A stretch of DNA of 36,995 nt, taken from Thiobacillus denitrificans DSM 12475 (GTDB taxonomy: Bacteria > Pseudomonadota > Gammaproteobacteria > Burkholderiales > Thiobacillaceae). Position numbers and translations under genes: made by a program. The notes below the pieces were generated by a model that ran no database searches, had not been told where the DNA came from, and saw only the letters and a list, made by a program, of their open reading frames with translations. The stretch spans positions 1 to 36,995 of the forward strand of contig NZ_AQWL01000014.1 in NCBI RefSeq assembly GCF_000376425.1. The letters are read 5' to 3'. This document shows positions 1 to 36,995 of the stretch, piece after piece (the stretch's first letter is position 1; each line of letters begins with the position of its first letter).

Positions 1-300
1 CGGGAAGGAGTTCGCGGGGCATGAACGGATCGCCCGGACACTCGATGCCGACTTCTACTTCGCGCATCCCTATGCCTCTTGGGAGCGCGGCGCCAACGAG
101 AACATGAACGGCCTCATCCGGCAGTTCTTCCCGAAGAAGCTGCGCTTTGATTCCATCACCCCTCATCAGATCGCTTTCGCCATGCATCGACTCAACCATC
201 GGCCCAGAAAATGCCTCGGCTTCAAAACACCACACGAGGTCTTCATGACGCAGCTACAATCGCGTCATAACGTCGTTGCACTTCAGACTTGAATCCGCCT
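1..300 (+). mobile_element. Right end of an IS30-family insertion sequence
   Basis: The transposase reading frame runs to position 292 and the likely inverted repeat covers about 273-300. The left end lies outside the window. The sequence after 300 holds a gene fragment without a start codon, which fits insertion into an older gene. Confidence 0.55.
2..292 (+). CDS. IS30-family transposase, C-terminal part (cut by window edge)
   Basis: The frame is open from base 2 and ends at TGA 290-292. It matches the end of an IS30-type DDE transposase, the enzyme that cuts and joins the ends of its own insertion sequence. Visible hallmarks are the motif HPYASWERGANENMNGLIRQ, whose Glu in the GANEN segment is the expected third catalytic acidic residue, followed by a basic region and the C-terminal segment LNHRPRKCLGFKTPHEVF typical of the family. 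The first two catalytic Asp residues lie outside the window, so integrity cannot be judged. The sequence around 273-300 (GTTGCACTTCAGACTTGAA) resembles the terminal inverted repeat that overlaps the stop codon in such elements; I cannot confirm it without the other end. Confidence 0.85.
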   Translation, partial: GKEFAGHERIARTLDADFYFAHPYASWERGANENMNGLIRQFFPKKLRFDSITPHQIAFAMHRLNHRPRKCLGFKTPHEVFMTQLQSRHNVVALQT

Positions 301-323
301 TGTCATCAAATGACGGAAATTAA

Positions 324-578
324 CGACAGACGCAGAGATGGGAAAAGGAGACCGGCTACTACGTCGTCAATTACGCATTGGATCCGCTTGGAGATCGTGT
401 GGTTACCAAGACATGTGTTCGGATCGGATCGCTGCTTAACAGGAGAAGGCACATCCTTGTGCCAGACAGGGAGACTGGCCTTCTGGAAATCGAAAAGATT
501 GCCAAGCGAACGGAGACGTGCGAATACTGGATCGTTAAGCCGGGCTGCTGGGTGAAGACACCGGACTCGAAACGATAA
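324..578 (+). pseudogene. 5'-truncated hypothetical gene next to the IS30 end
   Basis: The frame is open from 324 (just after TAA 321-323) to TAA 576-578 and reads as a coherent protein end, with segments such as ETGYYVVNYALDPLGDR and TETCEYWIVKPGCWVK. The only in-frame start candidate is an internal TTG at 378 without a good ribosome-binding site. The frame begins about 25 bp from the IS30 end. The simplest reading is that the insertion removed the promoter and 5' part of a small gene whose 3' end and terminator survive; the TAA stop lies inside the terminator stem. No family was recognised. It could instead be a short unexpressed ORF. Confidence 0.45.
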
Positions 579-608
579 CGCCCGCTACATGAGCGGGCGT
601 TATCGTTT
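570..608. terminator. Bidirectional terminator hairpin
   Basis: A perfect 17-bp stem (570-586 with 592-608) and a 5-nt loop, with A and T ends on the outer side, lies between the plus-strand remnant and the minus-strand operon ending at 628. It can act on both strands. Confidence 0.8.
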
Positions 609-627
609 CACGACGAATTAGCTGGTC

Positions 628-1098
628 TCAGGTTGGCGCTGATGTATTCCCGGCCATGAGGCTGCGGCATTGGTGGATCAATTCGGGAATTGCCAGTTTG
701 CCGTCATTGTCCAATTGCGCGCGCGCCGCCACGCGATAGACCGCGTCTTCGACATCCGTTTTTCCGGATGCTGCCGTAAAGATCAGCCCCGATTCCTTCA
801 ATTCCTGGTCAGCAAGCGCCTCGTTGATGGCATGCCAACGCGTGCAGAATGAAATGAACGCCCAATCGTCCCACATGTCCATTTCTGCCCTGAGTGCAAT
901 CATCCCCGTATGGACAAGCAGGTTGCTGAATTTGAGGCGAGTCTCATAGCCGTCCACCCGAAGCGCCAGATGGGGAACCTGCGTGGTGGGCAGCACGAGC
1001 TGGCCAGCGACAATCGCATCCAGTGTGCGGCAGGCAAAGAGAAACTCGTTCTCCGAGAGGGCGGAAACGAGATAGCAGCTGAAACTGGAGTCGGTCAC
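628..1098 (-). CDS. Hypothetical protein downstream of HU
   Basis: A 156-residue soluble protein with no signal peptide or membrane segment. It starts at ATG 1098, overlapping the stop of the HU gene by 4 nt (ATGA), so its translation is probably coupled to HU. The sequence is rich in Ala, Leu and acidic residues, with a Trp-rich centre (MDMWDDWAFISFCTRWHA) and a mostly helical C-terminal half. I do not recognise a family. It is the last gene of an operon of RNase H-like protein, HU and this protein, which ends at the strong hairpin at 570-608. The tight coupling to a nucleoid protein hints at a DNA-related role, but that is inference only. Confidence 0.75.
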   Translation of the reverse strand: MTDSSFSCYLVSALSENEFLFACRTLDAIVAGQLVLPTTQVPHLALRVDGYETRLKFSNLLVHTGMIALRAEMDMWDDWAFISFCTRWHAINEALADQELKESGLIFTAASGKTDVEDAVYRVAARAQLDNDGKLAIPELIHQCRSLMAGNTSAPT

Positions 1099-1370
1099 TT
1101 GTTGACGGCCTCCTTGAAACTTTCGCTCGGCGTGAACGCCGGACGCTTCCGTGCCGGGATCGAGAGCGTGTCCCCGGTTTTGAGGTTGAACCCCGTGCGC
1201 GGCTTCCGTTCCACGGCTTTGAACTTGCCGAACCTGGACAGGCCCACGTCCTCACCGGCTGCCACGGCGTCACGGATGGACGACAGGGCCGAATTGATGG
1301 TGGCCTCGACGGCGCGCTTGGGCAGTCCTGTTTTCTCGCTTACCTCTTTGACGAGGTCATTCTTGTTCAT
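1095..1370 (-). CDS. HU-family DNA-binding protein
   Basis: A 91-residue HU/IHF-type protein. The N-terminal helix pair MNKNDLVKEVSEKTGLPK, the GEDVGLSRFGKFKAVERKPR strand region and the beta-arm segment TGFNLKTGDTLSIPARKRPA followed by FTPSESFKEAVN cover the full family fold, so the gene is intact. HU proteins bind and bend DNA as dimers. Ribosome-binding site TTGGAG lies 8 nt before ATG 1370. It is 25 nt after the RNase H-like gene and overlaps the next gene by 4 nt. The arm has the usual RKP basic patch (IPARKRPAF). A second, different HU is encoded at 8266, so the element carries its own pair of nucleoid proteins plus H-NS. Confidence 0.95.
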   Translation of the reverse strand: MNKNDLVKEVSEKTGLPKRAVEATINSALSSIRDAVAAGEDVGLSRFGKFKAVERKPRTGFNLKTGDTLSIPARKRPAFTPSESFKEAVNK

Positions 1371-1395
1371 CTGCTTGCTCCAATTTACTACCCAG

Positions 1396-1827
1396 CTAGC
1401 GGCATGCCTGCTGGGCCAAACGCACTGCCCTGGTCATGGAAAAGTCCTGGGTCTTTTTGGGCATCCATACGCTATGCACGTCGTGGGTACCTGACACCAG
1501 GTCGATGAGCCCCCACAGATCCGGGTTTTTCACCCCCTCGAACCTGCAGTCCCGCCAGGCCGGCAGCCATTCGTTCAAGCCGCGCACCAGGTACTGCGAG
1601 TCCGAGACCAGAACGATCCTGCACATCGATTTCAGCGGCATCATCCCGGACAAGGCCGCCCGCAGCACCATCCGGTTGTTGGTGGTTTCCCCTTCCGAGC
1701 CGGTCAGGACACGCTCGGCCTTGGTGTTGCTGACGACCAGCGCACACCAGCCGCCTGCTTGTCTGGCAGCGTCATAGGCGCTTGCGGCGTAGATCGAGAG
1801 TTGAGGAACCATGGTTTCTGGGTTCAT
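1396..1827 (-). CDS. RNase HI-like protein, probably catalytically dead
   Basis: The fold of RNase HI is clear: first strand LSIYAASAYD, the diagnostic segment EGETTNNRMVLRAALSGM, then VSDSQYLVRGLNEWLPAW and NPDLWGLIDLV. RNase HI normally needs four acidic residues. In E. coli numbering Asp10 is Ala here (YAAS instead of FTDGS), Glu48 is Val (RMVL instead of RMEL), only Asp70 is kept (SDSQY), and Asp134 is Val; the His124 loop is also lost. The protein should therefore bind rather than cleave RNA-DNA hybrids or double-stranded nucleic acid. It is 143 residues from ATG 1827; a start at 1812 is possible. First gene of the operon with HU. A perfect 12-bp palindrome lies at 1835-1846 just before the start. 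Confidence 0.85.
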   Translation of the reverse strand: MNPETMVPQLSIYAASAYDAARQAGGWCALVVSNTKAERVLTGSEGETTNNRMVLRAALSGMMPLKSMCRIVLVSDSQYLVRGLNEWLPAWRDCRFEGVKNPDLWGLIDLVSGTHDVHSVWMPKKTQDFSMTRAVRLAQQACR

Positions 1828-1834
1828 GTTAACA

Positions 1835-1846
1835 ATTGCCGGCAAT
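1835..1846. promoter_or_regulatory. Palindrome ATTGCCGGCAAT before the RNase H-like gene
   Basis: A perfect 12-bp inverted repeat 8 bp upstream of ATG 1827 and also upstream of the plus-strand reading frame at 1880. Its place suggests an operator or ribosome-site hairpin. No convincing -35/-10 pair was found, so the role is open. Confidence 0.35.
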
Positions 1847-1879
1847 CGAAAAGAAATTGAAAAACGAAAACTTACTGAA

Positions 1880-2104
1880 ATGAATCCAATTCCGTCACCA
1901 TTGGATTTGTGGGATGCAGATGACTTCGTTCGTCCGCTTACAACGACAGAATCAATTTTGGAATTAAACGGGAGCGGTATTGCAGGGGTTTCACTCGCTT
2001 GAACGGCAAGAATTGCCGCTCAATTCCTGCCAAATGCGGCGGAAGTATTCTGGCGCCGTGAGCGAATTCTGGCTTCGCAACACGGCGTCCAGGTCAGAAC
2101 ATGA
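1880..2104 (+). pseudogene. Small gene with an in-frame TGA
   Basis: From ATG 1880 the frame encodes 40 residues beginning MNPIPSPLDLWDADDFVRPL and stops at TGA 2000-2002. Exactly the same frame then continues without another stop for 33 codons (TARIAAQFLPNAAEVFWRRE and on) to TGA 2102-2104. Both halves read like ordinary protein, so this may be one gene of about 74 codons interrupted by a nonsense mutation. Alternatives are a genuine 40-residue protein, or chance. No strong ribosome-binding site is visible. No family recognised. Confidence 0.35.
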
Positions 2105-2324
2105 ACGATCTTGCTGGGGACGATTCGCCCATCTTGCGGAAATTTGCATGGTATTCGGCGGCATTACCGATCCATACGCCAGGCCGGTGGCCGCGCATTA
2201 CCAGGTAATTTCCGTCATTCATGCAGGTCGCCTTGCAGAGCTCGCCGTCGTTGGAAAGCACCCAATCTCCTTTAAGCTCATCTGGCCTGACCCAATTAAA
2301 ACTTGTGGTCATGACACTTTTCAT
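2094..2324 (-). CDS. Small hypothetical protein (76 aa)
   Basis: A 76-residue soluble protein; ATG 2324 or ATG 2312 may be the start, and neither has a strong ribosome-binding site. It contains an SH3-like looking stretch (FNWVRPDELKGDWVLSNDGE followed by a Cys pair and a Trp-rich end GVWIGNAAEYHANF). It is transcribed divergently from H-NS. A candidate promoter on the minus strand is TTGTAC, 17 nt, TGTATT, with a GAGATATCTC palindrome just downstream at 2331-2342 that could be an operator. No family recognised. Confidence 0.6.
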   Translation of the reverse strand: MKSVMTTSFNWVRPDELKGDWVLSNDGELCKATCMNDGNYLVMRGHRPGVWIGNAAEYHANFRKMGESSPARSFMF

Positions 2325-2432
2325 TCTTCGTTTCGAGATATCTCTAATACATAATAATCACAAACTAGGTACAAAAAACAAATTGGATTTAATCTTCAAT
2401 ACCTACGTCAATACCTTACGAAGGAAAATGAA

Positions 2433-2729
2433 ATGAGCAGCTACAAGGAACTTCAGGAACAAATCAAAAACCTGACTCGTCAGGCGGAAGAGGCGCGTCG
2501 ACGCGAGGTTGCGGAGGGGGTAGCTGACATCAAGAAGATCATGTCTGAAAGGGGCATCACCCTGGAGGACCTGGGCTGCAAACAGAGTCGCCGTGCTGCA
2601 GCTGCTGACAAGACCGCACGCTATCGCGATCCCGCGACGGGTGCTACCTGGACTGGAAACGGCCGCAAGCCGCAGTGGATCAAAAATGCGCTGTCTGAGG
2701 GCAAGTCGCTGGAATCCTTCGCTATCTGA
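2433..2729 (+). CDS. H-NS family nucleoid protein
   Basis: A 98-residue H-NS histone-family protein. Residues 1-40 form the coiled-coil oligomerisation region (SYKELQEQIKNLTRQAEEAR), followed by a linker, and the C-terminal DNA-binding motif is YRDPATGATWTGNGRKPQWI, with the TGNGRKP loop that inserts into the minor groove of AT-rich DNA. Such proteins silence horizontally acquired genes, and plasmid copies lower the fitness cost of the carrier. Ribosome-binding site AAGGA lies before ATG 2433. It is preceded by an AT-rich 100-bp region shared with the divergent gene at 2324. Intact and of normal length. Confidence 0.95.
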   Translation: MSSYKELQEQIKNLTRQAEEARRREVAEGVADIKKIMSERGITLEDLGCKQSRRAAAADKTARYRDPATGATWTGNGRKPQWIKNALSEGKSLESFAI

Positions 2730-2784
2730 GCGCTGCCAAGTGCTGACGCCGAGTCCCGAGCACGGCCGTATGGCGCAAACGATT

Positions 2785-2808
2785 GAGCAGCTGAAGCGCA
2801 AGCTGCTC
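2785..2808 (+). terminator. Possible hairpin after H-NS
   Basis: An 8-bp stem GAGCAGCT / AGCTGCTC with an 8-nt loop 55 nt after the H-NS stop codon. No T-run follows, so it is at best a weak or Rho-assisted terminator. Confidence 0.35.
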
Positions 2809-2829
2809 GAGGCCTGCTCATAGCCTGTT

Positions 2830-2880
2830 CCGGACAGTTCATCACCTCCTTCTACAGCCAAATCCGGATACCCCAAAAAA
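2830..2880 (-). promoter_or_regulatory. Orphan leader-like segment
   Basis: On the minus strand the terminator at 2882-2912 is followed by GGGGTATCCGGATTTGG and then GAAGGAGGTGATGAAC, a hairpin-like ATCCGGAT and a near-perfect Shine-Dalgarno. This resembles the leaders described elsewhere in the window, but the frame that follows runs antisense to the end of H-NS and does not look like a gene. It may be a leader whose gene has been lost. Confidence 0.3.
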
Positions 2881-2881
2881 T

Positions 2882-2912
2882 AACCCTCTCGGCACAAGGC
2901 GCGTAGAGGGTT
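2882..2912 (-). terminator. Intrinsic terminator of the 3439-2935 operon (conserved-loop family)
   Basis: Outer stem AACCCTCT / AGAGGGTT, inner GC pairs and loop CUUGU in the RNA (plus strand GCACAAGGC), followed on the minus strand by ATTTTTT. Member of the terminator family described in the findings. Confidence 0.85.
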
Positions 2913-2934
2913 GGGGGGGCAGGCGGGGCGACTC

Positions 2935-3180
2935 TCAAAAGAGTTCGTACGCCACTGGCTGGCTGGTGACGGCAGCTTCGTTTGGCAGCTTCGGTTCCGC
3001 ATAAGGGCAGGGGCTGCCATTCAAGAGTGGCGCTCTGCAGGGCGACAGATAAACCCACACTTTCGTGTAGGGGCACCTCATGTACCCTGTGCCACGCATG
3101 CGGTCATTGACCTCCGGCAGAACCAAGTGCATGCATTCGTCACAGGTCTTTATGCAGAGTTTCTGTTGATCAATTTGCAT
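2935..3180 (-). CDS. Small cysteine-rich protein, likely zinc-binding
   Basis: An 81-residue protein from ATG 3180, which overlaps the end of the upstream gene by 11 nt. It has six Cys: C-x4-C-x2-C near the N-terminus (LCIKTCDECMH) and three more in YMRCPYTKVW, SPCRAP and GSPCPY, an arrangement that suggests one or two structural zinc sites. Longer upstream starts exist but run through the preceding gene in another frame. Second gene of a two-gene unit that begins with a conserved leader and ends at the terminator 2882-2912. No family recognised. Confidence 0.65.
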   Translation of the reverse strand: MQIDQQKLCIKTCDECMHLVLPEVNDRMRGTGYMRCPYTKVWVYLSPCRAPLLNGSPCPYAEPKLPNEAAVTSQPVAYELF

Positions 3181-3439
3181 GACAGATCCAGTCTTCCCAA
3201 GTGGCGTGGGTTGGCGATTCACCTTCTGCCTCGAGTACATTGGCCCTGTCGTATCCGCCGAACACACCCACAGCAAAATGGGCAGCGGCATTGCCATCGT
3301 CAACCGAAGGGAAGACAGCCCGTTCCTTCAATTCGCCAGCTCGGATGCACTCAAGCGCGCAGTTTCCGGCGTAGCCTGGACTTACGGATGTATAGGCGAT
3401 CCCCAGACTCTCCGTTTCGTACAAAATTGCTGCTTCCAT
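3170..3439 (-). CDS. Hypothetical protein (89 aa) behind a conserved leader
   Basis: An 89-residue protein, ATG 3439 with ribosome-binding site TGGGAG 7 nt upstream. Composition is ordinary for a soluble protein; a glycine and alanine rich central part (NAAAHFAVGVFGGYDRANVL) may form a small alpha/beta fold. The last codons read through the start of the Cys-rich gene at 3180, so the two are translationally coupled. Preceded by the leader element at 3440-3512, which follows directly after the terminator of the gene upstream. Function unknown. Confidence 0.65.
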   Translation of the reverse strand: MEAAILYETESLGIAYTSVSPGYAGNCALECIRAGELKERAVFPSVDDGNAAAHFAVGVFGGYDRANVLEAEGESPTHATWEDWICHAN

Positions 3440-3512
3440 ATTTCACTCCCAGCAATGAGTCGATGGTCAAAATGACCACGGTCACCCTTGCAAATCAGAA
3501 TTGAGGGACACC
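3440..3512 (-). promoter_or_regulatory. Conserved leader element L1
   Basis: Reading the minus strand: CCCTCAA, 7 nt, TTGCAAGGGTGACC, then hairpin GGTCA-TTT-TGACC (3465-3477), then the ribosome-binding site TGGGAG and ATG 3439. It begins right after the T-run of the terminator 3522-3550; no separate promoter is visible. Confidence 0.6.
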
Positions 3513-3521
3513 AAAAAATAA

Positions 3522-3550
3522 TGCCCCGCTGCACACGGCAAGTCGGGGCA
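3522..3550 (-). terminator. Intrinsic terminator of the 4244 gene (conserved-loop family)
   Basis: Outer stem TGCCCCG / CGGGGCA, inner stem TGC/GCA, pentaloop CGUGU in RNA, followed by ATTATTTTTT on the minus strand. It lies 29 nt after the stop of the gene ending at 3579. Confidence 0.85.
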
Positions 3551-3578
3551 TGGAGGAAAATACCTCGGATTCAGGAGA

Positions 3579-4244
3579 TCAACCCTGGTGGAAAAGCACC
3601 CACGAGGCATTCAGCTTGCGGGCCAGATCCAGCACAGACTTGATTCTGGGGGGCGGTGGATCTTCGAAATTCTCGGCTTCACCATCTTTGAGCTTGCGCA
3701 CGTGCACCATGAATTCGAACACCCCGCCTTCCACATCGTTGCCCACATGAGCAAAACGACCAAAGGCTTCGATCCAGCGCCACTCCTCGAACGCGCGCGG
3801 GTCTTCATAGGTGCCCAAAATGTTGGTCATGTCGACTTCCATGACGCTCACGCTCGACACTGAGCCAAACGTTTGCGGCTGATTCCCCTCATATCGGTCC
3901 ATGTAGTCCAGGAACAACTGTGCCGAAGCCGGGCTGTCCAATGTGATCTGATTTGGCCATTCGATTTCGCCTACGCGAATCAGATCGAAGCATTCGTCCG
4001 GCATGACGCCCCGCATCGCGGCGGTGGGATAGGCGACAGCTGCTCGCCCGAAAGCGCACGCTACGCGATCCTCAGGATGCTGAAGGTTTTCGGCGCCATA
4101 AAGATTGCCCTCAAAGAAGCACAGCAACCGGTCGCGGTGGATAACACCAACGATCCCGCTGCCAGGCGCGATTTCCTGGTCGATGCGGCTGCCCGGGCGT
4201 GGTACCAGGATGACTGCCTTGTTGTGACGAAGTTGTTGTTCCAC
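3579..4244 (-). CDS. Hypothetical protein (221 aa)
   Basis: A 221-residue soluble protein. I chose GTG 4244 because AAAGGA lies 8 nt upstream; the frame is open further up, but that part only translates the leader. The N-terminal half is beta-rich with several Gly and Pro turns (VILVPRPGSRIDQEIAPGSG), and the C-terminal half is rich in acidic and aromatic residues (EDPRAFEEWRWIEAFGRFAH). A proline stretch EDPPPPRIKS precedes a short C-terminal helix. Single-gene unit: leader L2 in front, terminator behind. No family recognised. Confidence 0.7.
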   Translation of the reverse strand: MEQQLRHNKAVILVPRPGSRIDQEIAPGSGIVGVIHRDRLLCFFEGNLYGAENLQHPEDRVACAFGRAAVAYPTAAMRGVMPDECFDLIRVGEIEWPNQITLDSPASAQLFLDYMDRYEGNQPQTFGSVSSVSVMEVDMTNILGTYEDPRAFEEWRWIEAFGRFAHVGNDVEGGVFEFMVHVRKLKDGEAENFEDPPPPRIKSVLDLARKLNASWVLFHQG

Positions 4245-4332
4245 GATGGAATTCCTTTCATGAATATCAAGGCCGACGATCAGAATGACCACGTTCACCT
4301 TGTTTTGTGGATTGATAGACGCGGTGCCAGAA
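4245..4332 (-). promoter_or_regulatory. Conserved leader element L2
   Basis: Minus strand: TATCAATCC, then AACAAGGTGAACGT, hairpin GGTCA-TTC-TGATC with one G-T pair, GTCGGCCTTG, then AAAGGA and GTG 4244. Follows the T-rich tail of the terminator 4338-4369. Confidence 0.6.
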
Positions 4333-4337
4333 AGAAG

Positions 4338-4369
4338 AACCTCCACGGCACAAAGGGCACATGGAGGTT
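4338..4369 (-). terminator. Terminator of the 4968-4382 operon (conserved-loop family)
   Basis: Outer stem AACCTCC / GGAGGTT with inner GC pairs and a 6-nt loop CUUUGU in RNA; the minus-strand tail is TTCTTCTTTCT. Starts 13 nt after the stop codon of the gene ending at 4382. Confidence 0.75.
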
Positions 4370-4381
4370 ATGTCGGCTGGG

Positions 4382-4600
4382 CTACTCGAAGGCGTTGTCG
4401 CCCCACTCGTGCAGGTAGTAAGCGATGCCTTCATCGCTCAAGCCGGCGGAGAACAGGCGATGCCGAGCTCCCTCGATGTCACCATCGAAGAACAGCCGAT
4501 GGGCCTCTGTAACGGCTGCCTCATTTGCTGCGCGCGCCATTACGAGCCGGGATGCGCGAGCAGCGGGCGAGTGATACGCGACATATTCTTCCTGCGTCAT
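4382..4600 (-). CDS. Small hypothetical protein (72 aa)
   Basis: A 72-residue, mostly helical and Ala-rich protein starting at ATG 4600, overlapping the stop of the zinc-ribbon gene by 4 nt (ATGA). Segments AARASRLVMARAANEAAVTE and LSDEGIAYYLHEWGDNAFE suggest two or three helices. No signal peptide or membrane segment. The overlap implies co-translation with the upstream zinc-ribbon protein, so the two may act together. No family recognised. Confidence 0.65.
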   Translation of the reverse strand: MTQEEYVAYHSPAARASRLVMARAANEAAVTEAHRLFFDGDIEGARHRLFSAGLSDEGIAYYLHEWGDNAFE

Positions 4601-4968
4601 GTCAGTTCCTTCTGCGGTTCAACAGCGATCGGCTCTCCTTGGTCTTCCTTGTCTGCAAGAACGATGACGCCGTTGTCAAACACGGTCAGCATGCTGGCAT
4701 TGGGAACCCGTTCCATGAAAGCGTTGGCCACATCTTCATGCTTGGTGGCGGCCAGAACCTTGTAGCGACGACCTTGGAAAGTCACCATGGGCTGGCCGTA
4801 GTTCACGCCCGGCTTCCCATAGTTTTCTTTCAGCTCCTCAGCCGTCAGGGTTGACGCTTCGAAAGCCACACATTCCGCACAAATTCCGTAACCTGAATCC
4901 CGATTCCAGTGTTGCATCCACCTGCCGGCACCACCTCCGCAGACACAGCAATCAAGTGAAACGCTCAT
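4597..4968 (-). CDS. Zinc-ribbon hypothetical protein
   Basis: A 123-residue protein with an N-terminal zinc-ribbon: CCVCGGG and CAEC (C-x2-C, 21 residues, C-x2-C) in the first 35 residues. The rest forms a small alpha/beta domain with strand segments MVTFQGRRYKVLAATK and VFDNGVIVLAD. ATG 4968 is preceded by ACAAGGAG, 7 nt away. First gene of a two-gene unit with leader L3 in front and terminator 4338-4369 behind. The ribbon suggests nucleic acid or protein contact, but no family was recognised. Confidence 0.7.
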   Translation of the reverse strand: MSVSLDCCVCGGGAGRWMQHWNRDSGYGICAECVAFEASTLTAEELKENYGKPGVNYGQPMVTFQGRRYKVLAATKHEDVANAFMERVPNASMLTVFDNGVIVLADKEDQGEPIAVEPQKELT

Positions 4969-5052
4969 TTTTTACTCCTTGTACGAGGCCGACGGTCGGA
5001 ATGACCACGATCACCTTGCACTACACATTGGCCGACGCGGACCCAGAAAGAA
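4969..5052 (-). promoter_or_regulatory. Conserved leader element L3
   Basis: Minus strand: GGCCAATGTGTAGTGCAAGG, TGATCGT, hairpin GGTC-ATTCC-GACC, GTCGGCCTCGT, then ACAAGGAG and ATG 4968. It starts directly after the T-run of terminator 5055-5086. Confidence 0.6.
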
Positions 5053-5054
5053 AA

Positions 5055-5086
5055 AACCTCCAAGGTCACAAGGACACATGGAGGTT
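5055..5086 (-). terminator. Terminator of the sulfurtransferase gene (conserved-loop family)
   Basis: Outer stem AACCTCC / GGAGGTT, inner stem GTC/GAC, loop CUUGU in RNA, then TTTTTTCTTTCT. The GTC/GAC inner stem differs from the usual GC-rich one yet still pairs. Confidence 0.85.
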
Positions 5087-5092
5087 GTAGGG

Positions 5093-6889
5093 TTACGCAG
5101 CCAGAACCAGTTCCGTTTGGGCGGATTCGGTGGTGGCCTTGTGGTGCCAAGCCGTGCGAGCCTTGGGAGGCAGATCAGCGAAGCGCACTGACCTGGCGAG
5201 CAGGTCGTCGATGGAGTAGTCGACGGTCAGGCCGTGTTTAGATTTCCATGCCGTCCGTCTGAGGATCTCGTCGATCTTGGACGTCTGCCCGGAACCGATC
5301 TGGAGCGCCCCGAACTGTGCGTACCACTTGAACCCAGCAACGATTCCGCCGGGATTGTGGCCGTAACCGTCGCGATGCAGCCTGACCAGGTGGTCCAGTT
5401 CAAAGTCCACGATAAATGCAACGGATTCTTCGTTCATGGAGAACGTCGGGCCGGATGCCAGATCCCAGACCAGGCGGCCATCGGTGAGCGTTCGCAGCGG
5501 CGGTTGGCAGGGGCTGCCTTCCGTTAGCGACTCCCACAGGTGGTCTCTGAGTCCAGAGTCCATGAAGACCATGCTGTCCCGGTCGTCATCCCACTCCTTG
5601 CCGACATGGAAAAACCGCGCGGGTGGCATCGGTGTTTCAGGCACGGGATGAATCTCAGGGATGTCGTAGCGCACGCCGTTGTGAAACACGTCGACGTAGT
5701 CCACCACCGCGGAGAAGGGGTAGGCGAGACCGTTGATGGACCAATAGGCATCGATCAGGAAAAGCATCGACTCAGGCAGGATCCTGAACATCGGCGCGCG
5801 GCGCTCGCTATGCGCGAGGACCAGCTCGTCGTAGTCCAGCTGCAGCATGTAGCGGAGCAGGTCACGGATCATCGCGGGGTGATAGGTATCGGGCTCGATC
5901 GCCACATAGCCTTCACGGATTGTCCTGCCGACGTGGTGCCGCCGACTCCAGTCGTACCTGGTGTGCCGGATGAACTTGTTGAGCCTCAGCAGACCGCGCG
6001 CGTAGGCGTAGCGCTCGTCAAAGGCCACCATGTTCTCCAGCGACTTGTCGACCGCTTGCTGGCAGACGAAGCAGCCGTGGCGTGCACCGCAACCCCCCTT
6101 CTTGCGGGATTGGCCGCCTTCGTTGATGGCGCTGGCTACGATCGCACATCCCTGGCCTTCCGCGTGCGCGTAGATTCTGAAGCACTCCTTGAAGTCCGAG
6201 TAGTGCTCGCCAGAGGCACCAGCGGTGCCGAGATGTTCCCACACGTCGTCATCCGTCCACATCGAGATGGGGCTTAATACCAGGTCGCCATCCTTGTTGC
6301 GGACAGGCAGCATGGCGTTCTCACCGCGCAGTTTCATGTGCAGGGCACGTCGCTCCGACTCGTCGAAGCGTGTACCCAGACAGGTCACAGACGGCGGGCA
6401 GCCATCCGTCTCGATGGTCTTGAAGATCTGCTTGCGCAGGCGACGCTGAGGTTCGACCTTAAGATCAATGCTACAGTCGGTCGAGGTACCCGCAAATGAC
6501 GGTATGCCGCGCCCTGTCAGGATTTTCGCCTGCCAGGTCGAGAGGTCGTGCGGCTCCGCGATTCCGAGGATGACCTCGAACCCGTGTTGTCGTCCCCAGC
6601 GCACCATCTTTTCCATCTCGCCGCGCGCATAAGCGGCTACCTCTGGGTTTTCCACGCGCGTGTCGGAGTGAGTCAGCGCCACGACAGGTTTTCCGCCGGC
6701 CGCGACAACTTCCTTGGCCGCTTGGAACACCAGCGTAACTACGCACGATGAGTCCTTGCCGCCGCTGTACGCGATGACAATGGGATAGCGTTGGTTGAAA
6801 AGACCGACCAGGGTATCCACGGCCTTCCTCACTCGCACGAAGACGGGCACGGTAAGGTCTACGACACTGAACAAATCAAATTGGCTCAT
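5093..6889 (-). CDS. DndC-like / PAPS-reductase-family sulfurtransferase
   Basis: A 598-residue protein. The N-terminal PAPS-reductase domain has the PP-loop IAYSGGKDSSCVVTLVF (residues about 38-54), which binds and adenylates a substrate. Cys residues in TDCSIDLK and the cluster GGCGARHGCFVCQQAVDKS match the arrangement by which DndC holds an iron-sulfur cluster (RFGCWTCTVV in DndC). DndC inserts sulfur into the DNA backbone in phosphorothioation systems. No dndB, dndD, dndE or cysteine desulfurase lies nearby, and the C-terminal 250 residues do not resemble DndC, so the substrate (DNA, tRNA or nucleotide) is unknown. Start ATG 6889 follows AGGAG; the frame extends upstream only through leader L4. 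Single-gene unit, with operator 6976-6997 upstream. Confidence 0.8.
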   Translation of the reverse strand: MSQFDLFSVVDLTVPVFVRVRKAVDTLVGLFNQRYPIVIAYSGGKDSSCVVTLVFQAAKEVVAAGGKPVVALTHSDTRVENPEVAAYARGEMEKMVRWGRQHGFEVILGIAEPHDLSTWQAKILTGRGIPSFAGTSTDCSIDLKVEPQRRLRKQIFKTIETDGCPPSVTCLGTRFDESERRALHMKLRGENAMLPVRNKDGDLVLSPISMWTDDDVWEHLGTAGASGEHYSDFKECFRIYAHAEGQGCAIVASAINEGGQSRKKGGCGARHGCFVCQQAVDKSLENMVAFDERYAYARGLLRLNKFIRHTRYDWSRRHHVGRTIREGYVAIEPDTYHPAMIRDLLRYMLQLDYDELVLAHSERRAPMFRILPESMLFLIDAYWSINGLAYPFSAVVDYVDVFHNGVRYDIPEIHPVPETPMPPARFFHVGKEWDDDRDSMVFMDSGLRDHLWESLTEGSPCQPPLRTLTDGRLVWDLASGPTFSMNEESVAFIVDFELDHLVRLHRDGYGHNPGGIVAGFKWYAQFGALQIGSGQTSKIDEILRRTAWKSKHGLTVDYSIDDLLARSVRFADLPPKARTAWHHKATTESAQTELVLAA

Positions 6890-6962
6890 GATGAAGCTCC
6901 TGTAAAGGCCGACACTCACAACGAGTACGTTCACCTTGCAGAAAGCATTGACTGACACGGAT
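6890..6962 (-). promoter_or_regulatory. Conserved leader element L4
   Basis: Minus strand: CAGTCAATGC, TTTCTGCAAGGTGAACGT, hairpin ACTC-GTTGT-GAGT, GTCGGCCTTT, then ACAGGAG and ATG 6889. Here the leader follows an operator region rather than a terminator, which shows it is part of the transcript. Confidence 0.65.
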
Positions 6963-6975
6963 TGCTACTAACAAT

Positions 6976-6997
6976 GATAGTGCAATATTGCACTATC
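6976..6997. promoter_or_regulatory. 22-bp perfect palindrome, operator for the sulfurtransferase / S1 intergenic region
   Basis: A perfect inverted repeat with core GTGCAATATTGCAC flanked by GATA and TATC. The same core occurs at 8617-8634 inside a clear promoter, so both are read as binding sites of one repressor. It lies between the divergent genes starting at 6889 and 7120. The exact -35/-10 elements here are not clear; TATCAT on the minus strand just after the palindrome is one candidate -10. Confidence 0.75.
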
Positions 6998-7119
6998 TTA
7001 CAGCTCAAAAACCGCCCCATTTCAAGCCCATTTCAAACTCGGGCCCGCGCGCTGCGCCGGTCTCCGGGAAGTTTTCGGCGCTTTATCGTCCTATGCGTTG
7101 TTATAAGATTGGGCGCATC

Positions 7120-8241
7120 ATGAGATTTTTTGAAAACCTATTCAGCTTCGCTGCTCCAGAGGCAGCTCCACAGGCCGTTTCGTCGTCCATGACTGACAAC
7201 CATGATTTCTGGGTCGACCTCGAAGAGGCCGCGCAAAAACACACACTGGTTCCATGCGAGGTCCTGTGGGCCAACCAGTATGGCGTGCTCGTCACCTATC
7301 ACGGGATTGAGACCTACGTCGGACGCAGGTATCTGGGTCTGGAACCTGGCCAGGACCACCGGGATCTGGTTGGCAAGACCCTGAAGTTCGCCGTGCGTAC
7401 CGCCTCCCGGCGAGGCAAGCTGCTGCTCACGCGCCAACCTGTCACCGCAGCCGAGAAGCGGGTGGCCATAAAGCGCAAACTGGAAAACATCACCTTGGGC
7501 GAGGAGGTCGGCGGCCAGGTCATCGAGGTTCGCCAGATGAAGGTCATCGTGCGACTCGACGAATACCCGGACGCCAAGGCGGTCATCAATCGCACCAGTC
7601 TTCGCCGGCGCTTCATCGCCGACATGGCCGAAGAATTCGCGGTGGGAGATGAGGTGGACGCTATCGTCACCGGCACGCAGCCTGGCCGTGGGACCATCTA
7701 CATCTGCCCGATGGAACACATGCTGGACCCGTGGGAGAGCATCGGCGAGCATTTCCAGGTCGGCCAGATCGTGGACGGCACCATTACGACGTGCACCAAG
7801 TACGGCGTGTTTGTGGAACTCTTGTCTGGGGTCACCGGCCTCGTCCGATCGCATGACCTCGACTGGAACCGGGTGGATTCAGCGACGTTCGGCCAGAAGG
7901 GCGATCCGATCCGTGTAAAAGTCATGAGCATTGACGCCCAGAGCCGTAAGATCTCGCTCTCCCGCAAGGATACGATGCATGACCCCCGCAAAGACTTTGC
8001 AGCCAACCACAAGGCGGGCGACCAGGTCGAGGGAACGGTTGCCAACATCACGGATTTCGGCATCTTCGTCGAGGTCGGGGACGGCGTTCAGGGTCTCTTG
8101 CATGCCAATGAACTGCACCTCGACCCGGACAGCGATCACAAGGCTTTCATGGAATCGAACCACCCCACCGGCAGCAAGATCAGGGTGCGGATACTGTCGA
8201 TCGAAAACGAAGGCGCCAGGATCGGCCTGGCTCCGGTGTGA
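7120..8241 (+). CDS. S1-domain RNA-binding protein (ribosomal S1-like)
   Basis: A 373-residue protein with about four S1/OB repeats: about residues 30-105 (YGVLVTYHGIETYVG), 120-200 (degenerate), 205-280 (GQIVDGTITTCTKYGVFVEL ending RKISLSRK) and 290-373 (EGTVANITDFGIFVEVGDGV). The last two are the most canonical. Ribosomal S1 has six repeats and captures mRNA on the 30S subunit; this shorter, plasmid-style paralogue should bind RNA. ATG 7120 was chosen at MRFFENLFSF; there is no Shine-Dalgarno (GGGCGCATC), and a TATAAG at 7102-7107 would give a very short 5' end. A start at 7189 is possible. It is followed 24 nt later by an HU gene. With so many structured leaders nearby it is a candidate trans factor for them (inference). 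Confidence 0.85.
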   Translation: MRFFENLFSFAAPEAAPQAVSSSMTDNHDFWVDLEEAAQKHTLVPCEVLWANQYGVLVTYHGIETYVGRRYLGLEPGQDHRDLVGKTLKFAVRTASRRGKLLLTRQPVTAAEKRVAIKRKLENITLGEEVGGQVIEVRQMKVIVRLDEYPDAKAVINRTSLRRRFIADMAEEFAVGDEVDAIVTGTQPGRGTIYICPMEHMLDPWESIGEHFQVGQIVDGTITTCTKYGVFVELLSGVTGLVRSHDLDWNRVDSATFGQKGDPIRVKVMSIDAQSRKISLSRKDTMHDPRKDFAANHKAGDQVEGTVANITDFGIFVEVGDGVQGLLHANELHLDPDSDHKAFMESNHPTGSKIRVRILSIENEGARIGLAPV

Positions 8242-8265
8242 AGTGCCAACTTGAGGAGAACTACC

Positions 8266-8562
8266 TTGAACAAGTCTGAATTCATCGATGCAGTTGCCGC
8301 CAAGGCGGACACCAGCAAGGCTACGGCGGCTCGCGCTGTCAATGCGGCCATCGAACTCATCGGCGAAACCTTGGCAAAAGGTGACGCAGTGGCCCTGGTC
8401 GGCTTTGGCACGTTCGAAGCTCGCAAGCGCGCGGCCCGGACCGGCAAGAACCCCGCAACCGGTGCGTCCATCAAGATTCCGGCGACCACCGTGCCCGCCT
8501 TCAAGGCAGGCAAGGGACTGAAGGACCAGGTGGCAGCCGGCAAAAAGGGCAAGAAAAAGTAA
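8266..8562 (+). CDS. HU-family DNA-binding protein (second copy)
   Basis: A 98-residue HU protein starting at TTG 8266 (LNKSEFIDAVAAKADTSKAT), with ribosome-binding site GAGGAG 7 nt upstream; the frame also has an upstream start that lacks one. The beta-arm GFGTFEARKRAARTGKNPAT and C-terminal PAFKAGKGLKDQVA are canonical, followed by a lysine-rich tail (GKKGKKK). Cotranscribed with the S1-like gene and ended by the terminator at 8581-8600. It is closer to chromosomal HU-beta than the copy at 1095, so the two may form heterodimers or serve different steps. Confidence 0.95.
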   Translation: MNKSEFIDAVAAKADTSKATAARAVNAAIELIGETLAKGDAVALVGFGTFEARKRAARTGKNPATGASIKIPATTVPAFKAGKGLKDQVAAGKKGKKK

Positions 8563-8580
8563 TTTTCCGACTGAACCCAG

Positions 8581-8600
8581 ACCCGGAAAAACGGCCGGGT
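8581..8600 (+). terminator. Terminator after S1/HU operon
   Basis: ACCCGG / CCGGGT stem with an 8-nt loop, followed by TTTTATTT; 18 nt after the HU stop codon. Confidence 0.8.
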
Positions 8601-8610
8601 TTTATTTGCG

Positions 8611-8639
8611 TTGACATGGTGCAATATTGCACCAACAAT
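8611..8639 (+). promoter_or_regulatory. Promoter with operator in the spacer (TGCAATATTGCA)
   Basis: A consensus -35 TTGACA (8611-8616), 17-nt spacer and -10 AACAAT (8634-8639). The spacer is almost entirely a perfect palindrome (8617-8634, core GTGCAATATTGCAC), identical in its core to the one at 6976-6997. A protein bound there would block RNA polymerase. The predicted transcription start falls on the ATG at 8646. Confidence 0.8.
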
Positions 8640-8645
8640 TGCGGC

Positions 8646-8885
8646 ATGAGGACAATCAAGGTATGCATTCCACAGCCAGGCTGGAAACGGGATGGAGATG
8701 TCGACTACTTGTTGGCGTATCCCGATCCGCCGACATGCGTGATCAAGGCTGGAGTGCGTGTTCGTGACATCAATACCGATGAGCCGTTTGCCATCCATAG
8801 CTTTCAGGCGACGGACAAAGGCCTAGTTGTGGTGAACGCCAACGACGATTTGTGGGCACGCGTTGATGAGGTGAAGTTGGCATGA
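8646..8885 (+). CDS. Small hypothetical protein from a probable leaderless mRNA
   Basis: A 79-residue protein from ATG 8646 (MRTIKVCIPQPGWKRDGDV). An in-frame ATG at 8616 overlaps the -35 box and is unlikely to be transcribed. The -10 box ends 7 nt before ATG 8646, so the message would begin at or near the start codon with no Shine-Dalgarno. The protein is beta-rich (IHSFQATDKGLVVVNAND) and has no membrane part. It overlaps the HTH gene by 4 nt (ATGA), suggesting it works with, or modulates, that regulator. No family recognised. Confidence 0.7.
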   Translation: MRTIKVCIPQPGWKRDGDVDYLLAYPDPPTCVIKAGVRVRDINTDEPFAIHSFQATDKGLVVVNANDDLWARVDEVKLA

Positions 8886-9097
8886 TCGAGGTCGACAACG
8901 GCTTGCAACTTCGTGAGCTCATCGCTAACTCCGGACTGACACAGGCCGAGGCGCTCGCCCGTTTCAATCGTGGCCAGGCCAAGCCGATGGCCTTGCGTAC
9001 TCTGAAGTCCTATCTGGCCAAGCCGGACGCATCGACGCGGGTGAGCTGTCCGGATACGGTGATTGCCAGGATGAAGAAGGTTCTTCCGCAGCGCTAG
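8882..9097 (+). CDS. Small helix-turn-helix protein, probable repressor
   Basis: A 71-residue protein whose core (LRELIANSGLTQAEALARFN, then MALRTLKSYLAKPDASTRVS) looks like a Cro/CI-type helix-turn-helix followed by a PD-containing segment (CPDTVIARMKKVL). The C-terminal regulator gene at 20241 has the same order: GL..., R-T-F/L, a short helix ending W/Y-L, PD-x-S, R-x-PD-x-V. The two are likely distant paralogues. Its own promoter carries a palindrome, which also occurs at 6976-6997, so autoregulation and control of the sulfurtransferase and S1 genes is a fair inference. No DNA-binding evidence beyond sequence pattern. Confidence 0.7.
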   Translation: MIEVDNGLQLRELIANSGLTQAEALARFNRGQAKPMALRTLKSYLAKPDASTRVSCPDTVIARMKKVLPQR

Positions 9098-9234
9098 GCG
9101 AGCGCTGGCTCTTTGACGCTCCGTTGGGGCGGCTTTGCGGTCGTGCCGCCCACGCAAACGATTCCATCGGCATAATCAAGGGGTTTGCCACTTGCCAGTT
9201 TGATGAAGCGGCCCGTCTTATCTGCTTGTTCACT
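9094..9234 (-). pseudogene. Possible small degenerate CDS without start codon
   Basis: On the minus strand the frame 9234-9094 encodes a coherent 46-residue stretch (DKTGRFIKLASGKPLDYADG, IVCVGGTTAKPPQRS) ending in TAG, but it has no ATG, GTG or TTG before an upstream stop. It may be a decayed gene. The stop codon overlaps that of the HTH gene. The 9098-9344 region otherwise holds only antisense frames; a plus-strand ATG at 9255 with GAGGAG runs antisense into the SRAP gene and is not called. Confidence 0.3.
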
Positions 9235-9344
9235 TCAATGCTTCGAGGAGATTGATGGCTATCAGCTTCCGTTCCTTTGGAAGCACTCGAAATGCCCGCG
9301 AGCTTCTGAACCTCTTCAGCTACGTCTTCGATACTCGTTGTGTC

Positions 9345-10028
9345 TCAGCAATTGAGACAATCCGTCAAGGGTTCAATCGGTTCGATCAGGTCTGCATTAT
9401 CGTCGACAGTCTTGCTGACTCGACGGCTGACCGGCCAGGCCTGCATGGGCTCGGCGTCATACGGTTCGATCATGCTTTGCACTTCATCAGCCGGCGCATT
9501 CAGCCAGGCCTGCCAGTCTTCTGGCCGGAGGATGACCGGCATCCGATCATGAATTGTCGTCATCACTTCGTTGGGCCCGGTGGTAATGATGCAGGACGTA
9601 CGGAGAATCTCGCCATTCGGCCCGCGCCAGCTCTCCCATAACCCGCCCATGGCCAGCGGCTCGCCCGACTTCAGGCTGATGTAGTAAGGCTGCTTCACCC
9701 GTCCTTCGGTTTTCCATTCGTAGAAACCATCCGCCGGGATGATGCAGCGCCGGCGCTTGAAGGCATCGCGGAAGGACGGTTTCTCGGCCACGGTCTCCCC
9801 GCGTGCATTGTTGAGCTTGCTGCCGATCGACGGATCTTTGGCCCAGTGGGGCACCAAACCCCAGCGCAGCAGGTGAAGAACTCGCTTGCCTTCCGGGGAC
9901 TGCCGAATCACTGGAATATCGGTGCCCGGAGGAATGTTGTAGTGCGGGCCGAAGTCCGCGACTTCATCAAGGTCGAAGTGCTCTTTCAGCTTCGCCGGCG
10001 TCTGCTTGAGTACGTAGCGTCCGCACAT
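9345..10028 (-). CDS. SOS response-associated peptidase (SRAP, YedK/HMCES-like)
   Basis: A 227-residue protein starting MCGRYVLKQT at ATG 10028; the Cys at position 2 becomes the N-terminal nucleophile after Met removal. Other conserved active-site segments are NNARGETV (Asn), GFYEWK (Glu) and TIHDRMPVIL (His). SRAP proteins form a covalent thiazolidine link with abasic sites in single-stranded DNA and protect them from breakage. The stop of the nuclease gene shares a base with this start (TAATG), so the two are coupled. Facing UmuDC across one operator, it belongs to a DNA-damage or single-strand DNA protection block. Full family length. Confidence 0.95.
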   Translation of the reverse strand: MCGRYVLKQTPAKLKEHFDLDEVADFGPHYNIPPGTDIPVIRQSPEGKRVLHLLRWGLVPHWAKDPSIGSKLNNARGETVAEKPSFRDAFKRRRCIIPADGFYEWKTEGRVKQPYYISLKSGEPLAMGGLWESWRGPNGEILRTSCIITTGPNEVMTTIHDRMPVILRPEDWQAWLNAPADEVQSMIEPYDAEPMQAWPVSRRVSKTVDDNADLIEPIEPLTDCLNC

Positions 10029-10534
10029 TATGGCTGCCCCATGCGGGCTTCGCGTTTCATTTTGCGCCAGGTCCAAGGGGCTACCGGCTCGGGCTCGGCC
10101 CAGAGGCCGCGTCTGGCATTGCGGGCATCCAGTTCCGCCTGCGCATAGCGCAGACGGTCCTCGAGGGTCTGTTCATTCTGGTAATCCTTGTAGTGCCACG
10201 CCATCCCGTCGGCCACCTGAGCGAGGTTGGCGTCCCGGCCGTCCACCATGATCTTGCCGACCAGCCGGCCGTAGCGGTCATGTTTCTGCCACTCCACGGT
10301 GACGGTCCGGCGATAGACCCGGTCCGAAAGGGCTTCTTTTGATTTCTGGCCCCATGGCATCCCTTTCTCAGGCGCATCGATGCCGGCCAGCCGGATCTTG
10401 TGCTGCACCCGCTGGGCATCCAGCACGGTCACCGTATCACCGTCAGCCAAACCGACGACTTCCCCCACCAGGGTTTCGGCCTGCGTCAGGGAGACCACGG
10501 CCAGAAGGGAAAATATCGCCAACCCGATTTTCAA
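10028..10534 (-). CDS. Exported thermonuclease (SNase family)
   Basis: A 168-residue Staphylococcal-nuclease-like protein. TTG 10534 is the start, with GGAG 9 nt upstream. Residues 1-19 form a signal peptide (MKIGLAIFSLLAVVSLTQA) with a likely cut after AxA-type TQA. The catalytic residues are all present: Asp in DGDTVTV, Arg/Asp/Glu in KIRLAGIDAPE, and the second Arg in DRYGRLVGK. The C-terminal region has the family's LRYAQAELDARNARRGLW motif. Such enzymes degrade DNA and RNA in the periplasm or outside the cell, with calcium. Coupled to the SRAP gene and driven by a promoter that overlaps that of umuD. Confidence 0.93.
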   Translation of the reverse strand: MKIGLAIFSLLAVVSLTQAETLVGEVVGLADGDTVTVLDAQRVQHKIRLAGIDAPEKGMPWGQKSKEALSDRVYRRTVTVEWQKHDRYGRLVGKIMVDGRDANLAQVADGMAWHYKDYQNEQTLEDRLRYAQAELDARNARRGLWAEPEPVAPWTWRKMKREARMGQP

Positions 10535-10579
10535 TTCGATTGCTCCGGCTATAATTTGAAATGTGTAACACTATTCAAA
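10528..10579. promoter_or_regulatory. Overlapping divergent promoters with a shared 25-bp palindromic operator
   Basis: Plus strand: TTTTCA (10528-10533), 16 nt, TATAAT (10550-10555). Minus strand: TTGAAT (10578-10573), 17 nt, ATTATA (10555-10550). The two promoters thus share one -10 hexamer. The palindrome TTTGAA-N2-GTGT-N-ACAC-N2-TTCAAA (10555-10579) fills the minus-strand spacer and covers the plus-strand start point. It is not the CTGT-N8-ACAG LexA box. Confidence 0.75.
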
Positions 10580-11169
10580 CAGACATGGGAAGTGGCGGCA
10601 AACGCGAGGGCACAGGCCCCAAGTCCAGCCCCGGGCCATACGGCGAGGCAACCAAGGTGATGCGTATTCCAGTCAGCCGGATAGACGATGTCCGCGCCTA
10701 TCTCTCCCAGCCCCAGGCCATCATGGCACAGGCTGGCGGCAACGTGGAGTGGCTCGGGCCGGCCTCCCGGTCAGGTCCGGCTGTCCGGCTGCCGCTGTTC
10801 GCCGCCCGCGTGCCGGCGGGTTTCCCGTCGCCGGCCGAGGATTATGCCGAAGGTCATCTCGACCTCAACGAATTCCTGGTCGAGCACGAGGCCGCGACCT
10901 TCTATGTCCGGGTCCAGGGCCACTCGATGAACGGCGCCGGCATCCTCGATGGCGACGTCATCGCCGTGGACCGGGCCCTGGAGGCGCGGCATGGCGACAT
11001 CGTGCTAGCGGTCATCGACAACGAGCTGACGGTGAAGGAACTCTATCGCCAGAGCGGGCAGGTCAGGCTGCTCCCCAGCAATCCGGAATACTCGCCGATC
11101 GAGATCAAGCCCGGCCAGGAGCTGACCATCTGGGGCGTGGTAAAGGGCGTCGTTCGCAAGCTGCGATGA
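10561..11169 (+). CDS. umuD: UmuD-like translesion polymerase accessory protein
   Basis: A LexA/UmuD-type serine peptidase (S24). The cleavage site is the AG pair in [14 protein letters not shown], the catalytic Ser is in [15 protein letters not shown] and the Lys in [10 protein letters not shown]. RecA filaments trigger self-cleavage at this site, and the product joins UmuC to form polymerase V. The protein is longer than E. coli UmuD because of a basic N-terminal extension ([14 protein letters not shown]) before the cleavage site. Start is uncertain: ATG 10561 sits 6 nt after the -10 box (leaderless), while ATG 10585 would leave a short leader. It overlaps umuC by 4 nt. Confidence 0.92.
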
Positions 11170-12464
11170 GCCAGGGCATGCAGTACGCCCTGGTCGACGG
11201 CAACAACTTCTACGTCAGCTGCGAACGGGTTTTCAATCCCAAACTGGAGAATCGGCCGGTCATCGTCCTTTCGAACAACGACGGCTGCGCAGTGGCACGG
11301 AGTGAAGAGGCCCGTGCCCTGGGTATCAAGATGGGGGAACCCCATTTCCAGGTGCGGGACCTTCTGAGGCGGCATCGCGGAGTGGCGCTCTCCTCGAACT
11401 ACACCCTCTATGCCGACATGAGCCGGCGCATGATGTCGGTGATCAGCCAGTTCTCTCCGGAGCAGGAGATCTACAGCATCGACGAGTCCTTCCTGCGCTT
11501 CCGGGGCTTCGACCACTGGAACTTGACCGGGGAGGGCATTCGCCTGCGCCACCAGGTTCACCAGTGGACCGGTATCCCGGTCGGGGTGGGGTTCGGGCCG
11601 ACGAAGACTCTGGCCAAGCTGGCGAACAGGCTGGCCAAGCGTCATCCTGATTTTCGGCAGATCGGGGTCTGCAACCTGCAGGATCTGGCGCCCTGGCAGC
11701 AGTGGCGCTACCTGGCGGAGGTCGACGTCGGGGACATCTGGGGCATCGGGCCGCGCTGGGCAAGAAGCCTGCGCGAACATGGGATTCTGACTGCGATGGA
11801 TCTGAAGCTGGCCAATCCCGAGACCTTGCGGAGCCGCTTCAACGTGGTGATGGAACGTACGATCCGTGAGCTGAACGGGATTCCCTGCATTCCCCTCGAA
11901 GAGGCGCCGCCCGCCAAACAGCAGATCGTGTCCTCGCGAAGCTTCGGTCATCTGGTGACCAGGATGCAGGATCTGCTGGAAGCGGTGTCGAGCTATGCGG
12001 CAACCGCAGGACGCAAGCTTAGGCAGGAAGGCGAGGTGGCAGGCGGCATCCAGATATTCCTGCAGACCAATCCGTTCATCCCGAACGAACCGCAATACCA
12101 CCCAGCCGTGCTGATCCGCTTCAACACGCCGACCCACGACACCGCACGGCTGATCCAGGCTGCCCGCCAGGGCATGACGCGGATCTACCGCAAGGAATTT
12201 CGCTACAAGAAGGCTGGGGTGATGCTGGTCGATCTGAAACCAGTCGGTGTCAGCCAGGGTGATCTGTTCCAGCAGGAGCCGGAGGCCCAGACCGAGCGCC
12301 GGACACGCCTGCTGAGCGTGATGGATGCGATCAATTCAGAGATGGGGAAAGGGACGCTTCGCTTTAGCGCCGAGGGCGTGGGGCAATCCTGGAAGATGCG
12401 GCGAGGGAATCTGACGTCGCACTTTACGACGGCGTGGGCGGGGTTGCCGGTGGTAGGTAATTAG
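11166..12464 (+). CDS. umuC: UmuC-like Y-family DNA polymerase V subunit
   Basis: A 432-residue Y-family polymerase starting at ATG 11166 (ATGA overlap with umuD). The first catalytic Asp is in [17 protein letters not shown] and the second acidic pair in [10 protein letters not shown]; the [17 protein letters not shown] helix-hairpin-helix and the little-finger region with a C-terminal DUF4113-type end ([24 protein letters not shown]) complete the family pattern. With cleaved UmuD it copies damaged DNA with low fidelity. Mobile elements often carry such pairs to survive damage during transfer. It is preceded by umuD and faces the minus-strand terminator at 12520-12551; no terminator of its own is clear. 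An upstream open frame inside umuD is a shadow. Confidence 0.95.
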
Positions 12465-12519
12465 ATGGCGATTACGCCATGGTATCAATTTGGGGATAAC
12501 AAGATTGGGGGGACAAAAA

Positions 12520-12551
12520 AAAGCCCGATCGCACATGGCGAAGCGGGCTTT
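12520..12551 (-). terminator. Terminator of the 13720 gene (conserved-loop family)
   Basis: Outer stem AAAGCCCG / CGGGCTTT, inner stem CGC/GCG, loop CAUGU in RNA, followed by eight T on the minus strand. It may also slow plus-strand transcription from umuC. Confidence 0.85.
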
Positions 12552-12583
12552 AGTGGGTAAGTGGAGACCCACGATTTGCTGAA

Positions 12584-13720
12584 TTACTGCACGGGAGGCA
12601 GGTTCAGTGCAGATGCAATTGCATCGTCAAGCGCTTCTTCAGCCCACTCTTGGCCGACAAAGCCCCAGCAGGAGTCCTTTTCGACGATTGTCTGTGTCTT
12701 GATATCTATCGCGTAACAGATAAATCCCCAGCAATCGCCTGCAAGCCATGAATTGTACGACTCAAGCACCTGATGGGCGTACTCTCTTGCCGCGGCTTCC
12801 CGTGCGGCCTCGATGGAACGCGTTACCTCGACCTCCAGTTGCTGCAGAAAGTCGAAAGCCTCATGCCAGTGCTCGAAGCTGGGATGCTTGACGTCCGCGT
12901 AGAACGTCATGCCTTCCTTGCCAAGGCTTAGCGTCTCGACTGTGTAGCGCCGATTGGACCGGGTCTTGCGGTTATCCACGACGCGACCCTTGGTGTAGAC
13001 GGGGGCACGGCGTTTCAGGATCTCGTCACGAGCGACGTCGTCTGGAACCCACAAGGCACCGCCGGTGGTCGTGTCCCATGCACATTGGTATCCGGTGCCA
13101 GATACTGACAGCACCATGCCGCTGTGCTCATACACGTCCAACAGGACGGCCAGCATGTCGCCGATCGTACCTGCCTGCCTGCACGCGTGCCACGCCTCTT
13201 CGAGCAGCTTTTCCCAGTCGAACTCGGCAAAATTAGCCTTGTCTTCATCGGAAAACTCGACCCAACTGCATCGATAACCCTGGATTTCGTTGAGGATGTC
13301 AGTCCGCAACTGGTTCACGGTTACGCCGTATCGAGCTGCCTCCATCTCCATACAGACCGCGGTGTTTGCTTCGGGATAGAGGCGTTTGCGCAGCATATCC
13401 TCAGCCATTGATTCAACCACGCCAAGATTGGTATTGCGGCGATAGTCGCTGTCCAGACCTAGAGCCTCCTGATAGCGATGTTGGCTTTCCCGGTCTCCGC
13501 GGCGGCCAGCGAAATAGATGGCTCCTTCGCCGTCACTGCTTTCCAGAGGGCTTTCACAGTCATCATCACGTACGAGCCCCGCATAAACTGCGATCTTTCC
13601 GTCCGGAGAGTAGACCGTCCGGACCGACTCTTCAGGTTTGGTCAAAACATGGTCGAATAGGCTGGCAATAATGCCGCCATCATCTTCTTGAATAACGCTT
13701 TTCGTTGATGAATACATCAC
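12584..13720 (-). CDS. Hypothetical protein (378 aa) with C-terminal CWGF repeats
   Basis: A 378-residue soluble protein, mostly acidic. ATG 13720 has AAGGAG upstream. The C-terminal 55 residues contain a double-aromatic pattern, SWLAGDCWGFICYAID and EKDSCWGFVGQEWAEEAL; short proteins with an xSCWGFxG motif are frequent on phages and plasmids, but I cannot name a function. The central part (EEAWHACRQAGTIGDMLAVL) is helical, and the N-terminal part is charged and probably flexible. Single-gene unit with leader L5 and its own promoter, ending in a conserved-loop terminator. It might be an anti-defence or regulatory protein; this is a guess from context. Confidence 0.75.
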   Translation of the reverse strand: MMYSSTKSVIQEDDGGIIASLFDHVLTKPEESVRTVYSPDGKIAVYAGLVRDDDCESPLESSDGEGAIYFAGRRGDRESQHRYQEALGLDSDYRRNTNLGVVESMAEDMLRKRLYPEANTAVCMEMEAARYGVTVNQLRTDILNEIQGYRCSWVEFSDEDKANFAEFDWEKLLEEAWHACRQAGTIGDMLAVLLDVYEHSGMVLSVSGTGYQCAWDTTTGGALWVPDDVARDEILKRRAPVYTKGRVVDNRKTRSNRRYTVETLSLGKEGMTFYADVKHPSFEHWHEAFDFLQQLEVEVTRSIEAAREAAAREYAHQVLESYNSWLAGDCWGFICYAIDIKTQTIVEKDSCWGFVGQEWAEEALDDAIASALNLPPVQ

Positions 13721-13790
13721 ATCTCCTTACGCATACGCGCCATCCGACGGGATGACTCCGACGTTGCAGGGAGAGTTGAGGCTCATGGGA
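13721..13790 (-). promoter_or_regulatory. Conserved leader element L5
   Basis: Minus strand: GAGCCTCAACTCTCCCTGC, AACGTCGGAGT, hairpin CATCC-CGTC-GGATG, GCGCGTATGCG, then TAAGGAG and ATG 13720. The promoter at 13826-13854 would start transcription about 30 nt before it, so the whole element is in the mRNA. Confidence 0.65.
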
Positions 13791-13825
13791 TAGGAAGCCA
13801 CCGCCACATCGCCTCGGGAATTGCC

Positions 13826-13854
13826 TAGTAAACTTGGGGGCTGTCGAAATCCAA
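13826..13854 (-). promoter_or_regulatory. Promoter for the 13720 gene
   Basis: Minus strand TTGGAT (13854-13849), 17-nt spacer, TTACTA (13831-13826). Predicted start near 13819, giving a 5' leader of about 100 nt that contains L5. Confidence 0.5.
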
Positions 13855-13876
13855 TAACCACCGTCCAGAAGGGACC

Positions 13877-14041
13877 ATGCTCATAAGAACAGCTGTAATC
13901 GCACTTTTTCCAATCGTTTTGTCCTGCGCCAACGTCGATGCTTTCCCTGCCAGCGAGGCTATGCCAGCGGATGTGAGCGAGCGCTCCATGGCATTGCGGT
14001 GCGCGATCGCGCTCAAAGCCGCGGATAACATATTCAAGTGA
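13877..14041 (+). CDS. Small exported protein or lipoprotein (54 aa)
   Basis: ATG 13877 is preceded by AGAAGGGA (5 nt spacing). The first 20 residues (MLIRTAVIALFPIVLSCANV) form a signal peptide; LSCA could be a lipobox with Cys as the lipid-modified residue, otherwise signal peptidase I may cut after VDA. The remaining 30 residues include a short amphipathic helix (ERSMALRCAIALKAADNIFK). The stop is 10 nt before the next gene, so the two form a plus-strand operon. Mature peptide size suggests an entry-exclusion-like, lysis-like or toxin-antidote role, but none can be shown. Confidence 0.6.
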   Translation: MLIRTAVIALFPIVLSCANVDAFPASEAMPADVSERSMALRCAIALKAADNIFK

Positions 14042-14051
14042 TCGAGGTGAA

Positions 14052-14723
14052 ATGAAGCCAACTCGAGAGGTAGCCGAACTGCTCGATGACCTTGGGCTGG
14101 CCATCGGCGCGCGCCAGGTTGAGATCGTCGACTTCAACTTGGCGGAATCGGCTTATGTCCATCACTCCAGGGTGCCTGTCGCGTTGGCCGGGTACGCGAT
14201 GGTTTCCCCGGTGTTCGCGCGGGGCCGGTTTCCAAAGTATTCCTTCATTGAGATGATCCGGAAGCGCCCCTCGATGGACTCGTACGAGGCGCGCGCGCTG
14301 GCAGCCGTGTGCGGCGCAGAAATGGCGCCGTTGTCCTGGCGGGATCCGGAAGCGTTCGGCAGACACCTGTGGGACATTATTCGCCGCTATGAGCTTGATC
14401 CATTCTTCGAGCGTACCGAACGACGTTACGGCAGCGCAGGCGACCAATATTTGATGCGTCCGCGAGGGTTCGACTGGGCCGATCCGGACAACCCGGAAAT
14501 TCCGGGTGCGCTGGCGAAATGGCGCGCGGATTACAGGAAACTGCCACCTGCCTGGCAGTTGATGGTCGCGACGATACTGCAGCTCTACCGTCAGGGCGAT
14601 GACCCATACTGGATGGTCAGGGTGCCCAAGAACTGGCACGCGAGCGAGGGCATCACGACCCTCCGCGACCACGGTGCGTTGGCGGATTGGGCCCGGCTCT
14701 ATGTGCTCTACCCGGGCTGGTAA
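14052..14723 (+). CDS. Hypothetical protein (223 aa)
   Basis: A 223-residue soluble protein from ATG 14052 with GAGGTG 4 nt upstream. It is rich in Arg, Trp and Tyr, with segments FARGRFPKYSFIEMIRKRPS, PFFERTERRYGSAGDQYLM and YWMVRVPKNWHASEG. No transmembrane segment, Cys cluster or nucleotide-binding motif is visible. It follows the small exported protein by 10 nt. It is one of few plus-strand genes among the minus-strand units and faces the terminator at 14748-14777. I do not recognise a family. Confidence 0.7.
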   Translation: MKPTREVAELLDDLGLAIGARQVEIVDFNLAESAYVHHSRVPVALAGYAMVSPVFARGRFPKYSFIEMIRKRPSMDSYEARALAAVCGAEMAPLSWRDPEAFGRHLWDIIRRYELDPFFERTERRYGSAGDQYLMRPRGFDWADPDNPEIPGALAKWRADYRKLPPAWQLMVATILQLYRQGDDPYWMVRVPKNWHASEGITTLRDHGALADWARLYVLYPGW

Positions 14724-14747
14724 GGCACTCTGATCGGAAATAAAAAA

Positions 14748-14777
14748 ACCCGCTGATGCACAAGGCATTCAACGGGT
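14748..14777 (-). terminator. Terminator of the 15041 gene (conserved-loop family)
   Basis: Outer stem ACCCG / CGGGT, then TGA/TCA, inner stem TGC/GCA and loop CUUGU in RNA, followed by seven T on the minus strand. Also convergent with the plus-strand gene ending at 14723. Confidence 0.85.
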
Positions 14778-14786
14778 CTTGGGGGG

Positions 14787-15041
14787 CTAGATCAGGGATT
14801 GCTGACCTCTTGCGATGCGACCAGCTTTCGCTCGTGCATTAGGCAAGAACAGAAACGATCCCTGCTGCGTGCCAAACACACCACCGTGAATGGCGATGGT
14901 CAGCTCCCAGAAGATGCCGTGTCGCGTATAGATGGCATCGAACTTATTGATGCCTTCGCGGAAACTTCTGCGAAAGGCACCTGCATATACCAACAAGGAA
15001 AAGAACGGCAGAACAACAAACAGAGTTGAATAGAGGTTCAT
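14787..15041 (-). CDS. Small membrane-anchored protein (84 aa)
   Basis: ATG 15041 follows GAGGAAGACTGAA. The N-terminal segment MNLYSTLFVVLPFFSLLVYA is a single membrane helix, followed by a basic cytosolic or periplasmic part (FRRSFREGINKFDAIYTRHG) and a glycine-rich stretch. The frame continues upstream only through the leader and a homopolymeric purine tract. Single-gene unit with leader L6 and a conserved-loop terminator. It may anchor a partner at the inner membrane; no family recognised. Confidence 0.65.
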   Translation of the reverse strand: MNLYSTLFVVLPFFSLLVYAGAFRRSFREGINKFDAIYTRHGIFWELTIAIHGGVFGTQQGSFLFLPNARAKAGRIARGQQSLI

Positions 15042-15115
15042 TTCAGTCTTCCTCGCATACGCGCCATCCGAAGGGATGACTCCCACGTTGCTTTCAGGAT
15101 TGAGCGACACGCCAA
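15042..15115 (-). promoter_or_regulatory. Conserved leader element L6
   Basis: Minus strand: GTCGCTCAATCCTGAAAGC, AACGTGGGAGT, hairpin CATCC-CTTC-GGATG, GCGCGTATGCG, then AGGAAG and ATG 15041. The 3' half is nearly identical to L5. Confidence 0.65.
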
Positions 15116-15118
15116 AAT

Positions 15119-15166
15119 AAAGGAGGAGGAGGAAGAAGAAGAAGAAAGAAGAAGAAAGAAAGGGTA
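15119..15166. repeat. Purine microsatellite (GGA/GAA repeats)
   Basis: About 48 nt of pure purine on the plus strand: AAAGGAGGAGGAGG then AAGAAGAAGAAG, AAAG and further GAA units. It lies directly upstream of leader L6 and downstream of the terminator 15181-15198. Tracts of this kind change length by slippage and can form triplex DNA. Confidence 0.85.
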
Positions 15167-15180
15167 CGTGACGAAAAAAA

Positions 15181-15198
15181 GCCGTCCATAAGGACGGC
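15181..15198 (-). terminator. Terminator of the 15421 gene
   Basis: Perfect 7-bp stem GCCGTCC / GGACGGC, 4-nt loop, then seven T on the minus strand. It lacks the conserved inner stem and pentaloop of the other terminators. Confidence 0.85.
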
Positions 15199-15217
15199 CG
15201 AAAGGGAAGAGTTACTG

Positions 15218-15421
15218 TTAGGACTGCATGAGCTTGGTGATGCGGTCCGCATCTTTTTGAGTGGTCATGCCGCTGCCGATTCGGTCGCGGAGTGCTTGGG
15301 GGATATTGATGCCTGTATGGTCGAGGAAACTGACCACCCATTCACCAGAGGTTCCTTTGCTGACCATATCCGCCACGATGCCGACGGTGTCTTTCATGGG
15401 TATTTCTTGAACGCTAATCAC
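15218..15421 (-). CDS. Small hypothetical protein (67 aa)
   Basis: A 67-residue protein from GTG 15421 with GGAG 9 nt upstream; ATG 15397 is an alternative. The sequence is amphipathic and helical, with SKGTSGEWVVSFLDHTGINI and DRIGSGMTTQKDADRITKLM. Its promoter is the TTGCAG/TTTATG pair at 15457-15485, so unlike its neighbours it has its own ordinary promoter and no conserved leader. Ends at the plain terminator 15181-15198. No family recognised. Confidence 0.6.
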   Translation of the reverse strand: MISVQEIPMKDTVGIVADMVSKGTSGEWVVSFLDHTGINIPQALRDRIGSGMTTQKDADRITKLMQS

Positions 15422-15456
15422 GATGAACTCCAGAAATTGAATGTTAGCGGGAATGG

Positions 15457-15485
15457 CATAAAGCCTGTGTGTTCTGAAGCTGCAA
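15457..15485 (-). promoter_or_regulatory. Promoter for the 15421 gene
   Basis: Minus strand TTGCAG (15485-15480), 17-nt spacer, TTTATG (15462-15457). The predicted start is near 15450, about 30 nt before GTG 15421. Between here and 15626 I see only a further hairpin-like CTCCCGTAAACGGG and no gene. Confidence 0.5.
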
Positions 15486-15625
15486 AATGCAGAAGGCCGG
15501 CTTGGCTAACTGGTATCTCCCGTAAACGGGGTCTCGCGGAGGTCAGCTGTGTGCTGTTCAATGACTAGCCTTGCCCCCAGAATTGAGCAACATGGCATTG
15601 GAAAGCGTTGCGTTACGCGATAAAA

Positions 15626-15656
15626 AACCCCGGCCAGGTAATCTGGACGCGGGGTT
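15626..15656 (-). terminator. Terminator of the 16551-15686 operon
   Basis: Outer stem AACCCCG / CGGGGTT, inner stem CCAG/CTGG and 5-nt loop, followed by six T on the minus strand. Same architecture as the conserved-loop family but with a different loop. Confidence 0.8.
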
Positions 15657-15685
15657 GGTGAGTTGGGCAGGGCCATGGCGGTCGA

Positions 15686-15913
15686 TCAGATCCCAAGCTC
15701 CTGGCGGACTAGCCGTTTCTTCCACGGATAGGGCAATCCGGATGGATGGCGGCCTACGAGTATTCGCAAGCACGCCAGTCTCGACAGCGCAGGCATGGGC
15801 CCCAGGTTGCCGGGGCGCTCCGGTGTTTTCAGTACGGCGACAAGCCATGACGAAGGTTGCTCATGAGCCGCGCGGATCAGTGCGTGGAACTTCCGTATGC
15901 GTTGGCTCAACAT
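15686..15913 (-). CDS. Small basic hypothetical protein (75 aa)
   Basis: ATG 15913 overlaps the stop of the upstream gene by 7 nt (ATGTTGA). The protein is Arg- and Leu-rich (MLSQRIRKFHALIRAAHEQP, ALSRLACLRILVGRHPSG), predicted mostly helical, with a pI that should be high. It ends about 30 nt before the terminator 15626-15656. The coupling suggests joint action with the 16551 protein. No family recognised; a shadow frame cannot be fully excluded, but the overlap and position favour a gene. Confidence 0.5.
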   Translation of the reverse strand: MLSQRIRKFHALIRAAHEQPSSWLVAVLKTPERPGNLGPMPALSRLACLRILVGRHPSGLPYPWKKRLVRQELGI

Positions 15914-16551
15914 GGTGCGCCACCTTCATCGATTGTGCCGGCATTCAAGTGGCGTTCATCGATCAAGCCAGCCTCGCACGCCGTCTTGCTGTCGGTCTCC
16001 TTGCCGTACTTCGGACATTCATCGGAAACCGGCTGCGAGTAGTCGAACCAGGTGCACGAAATAACTTCGCACCCGGGAAACGCTTCCTCGGCAAGATCCG
16101 CGGCGTGCTCGCAGTCGGTCGCATCACAGTCGAACGCCATCCGGAATCGGTCTCCGTGATGCTCGTGGAGCATCACACGAAAAGGCTTCAGGCCATTGGC
16201 TTCCAGATCGCGAAGCCTGCGCTTCTCGACGGCCGCCCGGAATGGCGCAACGTACTGGTCGCCGATCCGCCGGTATGTCATGCCCAGGTCCCGCGCCTCA
16301 AGCGACGCGCCGAGATAGGCGGCGGTTTCCCACGGAGACTGGCCATAGGTGCTTGCCCAGCAGAGGTGCTTCACTTCCTTCCAGAAGGTCTTGAGGAATT
16401 CTTCGGTTGCCCCCGCGGCCACCAGATTGTCCATGACCGTTTCAATCGGCTTGGTTTGAGCCTCGATGAACGAATCGGTGAAATGGTTCCATTTCTTCAG
16501 TGCCGCGATGTGCGTAAGGCGCGGCTCGCCTGATTGTTGAACATTTGGCAT
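15907..16551 (-). CDS. Hypothetical protein (214 aa), Cys-rich C-terminus
   Basis: ATG 16551 was chosen because GCAAGGAG lies 9 nt upstream; the frame extends further only through leader L7. The N-terminal half is helical and acidic (WNHFTDSFIEAQTKPIETVM) with a segment KHLCWASTYGQSPWETAAYL. The C-terminal half has several Cys and His (FDCDATDCEHAADL, GCEVISCTWFDYS, SDECPKYG) that could bind a metal. Operon with the small basic protein behind it. Unit bounded by leader L7 and terminator 15626-15656. No family recognised. Confidence 0.7.
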   Translation of the reverse strand: MPNVQQSGEPRLTHIAALKKWNHFTDSFIEAQTKPIETVMDNLVAAGATEEFLKTFWKEVKHLCWASTYGQSPWETAAYLGASLEARDLGMTYRRIGDQYVAPFRAAVEKRRLRDLEANGLKPFRVMLHEHHGDRFRMAFDCDATDCEHAADLAEEAFPGCEVISCTWFDYSQPVSDECPKYGKETDSKTACEAGLIDERHLNAGTIDEGGAPC

Positions 16552-16630
16552 GATCGCTTCTCCTTGCAAAAGGCCGACAGTCAAAATGACCACGTTCACC
16601 TTGCATAAAGGGTTGAGGGACAAGACGACA
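16552..16630 (-). promoter_or_regulatory. Conserved leader element L7
   Basis: Minus strand: GTCCCTCAACCCTTTATGC, AAGGTGAACGT, hairpin GGTCA-TTT-TGACT, GTCGGCCTTTT, then GCAAGGAG and ATG 16551. One of the most typical copies. Confidence 0.7.
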
Positions 16631-16635
16631 GAAAA

Positions 16636-16667
16636 AACCCACCGACGCACAGGGCGTTCAGTGGGTT
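16636..16667 (-). terminator. Terminator of the DUF3085 operon (conserved-loop family)
   Basis: Outer stem AACCCAC / GTGGGTT, inner stem CGC/GCG, loop CCUGU in RNA, followed by TTTTTTCTGTCG on the minus strand. The RNA loop is read from plus strand ACAGG. Confidence 0.85.
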
Positions 16668-16672
16668 ATGGG

Positions 16673-17170
16673 TCAATGATTCCTGATCTTGGGCATCAGC
16701 ACCTGGATTTGGCGTGACGTCACCTTGATCTTGAGCTTCGCATCGTCGGACAAGACCGCGAGCACTGGCTCAAACATGGTGATCGGGAGCGTGGTTACCG
16801 AATCGTCCCCGCCCATGATCGCCCCCTTGGCTTCGTACCAATCATCGAACTCGCCGCCGGCTTTGGGATCGGACTCCGCAGCGTAGGCTACGACGTTGGT
16901 GCTTTTTCCTTCCTCGACCAGCAGCGAAGGATTGCCGTTGGACATGAGGTAGACTCCTTGATCCGCGACCAACCACAGCCCGGCGGGCAACTTACACAGG
17001 TCGATGTTCTTGGAGTCCGGCCAGTCGTTTTCGTCCTTTTTGACCTCGCCACCCTTGTGGTACTCGGGCACGAACAGATCTTCATGGGACGGGCGATGCT
17101 CTGTGCAGGCCTTGGAGTGCTCCACCAGGCGGCGTACTTCGGAGACTTTGAAGGTCAATGTTCCGGCCAT
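16673..17170 (-). CDS. DUF3085 domain protein
   Basis: A 165-residue protein from ATG 17170 with GGAGGGG upstream. It matches the DUF3085 pattern: an N-terminal helix (VSEVRRLVEHSKACTEHRPS), the LPAGLWLVADQGVYLMSNGN segment, VVYAAE-like VVAYAAESDP, then a WYEAKGAIMGGDDSVTTLPI end. The family is widespread on plasmids and genomic islands but its function is not known; RNA motifs have been reported upstream of such genes in other proteobacteria. It starts 1 nt after the stop of the gene upstream. Part of a five-gene run from 18908. Confidence 0.85.
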   Translation of the reverse strand: MAGTLTFKVSEVRRLVEHSKACTEHRPSHEDLFVPEYHKGGEVKKDENDWPDSKNIDLCKLPAGLWLVADQGVYLMSNGNPSLLVEEGKSTNVVAYAAESDPKAGGEFDDWYEAKGAIMGGDDSVTTLPITMFEPVLAVLSDDAKLKIKVTSRQIQVLMPKIRNH

Positions 17171-17171
17171 G

Positions 17172-17597
17172 TCAGTTCCCCTCCACCGCATAGGCGTATT
17201 CCCCATTGGGGAGACGCACGCCGTTCACGATACGAATACCGGTCTCGGGACGCAGGATCAGGCGGCTAAGACCGTCCTGGAAGATGGAGAAGACCACGTT
17301 CCCGTCGCTTCCATAGACATGGATGCAGGGCACATGGGAGTCCTCGCTTCCCGGCAGCGCGTTGATCTCGGCACACAGTCCAATGCCGAGGTCGTCGGTG
17401 TGCCCTTCGACCGGACTGACGTCCAGGTAGACCTGGCCATGTGTCCCACGATGGTCGGTGATCTTCATCTGGTAGTCGCACGTGGGTTTCAGATCGCCGT
17501 TGTAGGCGATCGAATTCCAGTGTGTTACCTGAACAGAGGAGACCGCCGTGTCTTGTACCGCTGCGGGTGCCGCGGCTTCTTGGGTCGTGCTTTGCAT
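17172..17597 (-). CDS. Hypothetical protein (141 aa)
   Basis: A 141-residue protein from ATG 17597, with GAAGGAGG 8 nt upstream. After an Ala-rich flexible start the protein is beta-rich (SSVQVTHWNSIAYNGDLKPT, GQVYLDVSPVEGHTDDLGIG, VFSIFQDGLSRLILRPETGI), suggesting a jelly-roll or lipocalin-like fold without clear family. No signal peptide. Immediately upstream of the DUF3085 gene, with 1-nt spacing, so they are coupled. Preceded by leader L8 even though no terminator separates it from the DUF3268 gene. Confidence 0.75.
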   Translation of the reverse strand: MQSTTQEAAAPAAVQDTAVSSVQVTHWNSIAYNGDLKPTCDYQMKITDHRGTHGQVYLDVSPVEGHTDDLGIGLCAEINALPGSEDSHVPCIHVYGSDGNVVFSIFQDGLSRLILRPETGIRIVNGVRLPNGEYAYAVEGN

Positions 17598-17668
17598 GAT
17601 TGCAACCTCCTTCTTTGGATACCCGGAAACATTCCAGGCTTCGTCGTTGCAGGTGGTGTTGATGGACG
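17598..17668 (-). promoter_or_regulatory. Conserved leader element L8
   Basis: Minus strand: CGTCCATCAACACCACCTGC, AACGACGAAGC, hairpin CTGGAA-TGT-TTCCGG, GTATCCAAA, then GAAGGAGG and ATG 17597. A further 6-bp hairpin ACGAAG/CTTCGT (about 17674-17692) sits between it and the DUF3268 stop, without a T-run. Confidence 0.55.
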
Positions 17669-17692
17669 CGTCCTACGAAGTCTTCTTCTTCG

Positions 17693-18076
17693 TTAGGCGT
17701 ATTCCATCACTATCCCGTAAATCCTGTCGGCTTCCTCCACCGTCCGTATTCCTGCCGTGTGGTACTTCCAGCCGATGCGGTGGCTGATCGCCGCGTAGAG
17801 CTTTTTCCTGTCCATCGTTCCGCCTTGCCAGATCGGGTCGAGCAATTCGTGGATTCGCTGGCGTGCTTTCTTGAGCTCGGGCGTCGGGATGCAGCCCAAG
17901 GGCCTCGTGCGGTTCCCCGTCTTGTGGTGACAGCCGACGAAGTTGCCGCAGGCGTCGCACTTCCAGAATGGCAGGGCAGACAGATCGGGGCGATGCGGGT
18001 AAATCTCTTTCCCGTCGGTGAGCCGCGGCAGCACGTCTCTACCGCATCCACAGCAATAGAGCTTGATGGTCTTCAT
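17693..18076 (-). CDS. DUF3268-family zinc-finger protein
   Basis: A 127-residue protein whose N-terminal half fits the DUF3268 zinc-finger family: CCGCGRDV and CDACGNFVGCHHKTGN supply the Cys and His ligands, joined by TDGKEIYPHRPDLSALPFWK, then RPLGCIPTPELKKARQRIHE. The C-terminal half has a helical GGTMDRKKLYAAISHRIGWK segment. Such proteins are frequent on mobile elements and probably bind nucleic acid. ATG 18076 overlaps the previous gene by 4 nt. Middle of the 18908-17693 operon. Confidence 0.88.
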   Translation of the reverse strand: MKTIKLYCCGCGRDVLPRLTDGKEIYPHRPDLSALPFWKCDACGNFVGCHHKTGNRTRPLGCIPTPELKKARQRIHELLDPIWQGGTMDRKKLYAAISHRIGWKYHTAGIRTVEEADRIYGIVMEYA

Positions 18077-18282
18077 TCAGATTTCGTTGCCGGGTCGATC
18101 ACGTTGAAAGCCACCCAAGCGGACACGGCGACCGTGCTTGCCGTGCCAAACGCCAGCTGGGCACCCGGCGGGAAGTCGCCCGCCTTCGCTTCTGGGAAGT
18201 GCTCGCCGATCGTGGCCCAGAACGCTGCTTCCGCGGCCTCGGCTGCGAGTTGCGTACGGACGGTCAAAGATTCTTCAGCCAT
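18073..18282 (-). CDS. Small hypothetical protein (69 aa)
   Basis: ATG 18282 has GGGAGG 7 nt upstream; the frame can also start at TTG 18288. The 69 residues are Ala-rich and helical (TQLAAEAAEAAFWATIGEHF), with a hydrophobic C-terminal stretch (LAFGTASTVAVSAWVAFNVI) that may be a weak membrane helix. It sits 2 nt after the upstream stop and overlaps the DUF3268 gene by 4 nt, so it is surely part of the operon. No family recognised. Confidence 0.7.
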   Translation of the reverse strand: MAEESLTVRTQLAAEAAEAAFWATIGEHFPEAKAGDFPPGAQLAFGTASTVAVSAWVAFNVIDPATKSE

Positions 18283-18284
18283 GC

Positions 18285-18908
18285 TCAAACCTCCCTGGGG
18301 TCGAGTTCAATGCCGGCGAAGGAATCAATGGAAACTGAGCCGCCTCTGGAATAAACCCGGAAAAGCCCGTTTTCCATCTCGGGGTCATCTTCGCGTGCGT
18401 TTCGCGCTGCCTGGATCACTTCATCGTCGCTGTCATACGGGCCATGTAGCTCAGGCTCTATATCGCCAACCATAACGAGCAGGTAATGCTTGTCCGTTGC
18501 TGAAGTTACCTTGGTGTTGAGCAGGAAGTGCCACACCTTTTCGACTGAGATGGCCTGTTTCTCGGTGTCTGGGTTGTCCTTCATCTCGTAGATACCTTCA
18601 GCCAGACCTGAGCAGATATCTTCAAGGTGGCACTTGGCCATTTCCAGCACGCTATTCAGGTCATCGCGAATGTCTGAGATGGGGTCAAATCCCATCAGCC
18701 TTGCCATACCAGCGAGTTCTTTCGCTGCCGGGTCGTTCTGGTCGAACGCCTCGAAGGGGGGCTCATAACCTTCTTCCTCGGCGTCCTCGATCGCCTTCTC
18801 GTAATGCTCTCCATTGTCATACTCTGCTTGCGTCACCTCCAGCTCGACCGCATGGAATATCGGCTCGCCAGAGGCGTTCTTGCACAAAACAAAGACTTTG
18901 ATTTTCAT
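18285..18908 (-). CDS. Acidic hypothetical protein (207 aa)
   Basis: ATG 18908 is preceded by GAGGAGC. The 207-residue protein is strongly acidic and has a small beta start (MKIKVFVLCKNASGEPIFHA), an acidic helix (EKAIEDAEEEGYEPPFEAFD), a helical middle and a C-terminal part containing DDEVIQAARNAREDDPEMEN. Highly acidic small proteins on mobile elements are often DNA mimics against restriction or nucleoid proteins, but no family was recognised. First gene of the operon running to DUF3268. A hairpin at 18923-18946 lies just before the ribosome-binding site. Confidence 0.75.
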   Translation of the reverse strand: MKIKVFVLCKNASGEPIFHAVELEVTQAEYDNGEHYEKAIEDAEEEGYEPPFEAFDQNDPAAKELAGMARLMGFDPISDIRDDLNSVLEMAKCHLEDICSGLAEGIYEMKDNPDTEKQAISVEKVWHFLLNTKVTSATDKHYLLVMVGDIEPELHGPYDSDDEVIQAARNAREDDPEMENGLFRVYSRGGSVSIDSFAGIELDPREV

Positions 18909-18922
18909 CTGGGCTCCTCGAA

Positions 18923-18946
18923 ACCCGTGCAATTTCTTGCACGGGT
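18923..18946 (-). terminator. Hairpin between ligase and next operon
   Basis: Perfect 10-bp stem ACCCGTGCAA / TTGCACGGGT with a 4-nt loop, followed on the minus strand by TTTCGAGGAG. It can terminate ligase transcription, or act as the 5' hairpin of the 18908 message, being only 2-4 nt before the ribosome-binding site. Confidence 0.7.
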
Positions 18947-18956
18947 GGTGGTTGGG

Positions 18957-20033
18957 TTACGCCGCTTCAGCCACGGGCTTGTATTTCAGCTGGGAGAGCG
19001 TGCAGTCCTCCAGCGACTGGTCGGCCCGCTTGCCCCGGTAGATGGGCTGATAGAGGCTTCCGCCCTTGTAGGCATAGAGGTACTGCACCTCGACGATGTC
19101 GCCCACGCTGGGAATGTCGTAGTTCGGCGGAATGCTTACGTTGCCGAGCAGCACTTTGTTGCCATTCTGGTCGAAGGCCGCCACCTGAACGGAACGCTTG
19201 CTGTCGTTCTGGCTGTCCACAACGAACGTGCCGGATTCGACGAACTTGTACTTCAGTTGCGTACCACCGGAGCTCGGCCTGCCCACCGTGTAGGCAGCCC
19301 GCAGCCGCTTGAAAACGACGCCTTCGCCTTTCTTGCCCTCGACCAGCGCATAGGCCTCGCGCTTTTCGTCTTCGCTGACGTGGATATCGACCAGCACGAC
19401 CACCTTCGGATCGAGCGCGCGAACCTCACGCATCAGTGCGTCATGGCGATCCTCGTAGGGATACTCGCGAAGATCGGTGCCATTCCGCTCAAGGATGTCG
19501 AAGGCGTAGTACACATCGCCGATGAGTTCGCCGTCGATGATGGTGTTGGCGCTGACGACGCCGAGCGCCTCGACGACGGGCATGGGCAGTGCCACGCGCA
19601 GGCCTTTGCGGTTGATGCCGAACCATTCGCCGCCGACGTTCGAAACCATGCGACGCTCGCCGTCGTATTTTTCCTGAAGACACCACGCCAGATCGGCGAA
19701 CAGGTCGTCCAAACCACATTCCTCGACCGGGTTCAGGAGCTGGGGCAGGACGCCCGTGACCAGTTCGCCCTTCGGTGTGTCTTGGTAGGCCGTGCCTGAG
19801 ACATCGGGCGTATAGCCTTTGGCCATCTTCTCGGTGACGAGCTTGTCGAAAATCTTCCGGGCTTTGGCCTCATCCACGGGGGAGGGGGTCTTGGAGCCGG
19901 AGGTTAGGCTGCTGCCCCTGCGACCGTATTGGAAGTTGACCAGATAACCCCCATCCGTCTGGACAAGTTGTACCTGATAGGTTTTATCGCTACTGCCTTC
20001 GCTGAAATAGAGAGAAACGCTTTGAATTTGCAT
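18957..20033 (-). CDS. ATP-dependent DNA ligase with N-terminal WGR domain
   Basis: A 358-residue protein. Residues 1-75 are a WGR domain (SLYFSEGSSDKTYQVQLV, YLVNFQYGRRGSS), a nick- and DNA-end-binding module known from PARPs and bacterial nucleic-acid enzymes. The rest is an ATP-dependent ligase: motif I KYDGER in WCLQEKYDGERRMV (nucleotidyl-Lys), motif III IIDGELIGDVYYAFDIL, motif IV GEGVVFKR and motif V LKYKF, followed by an OB fold (VGDIVEVQYLYAYKGGSLYQ). Ligases of this kind seal nicks for phages and plasmids. Start ATG 20033 with GTGGAG upstream; the frame extends in but only through the leader. Own promoter at 20085-20113. Confidence 0.92.
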   Translation of the reverse strand: MQIQSVSLYFSEGSSDKTYQVQLVQTDGGYLVNFQYGRRGSSLTSGSKTPSPVDEAKARKIFDKLVTEKMAKGYTPDVSGTAYQDTPKGELVTGVLPQLLNPVEECGLDDLFADLAWCLQEKYDGERRMVSNVGGEWFGINRKGLRVALPMPVVEALGVVSANTIIDGELIGDVYYAFDILERNGTDLREYPYEDRHDALMREVRALDPKVVVLVDIHVSEDEKREAYALVEGKKGEGVVFKRLRAAYTVGRPSSGGTQLKYKFVESGTFVVDSQNDSKRSVQVAAFDQNGNKVLLGNVSIPPNYDIPSVGDIVEVQYLYAYKGGSLYQPIYRGKRADQSLEDCTLSQLKYKPVAEAA

Positions 20034-20084
20034 GGTGGGCTCCACTGTGATGCGACGGGGAACATCCCCGCCTTCATATAAATA

Positions 20085-20113
20085 ATGATATCCCCAATGA
20101 GTACATTTAGCAA
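20085..20113 (-). promoter_or_regulatory. Promoter and leader hairpin of the ligase gene
   Basis: Minus strand TTGCTA (20113-20108), 17-nt spacer, TATCAT (20090-20085). The leader downstream contains hairpin GGGGA-TGT-TCCCC at about 20054-20069, followed by GTGGAG. It resembles the conserved leaders in place and hairpin form but lacks clear CTCAA and GCAA boxes. Confidence 0.55.
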
Positions 20114-20121
20114 GCACAAAA

Positions 20122-20152
20122 AAAGCCGCAAACCCATATAGGGCGCGGCTTT
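20122..20152 (-). terminator. Terminator of the 20627 regulator gene
   Basis: Outer stem AAAGCCGC / GCGGCTTT, inner stem CCC/GGG, 5-nt loop, then seven T on the minus strand. Same architecture as the conserved-loop family with loop AUAUA-like instead of CNNGU. It overlaps the ligase promoter's upstream side. Confidence 0.8.
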
Positions 20153-20240
20153 ATGCCATTTTGATCACATGACGAGAGGGGGTTCCGATGTTGGTGGCGG
20201 GCCGTCTTGCTTCGTCAGCCTTGTACGGTGACGTAATCCT

Positions 20241-20627
20241 TCAGGTGTTCAGGATCGCGTCCACCAGCACGCGGACATGATCCGGCATCCTGCGGAACTG
20301 CTTCGAGGTGTCTGGGAGCAGCCAGTTGTTGAAGGTGCGCGGCTTCACGTCGATCCGTTCGGCGAAGGCTTTGCGCTGCAGGCCTAGCCGTTTCATTGCC
20401 GCCCGCAGGAAATCTTGCTGGGAGACCTTTTTTTTAGCCTTGCTGTTCTGGCGAGGCCGCCTGGCAATCTCATCCCGGCAAAGAGCCAACAGCAGCCCTC
20501 TGTCCGTTGTGACACGACGGAGAGCTTTCACCTGGTTCACCAAAGCGTCTTCTTCCGGCTCCAGGTTGGCCTGGAACGAGCGCTTTCGGGCGCGGTGCGC
20601 ATTGGGATCTTTTTTGGGTGCGTTCAT
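20241..20627 (-). CDS. Helix-turn-helix regulator related to the one at 8882
   Basis: A 128-residue protein from ATG 20627. The N-terminal part is very basic (RARKRSFQANLEPEEDALVN, RRPRQNSKAKKKVSQQDFLR); the C-terminal 60 residues form an HTH (FLRAAMKRLGLQRKAFAERI, VKPRTFNNWLLPDTSKQFRR) ending in MPDHVRVLVDAIL. The order of motifs matches the 71-residue protein at 8882, which lacks the basic N-terminal part. It is transcribed from its own promoter with two TACTCAA-containing sites, suggesting autorepression. There is no Shine-Dalgarno (GGCCTCCC before ATG). Probably the regulator of the 25312 operon as well (inference). Confidence 0.75.
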   Translation of the reverse strand: MNAPKKDPNAHRARKRSFQANLEPEEDALVNQVKALRRVTTDRGLLLALCRDEIARRPRQNSKAKKKVSQQDFLRAAMKRLGLQRKAFAERIDVKPRTFNNWLLPDTSKQFRRMPDHVRVLVDAILNT

Positions 20628-20640
20628 GGGAGGCCAAAAA

Positions 20641-20669
20641 AGTATACTCAAGCATCTAGACGATGGCAA
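20641..20669 (-). promoter_or_regulatory. Promoter of the 20627 regulator with TCTAGA-type operator
   Basis: Minus strand TTGCCA (20669-20664), 17-nt spacer, TATACT (20646-20641). The spacer reads TCGTCTAGATGCTTGAG. The promoter at 25374-25401 has CATCTAGACGTTTGAG at the same place, so the 10-bp core CGTCTAGATG occurs there in reverse orientation followed by the same TTGAGTATA. Confidence 0.75.
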
Positions 20670-20698
20670 TCGTGGTCACGTTTGGGCGTCAGGATGAG

Positions 20699-20714
20699 TT
20701 ACTCAATTGAGTAA
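20699..20714. promoter_or_regulatory. 16-bp perfect palindrome TTACTCAATTGAGTAA
   Basis: Lies 30 bp upstream of the regulator's -35 box and about 195 bp before the histidine kinase start. The half-site TACTCAA also occurs next to the -10 boxes at 20645 and 25378. Likely an operator of the same regulator, possibly also controlling the kinase gene. Confidence 0.65.
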
Positions 20715-20909
20715 GCTGCCACCAAATCTCAAGATCTGGTCTGACGAAAAATCTTTTGATATGACGAATATTCCCACCTGTCACAGAGGGCTTACCAAAG
20801 TCGAAAAATAATTTTTCCATACATTTCAGTTGTTTATGAAACTGGATCGAGAATTGCGGGTGACAGCACATCTACCTAACGGGTTCGTCAGGGATGGTGT
20901 GTGGAGTCA
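20715..20909 (+). promoter_or_regulatory. AT-rich upstream region of the histidine kinase
   Basis: About 195 bp with no gene. It holds a GAAAAATAATTTTTC palindrome near 20802-20816 and a GGAG ribosome-binding site before ATG 20910. I could not settle a -35/-10 pair. AT content is well above the flanking genes, a typical H-NS target. Confidence 0.35.
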
Positions 20910-23411
20910 ATGAACATTGACAGCGAAAAACACAGTAGCCGTGTAAAGGCGCTTGTTGCGCGCGTCAAAAATCGCCCTGACACGGAGGTCCAGCAGTCCA
21001 TCATTCGAGTGGCCATGGGAATGGCCGTTTGGATTTATTTCTTGTCCGGGTGGCTATCTCATGACCCCCAGGCCATCAAGATCTTCCCGTACCTTGCCGT
21101 CGTCAGCCTGGCGGTTTCGATACCTCTCCTGGTCTTTGCCTCTTTGGATCCAGACGTTTCTGTCCCGCGCCGCGTACTCGGCATGGTGCACGACTTCGCC
21201 GTGATTACCTTCGTCGTGGCAGTTGTTGGGCCTGCAGGCATCATTATCGTTGGCCTTTATCTGTGGGTGACGCTCGGCAACGGCTTCCGCTATGGTATGC
21301 CATACCTGCTGCTCTCGACCATTGCTTCCGTTGTCGGCTTTACAGTTGTCCATGAGGTGAATCCATACTGGAACTCGCAGCCGTACCTCTGGTGGGGCTT
21401 GCTGTTTATGCTCGTGTCCGCCCCGGCATACTCGTCCGTCCTGTTGCGTCAACTTCACGGCTCTATCGAGCGTGAAAAGGAGGCCAGTGCGGCAAAGTCA
21501 AAATTTCTGGCCAACATGAGCCACGAACTGCGCACGCCGTTGAACGGGGTGATTGGCGTGACAGATCTTCTCGCTGAAACGGAACTCGACAGGAACCAGA
21601 AGCATCTCGCCGATATTGCCCAGGAATCTGCCAGGGCCCTACTTGAGCTGATAGACAACATTCTCGACATTTCCGCGATCGAGGCGGGGCGCATTGTTTT
21701 CACGGAGGAGGAATTCGACCTGCACTACCTCGTCAATTCGGTCGCTTCGATCATGCGCCCGCTTGCCAAGAATAAAGGCATTGAGCTGAACGTTTTTGTG
21801 GCGCCGAATGTTCCATTCAAGTTGCGTGGCGATGATCGCCGGCTCCGCCAGATATTGATCAATCTTCTGGGCAACGCAGTCAAGTTCACTGACCGCGGAT
21901 GGGTTGATCTGAATGTTTCATTCCATTCGTCCCCTGAAAAGAGCTTGTTCCTGTTCACGGTGTCGGATACCGGGGTCGGCATCGAAAAAGAGGCACTCGA
22001 CCGCATCTTTGAGCCGTTCACACAAGCAGACTCCTCGATCACCAGGCGCTTTGGCGGTACCGGCCTGGGGATCACCATCGTCAAGAACCTGGTAGAGAAG
22101 ATGGGCGGCTCCATTCGTGTTACGAGCACAGTGGGACAAGGCACAACTTTCCACTTCGATTTGCCATTCCAGGTGTCTGACTCGACCGACACGTCATTGG
22201 GCTTTCCAGCGCGCATTGCAATATCGTCCGGAACCGAGCGTGTGGACGCAATGGCAAAAATGCTTCGCGAATTGGGCGGCGACGTTGTGGTGCTTGATTG
22301 CGCCAAGAAACTGACCGCGAAATGTTTGTTGGATGCCAAGGCCGACATCATCTTTGTCGAGGAAGACGCCCTTTCTGGCAACGCGTCCACCATCATGCAA
22401 CATCTTCAGGAGTCAACCACGAGTTCGCTTCCGCACGTGGTGCTGCTCGGATCCAATACTAGTGCGTCAAGCGACAACACGCTGATTCATTCGGGTTTTG
22501 CCTCGGTACTGCGCGGGGGCATAACCAAGTCGCTCCTCATCAATATCCTGCATTCGGCGGTTGCCCAGCGTAAGAATGCCAATGTCGCCTCGCTGAGTGA
22601 GCGCTTCAAGGCAGAATCTGGCGGCGCAGGCCCGTTGTGCATCCTCGTGGCGGAAGACAACCCCGTGAACCGAACCGTTCTTTGCGAACAGCTCGAGCGC
22701 ATGGGACATTTCGTGTGTATCGCAACGAATGGAGAGCAAGCGCTGAATCAGCTACAGGTCGAGCATTGCGACCTTGCAATCATAGACATGCACATGCCAG
22801 AACTCGCGGGGCCGGATGTCGTCAAGCGTTGGCGCTTTATGGAGGATGGCCGCATGCCTATCATCATGTTGACGGGCGATGCGCGTCCCGAGGCACGGCA
22901 AGCCTGTCTCGATGCGGGCGCGGACGACTTTCTCACCAAGCCGCTCAATTCTTCCGACCTTGTCGCAAAGCTCGCCAAGCTGGCGCAAACGGCGGAGCAA
23001 AAGGTCGTCTCCGCGCTGTCCGCGCGCGCTTCTTGCCAGTCGCATCGCATTCTTGATCCGTCCGTGTTGAACAATGTTGCGGAGATGACCGGTGTGGATT
23101 TTCTCCCCGAGGTTATTGCCGTGTTCCGCGAGCAGAGTCAGGCAAGCCTCAAAGAGGTACGCCGCGCATTTTTTAGTCACGACCAGATAAGGTGGCAACA
23201 ACAGTTGCACATGCTCAAAGGTTGCGCTTATGACATTGGTGCCTGGAAACTGGGTGACCTATGCGTCAATGCAGAGTACATCCCACTCCATAACGACCAC
23301 GAAAAAATAGCCGCGGCGAAAATGGAGGAGATCAGGGCCGCCATCGACGAGGCTCAGACGGCAGTTGATGATTACATGCGCAGCGCCATGGGTGGCGCTC
23401 GCTGCAACTGA
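20910..23411 (+). CDS. RpfC-like hybrid histidine kinase
   Basis: An 833-residue membrane sensor kinase. Residues 1-30 form a charged N-terminal stretch (RVKNRPDTEVQQS), then about six membrane helices to residue 180, including GLYLWVTLGNGFRYGMPYLL, a motif seen in RpfC, the sensor for diffusible signal factor. Next are HisKA with phosphoacceptor His205 (FLANMSHELRTPLNG), HATPase (N-box LINLLGNAVKFTD, DTGVGI, FGGTGLGI), a degenerate spacer, a receiver from about 575 with Asp626 (AIIDMHMPEL) and Lys in FLTKPL, and an Hpt domain with His766 (LHMLKGCAYDIGAW). All phosphorelay residues are present. No rpfF or rpfG lies nearby. ATG 20910 was preferred over GTG 20901 because GGAG lies 5 nt upstream. 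Confidence 0.88.
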   Translation: MNIDSEKHSSRVKALVARVKNRPDTEVQQSIIRVAMGMAVWIYFLSGWLSHDPQAIKIFPYLAVVSLAVSIPLLVFASLDPDVSVPRRVLGMVHDFAVITFVVAVVGPAGIIIVGLYLWVTLGNGFRYGMPYLLLSTIASVVGFTVVHEVNPYWNSQPYLWWGLLFMLVSAPAYSSVLLRQLHGSIEREKEASAAKSKFLANMSHELRTPLNGVIGVTDLLAETELDRNQKHLADIAQESARALLELIDNILDISAIEAGRIVFTEEEFDLHYLVNSVASIMRPLAKNKGIELNVFVAPNVPFKLRGDDRRLRQILINLLGNAVKFTDRGWVDLNVSFHSSPEKSLFLFTVSDTGVGIEKEALDRIFEPFTQADSSITRRFGGTGLGITIVKNLVEKMGGSIRVTSTVGQGTTFHFDLPFQVSDSTDTSLGFPARIAISSGTERVDAMAKMLRELGGDVVVLDCAKKLTAKCLLDAKADIIFVEEDALSGNASTIMQHLQESTTSSLPHVVLLGSNTSASSDNTLIHSGFASVLRGGITKSLLINILHSAVAQRKNANVASLSERFKAESGGAGPLCILVAEDNPVNRTVLCEQLERMGHFVCIATNGEQALNQLQVEHCDLAIIDMHMPELAGPDVVKRWRFMEDGRMPIIMLTGDARPEARQACLDAGADDFLTKPLNSSDLVAKLAKLAQTAEQKVVSALSARASCQSHRILDPSVLNNVAEMTGVDFLPEVIAVFREQSQASLKEVRRAFFSHDQIRWQQQLHMLKGCAYDIGAWKLGDLCVNAEYIPLHNDHEKIAAAKMEEIRAAIDEAQTAVDDYMRSAMGGARCN

Positions 23412-23452
23412 GACAGCGCCGCACCGCCGGATGACTCGACCCGCTGTCCTGT

Positions 23453-24358
23453 CTAAGGCATCAGCAAACTGAACTGGCTGCCTGCCCCAGGTAAGACTGT
23501 CACGCGCCGGCTGGAATCCAGCGCGTATCGTCCGGTATTTACGACTTGAAAGAGGTCTGAATAACGCCGCAAGGTCTGCCTGACCTTTTCGCGCCAGAAC
23601 TGTGTGCGGGTCGGCTGGTTACCTTCGATTTCACGGTAGATTTCCGGTAAGTCGGCGACGCCGCCCAGCCGTACCAAGGCACACTCCACCACCTGACGCC
23701 AAACGGGGCCCGCGCTTCCAGCCAGCGCATCCCGGTAGATGTGGGGCAGCTGCTGGACGTCGGCCGCCTCCCGGTACAGTGCGAACCCGACCAGGGTGCG
23801 GCGCCGGTCCTTGGAGAAGATCGCAAACACCAGCGGAAGCGACAGGCCGGGAAAAATGTTGCGGGGGATCATCTCCTGCATGAGCGACCAGCGCTCGGCA
23901 TACTCGGCCACGCGCCCAGCTGTCTGGAACGCGTAGGCTGGAAGAATGAAGCCGACGCGCCCGCCATTCGGCAGCAGCGCAAAGGACCGCTCCAGAAAGC
24001 CGTCGATCACGCGCAGGTTGAAAGGCGGGTTGCCGATGACGGCCGTGGGGGTCACCGTGAGTGGCAGCGTACGGAAGTCCCCCTGCAGTATCTCGCGGCC
24101 GGTGTTCGCGCGCGCCGCCTCGACCATCTTCGCGTCGATATCGATGCCGATGGCGTGCACATGCGGCGGTACGGCAGCCAGAAAGGCGCCCGGTCCGCAG
24201 CTCGGCTCGATGACGCAGTCACCCGAATCCAGTCCGGCAAAATGCCGCTCGACCAGGGCCTCCGCAACCCAGACCCGGGTAGGGTACTGGCCAAGGGCCT
24301 TCGTCGACTTATCAGCTTGTTCCATGTCGTTCGCTGCCTGGGTGTCTTGAATCTTCAC
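23453..24358 (-). CDS. Orphan N6-adenine-type DNA methyltransferase
   Basis: A 301-residue class I methyltransferase. The SAM-binding motif I is VIEPSCGPGAFLAAVP, preceded by an N-terminal QYPTRVWVAEAL segment (the FxTP-like motif X), and the catalytic motif IV is VIGNPPFNLR; NPPF is typical of N6-adenine and some RNA or protein-glutamine enzymes. No restriction endonuclease or specificity subunit lies nearby, so it may protect the element from host restriction or alter gene expression. GTG 24358 overlaps the previous stop (GTGA) and has GGAGGAAG upstream. Last gene of the operon from 25312. Length and motifs are intact. Confidence 0.85.
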   Translation of the reverse strand: MKIQDTQAANDMEQADKSTKALGQYPTRVWVAEALVERHFAGLDSGDCVIEPSCGPGAFLAAVPPHVHAIGIDIDAKMVEAARANTGREILQGDFRTLPLTVTPTAVIGNPPFNLRVIDGFLERSFALLPNGGRVGFILPAYAFQTAGRVAEYAERWSLMQEMIPRNIFPGLSLPLVFAIFSKDRRRTLVGFALYREAADVQQLPHIYRDALAGSAGPVWRQVVECALVRLGGVADLPEIYREIEGNQPTRTQFWREKVRQTLRRYSDLFQVVNTGRYALDSSRRVTVLPGAGSQFSLLMP

Positions 24359-24777
24359 TCATCTTCCTCCGGTGCAAGGTCGAAGTAGTCGTACATCGTT
24401 GTGATGCCAGACCACATGCGGATCGGCGCGTTGGCATGCAGCCCGATGCTCATCCGCAGGGCGTTGTCTCGGCCATGTTCGGTGAGCAGCTTCCGCCAGG
24501 TGGCTACGTCGGCGGTCACCGGAAAATTTGGGCCGCCGGCGATATCGATGGTGCTCAGGCGCGGCAGCAGGTAGCTGTCTGAGGCGGCCCCAAGGATATG
24601 CATGCCGGAGAGCTGTCGACTGCTCACCAACTCAGCCAGGGCATGCTCGGACTTGGCCGCGGCATTGGACGGAATTCCGCAGATGAACTCATGCTTCCTG
24701 ATTCCGTGGCAGGCCCTGGAATCAGGAAGCCTTTGCCTCGAAGCGCATTTCAGCCGCGGCCTCTTCCTTGAGGGCAT
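24355..24777 (-). CDS. Hypothetical protein with unclear start
   Basis: The frame is open from ATG 24777, but that start lies deep inside the upstream gene. Convincing coding begins at about 24690 (KHEFICGIPSNAAAKSEHAL) and runs to GAA TGA-type end at 24355. A perfect Shine-Dalgarno CAGGAAG precedes an ATG at 24689, which however is in another frame and stops after 22 codons. Either a non-standard start is used, or a 1-nt change has shifted the start. The later ATG 24603 gives an 82-residue protein. The C-terminal part has SIGLHANAPIRMWSGITTMY. No family recognised. Confidence 0.5.
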   Translation of the reverse strand: MPSRKRPRLKCASRQRLPDSRACHGIRKHEFICGIPSNAAAKSEHALAELVSSRQLSGMHILGAASDSYLLPRLSTIDIAGGPNFPVTADVATWRKLLTEHGRDNALRMSIGLHANAPIRMWSGITTMYDYFDLAPEEDE

Positions 24778-25312
24778 CCAAGGCCTGTTGGGGGGTCATA
24801 CCTTGTTGGTGGTAGAAGGTGAATATGGCTTCCGGCAGATCGTGATGCTCTGCCCCGAAGATATTCTTGGGGTCGGCGTTGAGCTTGGCCACATGCTCGC
24901 GGTCCAAACGGTTGGCCTCGGCCGCGAATTCGGTGAGCGTCATGGTCGGGGCCTTGGGGACGGCGCGGAGTATGGTGTCGATGTCGCACACGAACCCCTT
25001 TCCGTCGCTTTTGCGGTCAATCATGACGCAGTTCCGCCCACGCGATTTCATGCCGCGCACGATGAAGACCTTGCCCTGCAGGGTAATCTCCGTATCGAGC
25101 GGCGGAAGCTTGTACAGTGCAGCAGACCGCTCGTAGAGCTCGGCGTCGCGCGACTTCGCGCCGACCACGGTACCTTCGACCTTCAAGGTCAAGTGGGACT
25201 CCGTGAAGCTGATGTGGCCTGCTTCGAGTTTGAGGTTGTGCTTTTGGCCGACACTGGCCAGGGCCTGATTGATGTCCTCGCGGAGGACCTTGAGCGTGGC
25301 TCGCGTGATCAT
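24722..25312 (-). CDS. Hypothetical phage/plasmid-type protein (196 aa)
   Basis: ATG 25312 is preceded by AGGAG 10 nt upstream. The N-terminal helix (ITRATLKVLREDINQALASV) and strand-rich middle (GHISFTESHLTLKVEGTVVG, ITLQGKVFIVRGMKSRGRNC) are followed by an acidic C-terminal helix with a QQGMTPQQALDALKEEAAAE end. Proteins with this layout occur in large phages and plasmids without known function. First gene of a three-gene operon with the methyltransferase. Its promoter has the TCTAGA-type operator. Confidence 0.75.
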   Translation of the reverse strand: MITRATLKVLREDINQALASVGQKHNLKLEAGHISFTESHLTLKVEGTVVGAKSRDAELYERSAALYKLPPLDTEITLQGKVFIVRGMKSRGRNCVMIDRKSDGKGFVCDIDTILRAVPKAPTMTLTEFAAEANRLDREHVAKLNADPKNIFGAEHHDLPEAIFTFYHQQGMTPQQALDALKEEAAAEMRFEAKAS

Positions 25313-25373
25313 GGTCTATTGACTCCTGCCTACGATGCCGGAGGCGACGGCTGTCGATACATTCGACACAGTT

Positions 25374-25401
25374 ATTATACTCAAACGTCTAGATGTCGCA
25401 A
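25374..25401 (-). promoter_or_regulatory. Promoter of the 25312 operon with TCTAGA-type operator
   Basis: Minus strand TTGCGA (25401-25396), 16-nt spacer CATCTAGACGTTTGAG, consensus TATAAT (25379-25374). The leader then contains a hairpin TGTCGA-ATGTA-TCGACA (about 25351-25368). Shares its operator with the promoter at 20641-20669. Confidence 0.8.
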
Positions 25402-25410
25402 CGCATAAAA

Positions 25411-25443
25411 AACCCGGTCATCCGCAGTGGAATGAGCCGGGTT
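25411..25443 (-). terminator. Terminator of the 27352-25527 run
   Basis: Outer stem AACCCGG / CCGGGTT with inner stem TCC/GGA and 5-nt loop, then six T on the minus strand. Follows the 25527 stop by 85 nt; same architecture as the conserved-loop family. Confidence 0.75.
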
Positions 25444-25526
25444 GGCGGTTAAGAGCGATCATCGAATTCATAATGGCTTGTTGCCATCATCATCGATTGC
25501 ATGGGCCGTTTCGACGTTATTGCTCG

Positions 25527-25730
25527 TCAGGCCAGCGTCTTCAGCGAATTTCTGACGAACTGTCGAAAATCGGCATCCGACAATTCCTCGTTCTCAACAT
25601 TTGCTGCCAAGGTTGGAATATAGTAATCGGCGGCCGATTTGGATGGCGGAGGGAAATCTATCGTTGCCAGGACCGCCTGCGCTTGCTGGAGTAAATTCGA
25701 GGCGCGCTCGATTCGTTCTTCGTTCTTCAT
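25527..25730 (-). CDS. Small hypothetical protein (67 aa)
   Basis: ATG 25730 with AAAGGAAAAGC upstream. A 67-residue, acidic, helical protein (MKNEERIERASNLLQQAQAV) followed by a Pro-rich turn FPPPSKSAADYYIP and a second helix with DADFRQFVRNSLKTLA. Last gene of the unit that starts at leader L9. It lies 15 nt after the upstream stop. No family recognised. Confidence 0.65.
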   Translation of the reverse strand: MKNEERIERASNLLQQAQAVLATIDFPPPSKSAADYYIPTLAANVENEELSDADFRQFVRNSLKTLA

Positions 25731-25745
25731 GCTTTTCCTTTCATC

Positions 25746-25976
25746 TCATAACCACGTAACGGGCCGAGGATCGGTGTGCTTCGCTTCAATTACCGCGCCG
25801 CACATCTCCCAAGCCTGCGACCTGGACATGAATTCACCCTTTGCCTGAGGAAGAGGGCAACCAAATGCACAGTTGTTCGGGTGGGTGAAGTAGTTGAACT
25901 TGCCGTCTCCAGCTTGCTCGACTGCAGCTCCAAACCGGATCGCTATTGTGCGGTTTTTAAGGCTTGCTTTTGCCAT
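25746..25976 (-). CDS. Small hypothetical protein (76 aa)
   Basis: ATG 25976 with AAAGGGGA 7 nt upstream; longer frames run through the previous gene. A beta-rich 76-residue protein (NRTIAIRFGAAVEQAGDGKF) with Cys residues in NNCAFGCPLP and a Trp-containing helix SRSQAWEMCGAVIEA. Cys spacing could support a metal site or disulfide. Middle gene of the L9 unit. No family recognised. Confidence 0.65.
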   Translation of the reverse strand: MAKASLKNRTIAIRFGAAVEQAGDGKFNYFTHPNNCAFGCPLPQAKGEFMSRSQAWEMCGAVIEAKHTDPRPVTWL

Positions 25977-25990
25977 GTCAGTCCCCTTTC

Positions 25991-26287
25991 TCATCGCCAA
26001 CGCGGCGCAACGCCAAGAACGCTGCCAGCGCGCCGATTCTTGATGCACAAGGCGGCCTGATGGGCTTCTTCGATTGTCGTGAAGGATGCGACCTCGTCAC
26101 GGCGCTCGCCCGGTTCTAGGATGCGGCCGTTTTTCCCCAAAGGGCGGTCGTCGGCAGTCCCCCCAAAGAAGGGATCGCCCGTTCCAAGGAACTCGATCAC
26201 GGCCATCTCCTTTGGCAGGCACGGCCACCTTGCCTTGTATTGCTCAACCCAGGCGGGGTCCTCGAGTCCAATGTGAGAGTTGCTCAT
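25991..26287 (-). CDS. Small hypothetical protein (98 aa)
   Basis: ATG 26287 with GCAAGGAG 9 nt upstream. The 98-residue protein has an N-terminal GLEDPAWVEQYKARWPCLPK segment, a strand with EMAVIEFLGTGDPFFGGTAD, and a C-terminal FTTIEEAHQAALCIKNRRAG helix. This arrangement is common in small proteins of plasmids and phages, but no family was recognised. First gene of the unit with leader L9. Confidence 0.65.
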   Translation of the reverse strand: MSNSHIGLEDPAWVEQYKARWPCLPKEMAVIEFLGTGDPFFGGTADDRPLGKNGRILEPGERRDEVASFTTIEEAHQAALCIKNRRAGSVLGVAPRWR

Positions 26288-26362
26288 GGTGCTTCTCCTT
26301 GCATACGCGCCATCCGGAATGGAAGGCTCTGACGTTGCGGTAAGCTTTGAGGGACACTCCCA
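26288..26362 (-). promoter_or_regulatory. Conserved leader element L9
   Basis: Minus strand: GTGTCCCTCAAAGCTTACC, GCAACGTCAGA, hairpin CCAT-TCCGG-ATGG, GCGCGTATGC, then AAGGAG and ATG 26287. Between it and the terminator 26546-26576 lie about 180 bp with no gene; a weak TTGCAT/TTTATGCC promoter-like pair is at about 26480-26505. Confidence 0.6.
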
Positions 26363-26545
26363 AATAATGTCCATGCGGCACTACGTGCCCAGGACCAGGC
26401 TCACGGCCTGTTTGTGCAATCAACCGACTGCTTGCTGGCTGGGAAAATGCAATCGTCGGCATGGATGGAACGCAATGGAACGCATACGTCAGGCATAAAA
26501 CCCCTGCCTTCAATGCAACCAGGGAGTTTCTTAACAGGCAAGAAA

Positions 26546-26576
26546 AAAGCCCAATCACACTAGGTGAATGGGCTTT
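26546..26576 (-). terminator. Terminator of the small membrane protein operon (conserved-loop family)
   Basis: Outer stem AAAGCCCA / TGGGCTTT, inner stem CAC/GTG, loop CUAGU in RNA, then six T on the minus strand. The CAC/GTG inner pair differs from the usual GC stem while keeping pairing. Confidence 0.85.
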
Positions 26577-26590
26577 GGTGGTAATGAAAA

Positions 26591-26716
26591 TCAGGCGTGG
26601 TGACGTGTTTCACTGCCTTTCTCGTGGTCATCTGCGCGATGGCTGTTCATGTAAAGCGCAAGCCCTACAATAAACGCAACACCCAGCGTGAAACCAATCA
26701 AAGACTCGATACTCAT
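26591..26716 (-). CDS. Single-pass membrane microprotein (41 aa)
   Basis: ATG 26716 overlaps the previous gene by 4 nt (ATGA) and has GGAGAC upstream. The 41 residues hold one membrane helix (LIGFTLGVAFIVGLALYM) and a polar, charged tail (NSHRADDHEKGSETRHHA). Such microproteins are often regulators or toxins. With the two-helix protein before it, it forms a small membrane pair. No family recognised. Confidence 0.6.
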   Translation of the reverse strand: MSIESLIGFTLGVAFIVGLALYMNSHRADDHEKGSETRHHA

Positions 26717-26907
26717 TCCGGGTCTCCTTTGCGTAAGTAAACTGCTACTGATACTAGCACAGCAAACAACACCAGTAGAAGCAGTACAACTTCCCAACCA
26801 ATTTTGTGGTCGACCAGCCCGCTGAGTACAACCGCCACCATACAAGCTGTGGCGAGGTTATCCAGCACTTTGGCAACCCCTTCTCGTTGGCACTTATTGA
26901 ACTGCAT
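26713..26907 (-). CDS. Small two-helix membrane protein (64 aa)
   Basis: ATG 26907 with AAAGGAGA 3-4 nt upstream. A polar N-terminal segment (MQFNKCQREGVAKVLDNLAT) is followed by two membrane helices (ACMVAVVLSGLVDH and VVLLLLVLFAVLVSVAVYLR) and a charged end. Holin-like or anti-toxin-like topology, but no family was recognised. Coupled to the microprotein gene downstream. Confidence 0.65.
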   Translation of the reverse strand: MQFNKCQREGVAKVLDNLATACMVAVVLSGLVDHKIGWEVVLLLLVLFAVLVSVAVYLRKGDPE

Positions 26908-26986
26908 AAATCTCCTTTCTGCCATCACCAAAGCAAGTGGCATCGGCCTTGTGTGGCCAGGCTAAATTCAACCGTTGACTCTATTG

Positions 26987-27352
26987 CTACCAGGCCATGC
27001 TTTGGCTACTGCCAAGCTGGTCAGGTAACACCTTTTCACCATGCCGGCTCGTCACAAAACAGACCGAACCACCGTCCATTTCAATCCCGGAAATTGAACC
27101 ATCCAGATCCTGAACATCCTTGGCGACGAATGACTCGACGACGCCCTTGGCGGTTTTATAAGTCACCGTTACCGGAAACATGTTTCGCACCTTTCCGAGA
27201 TACCAAGATGGACCGGGCAGCCTAGTCGTGGCCCATTTTGTAAGTTTGTGTGCTCTGGGGACATTCACCATTGCTAAAAACCAGCAAGTAGCCAGCAATA
27301 GCAATTCAGCGATCGCTCCAAACGGAAGTAAAGCCAAGCGTAAATTCCGCAT
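26987..27352 (-). CDS. Membrane-anchored hypothetical protein (121 aa)
   Basis: ATG 27352 with AAGGAGAAC upstream. An N-terminal helix (LLPFGAIAELLLLATCWFLA) anchors it; the remainder is a small beta-rich domain (FPVTVTYKTAKGVVESFVAK, VQDLDGSISGIEMDGGSVCF). The leader before it contains a CCTG/CAGG hairpin, but CTCAA and GCAA boxes are not clear. First gene of a run of three membrane proteins. No family recognised. Confidence 0.65.
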   Translation of the reverse strand: MRNLRLALLPFGAIAELLLLATCWFLAMVNVPRAHKLTKWATTRLPGPSWYLGKVRNMFPVTVTYKTAKGVVESFVAKDVQDLDGSISGIEMDGGSVCFVTSRHGEKVLPDQLGSSQSMAW

Positions 27353-27536
27353 GTTTGTTCTCCTTCAATTAGTGATTACCTGAAACTCATCCAGGGCGCC
27401 AAAAGACTTCGCAATGAAATTTGCATATCTTCATGTCGATGGGCAAAACTCTCAATTGTGCCCGGCACATGTCGATATAGGCCGGGTTTTCGAGGCTGGG
27501 CGTGTTCTGCATGATGGCTTGTCCCATGATGTTTCA

Positions 27537-28070
27537 TCAGGCTTTACCGCTCTCGATGCAAGCCGCAAGGCATCGTGCGAACTTGACGTATTCAGGGGAT
27601 TGCGATGCACTGGAACGAAGGCTATCGTAAGTCATCTCCCTCATGGCCTCGAGTTTCACACTTGCCTGGACTGCATCGAATCCGCACCCAAGGTTTGCTG
27701 TCGCGATTTTCTTCAGGAAAGCAAGAATGAAATGATCGAGCGCGTCCTTCGCTTCATTTGGCAGAATATCCAGCAGTACGCGGTTTGAAGCAAACAGCAC
27801 GTGGTCCAAATCCGCCTTGGTTGCGACGAGCGGCCCGAGAACGAAGTCCAGTGCAGAGTCGGCGCCTTCTAAATCACCGAAGGCAACGAATTGAAGTGGG
27901 CCATCTCGATCATGGATCACACACAACCGAGGCCGCCATTTGTACGCTGCTTGGCGTAAAGCAGATGGTCTTGAACGATCACTATCCCACCAGTTTGGGG
28001 AATAACGTTGAGGTGCAATTGAGACATCGCCCAAAGCACGACGTTGGTGGATTGCAGTAAGTCCTGTCAT
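27537..28070 (-). CDS. Hypothetical protein (177 aa)
   Basis: ATG 28070 with CCAGGAG 7 nt upstream. The 177 residues include a basic N-terminal region (SIAPQRYSPNWWDSDRSRPS), a hydrophobic strand CVIHDRDGPLQFVAFGDLEG and a helical C-terminal half with LDHFILAFLKKIATANLGCG. No motif was recognised. Single-gene unit after leader L10. Downstream, 27400-27536 holds an imperfect CCCGGC/GCCGGG hairpin without a T-run on the minus strand, and no further gene. Confidence 0.65.
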   Translation of the reverse strand: MTGLTAIHQRRALGDVSIAPQRYSPNWWDSDRSRPSALRQAAYKWRPRLCVIHDRDGPLQFVAFGDLEGADSALDFVLGPLVATKADLDHVLFASNRVLLDILPNEAKDALDHFILAFLKKIATANLGCGFDAVQASVKLEAMREMTYDSLRSSASQSPEYVKFARCLAACIESGKA

Positions 28071-28165
28071 GTTGTATCTCCTGGCAGCAGGCCGTCCTCG
28101 AAATGAGGGCGTTCACCTTGCCGTGAGAATTGTGGGACGCACGGGCATAAGCCAGGCCATGGGCA
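28071..28165 (-). promoter_or_regulatory. Conserved leader element L10
   Basis: Minus strand: GCGTCCCACAATTCTCACG, GCAAGGTGAACG, hairpin CCTC-ATTTC-GAGG, ACGGCCTGCTGC, then CAGGAG and ATG 28070. It follows the T-run of terminator 28171-28202 after about 25 nt. Confidence 0.6.
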
Positions 28166-28170
28166 AAAAA

Positions 28171-28202
28171 AATCCCCTAAGGCACGAGGCACAAAGGGGA
28201 TT
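28171..28202 (-). terminator. Terminator of the 28530 gene (conserved-loop family)
   Basis: Outer stem AATCCCCT / AGGGGATT, inner GC pairs, loop CUCGU in RNA, then eight T on the minus strand. Confidence 0.85.
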
Positions 28203-28245
28203 TTGCGTTAGACCGAACACAAGGATCGGAAAAACGGTACTGCGG

Positions 28246-28530
28246 TCAGGCGTTCAAGCCGACGACGTCGGATGTCGGACGCGCTTCCGGACTGCTCATG
28301 AAGGGTTGATACCCTTCAAGGTACGGATCTGCAACCGCCTCGTCGAGTTTCTCGCGTCCAAACCGGCACGCTTCGTCGAAGGTTCCTTCGACTTCTTCCT
28401 CGGCGTAGACCTTGTCTGCCCGGGTGACGACCATGAATCGATTATGGGTCGTTTCATAGATCGTGACGGATGGACGGGGAACGCCCATCAAAGCGCTTTT
28501 CAAAGCCTTCAGGTTCTTCTTGAGAGACAT
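28246..28530 (-). CDS. Small hypothetical protein (94 aa)
   Basis: ATG 28530 with TAGGAGG upstream. A basic N-terminal helix (MSLKKNLKALKSALMGVPRP), a strand pair (SVTIYETTHNRFMVVTRADK) and an acidic helix (FDEACRFGREKLDEAVADPY) followed by a Pro/Ser tail. Looks like a compact alpha/beta protein of unknown function. Single-gene unit with leader L11 and a conserved-loop terminator. Confidence 0.7.
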   Translation of the reverse strand: MSLKKNLKALKSALMGVPRPSVTIYETTHNRFMVVTRADKVYAEEEVEGTFDEACRFGREKLDEAVADPYLEGYQPFMSSPEARPTSDVVGLNA

Positions 28531-28600
28531 AGCAACCTCCTAAGGATCCAGGAACATCCTGGTTTCACGTTGCAGTTAGGATTGAGGCTCACGCCCTATG
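28531..28600 (-). promoter_or_regulatory. Conserved leader element L11
   Basis: Minus strand: GTGAGCCTCAATCCTAACTG, CAACGTGAAA, hairpin CCAGGA-TGT-TCCTGG, ATCC, then TAGGAGG and ATG 28530. It sits only about 30 nt after the stop of the 29403 gene, without a terminator between. Confidence 0.65.
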
Positions 28601-28626
28601 AAAGGTGGGCGCGGATGCTTATTCTC

Positions 28627-29403
28627 TCAGTGCACCATCATTACGCCGATCATGAAGACCTGGTTCTTCAGGCTCACGTCCGGGATCGGCACGCTGTTGT
28701 ATGAGCCAAGGATGTCGCCCTGGACCCTTGCGTCGCCTCCGTTCAGCTGGGCGCGGTTGTATCCGTACCGGCCGAACACGGCCCACGAGCCTTTGATGCG
28801 GTGCACCGCCTGCAGGCTGATGCCATACGCGCCTCCAGCCTTGACTGGTTCGGTAACCAGGTAGCCGTCCAGTCCAAGCACCCGCACCGGTACCTTCTGT
28901 TCTCCGGAAGAAGCCAGACTGTAGTAGAAATCCATGCTGACCAAACTGTCCTTGGTGCGAATAGGCGATAGCCGGACGAATGGCGAGAATGCGTCGACCT
29001 GAAGGGACGTGTCACGGCTCGTGTCCGTGTTGACGATACCGACGAGTGGCCCGCCGCCAACCGCTACCGGAGTGTTTGAAGTAGCCACGTCGGCGCCGAT
29101 CATGGAGTACGCCAAACCAACCTTGATCCACTTGTTGCCCAGGCCAAGAGCAATGTCCATGCTCTTGCTGTCGTTGTCGACCGTTGTATGGCCGCCGGCT
29201 TTCAGCATGAAGAGATTTCCGTCAAAGTCGAGGCCGCCTCCAAGGGCGACGCCGGTCGACGACTTCATGTAGTCACCGGAAATCGAACCGCTACCGATGC
29301 CGGCGCCGAATCCCATTGCGGTAACGAGCAGGTCCTCGGCCTGCGATGGACTGGCAGTTAGCCCAAAACAAATGGCAAACAGCGCGATATTGAATTTGTT
29401 CAC
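28627..29403 (-). CDS. Exported beta-barrel-like protein
   Basis: A 258-residue protein from GTG 29403, with GGAGG 9 nt upstream; longer frames add only a charged stretch. Signal peptide MNKFNIALFAICFGLTASPS ending QA, cut before EDLL. The mature protein alternates polar and apolar residues in many short strands with glycines (LGNKWIKVGLAYSMIGADVA, WAVFGRYGYNRAQLNGGDAR), typical of an outer-membrane barrel, and ends in MIGVMMVH instead of the usual aromatic residue. No family name can be given. It is the only exported protein in this minus-strand run; it has no conserved leader. Confidence 0.75.
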   Translation of the reverse strand: MNKFNIALFAICFGLTASPSQAEDLLVTAMGFGAGIGSGSISGDYMKSSTGVALGGGLDFDGNLFMLKAGGHTTVDNDSKSMDIALGLGNKWIKVGLAYSMIGADVATSNTPVAVGGGPLVGIVNTDTSRDTSLQVDAFSPFVRLSPIRTKDSLVSMDFYYSLASSGEQKVPVRVLGLDGYLVTEPVKAGGAYGISLQAVHRIKGSWAVFGRYGYNRAQLNGGDARVQGDILGSYNSVPIPDVSLKNQVFMIGVMMVH

Positions 29404-29527
29404 TTTGTTTGTCCTCCGTAGACGAAGGCAGCTTATCAAAGCGAATGAACGTGCAAGAACAGCGAAAACGCTTCGTCACACGATTACGAATCGAATTTCA
29501 AACAGAGGTGGACCAATGGCAAAAAAA

Positions 29528-29546
29528 TGCCGGCTGTGAGCCGGCA
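29528..29546 (-). terminator. Strong terminator without an obvious gene
   Basis: Perfect 8-bp stem TGCCGGCT / AGCCGGCA with a 3-nt loop, followed on the minus strand by seven T. Upstream of it on that strand (29550-29750) there is no good gene, so it may end a small RNA or a decayed gene; the minus frame starting ATG 29616 is weak. Confidence 0.8.
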
Positions 29547-29754
29547 AAGTAAGGGGGGAGACCCCTGCGGAGAACTTCAGCCACTTGCGAATGGGGTCCG
29601 CAAACAGCAACCTCATCCTAATAGAACGGGACGTTGTCGGTATATACAACTTTAATTGTAGGCCTGATTTAACGTTATGATTAAAAACAACAAATAGTTT
29701 GTGAACACGTGGAGTATACTTTTCGCATTCCTGCTGCGGACTAGCGAGATAGCC

Positions 29755-29970
29755 ATGAATATCTGGAACCAGCAAAGCCAGCACGACTTGGTAGCTGACG
29801 TCTTTCGTACCGCCCCCGCCAAGAAGGTGGCGAAGCGCTGCGGCACCTGTCGGAGCTTCGAGAATGTGTATGCCGCAACGATCGCCCGTGCTGATGACCA
29901 GTCGGCCATGATGGCCTACCGCTGCGAATGCTGTGGGACAGAATGGATCGATTGCGCTGCTGCGCGCTGA
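29755..29970 (+). CDS. Small zinc-ribbon protein (71 aa)
   Basis: ATG 29755 lies 40 nt after a TATACT box (29714-29719). The 71 residues have C-x2-C in AKRCGTCRSFEN and C-x2-C in YRCECCGTEWIDC, separated by about 30 residues, forming one zinc-ribbon; an N-terminal helix WNQQSQHDLVADVFRTAP precedes it. Likely a nucleic-acid or protein-binding adaptor. Convergent with the 30175 gene, 10 nt apart. No family recognised. Confidence 0.65.
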   Translation: MNIWNQQSQHDLVADVFRTAPAKKVAKRCGTCRSFENVYAATIARADDQSAMMAYRCECCGTEWIDCAAAR

Positions 29971-29980
29971 ACGCTGCCTT

Positions 29981-30175
29981 CTAGAGTCCTTGCTTCGAGT
30001 AGCTCTCGAACGCTTCCCAAATGCCTTGCAGGCACTGCATGTCCCCTTCGGAGAAGCCGGCGGCCAGTTCGGCCTGATCTATCGGTCTTCCTTCTGAGTG
30101 TTTCGCGGAGACGAATGCGAGCAGGCGGCGTAATGCCGCCAATTCCATGTCACTGAGTTCGAGCATGACCCCCAT
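29981..30175 (-). CDS. Small acidic helical protein (64 aa)
   Basis: ATG 30175 or ATG 30166 is the start; GGGGG precedes the latter. The 64 residues are almost entirely helical (LELSDMELAALRRLLAFVSA, GFSEGDMQCLQGIWEAFESY) and acidic, like small antitoxin or adaptor proteins. No family recognised. Convergent with the zinc-ribbon gene. Confidence 0.6.
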   Translation of the reverse strand: MGVMLELSDMELAALRRLLAFVSAKHSEGRPIDQAELAAGFSEGDMQCLQGIWEAFESYSKQGL

Positions 30176-30287
30176 GCCGCGATTTTACCAAGGCTCATGC
30201 CGTTGCGAACGGGGATATTTGTGCACTGTTTGGGTCAGAGGGCAGGCAAGCGCTGAGAAGCGAAACATCGTGCAGATTCCGGTCGTC

Positions 30288-30326
30288 CATGATCACCAGA
30301 TCCAATCTGACATGATCACCTATACT
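30288..30326 (+). promoter_or_regulatory. Promoter with two CATGATCACC direct repeats
   Basis: The 10-bp repeat CATGATCACC occurs at 30288-30297 and 30311-30320, 23 bp apart; the second abuts TATACT at 30321-30326. No -35 consensus is present, so an activator bound at the repeats is likely. It reads toward the exported protein at 30621. Confidence 0.5.
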
Positions 30327-30439
30327 AATTTTTCTGACAGACATCCCACCGATTCCGACCAGATGATCTCTCCCATGGCTCAAGGTGGCGCTGGTTTAGC
30401 GGCAGGTATCTGAGTCGACTAGCTGAGGGAAAAATCAGC

Positions 30440-30581
30440 CGCATAATCCGGAAGCTCTTCAGCAGTTTAGGTCTGCCATCCCTCATGGGATGGCAGGAAT
30501 CGGTTCATTGAACCGCCGTGTACGGTCCCGTACGCACGTGGCGTGGGAGGGGAAGATCGTGAGGTCTTCCCCTATCGCGAT
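30440..30581 (+). mobile_element. 3' end of a group II intron (5'-truncated remnant)
   Basis: 30511-30544 matches domain V of bacterial group II introns: GAACCGCCGTGTACGG, a short loop, then CCGTACGCACG with the two-base bulge. The 3' arm reads ACGTGGCGTG where ACGGTGGTGT is usual, so one base is missing. 30545-30581 is domain VI: GGGGAAGA / TCTTCCCC stem and the end CTATCGCGAT. No 5' end, domains I-III or reverse transcriptase are present. The 5' limit is uncertain; a 10-bp hairpin CTGCCATCCC / GGGATGGCAG lies at 30473-30496. Confidence 0.75.
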
Positions 30582-30620
30582 TGGACGGACACTGTTTACG
30601 CTTACTCACAGGAGGAATGT

Positions 30621-31670
30621 ATGGCTCGCCCATTACCGAACTGTTCGAATCAAGTGCTTGCAGCGTTCGTCATGGTGGCTACCGCCTTTGCCTCTAGCCC
30701 TGCGTACGCCAAGACGCCAAAGTGGGTGAAGAAAATCGGACAGGTTGCAAGTGACGCAATTACAGCTCCGGCAAAAGTACCGCTCCAGATCACAAGAGAG
30801 GCAGGGAAAACCGTCGGCGGCGATGTGGGACGGGGGCTGGCGCACGCAAGCCAGGAAGCGATAGAGGAAGTCAAGAAAGCGGAAAAGAGTGTCGGCGGCT
30901 TCGCAAAGGAGCACAAGAAGGAGATCCTCACCGTGGCGGTAGTAGCCGGCGCTGGCTGGGTAGCCTGTGCTGATGGGTGCACGATCCTGTTAGCAGTCGG
31001 CGATGCGTATGTGAAAGTGGGCTCCATTGCTGCCGGTGCTGCGTTGGCGACCAACGAGAAAAAACAGGAGTCACCCCGTTCACCTGGGACACCTTCCTAC
31101 CGGCAGATGGCCAAGGAGGTCGACAAGCCGCCGACACAGAGCGCTTTGGTGGCGTCAGATTCTCTCAAGTGGAAGCGGAACACCTTGTTGACAACCCAAT
31201 CGTCGCGCACCGCGGTAAGTGATTTGGAACAACATGGTGAGACCGTCAGCGATACCTTCAGGGAGATACTGATTGCACGAGAAGTGCCGAATCCAATCAG
31301 CGCGTTCGCTCAGGTGACGTTCAGCCCAAGTGTCTCGGATGCCCCTGTCTATAACGAGGACCGCGAGATCAGTGCCCGGCTAAGCGCGTTACTCACGGAG
31401 GCCACTCGATCACAGCCGTATCTGCTCTTGGAGCCGATGAAACCAGCCGACATCGCGATGCCCCATCCCCCCGGGCCTGAGTTTAAGGAGAACGGAGCGG
31501 TCACTGCCAGCGCGAAATCAGTAACCATCAATGAGGCCATCGAAATCAAAGCGGGGTTGTTGGGTACCTTGACGGGGCTGCCGCCTGAAGAGGTTCTCAA
31601 ACGTACGCGAGAAGGCCTCCGCTCTGATCTGCGAAGCCTGGGTACTGACAAGAAAACTACTCCGAAATAG
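30621..31670 (+). CDS. Exported hypothetical protein (349 aa)
   Basis: ATG 30621 has a strong AGGAGG 6 nt upstream. The first 28 residues form a Sec signal peptide (SNQVLAAFVMVATAFASSPA, cut after AYA). The next 90 residues are basic and amphipathic (KTPKWVKKIGQVASDAITAP, EAIEEVKKAEKSVGGFAKEH), followed by hydrophobic glycine- and alanine-rich stretches (ILTVAVVAGAGWVACADG, YVKVGSIAAGAALATNEK) that could insert in membranes. The C-terminal 200 residues are polar without recognised domain. The layout resembles secreted pore or toxin-like proteins, but this is speculation. It lies directly behind the intron remnant. Confidence 0.8.
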   Translation: MARPLPNCSNQVLAAFVMVATAFASSPAYAKTPKWVKKIGQVASDAITAPAKVPLQITREAGKTVGGDVGRGLAHASQEAIEEVKKAEKSVGGFAKEHKKEILTVAVVAGAGWVACADGCTILLAVGDAYVKVGSIAAGAALATNEKKQESPRSPGTPSYRQMAKEVDKPPTQSALVASDSLKWKRNTLLTTQSSRTAVSDLEQHGETVSDTFREILIAREVPNPISAFAQVTFSPSVSDAPVYNEDREISARLSALLTEATRSQPYLLLEPMKPADIAMPHPPGPEFKENGAVTASAKSVTINEAIEIKAGLLGTLTGLPPEEVLKRTREGLRSDLRSLGTDKKTTPK

Positions 31671-31777
31671 CGGGGGCCTAGAGTTCTCCGCCACCTCCCT
31701 CCAAAAACTGGTTGCAGCGGACGGCACTTCGCGTCGCAGCTGAACCGAGGCGTGATCGGTAACGCCGAACTCCTGGC

Positions 31778-32023
31778 CTATTGAACAGTCAGGCTAAGGC
31801 GCTGCTCAGGCCGAATTGCACGCATAGGTAATCTGGCGGGATTTTGGAGAGTGAAGCGGCCATACAGACGCCTGCTATGGCGAAAAGGTGCCCCCTGGCG
31901 CTGGCCGGTCACGCCTATCTGGTCGGCCGCCATTATTCTCCCCCTCACAGACTCAAAGTCGCAGTACGTCGGGTGATCATCACCATCATTCGGTCTGATC
32001 AGGTCGCCGGTCAGGCTGATCAT
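31778..32023 (-). CDS. Possible hypothetical protein (81 aa), low confidence
   Basis: The frame continues upstream of ATG 32023 without a stop to about 32062 and reads sensibly throughout (RDEQKPLLMISLTGDLIRPN, RHSRRLYGRFTLQNPARLPM, RAIRPEQRLSLTVQ). It might be the remnant of a larger gene. The 31671-32230 stretch otherwise has no clear gene. Not supported by a ribosome-binding site. Confidence 0.3.
   Translation of the reverse strand: MISLTGDLIRPNDGDDHPTYCDFESVRGRIMAADQIGVTGQRQGAPFRHSRRLYGRFTLQNPARLPMRAIRPEQRLSLTVQ
31974..32022. promoter_or_regulatory. Three phased TGATCA sites upstream of the HDOD gene
   Basis: TGATCA occurs at 31974-31979, 31996-32001 and 32017-32022, 22 and 21 bp apart, about two helical turns. 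The CATGATCACC repeats at 30288 and 30311 contain the same hexamer. Possible binding sites of a common regulator, about 210 bp before ATG 32231. No good core promoter was identified. Confidence 0.35.
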
Positions 32024-32230
32024 GAGCAGCGGCTTCTGCTCATCGCGACAGGACGGTCGTTACAAAACTTTATTTTGCCGGAATCGTGTCGATATACGTG
32101 TGTAAGCCTGTCAGCGGCAACTTGAAGGATCTGTCGTCCACATCACTGTATCCGACCGCTGTTGAACGCGGCCCAGAGATATCAGGTATACCGCAACAGA
32201 TTTTGGTGAGATTTGCTGATAGGTTGGTTG

Positions 32231-33574
32231 ATGATGCCGCTGGAACAACTCAAGACAAATCCGAAGTTACCCAGCCCGAAGGGCGTCGCCCTGGCTGTGC
32301 TTGCTCTGTCCAAACGCGAAGACGTAACGCTGGGCGAGATTGCGCTCGTGGTCGAAACCGATCCCGCCTTGTCCGGACGCCTGATCAAACTGGCCAACAG
32401 TGCTTCGCAGTCCTCGCGTCCCGTGGTATCCGTACGGGAAGCGATCGTTCGACAGGGCGAAAAAACGGTATGCCAGCTCGCACTGGGATTTTCACTGCTC
32501 GATCAGCATCGCGCCGGCGCATGCGATTCGTTTGATTACCAGAGATATTGGTCGCATTCGTTGCTGATGGCACTGGCCATGAAGGCACTTGGTGCGCGTG
32601 TTCGTGTGGGGGCCTCTGACGAATTGTTCATATGCGGCCTGCTGGCGCAAATTGGCCAACTGGCGCTGGCAACCGTTTATCCCGAGGAATACAGTGCCGT
32701 GCTGACTGCGCATCAGGCTAGTCCTGCACAATCCATCGCTGTCCACGAACGTGAGCGACTCGAAACCGACCATACCGAACTGGGCATCGCAATGATGTCC
32801 GATTGGGGCATTCCGGGGGTGTTCACCCAGCCGCTGGCGCTGTATGAGGACCCGGATCAGCTATCTGACACCACAGAATCGCGGTCGAACAGCCTGGTTT
32901 TGATGCTGCGCCTGGCACATGGGCTGGCCGACATCGCGCTGGCGCCTGCTGACCAACGTCCGCAAATGATTCCGGCGTGGTTGGCTCTGGCTGAGAAACT
33001 TGACGTCCGTTTCGATGACGTTGGCAGGTTTGTCCATGACTTGATCGGCGAATGGCATGACTGGGGTACCTTGCTGAAAATCCAGACCGAGCCGTTGCCC
33101 CCCTTTACCGGCTTGTTCGACAAAGCCGAAAAGGCCGCCAAAGACGCGTCGTTGCTACGCATTGTGGTGGCCGACAGCAACGATTTCACCCGTCGCAAGA
33201 CCATGGCGCTGCTGGCTGAAAGCGGCCAACATACCGTTTACCCTGTTGGCGATGGCCATTCCGCGATGGCACTGGTCCTGGAGCTGATGCCGGACGTCAT
33301 CATCGCCCATATGAGATTGGACCAGATGGATGGCCTGGCGTTATGCCAGACATTGCGTGAAGTCCATGCAGGTTGCGGCATCTATATCGTGCTGATGGAC
33401 GACAAGCACAGCGATGAGTTCTCAATCCGGGCCTATGAGGGCGGCGCGGACAGCTATGTGCCCAGCACGATCAGTTCAAGGGCGTTGCACGCCCGGCTGG
33501 TTGCTGCGCAACGCCTGGCGCGTTTGAAGAACACGTTGGTGAAAGAACGCGCCAGCGTGGGCAAGCAAAAGTAG
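32231..33574 (+). CDS. HDOD domain protein with degenerate receiver domain
   Basis: A 447-residue cytosolic protein. ATG 32231 was preferred over TTG 32213. Residues 1-200 form an HDOD domain (LGEIALVVETDPALSGRLIK, LANSASQSSRPVVSVREAIV, YWSHSLLMALAMKALG, ELFICGLLAQIGQLAL), the non-catalytic relative of HD phosphohydrolases used in signalling. A linker leads to a C-terminal receiver-like domain from about 325. There the phospho-Asp position is His (PDVIIAHMRLDQMDG; normal is ...LLD...P) and the conserved Lys is absent (YVPST instead of Y-x-x-KP). So it cannot be phosphorylated in the usual way. It may act with the RpfC-like kinase in the same window, but no pairing is shown. Confidence 0.85.
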   Translation: MMPLEQLKTNPKLPSPKGVALAVLALSKREDVTLGEIALVVETDPALSGRLIKLANSASQSSRPVVSVREAIVRQGEKTVCQLALGFSLLDQHRAGACDSFDYQRYWSHSLLMALAMKALGARVRVGASDELFICGLLAQIGQLALATVYPEEYSAVLTAHQASPAQSIAVHERERLETDHTELGIAMMSDWGIPGVFTQPLALYEDPDQLSDTTESRSNSLVLMLRLAHGLADIALAPADQRPQMIPAWLALAEKLDVRFDDVGRFVHDLIGEWHDWGTLLKIQTEPLPPFTGLFDKAEKAAKDASLLRIVVADSNDFTRRKTMALLAESGQHTVYPVGDGHSAMALVLELMPDVIIAHMRLDQMDGLALCQTLREVHAGCGIYIVLMDDKHSDEFSIRAYEGGADSYVPSTISSRALHARLVAAQRLARLKNTLVKERASVGKQK

Positions 33575-33620
33575 CCATCCGCTCCGCGCGTTCTGTTGGC
33601 TGGGGCGTGGCCGCCCGCAT

Positions 33621-34631
33621 CTACACGCTGTTCCTGGCGTCTGCCAGTCGGCTGCGCAGGCGATCGACCGAGGCCGCTTCGCGCAGCCCGAGATAATCGC
33701 CCACGACAGCATCTGGGACGTCCTGCGCAAACAGCATGGCCACGAAGCTGTTCCGCAGGGTCTGTGGTCCTTCCCGCGAATCCAGATCGACACCGGCGCG
33801 TTCCATGACTCGTTGCACCCGCCGATACAGCGTGGCTGTGTCCATCTGCCGGCCGTCGGCGCCGGCAACGAACAGCCAGTTGCCGGGAAAGCGCATGCGC
33901 GCCCGCTGCTCGAGCCACTGCTTGAGGACGCCGCTGGCGAAAGGCAATAGGCAGGTGGTGTGGCCAGGTCCGTTTTCCACCAGGATGTCGATTGAGGCAG
34001 AATCCGAAGATATGCAACTAACGGACAACCCCCGCGCTTCACCGACCTTCACCCCACCCCCAAGCATGACCGCGGCGATCGCGAGATCCCGTTTTTCTTT
34101 CCAGGCCGCATCTTTTCGGTCATAGGTTTCACCGGACAGATCCCGTCCGATCCATTGGATCACCGCATCCCGCTTGGTTTCTTCCAAATACGCCGTAGGC
34201 GCATTGGTGCCTTCCCCGATGCGCTGGCGCGCAGCTTGGCTGCCCGGATTCCCCAGGGAAGGGTTTTCGAGGGCGAGATGCTGGTAGATGCGCTCGATCA
34301 GGCGCACGTAGCGGTAGCGATGTTGCTTCGTGAGGCCGGCGTCGTCGAGAAATTGCTCGATGTGGCTGCTCCGGATCCGGGCGAATCCCAGGTCGTGGTC
34401 GTGCATCCATCGCGCGAATTTCCCCCACATGAACCGGTAGACCTTGGCGCTTTCAAGGCTCATCCCGTTCATTGCAAGCCATCCCTCAAAGCACGCCAGG
34501 GGATCGTTTTCCCAGTCGCTCAGTTTGCCGCTGACGGGGAAGAGGGGAGGGGAGATGGCCTTTGCGGACGCCGGCGTATCGCTATCGGTTGGTTGCGGCA
34601 TGGTTTTCAAGCCATCCTCCTCGAATGACAT
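33621..34631 (-). CDS. Tyrosine-recombinase-like protein lacking catalytic residues
   Basis: The protein has the two-part layout of tyrosine recombinases: an N-terminal core-binding SAM-like domain (FEGWLAMNGMSLESAKVYRF, SSHIEQFLDDAGLTKQHRYR) and a C-terminal catalytic-fold domain (REKRDLAIAAVMLGGGVK-like region, GNWLFVAGADGRQMDTATLY, SREGPQTLRNSFVAMLFAQD, VPDAVVGDYLGLREAASVDR). But the first Arg is Lys (GVKVGE), the HxxR His is Gln, the second His is Leu (LGL), and no Tyr is left near the end. It should be a DNA-binding pseudo-recombinase. Start is uncertain: ATG 34631 (4 nt after the ATPase stop), TTG 34610 (GGAGG 5 nt upstream) or ATG 34601. It is coupled to the ATPase upstream. Confidence 0.75.
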   Translation of the reverse strand: MSFEEDGLKTMPQPTDSDTPASAKAISPPLFPVSGKLSDWENDPLACFEGWLAMNGMSLESAKVYRFMWGKFARWMHDHDLGFARIRSSHIEQFLDDAGLTKQHRYRYVRLIERIYQHLALENPSLGNPGSQAARQRIGEGTNAPTAYLEETKRDAVIQWIGRDLSGETYDRKDAAWKEKRDLAIAAVMLGGGVKVGEARGLSVSCISSDSASIDILVENGPGHTTCLLPFASGVLKQWLEQRARMRFPGNWLFVAGADGRQMDTATLYRRVQRVMERAGVDLDSREGPQTLRNSFVAMLFAQDVPDAVVGDYLGLREAASVDRLRSRLADARNSV

Positions 34632-34635
34632 GATG

Positions 34636-35806
34636 TCAGGACTCGATCTTGCCGATGAACGCCTGTTTCTCTCGCCACATTTCCTGGACAAAAGGATCGG
34701 TGACGCCATAACGACCATGTCCACGGCGCATGATGATGTTGGCTGCAAGCAGTTCATTCGCCGCCGGCTGGATTTCTTCGACCCGCACCTCACGGCCGAT
34801 TGCCTTGGAATACTCAGCTGCCGCTTCCGCCGAGAAAACGCCCCGTGCATCACCCACTGTGGAAGCGATTTTCTCAAAGATGGCTTTTGCCAGGCCGCCT
34901 AGCTCTTCGACCTTTTGAAGTTCGATATCAGCCGCTGTCGAACGTAATGTTGCTGCGATGACCGGGAGAAGCTCGTCCGGGTTGCCACCTGGCGGGAGGC
35001 TGTAGATAAGCTGCCGAAGCGCCTTGATCATCTCCTCGGGACGATTACCCAGTGTTTTGAAAGCCTGGGTTACAACCTCAAGGGAAGGCAGCGGGCTCAC
35101 CCCATCCTCGGCCAATCTGTTGAGGAGAAACTCCAAGTAATGCTCGTCCAGCAAGGGAAAATGAATCGACGTTGCACCGGCAAATGCCTGGTTACGACGC
35201 GCGGAAAGCTCGCTGACCAGTGCTCGATGCGATCCCGTGCCGATAAAAATGAAGTGTCCCGGCGTGCCCGGGCGGGTGTTGATTGCGTCACGCGCGGCTT
35301 TCAGCGCAAAGAGCAGCTGATCCCCTTCATCTGACGTGATGGCATGCTGAACTTCATCTACGATCAAGACCAGATTCGTCTGTGACTGATCGACAACTTC
35401 AGCGAACGCCTGGGCAAGTGTCGGACCGCCTTCCTGTCCTACGCTTTCCAGTTTGAAGCCGAACTTGAACCCACCTGCACCCAGGTCAACACCGCTCAGA
35501 CGCTTGAGTTTATCCAGGAGGGCCGACGCTGGGGTTTGAAGCTCCTTGAGGGTCTTTTGGATGGCCGCGTGGACCAGCTTTGCCGGGCTTGTCTGTGTGG
35601 TCACTCCACAGGTCGACATAAATGACAATCGCGCCATGCTGTTCGAGCGCTGGAATGAGGTCGTTCTGCAGGAAGGTGGTCTTGCCGGTTCTGCGCAGTC
35701 CTGAAATGAACAGCCCGGAGCGCAGCCCCTCATCGAGCACGCTCGGGTTGAGAAGCTGACTGGCCATTTCGTTGGCCATTTCGGTGCGCGGGTAGAGGTG
35801 GCTCAT
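34636..35806 (-). pseudogene. AAA/ATPase gene with a frameshift
   Basis: Two overlapping frames make up one ATPase. 35806-35600 gives the N-terminal part with Walker A in FISGLRRTGKTTFLQ and the strand VIYVDLWSD. From about 35610 the homologous continuation (TSPAKLVHAAIQKTLKELQT, Walker B NLVLIVDEVQHA, GTGSHRALVSEL, and a C-terminal winged-helix-like end RRGHGRYGVTDPFVQEMW) lies in the next frame. One extra base in GACCACACAGACAAG would explain it. The intact protein would be about 390 residues. It may be a sequencing error. It sits just upstream of the recombinase-like gene, so they were once one functional unit. Confidence 0.75.
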
Positions 35807-35870
35807 CGAAATTATATAAAATTATTAGAAATGAATAATTATATAGATAGCATAAAAGTCTATAAAAATC
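35807..35870 (-). promoter_or_regulatory. AT-rich promoter of the ATPase gene, probably leaderless
   Basis: On the minus strand TATAAT (35816-35811) ends 4 nt before ATG 35806, so a transcript from it would start at the ATG and lack a Shine-Dalgarno. The 60 bp upstream are over 80 percent A+T. No clear -35 box. An in-frame ATG at 35779 is the alternative start. Between 35871 and 36060 no gene is visible. Confidence 0.5.
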
Positions 35871-36060
35871 ACCCTTCGTGCTGTTGCGGGCGATAGCTTG
35901 GTGGGGGAAGCGTCTTTCGAAGGATTCCAGCTCGCCGTGCCGCGGGTTTGAGTATGCCTGGAGGCTAGGCGGAGCGAGCGGGCGTCAGCATGCGGGCGGG
36001 GTGGGTTTGGCTGTCCGTTAGTTGCAATACTGGAGGTTCTGCAACCAAAAGTGGAATAAA

Positions 36061-36084
36061 GAAACCCGCCATACGGCGGGTTTC
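36061..36084 (-). terminator. Terminator of the outer-membrane protein gene
   Basis: Perfect 10-bp stem GAAACCCGCC / GGCGGGTTTC and 4-nt loop, 19 nt after the stop at 36103. Tail is T-poor (TTTATTCC) but the stem itself ends in T residues. Confidence 0.8.
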
Positions 36085-36102
36085 TTGTAGAGCGTCCTGC
36101 GC

Positions 36103-36618
36103 TCAAAAACTGTAGGCGGCGCCGAGGGTCAGGGCTCGCGTCTTGTAGCCGTCCCCCTTGTAGAGGTGCGCCCATTCCAGGTTCAGCGCGAGCTGCTTGG
36201 TCAGCGCGAGCTGGGCGCCTGCGCCGTAGGAGCCACCGCTATCAGACGTGGAGCCCATTGCGCTGTTGCTCAGCTTGCCGTGCGTGTAGCCCGCCAGCGC
36301 GTACACGGAGAAGTTGTCGGCGAGCGGCAGCATTCCCTTGGCGTAGACGCCATACAGCATGTCGGTTTCGATCTTGACCTTGGTTCCGCTGTCGTTGAAG
36401 CTGTCGCTGGCAACGCCCGTGCCCAAGCGGCCTTCCACGGCCAGGTATTGGTTGACCTGGTAGCCGACCTTGGCCAGGACCACCACGGTTTTGAGGTCGA
36501 CCGCGCTCTCCTTGTACTGGATCTGCGAGAGATCCGCCCCGGCGTACAGGCCTTGGGCATGCGCGGAAGCGGCCACCATGGCGAGGGAGAACAAGGCAAA
36601 TTTGGAGATGGATTTCAT
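36103..36618 (-). CDS. Outer-membrane beta-barrel protein (porin-like, OmpA/OmpW-type fold)
   Basis: A 171-residue protein. The signal peptide MKSISKFALFSLAMVAASAH ends with an A-x-A cut site before QGLYAG. The mature part is eight short strands typical of a small outer-membrane barrel (LYAGADLSQIQYKESA, VYALAGYTHGKLSNSAMG, ALNLEWAHLYKGDGYKTR) and it ends in the required C-terminal Phe (GAAYSF). Small barrels of this family affect adhesion, stress resistance or uptake. ATG 36618 has AGAGAAAC upstream. A single-gene unit ending in the terminator 36061-36084. Confidence 0.88.
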   Translation of the reverse strand: MKSISKFALFSLAMVAASAHAQGLYAGADLSQIQYKESAVDLKTVVVLAKVGYQVNQYLAVEGRLGTGVASDSFNDSGTKVKIETDMLYGVYAKGMLPLADNFSVYALAGYTHGKLSNSAMGSTSDSGGSYGAGAQLALTKQLALNLEWAHLYKGDGYKTRALTLGAAYSF

Positions 36619-36724
36619 TTTGGTTTCTCTGGATTAAGGGGGGAATTGGGAAAACCATCTTAGCAATTCGGTACTGCGTAAAACGAAGGGAAAAATAGCG
36701 AAATGGCAATCCTGTTTGTTATCT

Positions 36725-36829
36725 AGCCACGCTCAAATTGACGTGGCGGTGGAGAGGTTTTTTTATGCAGGACGAATCATGGTCGGTACCAGACGGACGA
36801 ATTGCCCTACAACTGGCGTCCAAAAAACG
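36725..36829 (-). promoter_or_regulatory. Orphan leader after the last terminator
   Basis: On the minus strand the T-run of the terminator 36830-36861 is followed by GACGCCAGTTGTAGGGCAAT, TCGTCCGTCT, a GGTACC hairpin and ATG ATT CGT CCT GCA TAA. Position and order of parts match the conserved leaders, but only a 5-codon frame follows. It may mark a unit whose gene has been deleted. Confidence 0.35.
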
Positions 36830-36861
36830 AACCCTCTAATGCACAAGGCAAATAGAGGGTT
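36830..36861 (-). terminator. Terminator of the partial gene at the right edge (conserved-loop family)
   Basis: Outer stem AACCCTCTA / TAGAGGGTT, inner stem TGC/GCA, loop CUUGU in RNA, then GTTTTTTGG on the minus strand. It lies 6 nt after the stop of the partial gene. Confidence 0.85.
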
Positions 36862-36867
36862 ATGGGA

Positions 36868-36993
36868 TTAAGGCAATAGCTGCCTGGACACACCCGGGCT
36901 GCAATAGCCGAGGATGCGTTCACGATGCTCCCTCGATCTCTGAATCAGGACTCGGATGAGATATGAAAACCGAAGGCGATTCTCTGCCGGCGT
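36868..36993 (-). CDS. Partial CDS at the right edge
   Basis: The frame is open from the window edge (36993) to TAA 36870-36868, 42 codons including stop. The visible end is basic and helical (LRFSYLIRVLIQRSREHRER, then ILGYCSPGVSRQLLP). It is followed after 6 nt by a conserved-loop terminator, as in the other minus-strand units. No family can be given from this fragment. Confidence 0.5.
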   Translation of the reverse strand, partial: TPAENRLRFSYLIRVLIQRSREHRERILGYCSPGVSRQLLP

Positions 36994-36995
36994 AC

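Follow-up and report, generated by a model that had tools for sequence, protein, structure and literature searches.

The window analysed here, a stretch of 36,995 nucleotides forming part of contig C14 in the 3.61 Mb genome of Thiobacillus denitrificans DSM 12475, raises the question of why unrelated genes on its minus strand should begin behind what appears to be the same small, structured leader. The first-pass annotation had described eleven such leaders (L1 to L11) and given them a fixed order of parts, namely a box, a GCAA[G/C]G-type arm, a hairpin, a ribosome site and a start codon. We found this order in all 11 leaders, and the six stem pairs named in that annotation are all present. 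The conserved box is CCGTGTCCCTCAATTCT-like and is followed by a bulged hairpin that ends at the ribosome site. Its first helix, P1, has a near-fixed GCAAGG or GCAACG on the 5′ side and is often followed by a GAA-like bulge, and then by a second helix, P2, with covarying arms.

On the basis of their hairpins, the leaders were divided into three structural classes, and all of those in the window are read from the minus strand. Class A comprises L1 (3440–3513, before gene 3170–3439), L2 (4245–4324, before gene 3579–4244, which has a GTG start), L3 (4969–5040, before gene 4597–4968), L4 (6890–6960, before the PAPS-reductase-domain gene 5093–6889), L7 (16552–16625, before gene 15907–16551), and L10 (28071–28142, before gene 27537–28070). 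L5 (13721–13788, before gene 12584–13720), L6 (15042–15112, before gene 14787–15041), and L9 (26288–26359, before gene 25991–26287) belong to class B. Class C is represented by L11 (28531–28594, before gene 28246–28530) and by L8 (17598–17671, before gene 17172–17597). In this class, the ribosome site is covered by the closed GCAAC/GTTGC helix. A covariance model built from four leaders (L2, L3, L4, and L7) gave 23 matches in the window with filters off. Next in rank came L10 (E = 3e-10), L1 (1e-8), L6 (0.0025), and L9 (0.013), then L8 (0.15) and L11 (0.35), with L5 in 12th place (E = 2.2). A stretch at 15514–15595 on the minus strand (15.3 bits, E = 0.15) is probably a decayed 12th copy; it retains the box and GCAAGG, and lacks a start codon right after its ribosome-like site.

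The family extends beyond the window. Covariance model R2, based upon 13 leaders, gave 28 matches with E < 1 in the genome (150 of 1255 first-look candidates scored), and all of them lie on four contigs that make up 6.4% of the bases. Together, these contigs carry F-type transfer genes and PRTRC partition genes, and are probably one conjugative megaplasmid. By combining the model with a regular expression and inspection by eye, we listed 32 copies, of which L031:308 was removed since no start follows its box. The 31 curated copies used for statistics include three (L034:50, L039:969, and L035:9649) whose automatically assigned start is wrong or doubtful. Three later copies (L030:1688–1758, L034:4395–4474, and L031:4501–4543) stand outside the 31-copy statistics, and in all the family numbers more than 30 copies over the four contigs; the first of the three is counted among the R2 matches, both the 28 above and the 29 strong ones below. 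Two of the three head open reading frames (ORFs) of just 37 and 33 codons.

The copies had been placed at gene starts, and their positions bear this out: when ATG, GTG, or TTG is accepted as a start, 27 of 29 strong matches lie directly 5′ of a ribosome site and an ORF, compared with 531 of 5000 random positions (10.6%). One of the two misses, L038:8644, heads a 648-amino-acid gene that begins within the match.

Do these copies preserve an RNA structure, or are they a DNA repeat that multiplied without function, or perhaps a DNA-level site such as a protein-binding or single-strand signal? Twenty-six of the 31 curated copies could be counted by class (13, 7, and 6 sequences in A, B, and C); the other five were left out as their hairpin register differs. 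In class A, 21 cells were changed on both sides of the helix, against 7.4 ± 2.0 in shuffled controls (0 of 500 as high), and in class C there were 13 such changes against 4.6 ± 1.9 (again 0 of 500), the number of pair types in class C being unremarkable (53 of 500 shuffles). The arms thus covary beyond shuffled and slid controls in two of the three classes. In class B, P1 and P2 are almost invariant and are therefore uninformative on structure. Across all 31 copies, P2 arms form stronger pairings with their true partner than with a swapped one (−10.95 vs. −7.02, p = 0.00005), and the outcome is unchanged without the seven class B copies. The second inner pair of P1 is G-C in class A, C-G in class B, and A-U in two others. 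Hence the suggestion that paired changes keep the RNA structure stands for classes A and C, with class B silent on the matter, while the converse idea, that the leaders were recently copied from a single DNA repeat, agrees in part with class B and also with some terminator-leader units of repeat family D2, and not with classes A and C. The near identity of class B copies and the one probably decayed copy are what a DNA repeat would lead one to expect; because of the covariation and the position of 27 of the 29 strong matches at a ribosome site and start, we already disfavor this explanation and regard it as very improbable. A covarying stem in classes A and C and a consistent position 5′ of genes are both what a structured cis-regulatory RNA would display, and these leaders are a candidate for one.

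The genes behind the leaders are, as the first-pass annotation proposed, unrelated: none of 27 headed proteins has a BLASTP match to another at 1e-3. They include PRTRC ParB, a ribonucleotide reductase, an exonuclease, a MoxR-AAA protein, DUF3150 and VWA proteins, and many unknowns, and those with Pfam matches share no evident common pathway, an observation that bears on any riboswitch reading. SSB lies behind a leader-carrying 37-codon ORF, not directly after a leader. Reading is open upstream, and in frame with the gene, in L2, L4, L6, L7, and L9, and 16 of 28 leaders are open in the frame of their gene compared with 33% of shuffles, a count inflated because the copies are related. Some copies could therefore have a coding or N-terminal-extension role. 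Against a common peptide, L1 has one extra base and L3 is, by eye, out of frame.

We also considered what lies upstream of the leaders. Promoters or operators had been proposed before L4 and L5; a simple promoter scan of 3300–18200 returned one minus-strand site, at 10868–10841, which is at no leader, and thus did not confirm the promoters. An operator-like palindrome is indeed present upstream of L4 (6976–6997). Terminator-like hairpins tipped by a fixed apical GCCNNGTGC stand between several of the genes; this motif has 19 matches in 233,606 bases of loci. On the minus strand of the window, this apical sequence occurs at 2892–2900, at 3531–3539 (in a hairpin just 5′ of L1), at 12531–12539, and, as part of repeat family D3, at 14758–14766 (3′ of the L6 gene), 16647–16655 (5′ of L7), 28182–28190 (5′ of L10), and 36841–36849. 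Because such hairpins separate several genes, there is little space for a promoter 5′ of the leader, and the T-run often ends only about 15–25 nt before it.

Such an arrangement could be taken to mean that the leader is a transcription element, an RNA that drives RNA polymerase through the intergenic terminators in the manner of put of phage HK022 or conAn2 of pLS20, for which the GCCNNGTGC-tipped hairpins and the scarcity of promoter space would both speak. Yet antitermination needs neither one leader per gene nor a fixed spacing to the ribosome site, and the genome has only one NusG, encoded on contig C24. We consider this a rather improbable explanation.

Alternatively, the leader might act as a translational switch. 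The pyrimidine box that follows CAA would base-pair with the ribosome site, forming a closing helix exterior to P1, and this helix would come apart in response to a signal. In 22 of 31 copies, the duplex between box and Shine-Dalgarno (SD) sequence is stronger than shuffled boxes give on average (p = 0.002), its pairing probability exceeds 0.5 in 19 of 31, and leaders of other plasmids do lock the site, by 5.5–6.1 kcal/mol. Against this, the box pairs with its own SD sequence no differently than with a swapped one (p = 0.22; p = 0.80 in a second test), access to the SD sequence is not below that of shuffles (p = 0.2), and the cost of opening the ribosome site is 3.16 kcal/mol in leader genes vs. 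3.26 kcal/mol in non-leader genes of the same contigs (p = 0.75). Given this equal opening cost and a box-SD pairing that does not covary, the RNA by itself shows no sign of a switch, and we judge a switch of this kind to be unlikely.

Equal access to the ribosome site is also what would be expected of a standard 5′ module without any regulation, whose hairpin merely shields the 5′ end of the mRNA and insulates the ribosome site, and which has spread as terminator-leader units that give acquired genes even expression in many hosts. The copying of terminator and leader as a unit in repeat family D2, and the short distance from T-run to leader, agree with this idea. However, a plain stabilizing hairpin has no need of a near-fixed P1 5′ arm, which in class A is the most informative part of the leader (1.83 bits per position, compared with 0.95 and 0.84 in the P2 arms and 0.43 in the spacer), nor of the CAAYTCT part of the box (1.23 bits), and the same GCAA arm and box are kept by three structural classes. 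The ribosome-site columns and the outer box (0.79 and 0.78 bits) are conserved no more than P2. We see the standard module as a serious contender, if on balance a somewhat unlikely one.

Since the leader locks the ribosome site no more than ordinary upstream regions do, we favor recognition by a shared trans-acting factor. The occurrence of the same small RNA hairpin before about thirty unrelated genes of one large plasmid points to shared control at the RNA level, and the reading we lean toward, to which we would give not quite an even chance from the sequence evidence, is that of a cis-acting leader recognized by such a factor, which sets the translation or decay of the headed genes. Each leader would be a cis-acting RNA element directly 5′ of one gene of the conjugative megaplasmid, and its fixed P1 arm and bulge, presented on a freely varying P2, would form the recognition surface. 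Bound beside the ribosome site, the factor would govern the translation (or decay) of some thirty genes together, and its repression would be most direct for class C leaders, in which P1 lies over the ribosome site, whenever P1 is held in place. Such a factor would most likely be encoded by the plasmid, given that all copies in the genome were found on plasmid contigs. Some of the headed genes encode an exonuclease, PRTRC ParB, ribonucleotide reductase, MoxR, and VWA proteins, with SSB just behind the 37-codon ORF, and they suggest that the leaders may help to time functions of establishment or maintenance.

Among candidate factors, neither CsrA nor a FinO/ProQ-domain protein was matched anywhere in the genome at E ≤ 0.001, and the single NusG match has no second NusG-like protein beside it in the genome. 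Nor did known RNA families account for the element. Rfam 15 gave no match in the window at the gathering cut-off, and at E ≤ 1 only an unrelated suhB (29513–29579); there was likewise none in leader loci L030, L031, L034, L038, L039, and L041. With RNA motifs named after DUF3085, DUF3268, and DUF3577, our leaders were compared only via Rfam. Within the titles and abstract openings screened, and the passages of PMC2864571 and PMC8955417 consulted, we found no description of the leader element.

Relatives were sought more widely. No real copy was found with R1 in 101 related genomes, or with R2 in 399 genomes of the order and 118 of the family (overlapping samples that include the genome itself), in scans whose stricter filters lose weak matches. 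The single matches elsewhere (three with R1; five with R2, one of which recurred in the family search) were without the box-arm-ribosome site-start arrangement when inspected by eye. The whole records of four related plasmids, Rhodoferax NC_007901, Polaromonas NC_007950, pMOL30, and Comamonas CP079746, gave 10 matches at E ≤ 5 (best 0.023), and the four inspected were not leaders. Over 11 stretches of other plasmids, R2 produced one match (E = 0.13), by eye no leader, and the class B pattern had 0 hits in viral contigs. All known copies thus come from one genome, and a second replicon with the family was not found in the genomes and plasmids sampled.

Several known systems resemble parts of this picture. 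CsrA/RsmA and coat-protein operators are protein-bound hairpins at a ribosome site, and CsrA joins several mRNAs to one factor; our case differs from operators of the CsrA/RsmA type in that the genome is without a CsrA match. The radC RNA (RF01754) is likewise structured and is found repeatedly beside several mobile-element genes; it differs in sequence and has a larger structure (149 positions). RF01754 has no match in the window, and has two copies in the same genome, on contig C1 beside a DUF3085 gene, where R2 at E ≤ 5 does not match the radC RNAs (locus L003). The start after one of them presumably resembles DUF3577. The put RNA of HK022 and conAn of pLS20 are also RNA elements of mobile DNA that affect the expression of many genes, the difference being that they act on termination; in the passages of PMC8955417 consulted, conAn is located at the start of one long operon.

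The closest parallel in gene content comes from plasmids of Pseudomonas, Aeromonas, Methylomonas, and Alcaligenes, in which, by eye, leaders stand before many, or even most, of the core genes considered, including those for the exonuclease, MoxR, DUF3150, and VWA, plus ssb and recT in the Pseudomonas plasmids; transfer genes of other plasmids gave no leader pairing signal. This distribution speaks for the reading we favor. These leaders are of another design (AACCC..GGGG..CCCC..GGGG, then an arm that pairs CTCC with the ribosome site), and they lock that site whereas the present family does not. When own and swapped partners were compared, the ribosome-site arm reached p < 0.05 in six of eight stretches, as did the upstream arm, and the pMOL30 stretch was negative on both arms. 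Fixed-column pairing in the Pseudomonas-type leaders is weak (74.3% paired, with 21 of 500 shuffles as high), and changes on both sides numbered 11 against 6.6 (7 of 500), with slides nearly as good; the case for that family rests on the own-versus-swapped comparison and two negative controls. It is possible, if doubtful, that every large conjugative plasmid has a private code of RNA leaders, placing its own structured leader on core genes of establishment and maintenance and not on transfer genes. Unrelated designs, the bulged hairpin here and the self-locking double hairpins in plasmids of Pseudomonas, Aeromonas, Methylomonas, and Alcaligenes, would then have arisen to serve one purpose, the timing of translation of these genes after entry or establishment, via a plasmid-encoded factor or the RNA itself. 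A leader family common to exonuclease, ParB, ribonucleotide reductase, and MoxR/VWA genes would offer a testable handle on the control of early non-transfer genes in the recipient. With other plasmids carrying different leader families on these genes, there would be a single RNA module, a large set of unrelated genes, and a factor to find.

When the eleven hairpin leaders (L1-L11) that the first-pass annotation had placed in front of minus-strand genes of the window were cut out and read, the order of parts described there was present in every one of them: a box that ends with CAA, a spacer of 6-10 nt, GCAAGG or GCAACG (in L2, ACAAGG), then a hairpin, the ribosome site and the start codon. Eight of the eleven were recovered by a repeat search made without prior knowledge (families D1, D2, D4 and D6). 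The GCAAGG or GCAACG sequence forms the 5' arm of an outer helix, P1, and the inner hairpin is designated P2. In class A (L1-L4, L7 and L10), GCAAGG(T) is followed by a short bulge such as GAA, by P2, and by CCT..GC, which closes P1 immediately 5' of the ribosome site. Class B (L5, L6 and L9) has GCAACGT, a four-base bulge, a hairpin that reads CATCC/GGATG in most copies, and GCGTATGC. In class C (L8 and L11) the parts are GCAACG, a bulge resembling GAA, a P2 whose loop is TGT, and GTTGC; because GTTGC stands 3' of the ribosome site, P1 closes over that site. Changes within P1 are paired: at the second base pair of the inner part, class A has G-C, class B has C-G and two further copies have A-U. 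Information in class A was 1.83 bits for the GCAAGG arm, 1.23 for the CAAYTCT box, and 0.95 and 0.84 for the arms of P2, with lower values for the ribosome-site columns (0.79), the outer box (0.78) and the spacer (0.43).

The paired stem changes reported previously were borne out, beyond shuffles, in classes A and C. Class A had 88.5% paired cells (77.8% when shuffled), two-sided changes in 21 cells (7.4 when shuffled) and a covariation score of 0.415 (0.195 when shuffled), none of 500 shuffles being as high on any of the three; in class C, two-sided changes occurred in 13 cells as against 4.6 (0/500), and since the leaders are paralogues, such pair-change counts lean high. Informative variation was absent from the pair counts of class B. 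Sliding the structure along class A left at most 49% paired. In addition, the P2 arms paired better with their own partners than with arms swapped in from other leaders (n=31 copies, p=0.00005), a result unchanged when class B was removed. The slid controls and this own-versus-swap test agree with the pair-change counts.

A covariance model built from four class-A leaders (R1) placed leaders in the top ten ranks of its 23 matches in the window, with L5 ranking twelfth. A second model, R2, was built from 13 leaders taken from contigs C12, C14, C15 and C17, and on the whole 3.61-Mb genome it gave 28 matches at E<1 (13 of them the model-building sequences, with 150 of 1255 first-look candidates scored). 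All 28 fell on those four contigs, which together amount to 231.9 kb; L8 and L11 were weak (E 0.5 each). Of the R2 matches at E<=0.02 in plasmid loci, 27/29 led into a ribosome site and an ORF of 60 aa or longer, compared with 531/5000 random positions. Leaders open in frame with the downstream gene numbered 16 of the 28 with a clear start, versus 33% of shuffles, an excess that shared ancestry may inflate. At one locus (L031:4501-4638), a short intergenic stretch is common to two divergent leaders, one on each strand. We conclude that the leader family is real, structured and plasmid-wide; its function we infer.

Among the proteins scanned (49 predicted from C12, and 60 together from the rest of C14, C15 and C17) were the transfer families TraC, TraG, TraH, TraF, TraN, TraK, TrbC and TrbI, two PRTRC ParB matches, ParA-type ATPases and topoisomerase IV subunits. 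From these transfer and partition families, and from the shared leaders, we infer that the four contigs are one conjugative megaplasmid. L4 heads a PAPS-reductase domain protein. Other genes headed by leaders encode PRTRC ParB, ribonucleotide reductase, a MoxR-like AAA protein, CobT/VWA, DUF3150 and a YqaJ exonuclease; further ones encode a recombination-directionality-like Gp3, HATPase, DUF4942, DUF1289 and a CbtA-like protein, and many headed proteins had no Pfam match. SSB stands behind a leader-bearing 37-codon ORF. The genes had been called unrelated, and indeed no BLASTP relation was found among 27 headed proteins.

The plasmid has a second repeated RNA element, a terminator-like hairpin whose apical GCCNNGTGC is fixed and whose arms vary. 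It matched 19 times over 233,606 b of loci (some 17 of these clean by eye), and once, not cleanly, over 35,381 b from other contigs. The copies in the window lie on the minus strand at 2900, 3539, 12539, 14766, 16655, 28190 and 36849; others are in loci L030, L031, L034, L035 and L038-L041. Several immediately precede a leader, and some genes are therefore laid out as leader, ORF and terminator. Simple sigma-70 scans gave no excess of promoters (5 vs 4.7). Palindromes around GTGCAATATTGCAC at 6976-6997, upstream of L4, and at 8617-8634, inside a promoter-like site on the plus strand (8611-8639), are likely operators of one regulator. Two further palindromes, GGCATAAGC..GCTTATGCC (L030:1097-1134) and AAGCAGTGCTGCTGCTT (L030:6465-6481), adjoin two leaders upstream and are operator-like.

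As to how the leader may act, its ribosome site is closed to no unusual degree, opening costing 3.16 kcal/mol in the 31 leaders and 3.26 in 71 non-leader genes (p=0.75). The box paired with the ribosome site better than shuffled boxes did in 22/31 (p=0.002), and its pairing with its own site was no stronger than with the sites of other leaders (p=0.22). A fixed GCAAGG arm on a freely varying stem would be the pattern of a recognition site. CsrA and ProQ/FinO had no match in the genome and NusG is present as a single copy, on contig C24, so a protein reading the leader, if there is one, is probably none of these.

Plasmid stretches from Pseudomonas (NZ_CP017294 and NZ_CP047313), Aeromonas (NZ_KT033470), Methylomonas (NZ_CP014361) and Alcaligenes (NZ_KY623659) have MoxR, DUF3150, exonuclease and VWA genes in common with this plasmid, where all four carry its own leader. 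Five loci of other plasmids (L085, L086, L088, L089 and L091) have a self-locking leader family of their own on many of the core genes listed. In the Pseudomonas, Aeromonas, Methylomonas and Alcaligenes stretches, a leader of another kind, with the form AACCC..GGGG..CCCC..GGGG and then an arm pairing with the ribosome site, stands, judged by eye, on many or most of the listed genes, which were picked by us from annotation tables. By the same reading, the four shared genes bear a leader in both Pseudomonas plasmids and in the Aeromonas plasmid, and partly in those of Methylomonas and Alcaligenes (Alcaligenes MoxR and ssb not being judgeable at their annotated starts). Self-versus-swap comparisons were significant in 6/8 stretches for the ribosome-site arm (exceptions NZ_CP047313 and pMOL30) and in 6/8 for the upstream arm (exceptions the Aromatoleum plasmid and pMOL30); a third comparison was negative in all eight. 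The pairing signal was absent from 35 transfer genes of four of the other plasmids (p=0.58, 0.66) and from 71 non-leader genes of this plasmid (p=0.89, 0.80). Opening the ribosome site cost 5.5-6.1 kcal/mol in the three stretches measured, fixed-column pair counts were weak, and Rfam gave no match in three scanned stretches (L085, L086 and L046). Plasmid 1 of Aromatoleum EbN1 (L090, PRTRC) displays a further style, GCAT..CTCC..TGCAG..AGGAG, after terminators. On pMOL30, two neighbouring genes (L048:14880-14982 and 16900-17000) have a common leader, CTGATCT.CAT..TTCT.GCAAGG ... ATCAGGAGC, which is possibly a distant relative. The cross-plasmid pattern of own leader families, as yet unproved, has more novelty than the single family described here.

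No family in Rfam 15, as far as scanned, matched the leader, and we did not find it described in the literature searched. Two radC RNAs (RF01754) adjoin another DUF3085 gene on contig C1 of the same genome (L003:387-543 and 1905-2053); this RNA, which has a row in a table of PMC2864571, is a leader already known. The present leader family fits best as a new variety within a kind already known, the multi-copy leaders carried by mobile elements, of which the radC RNA is an example.
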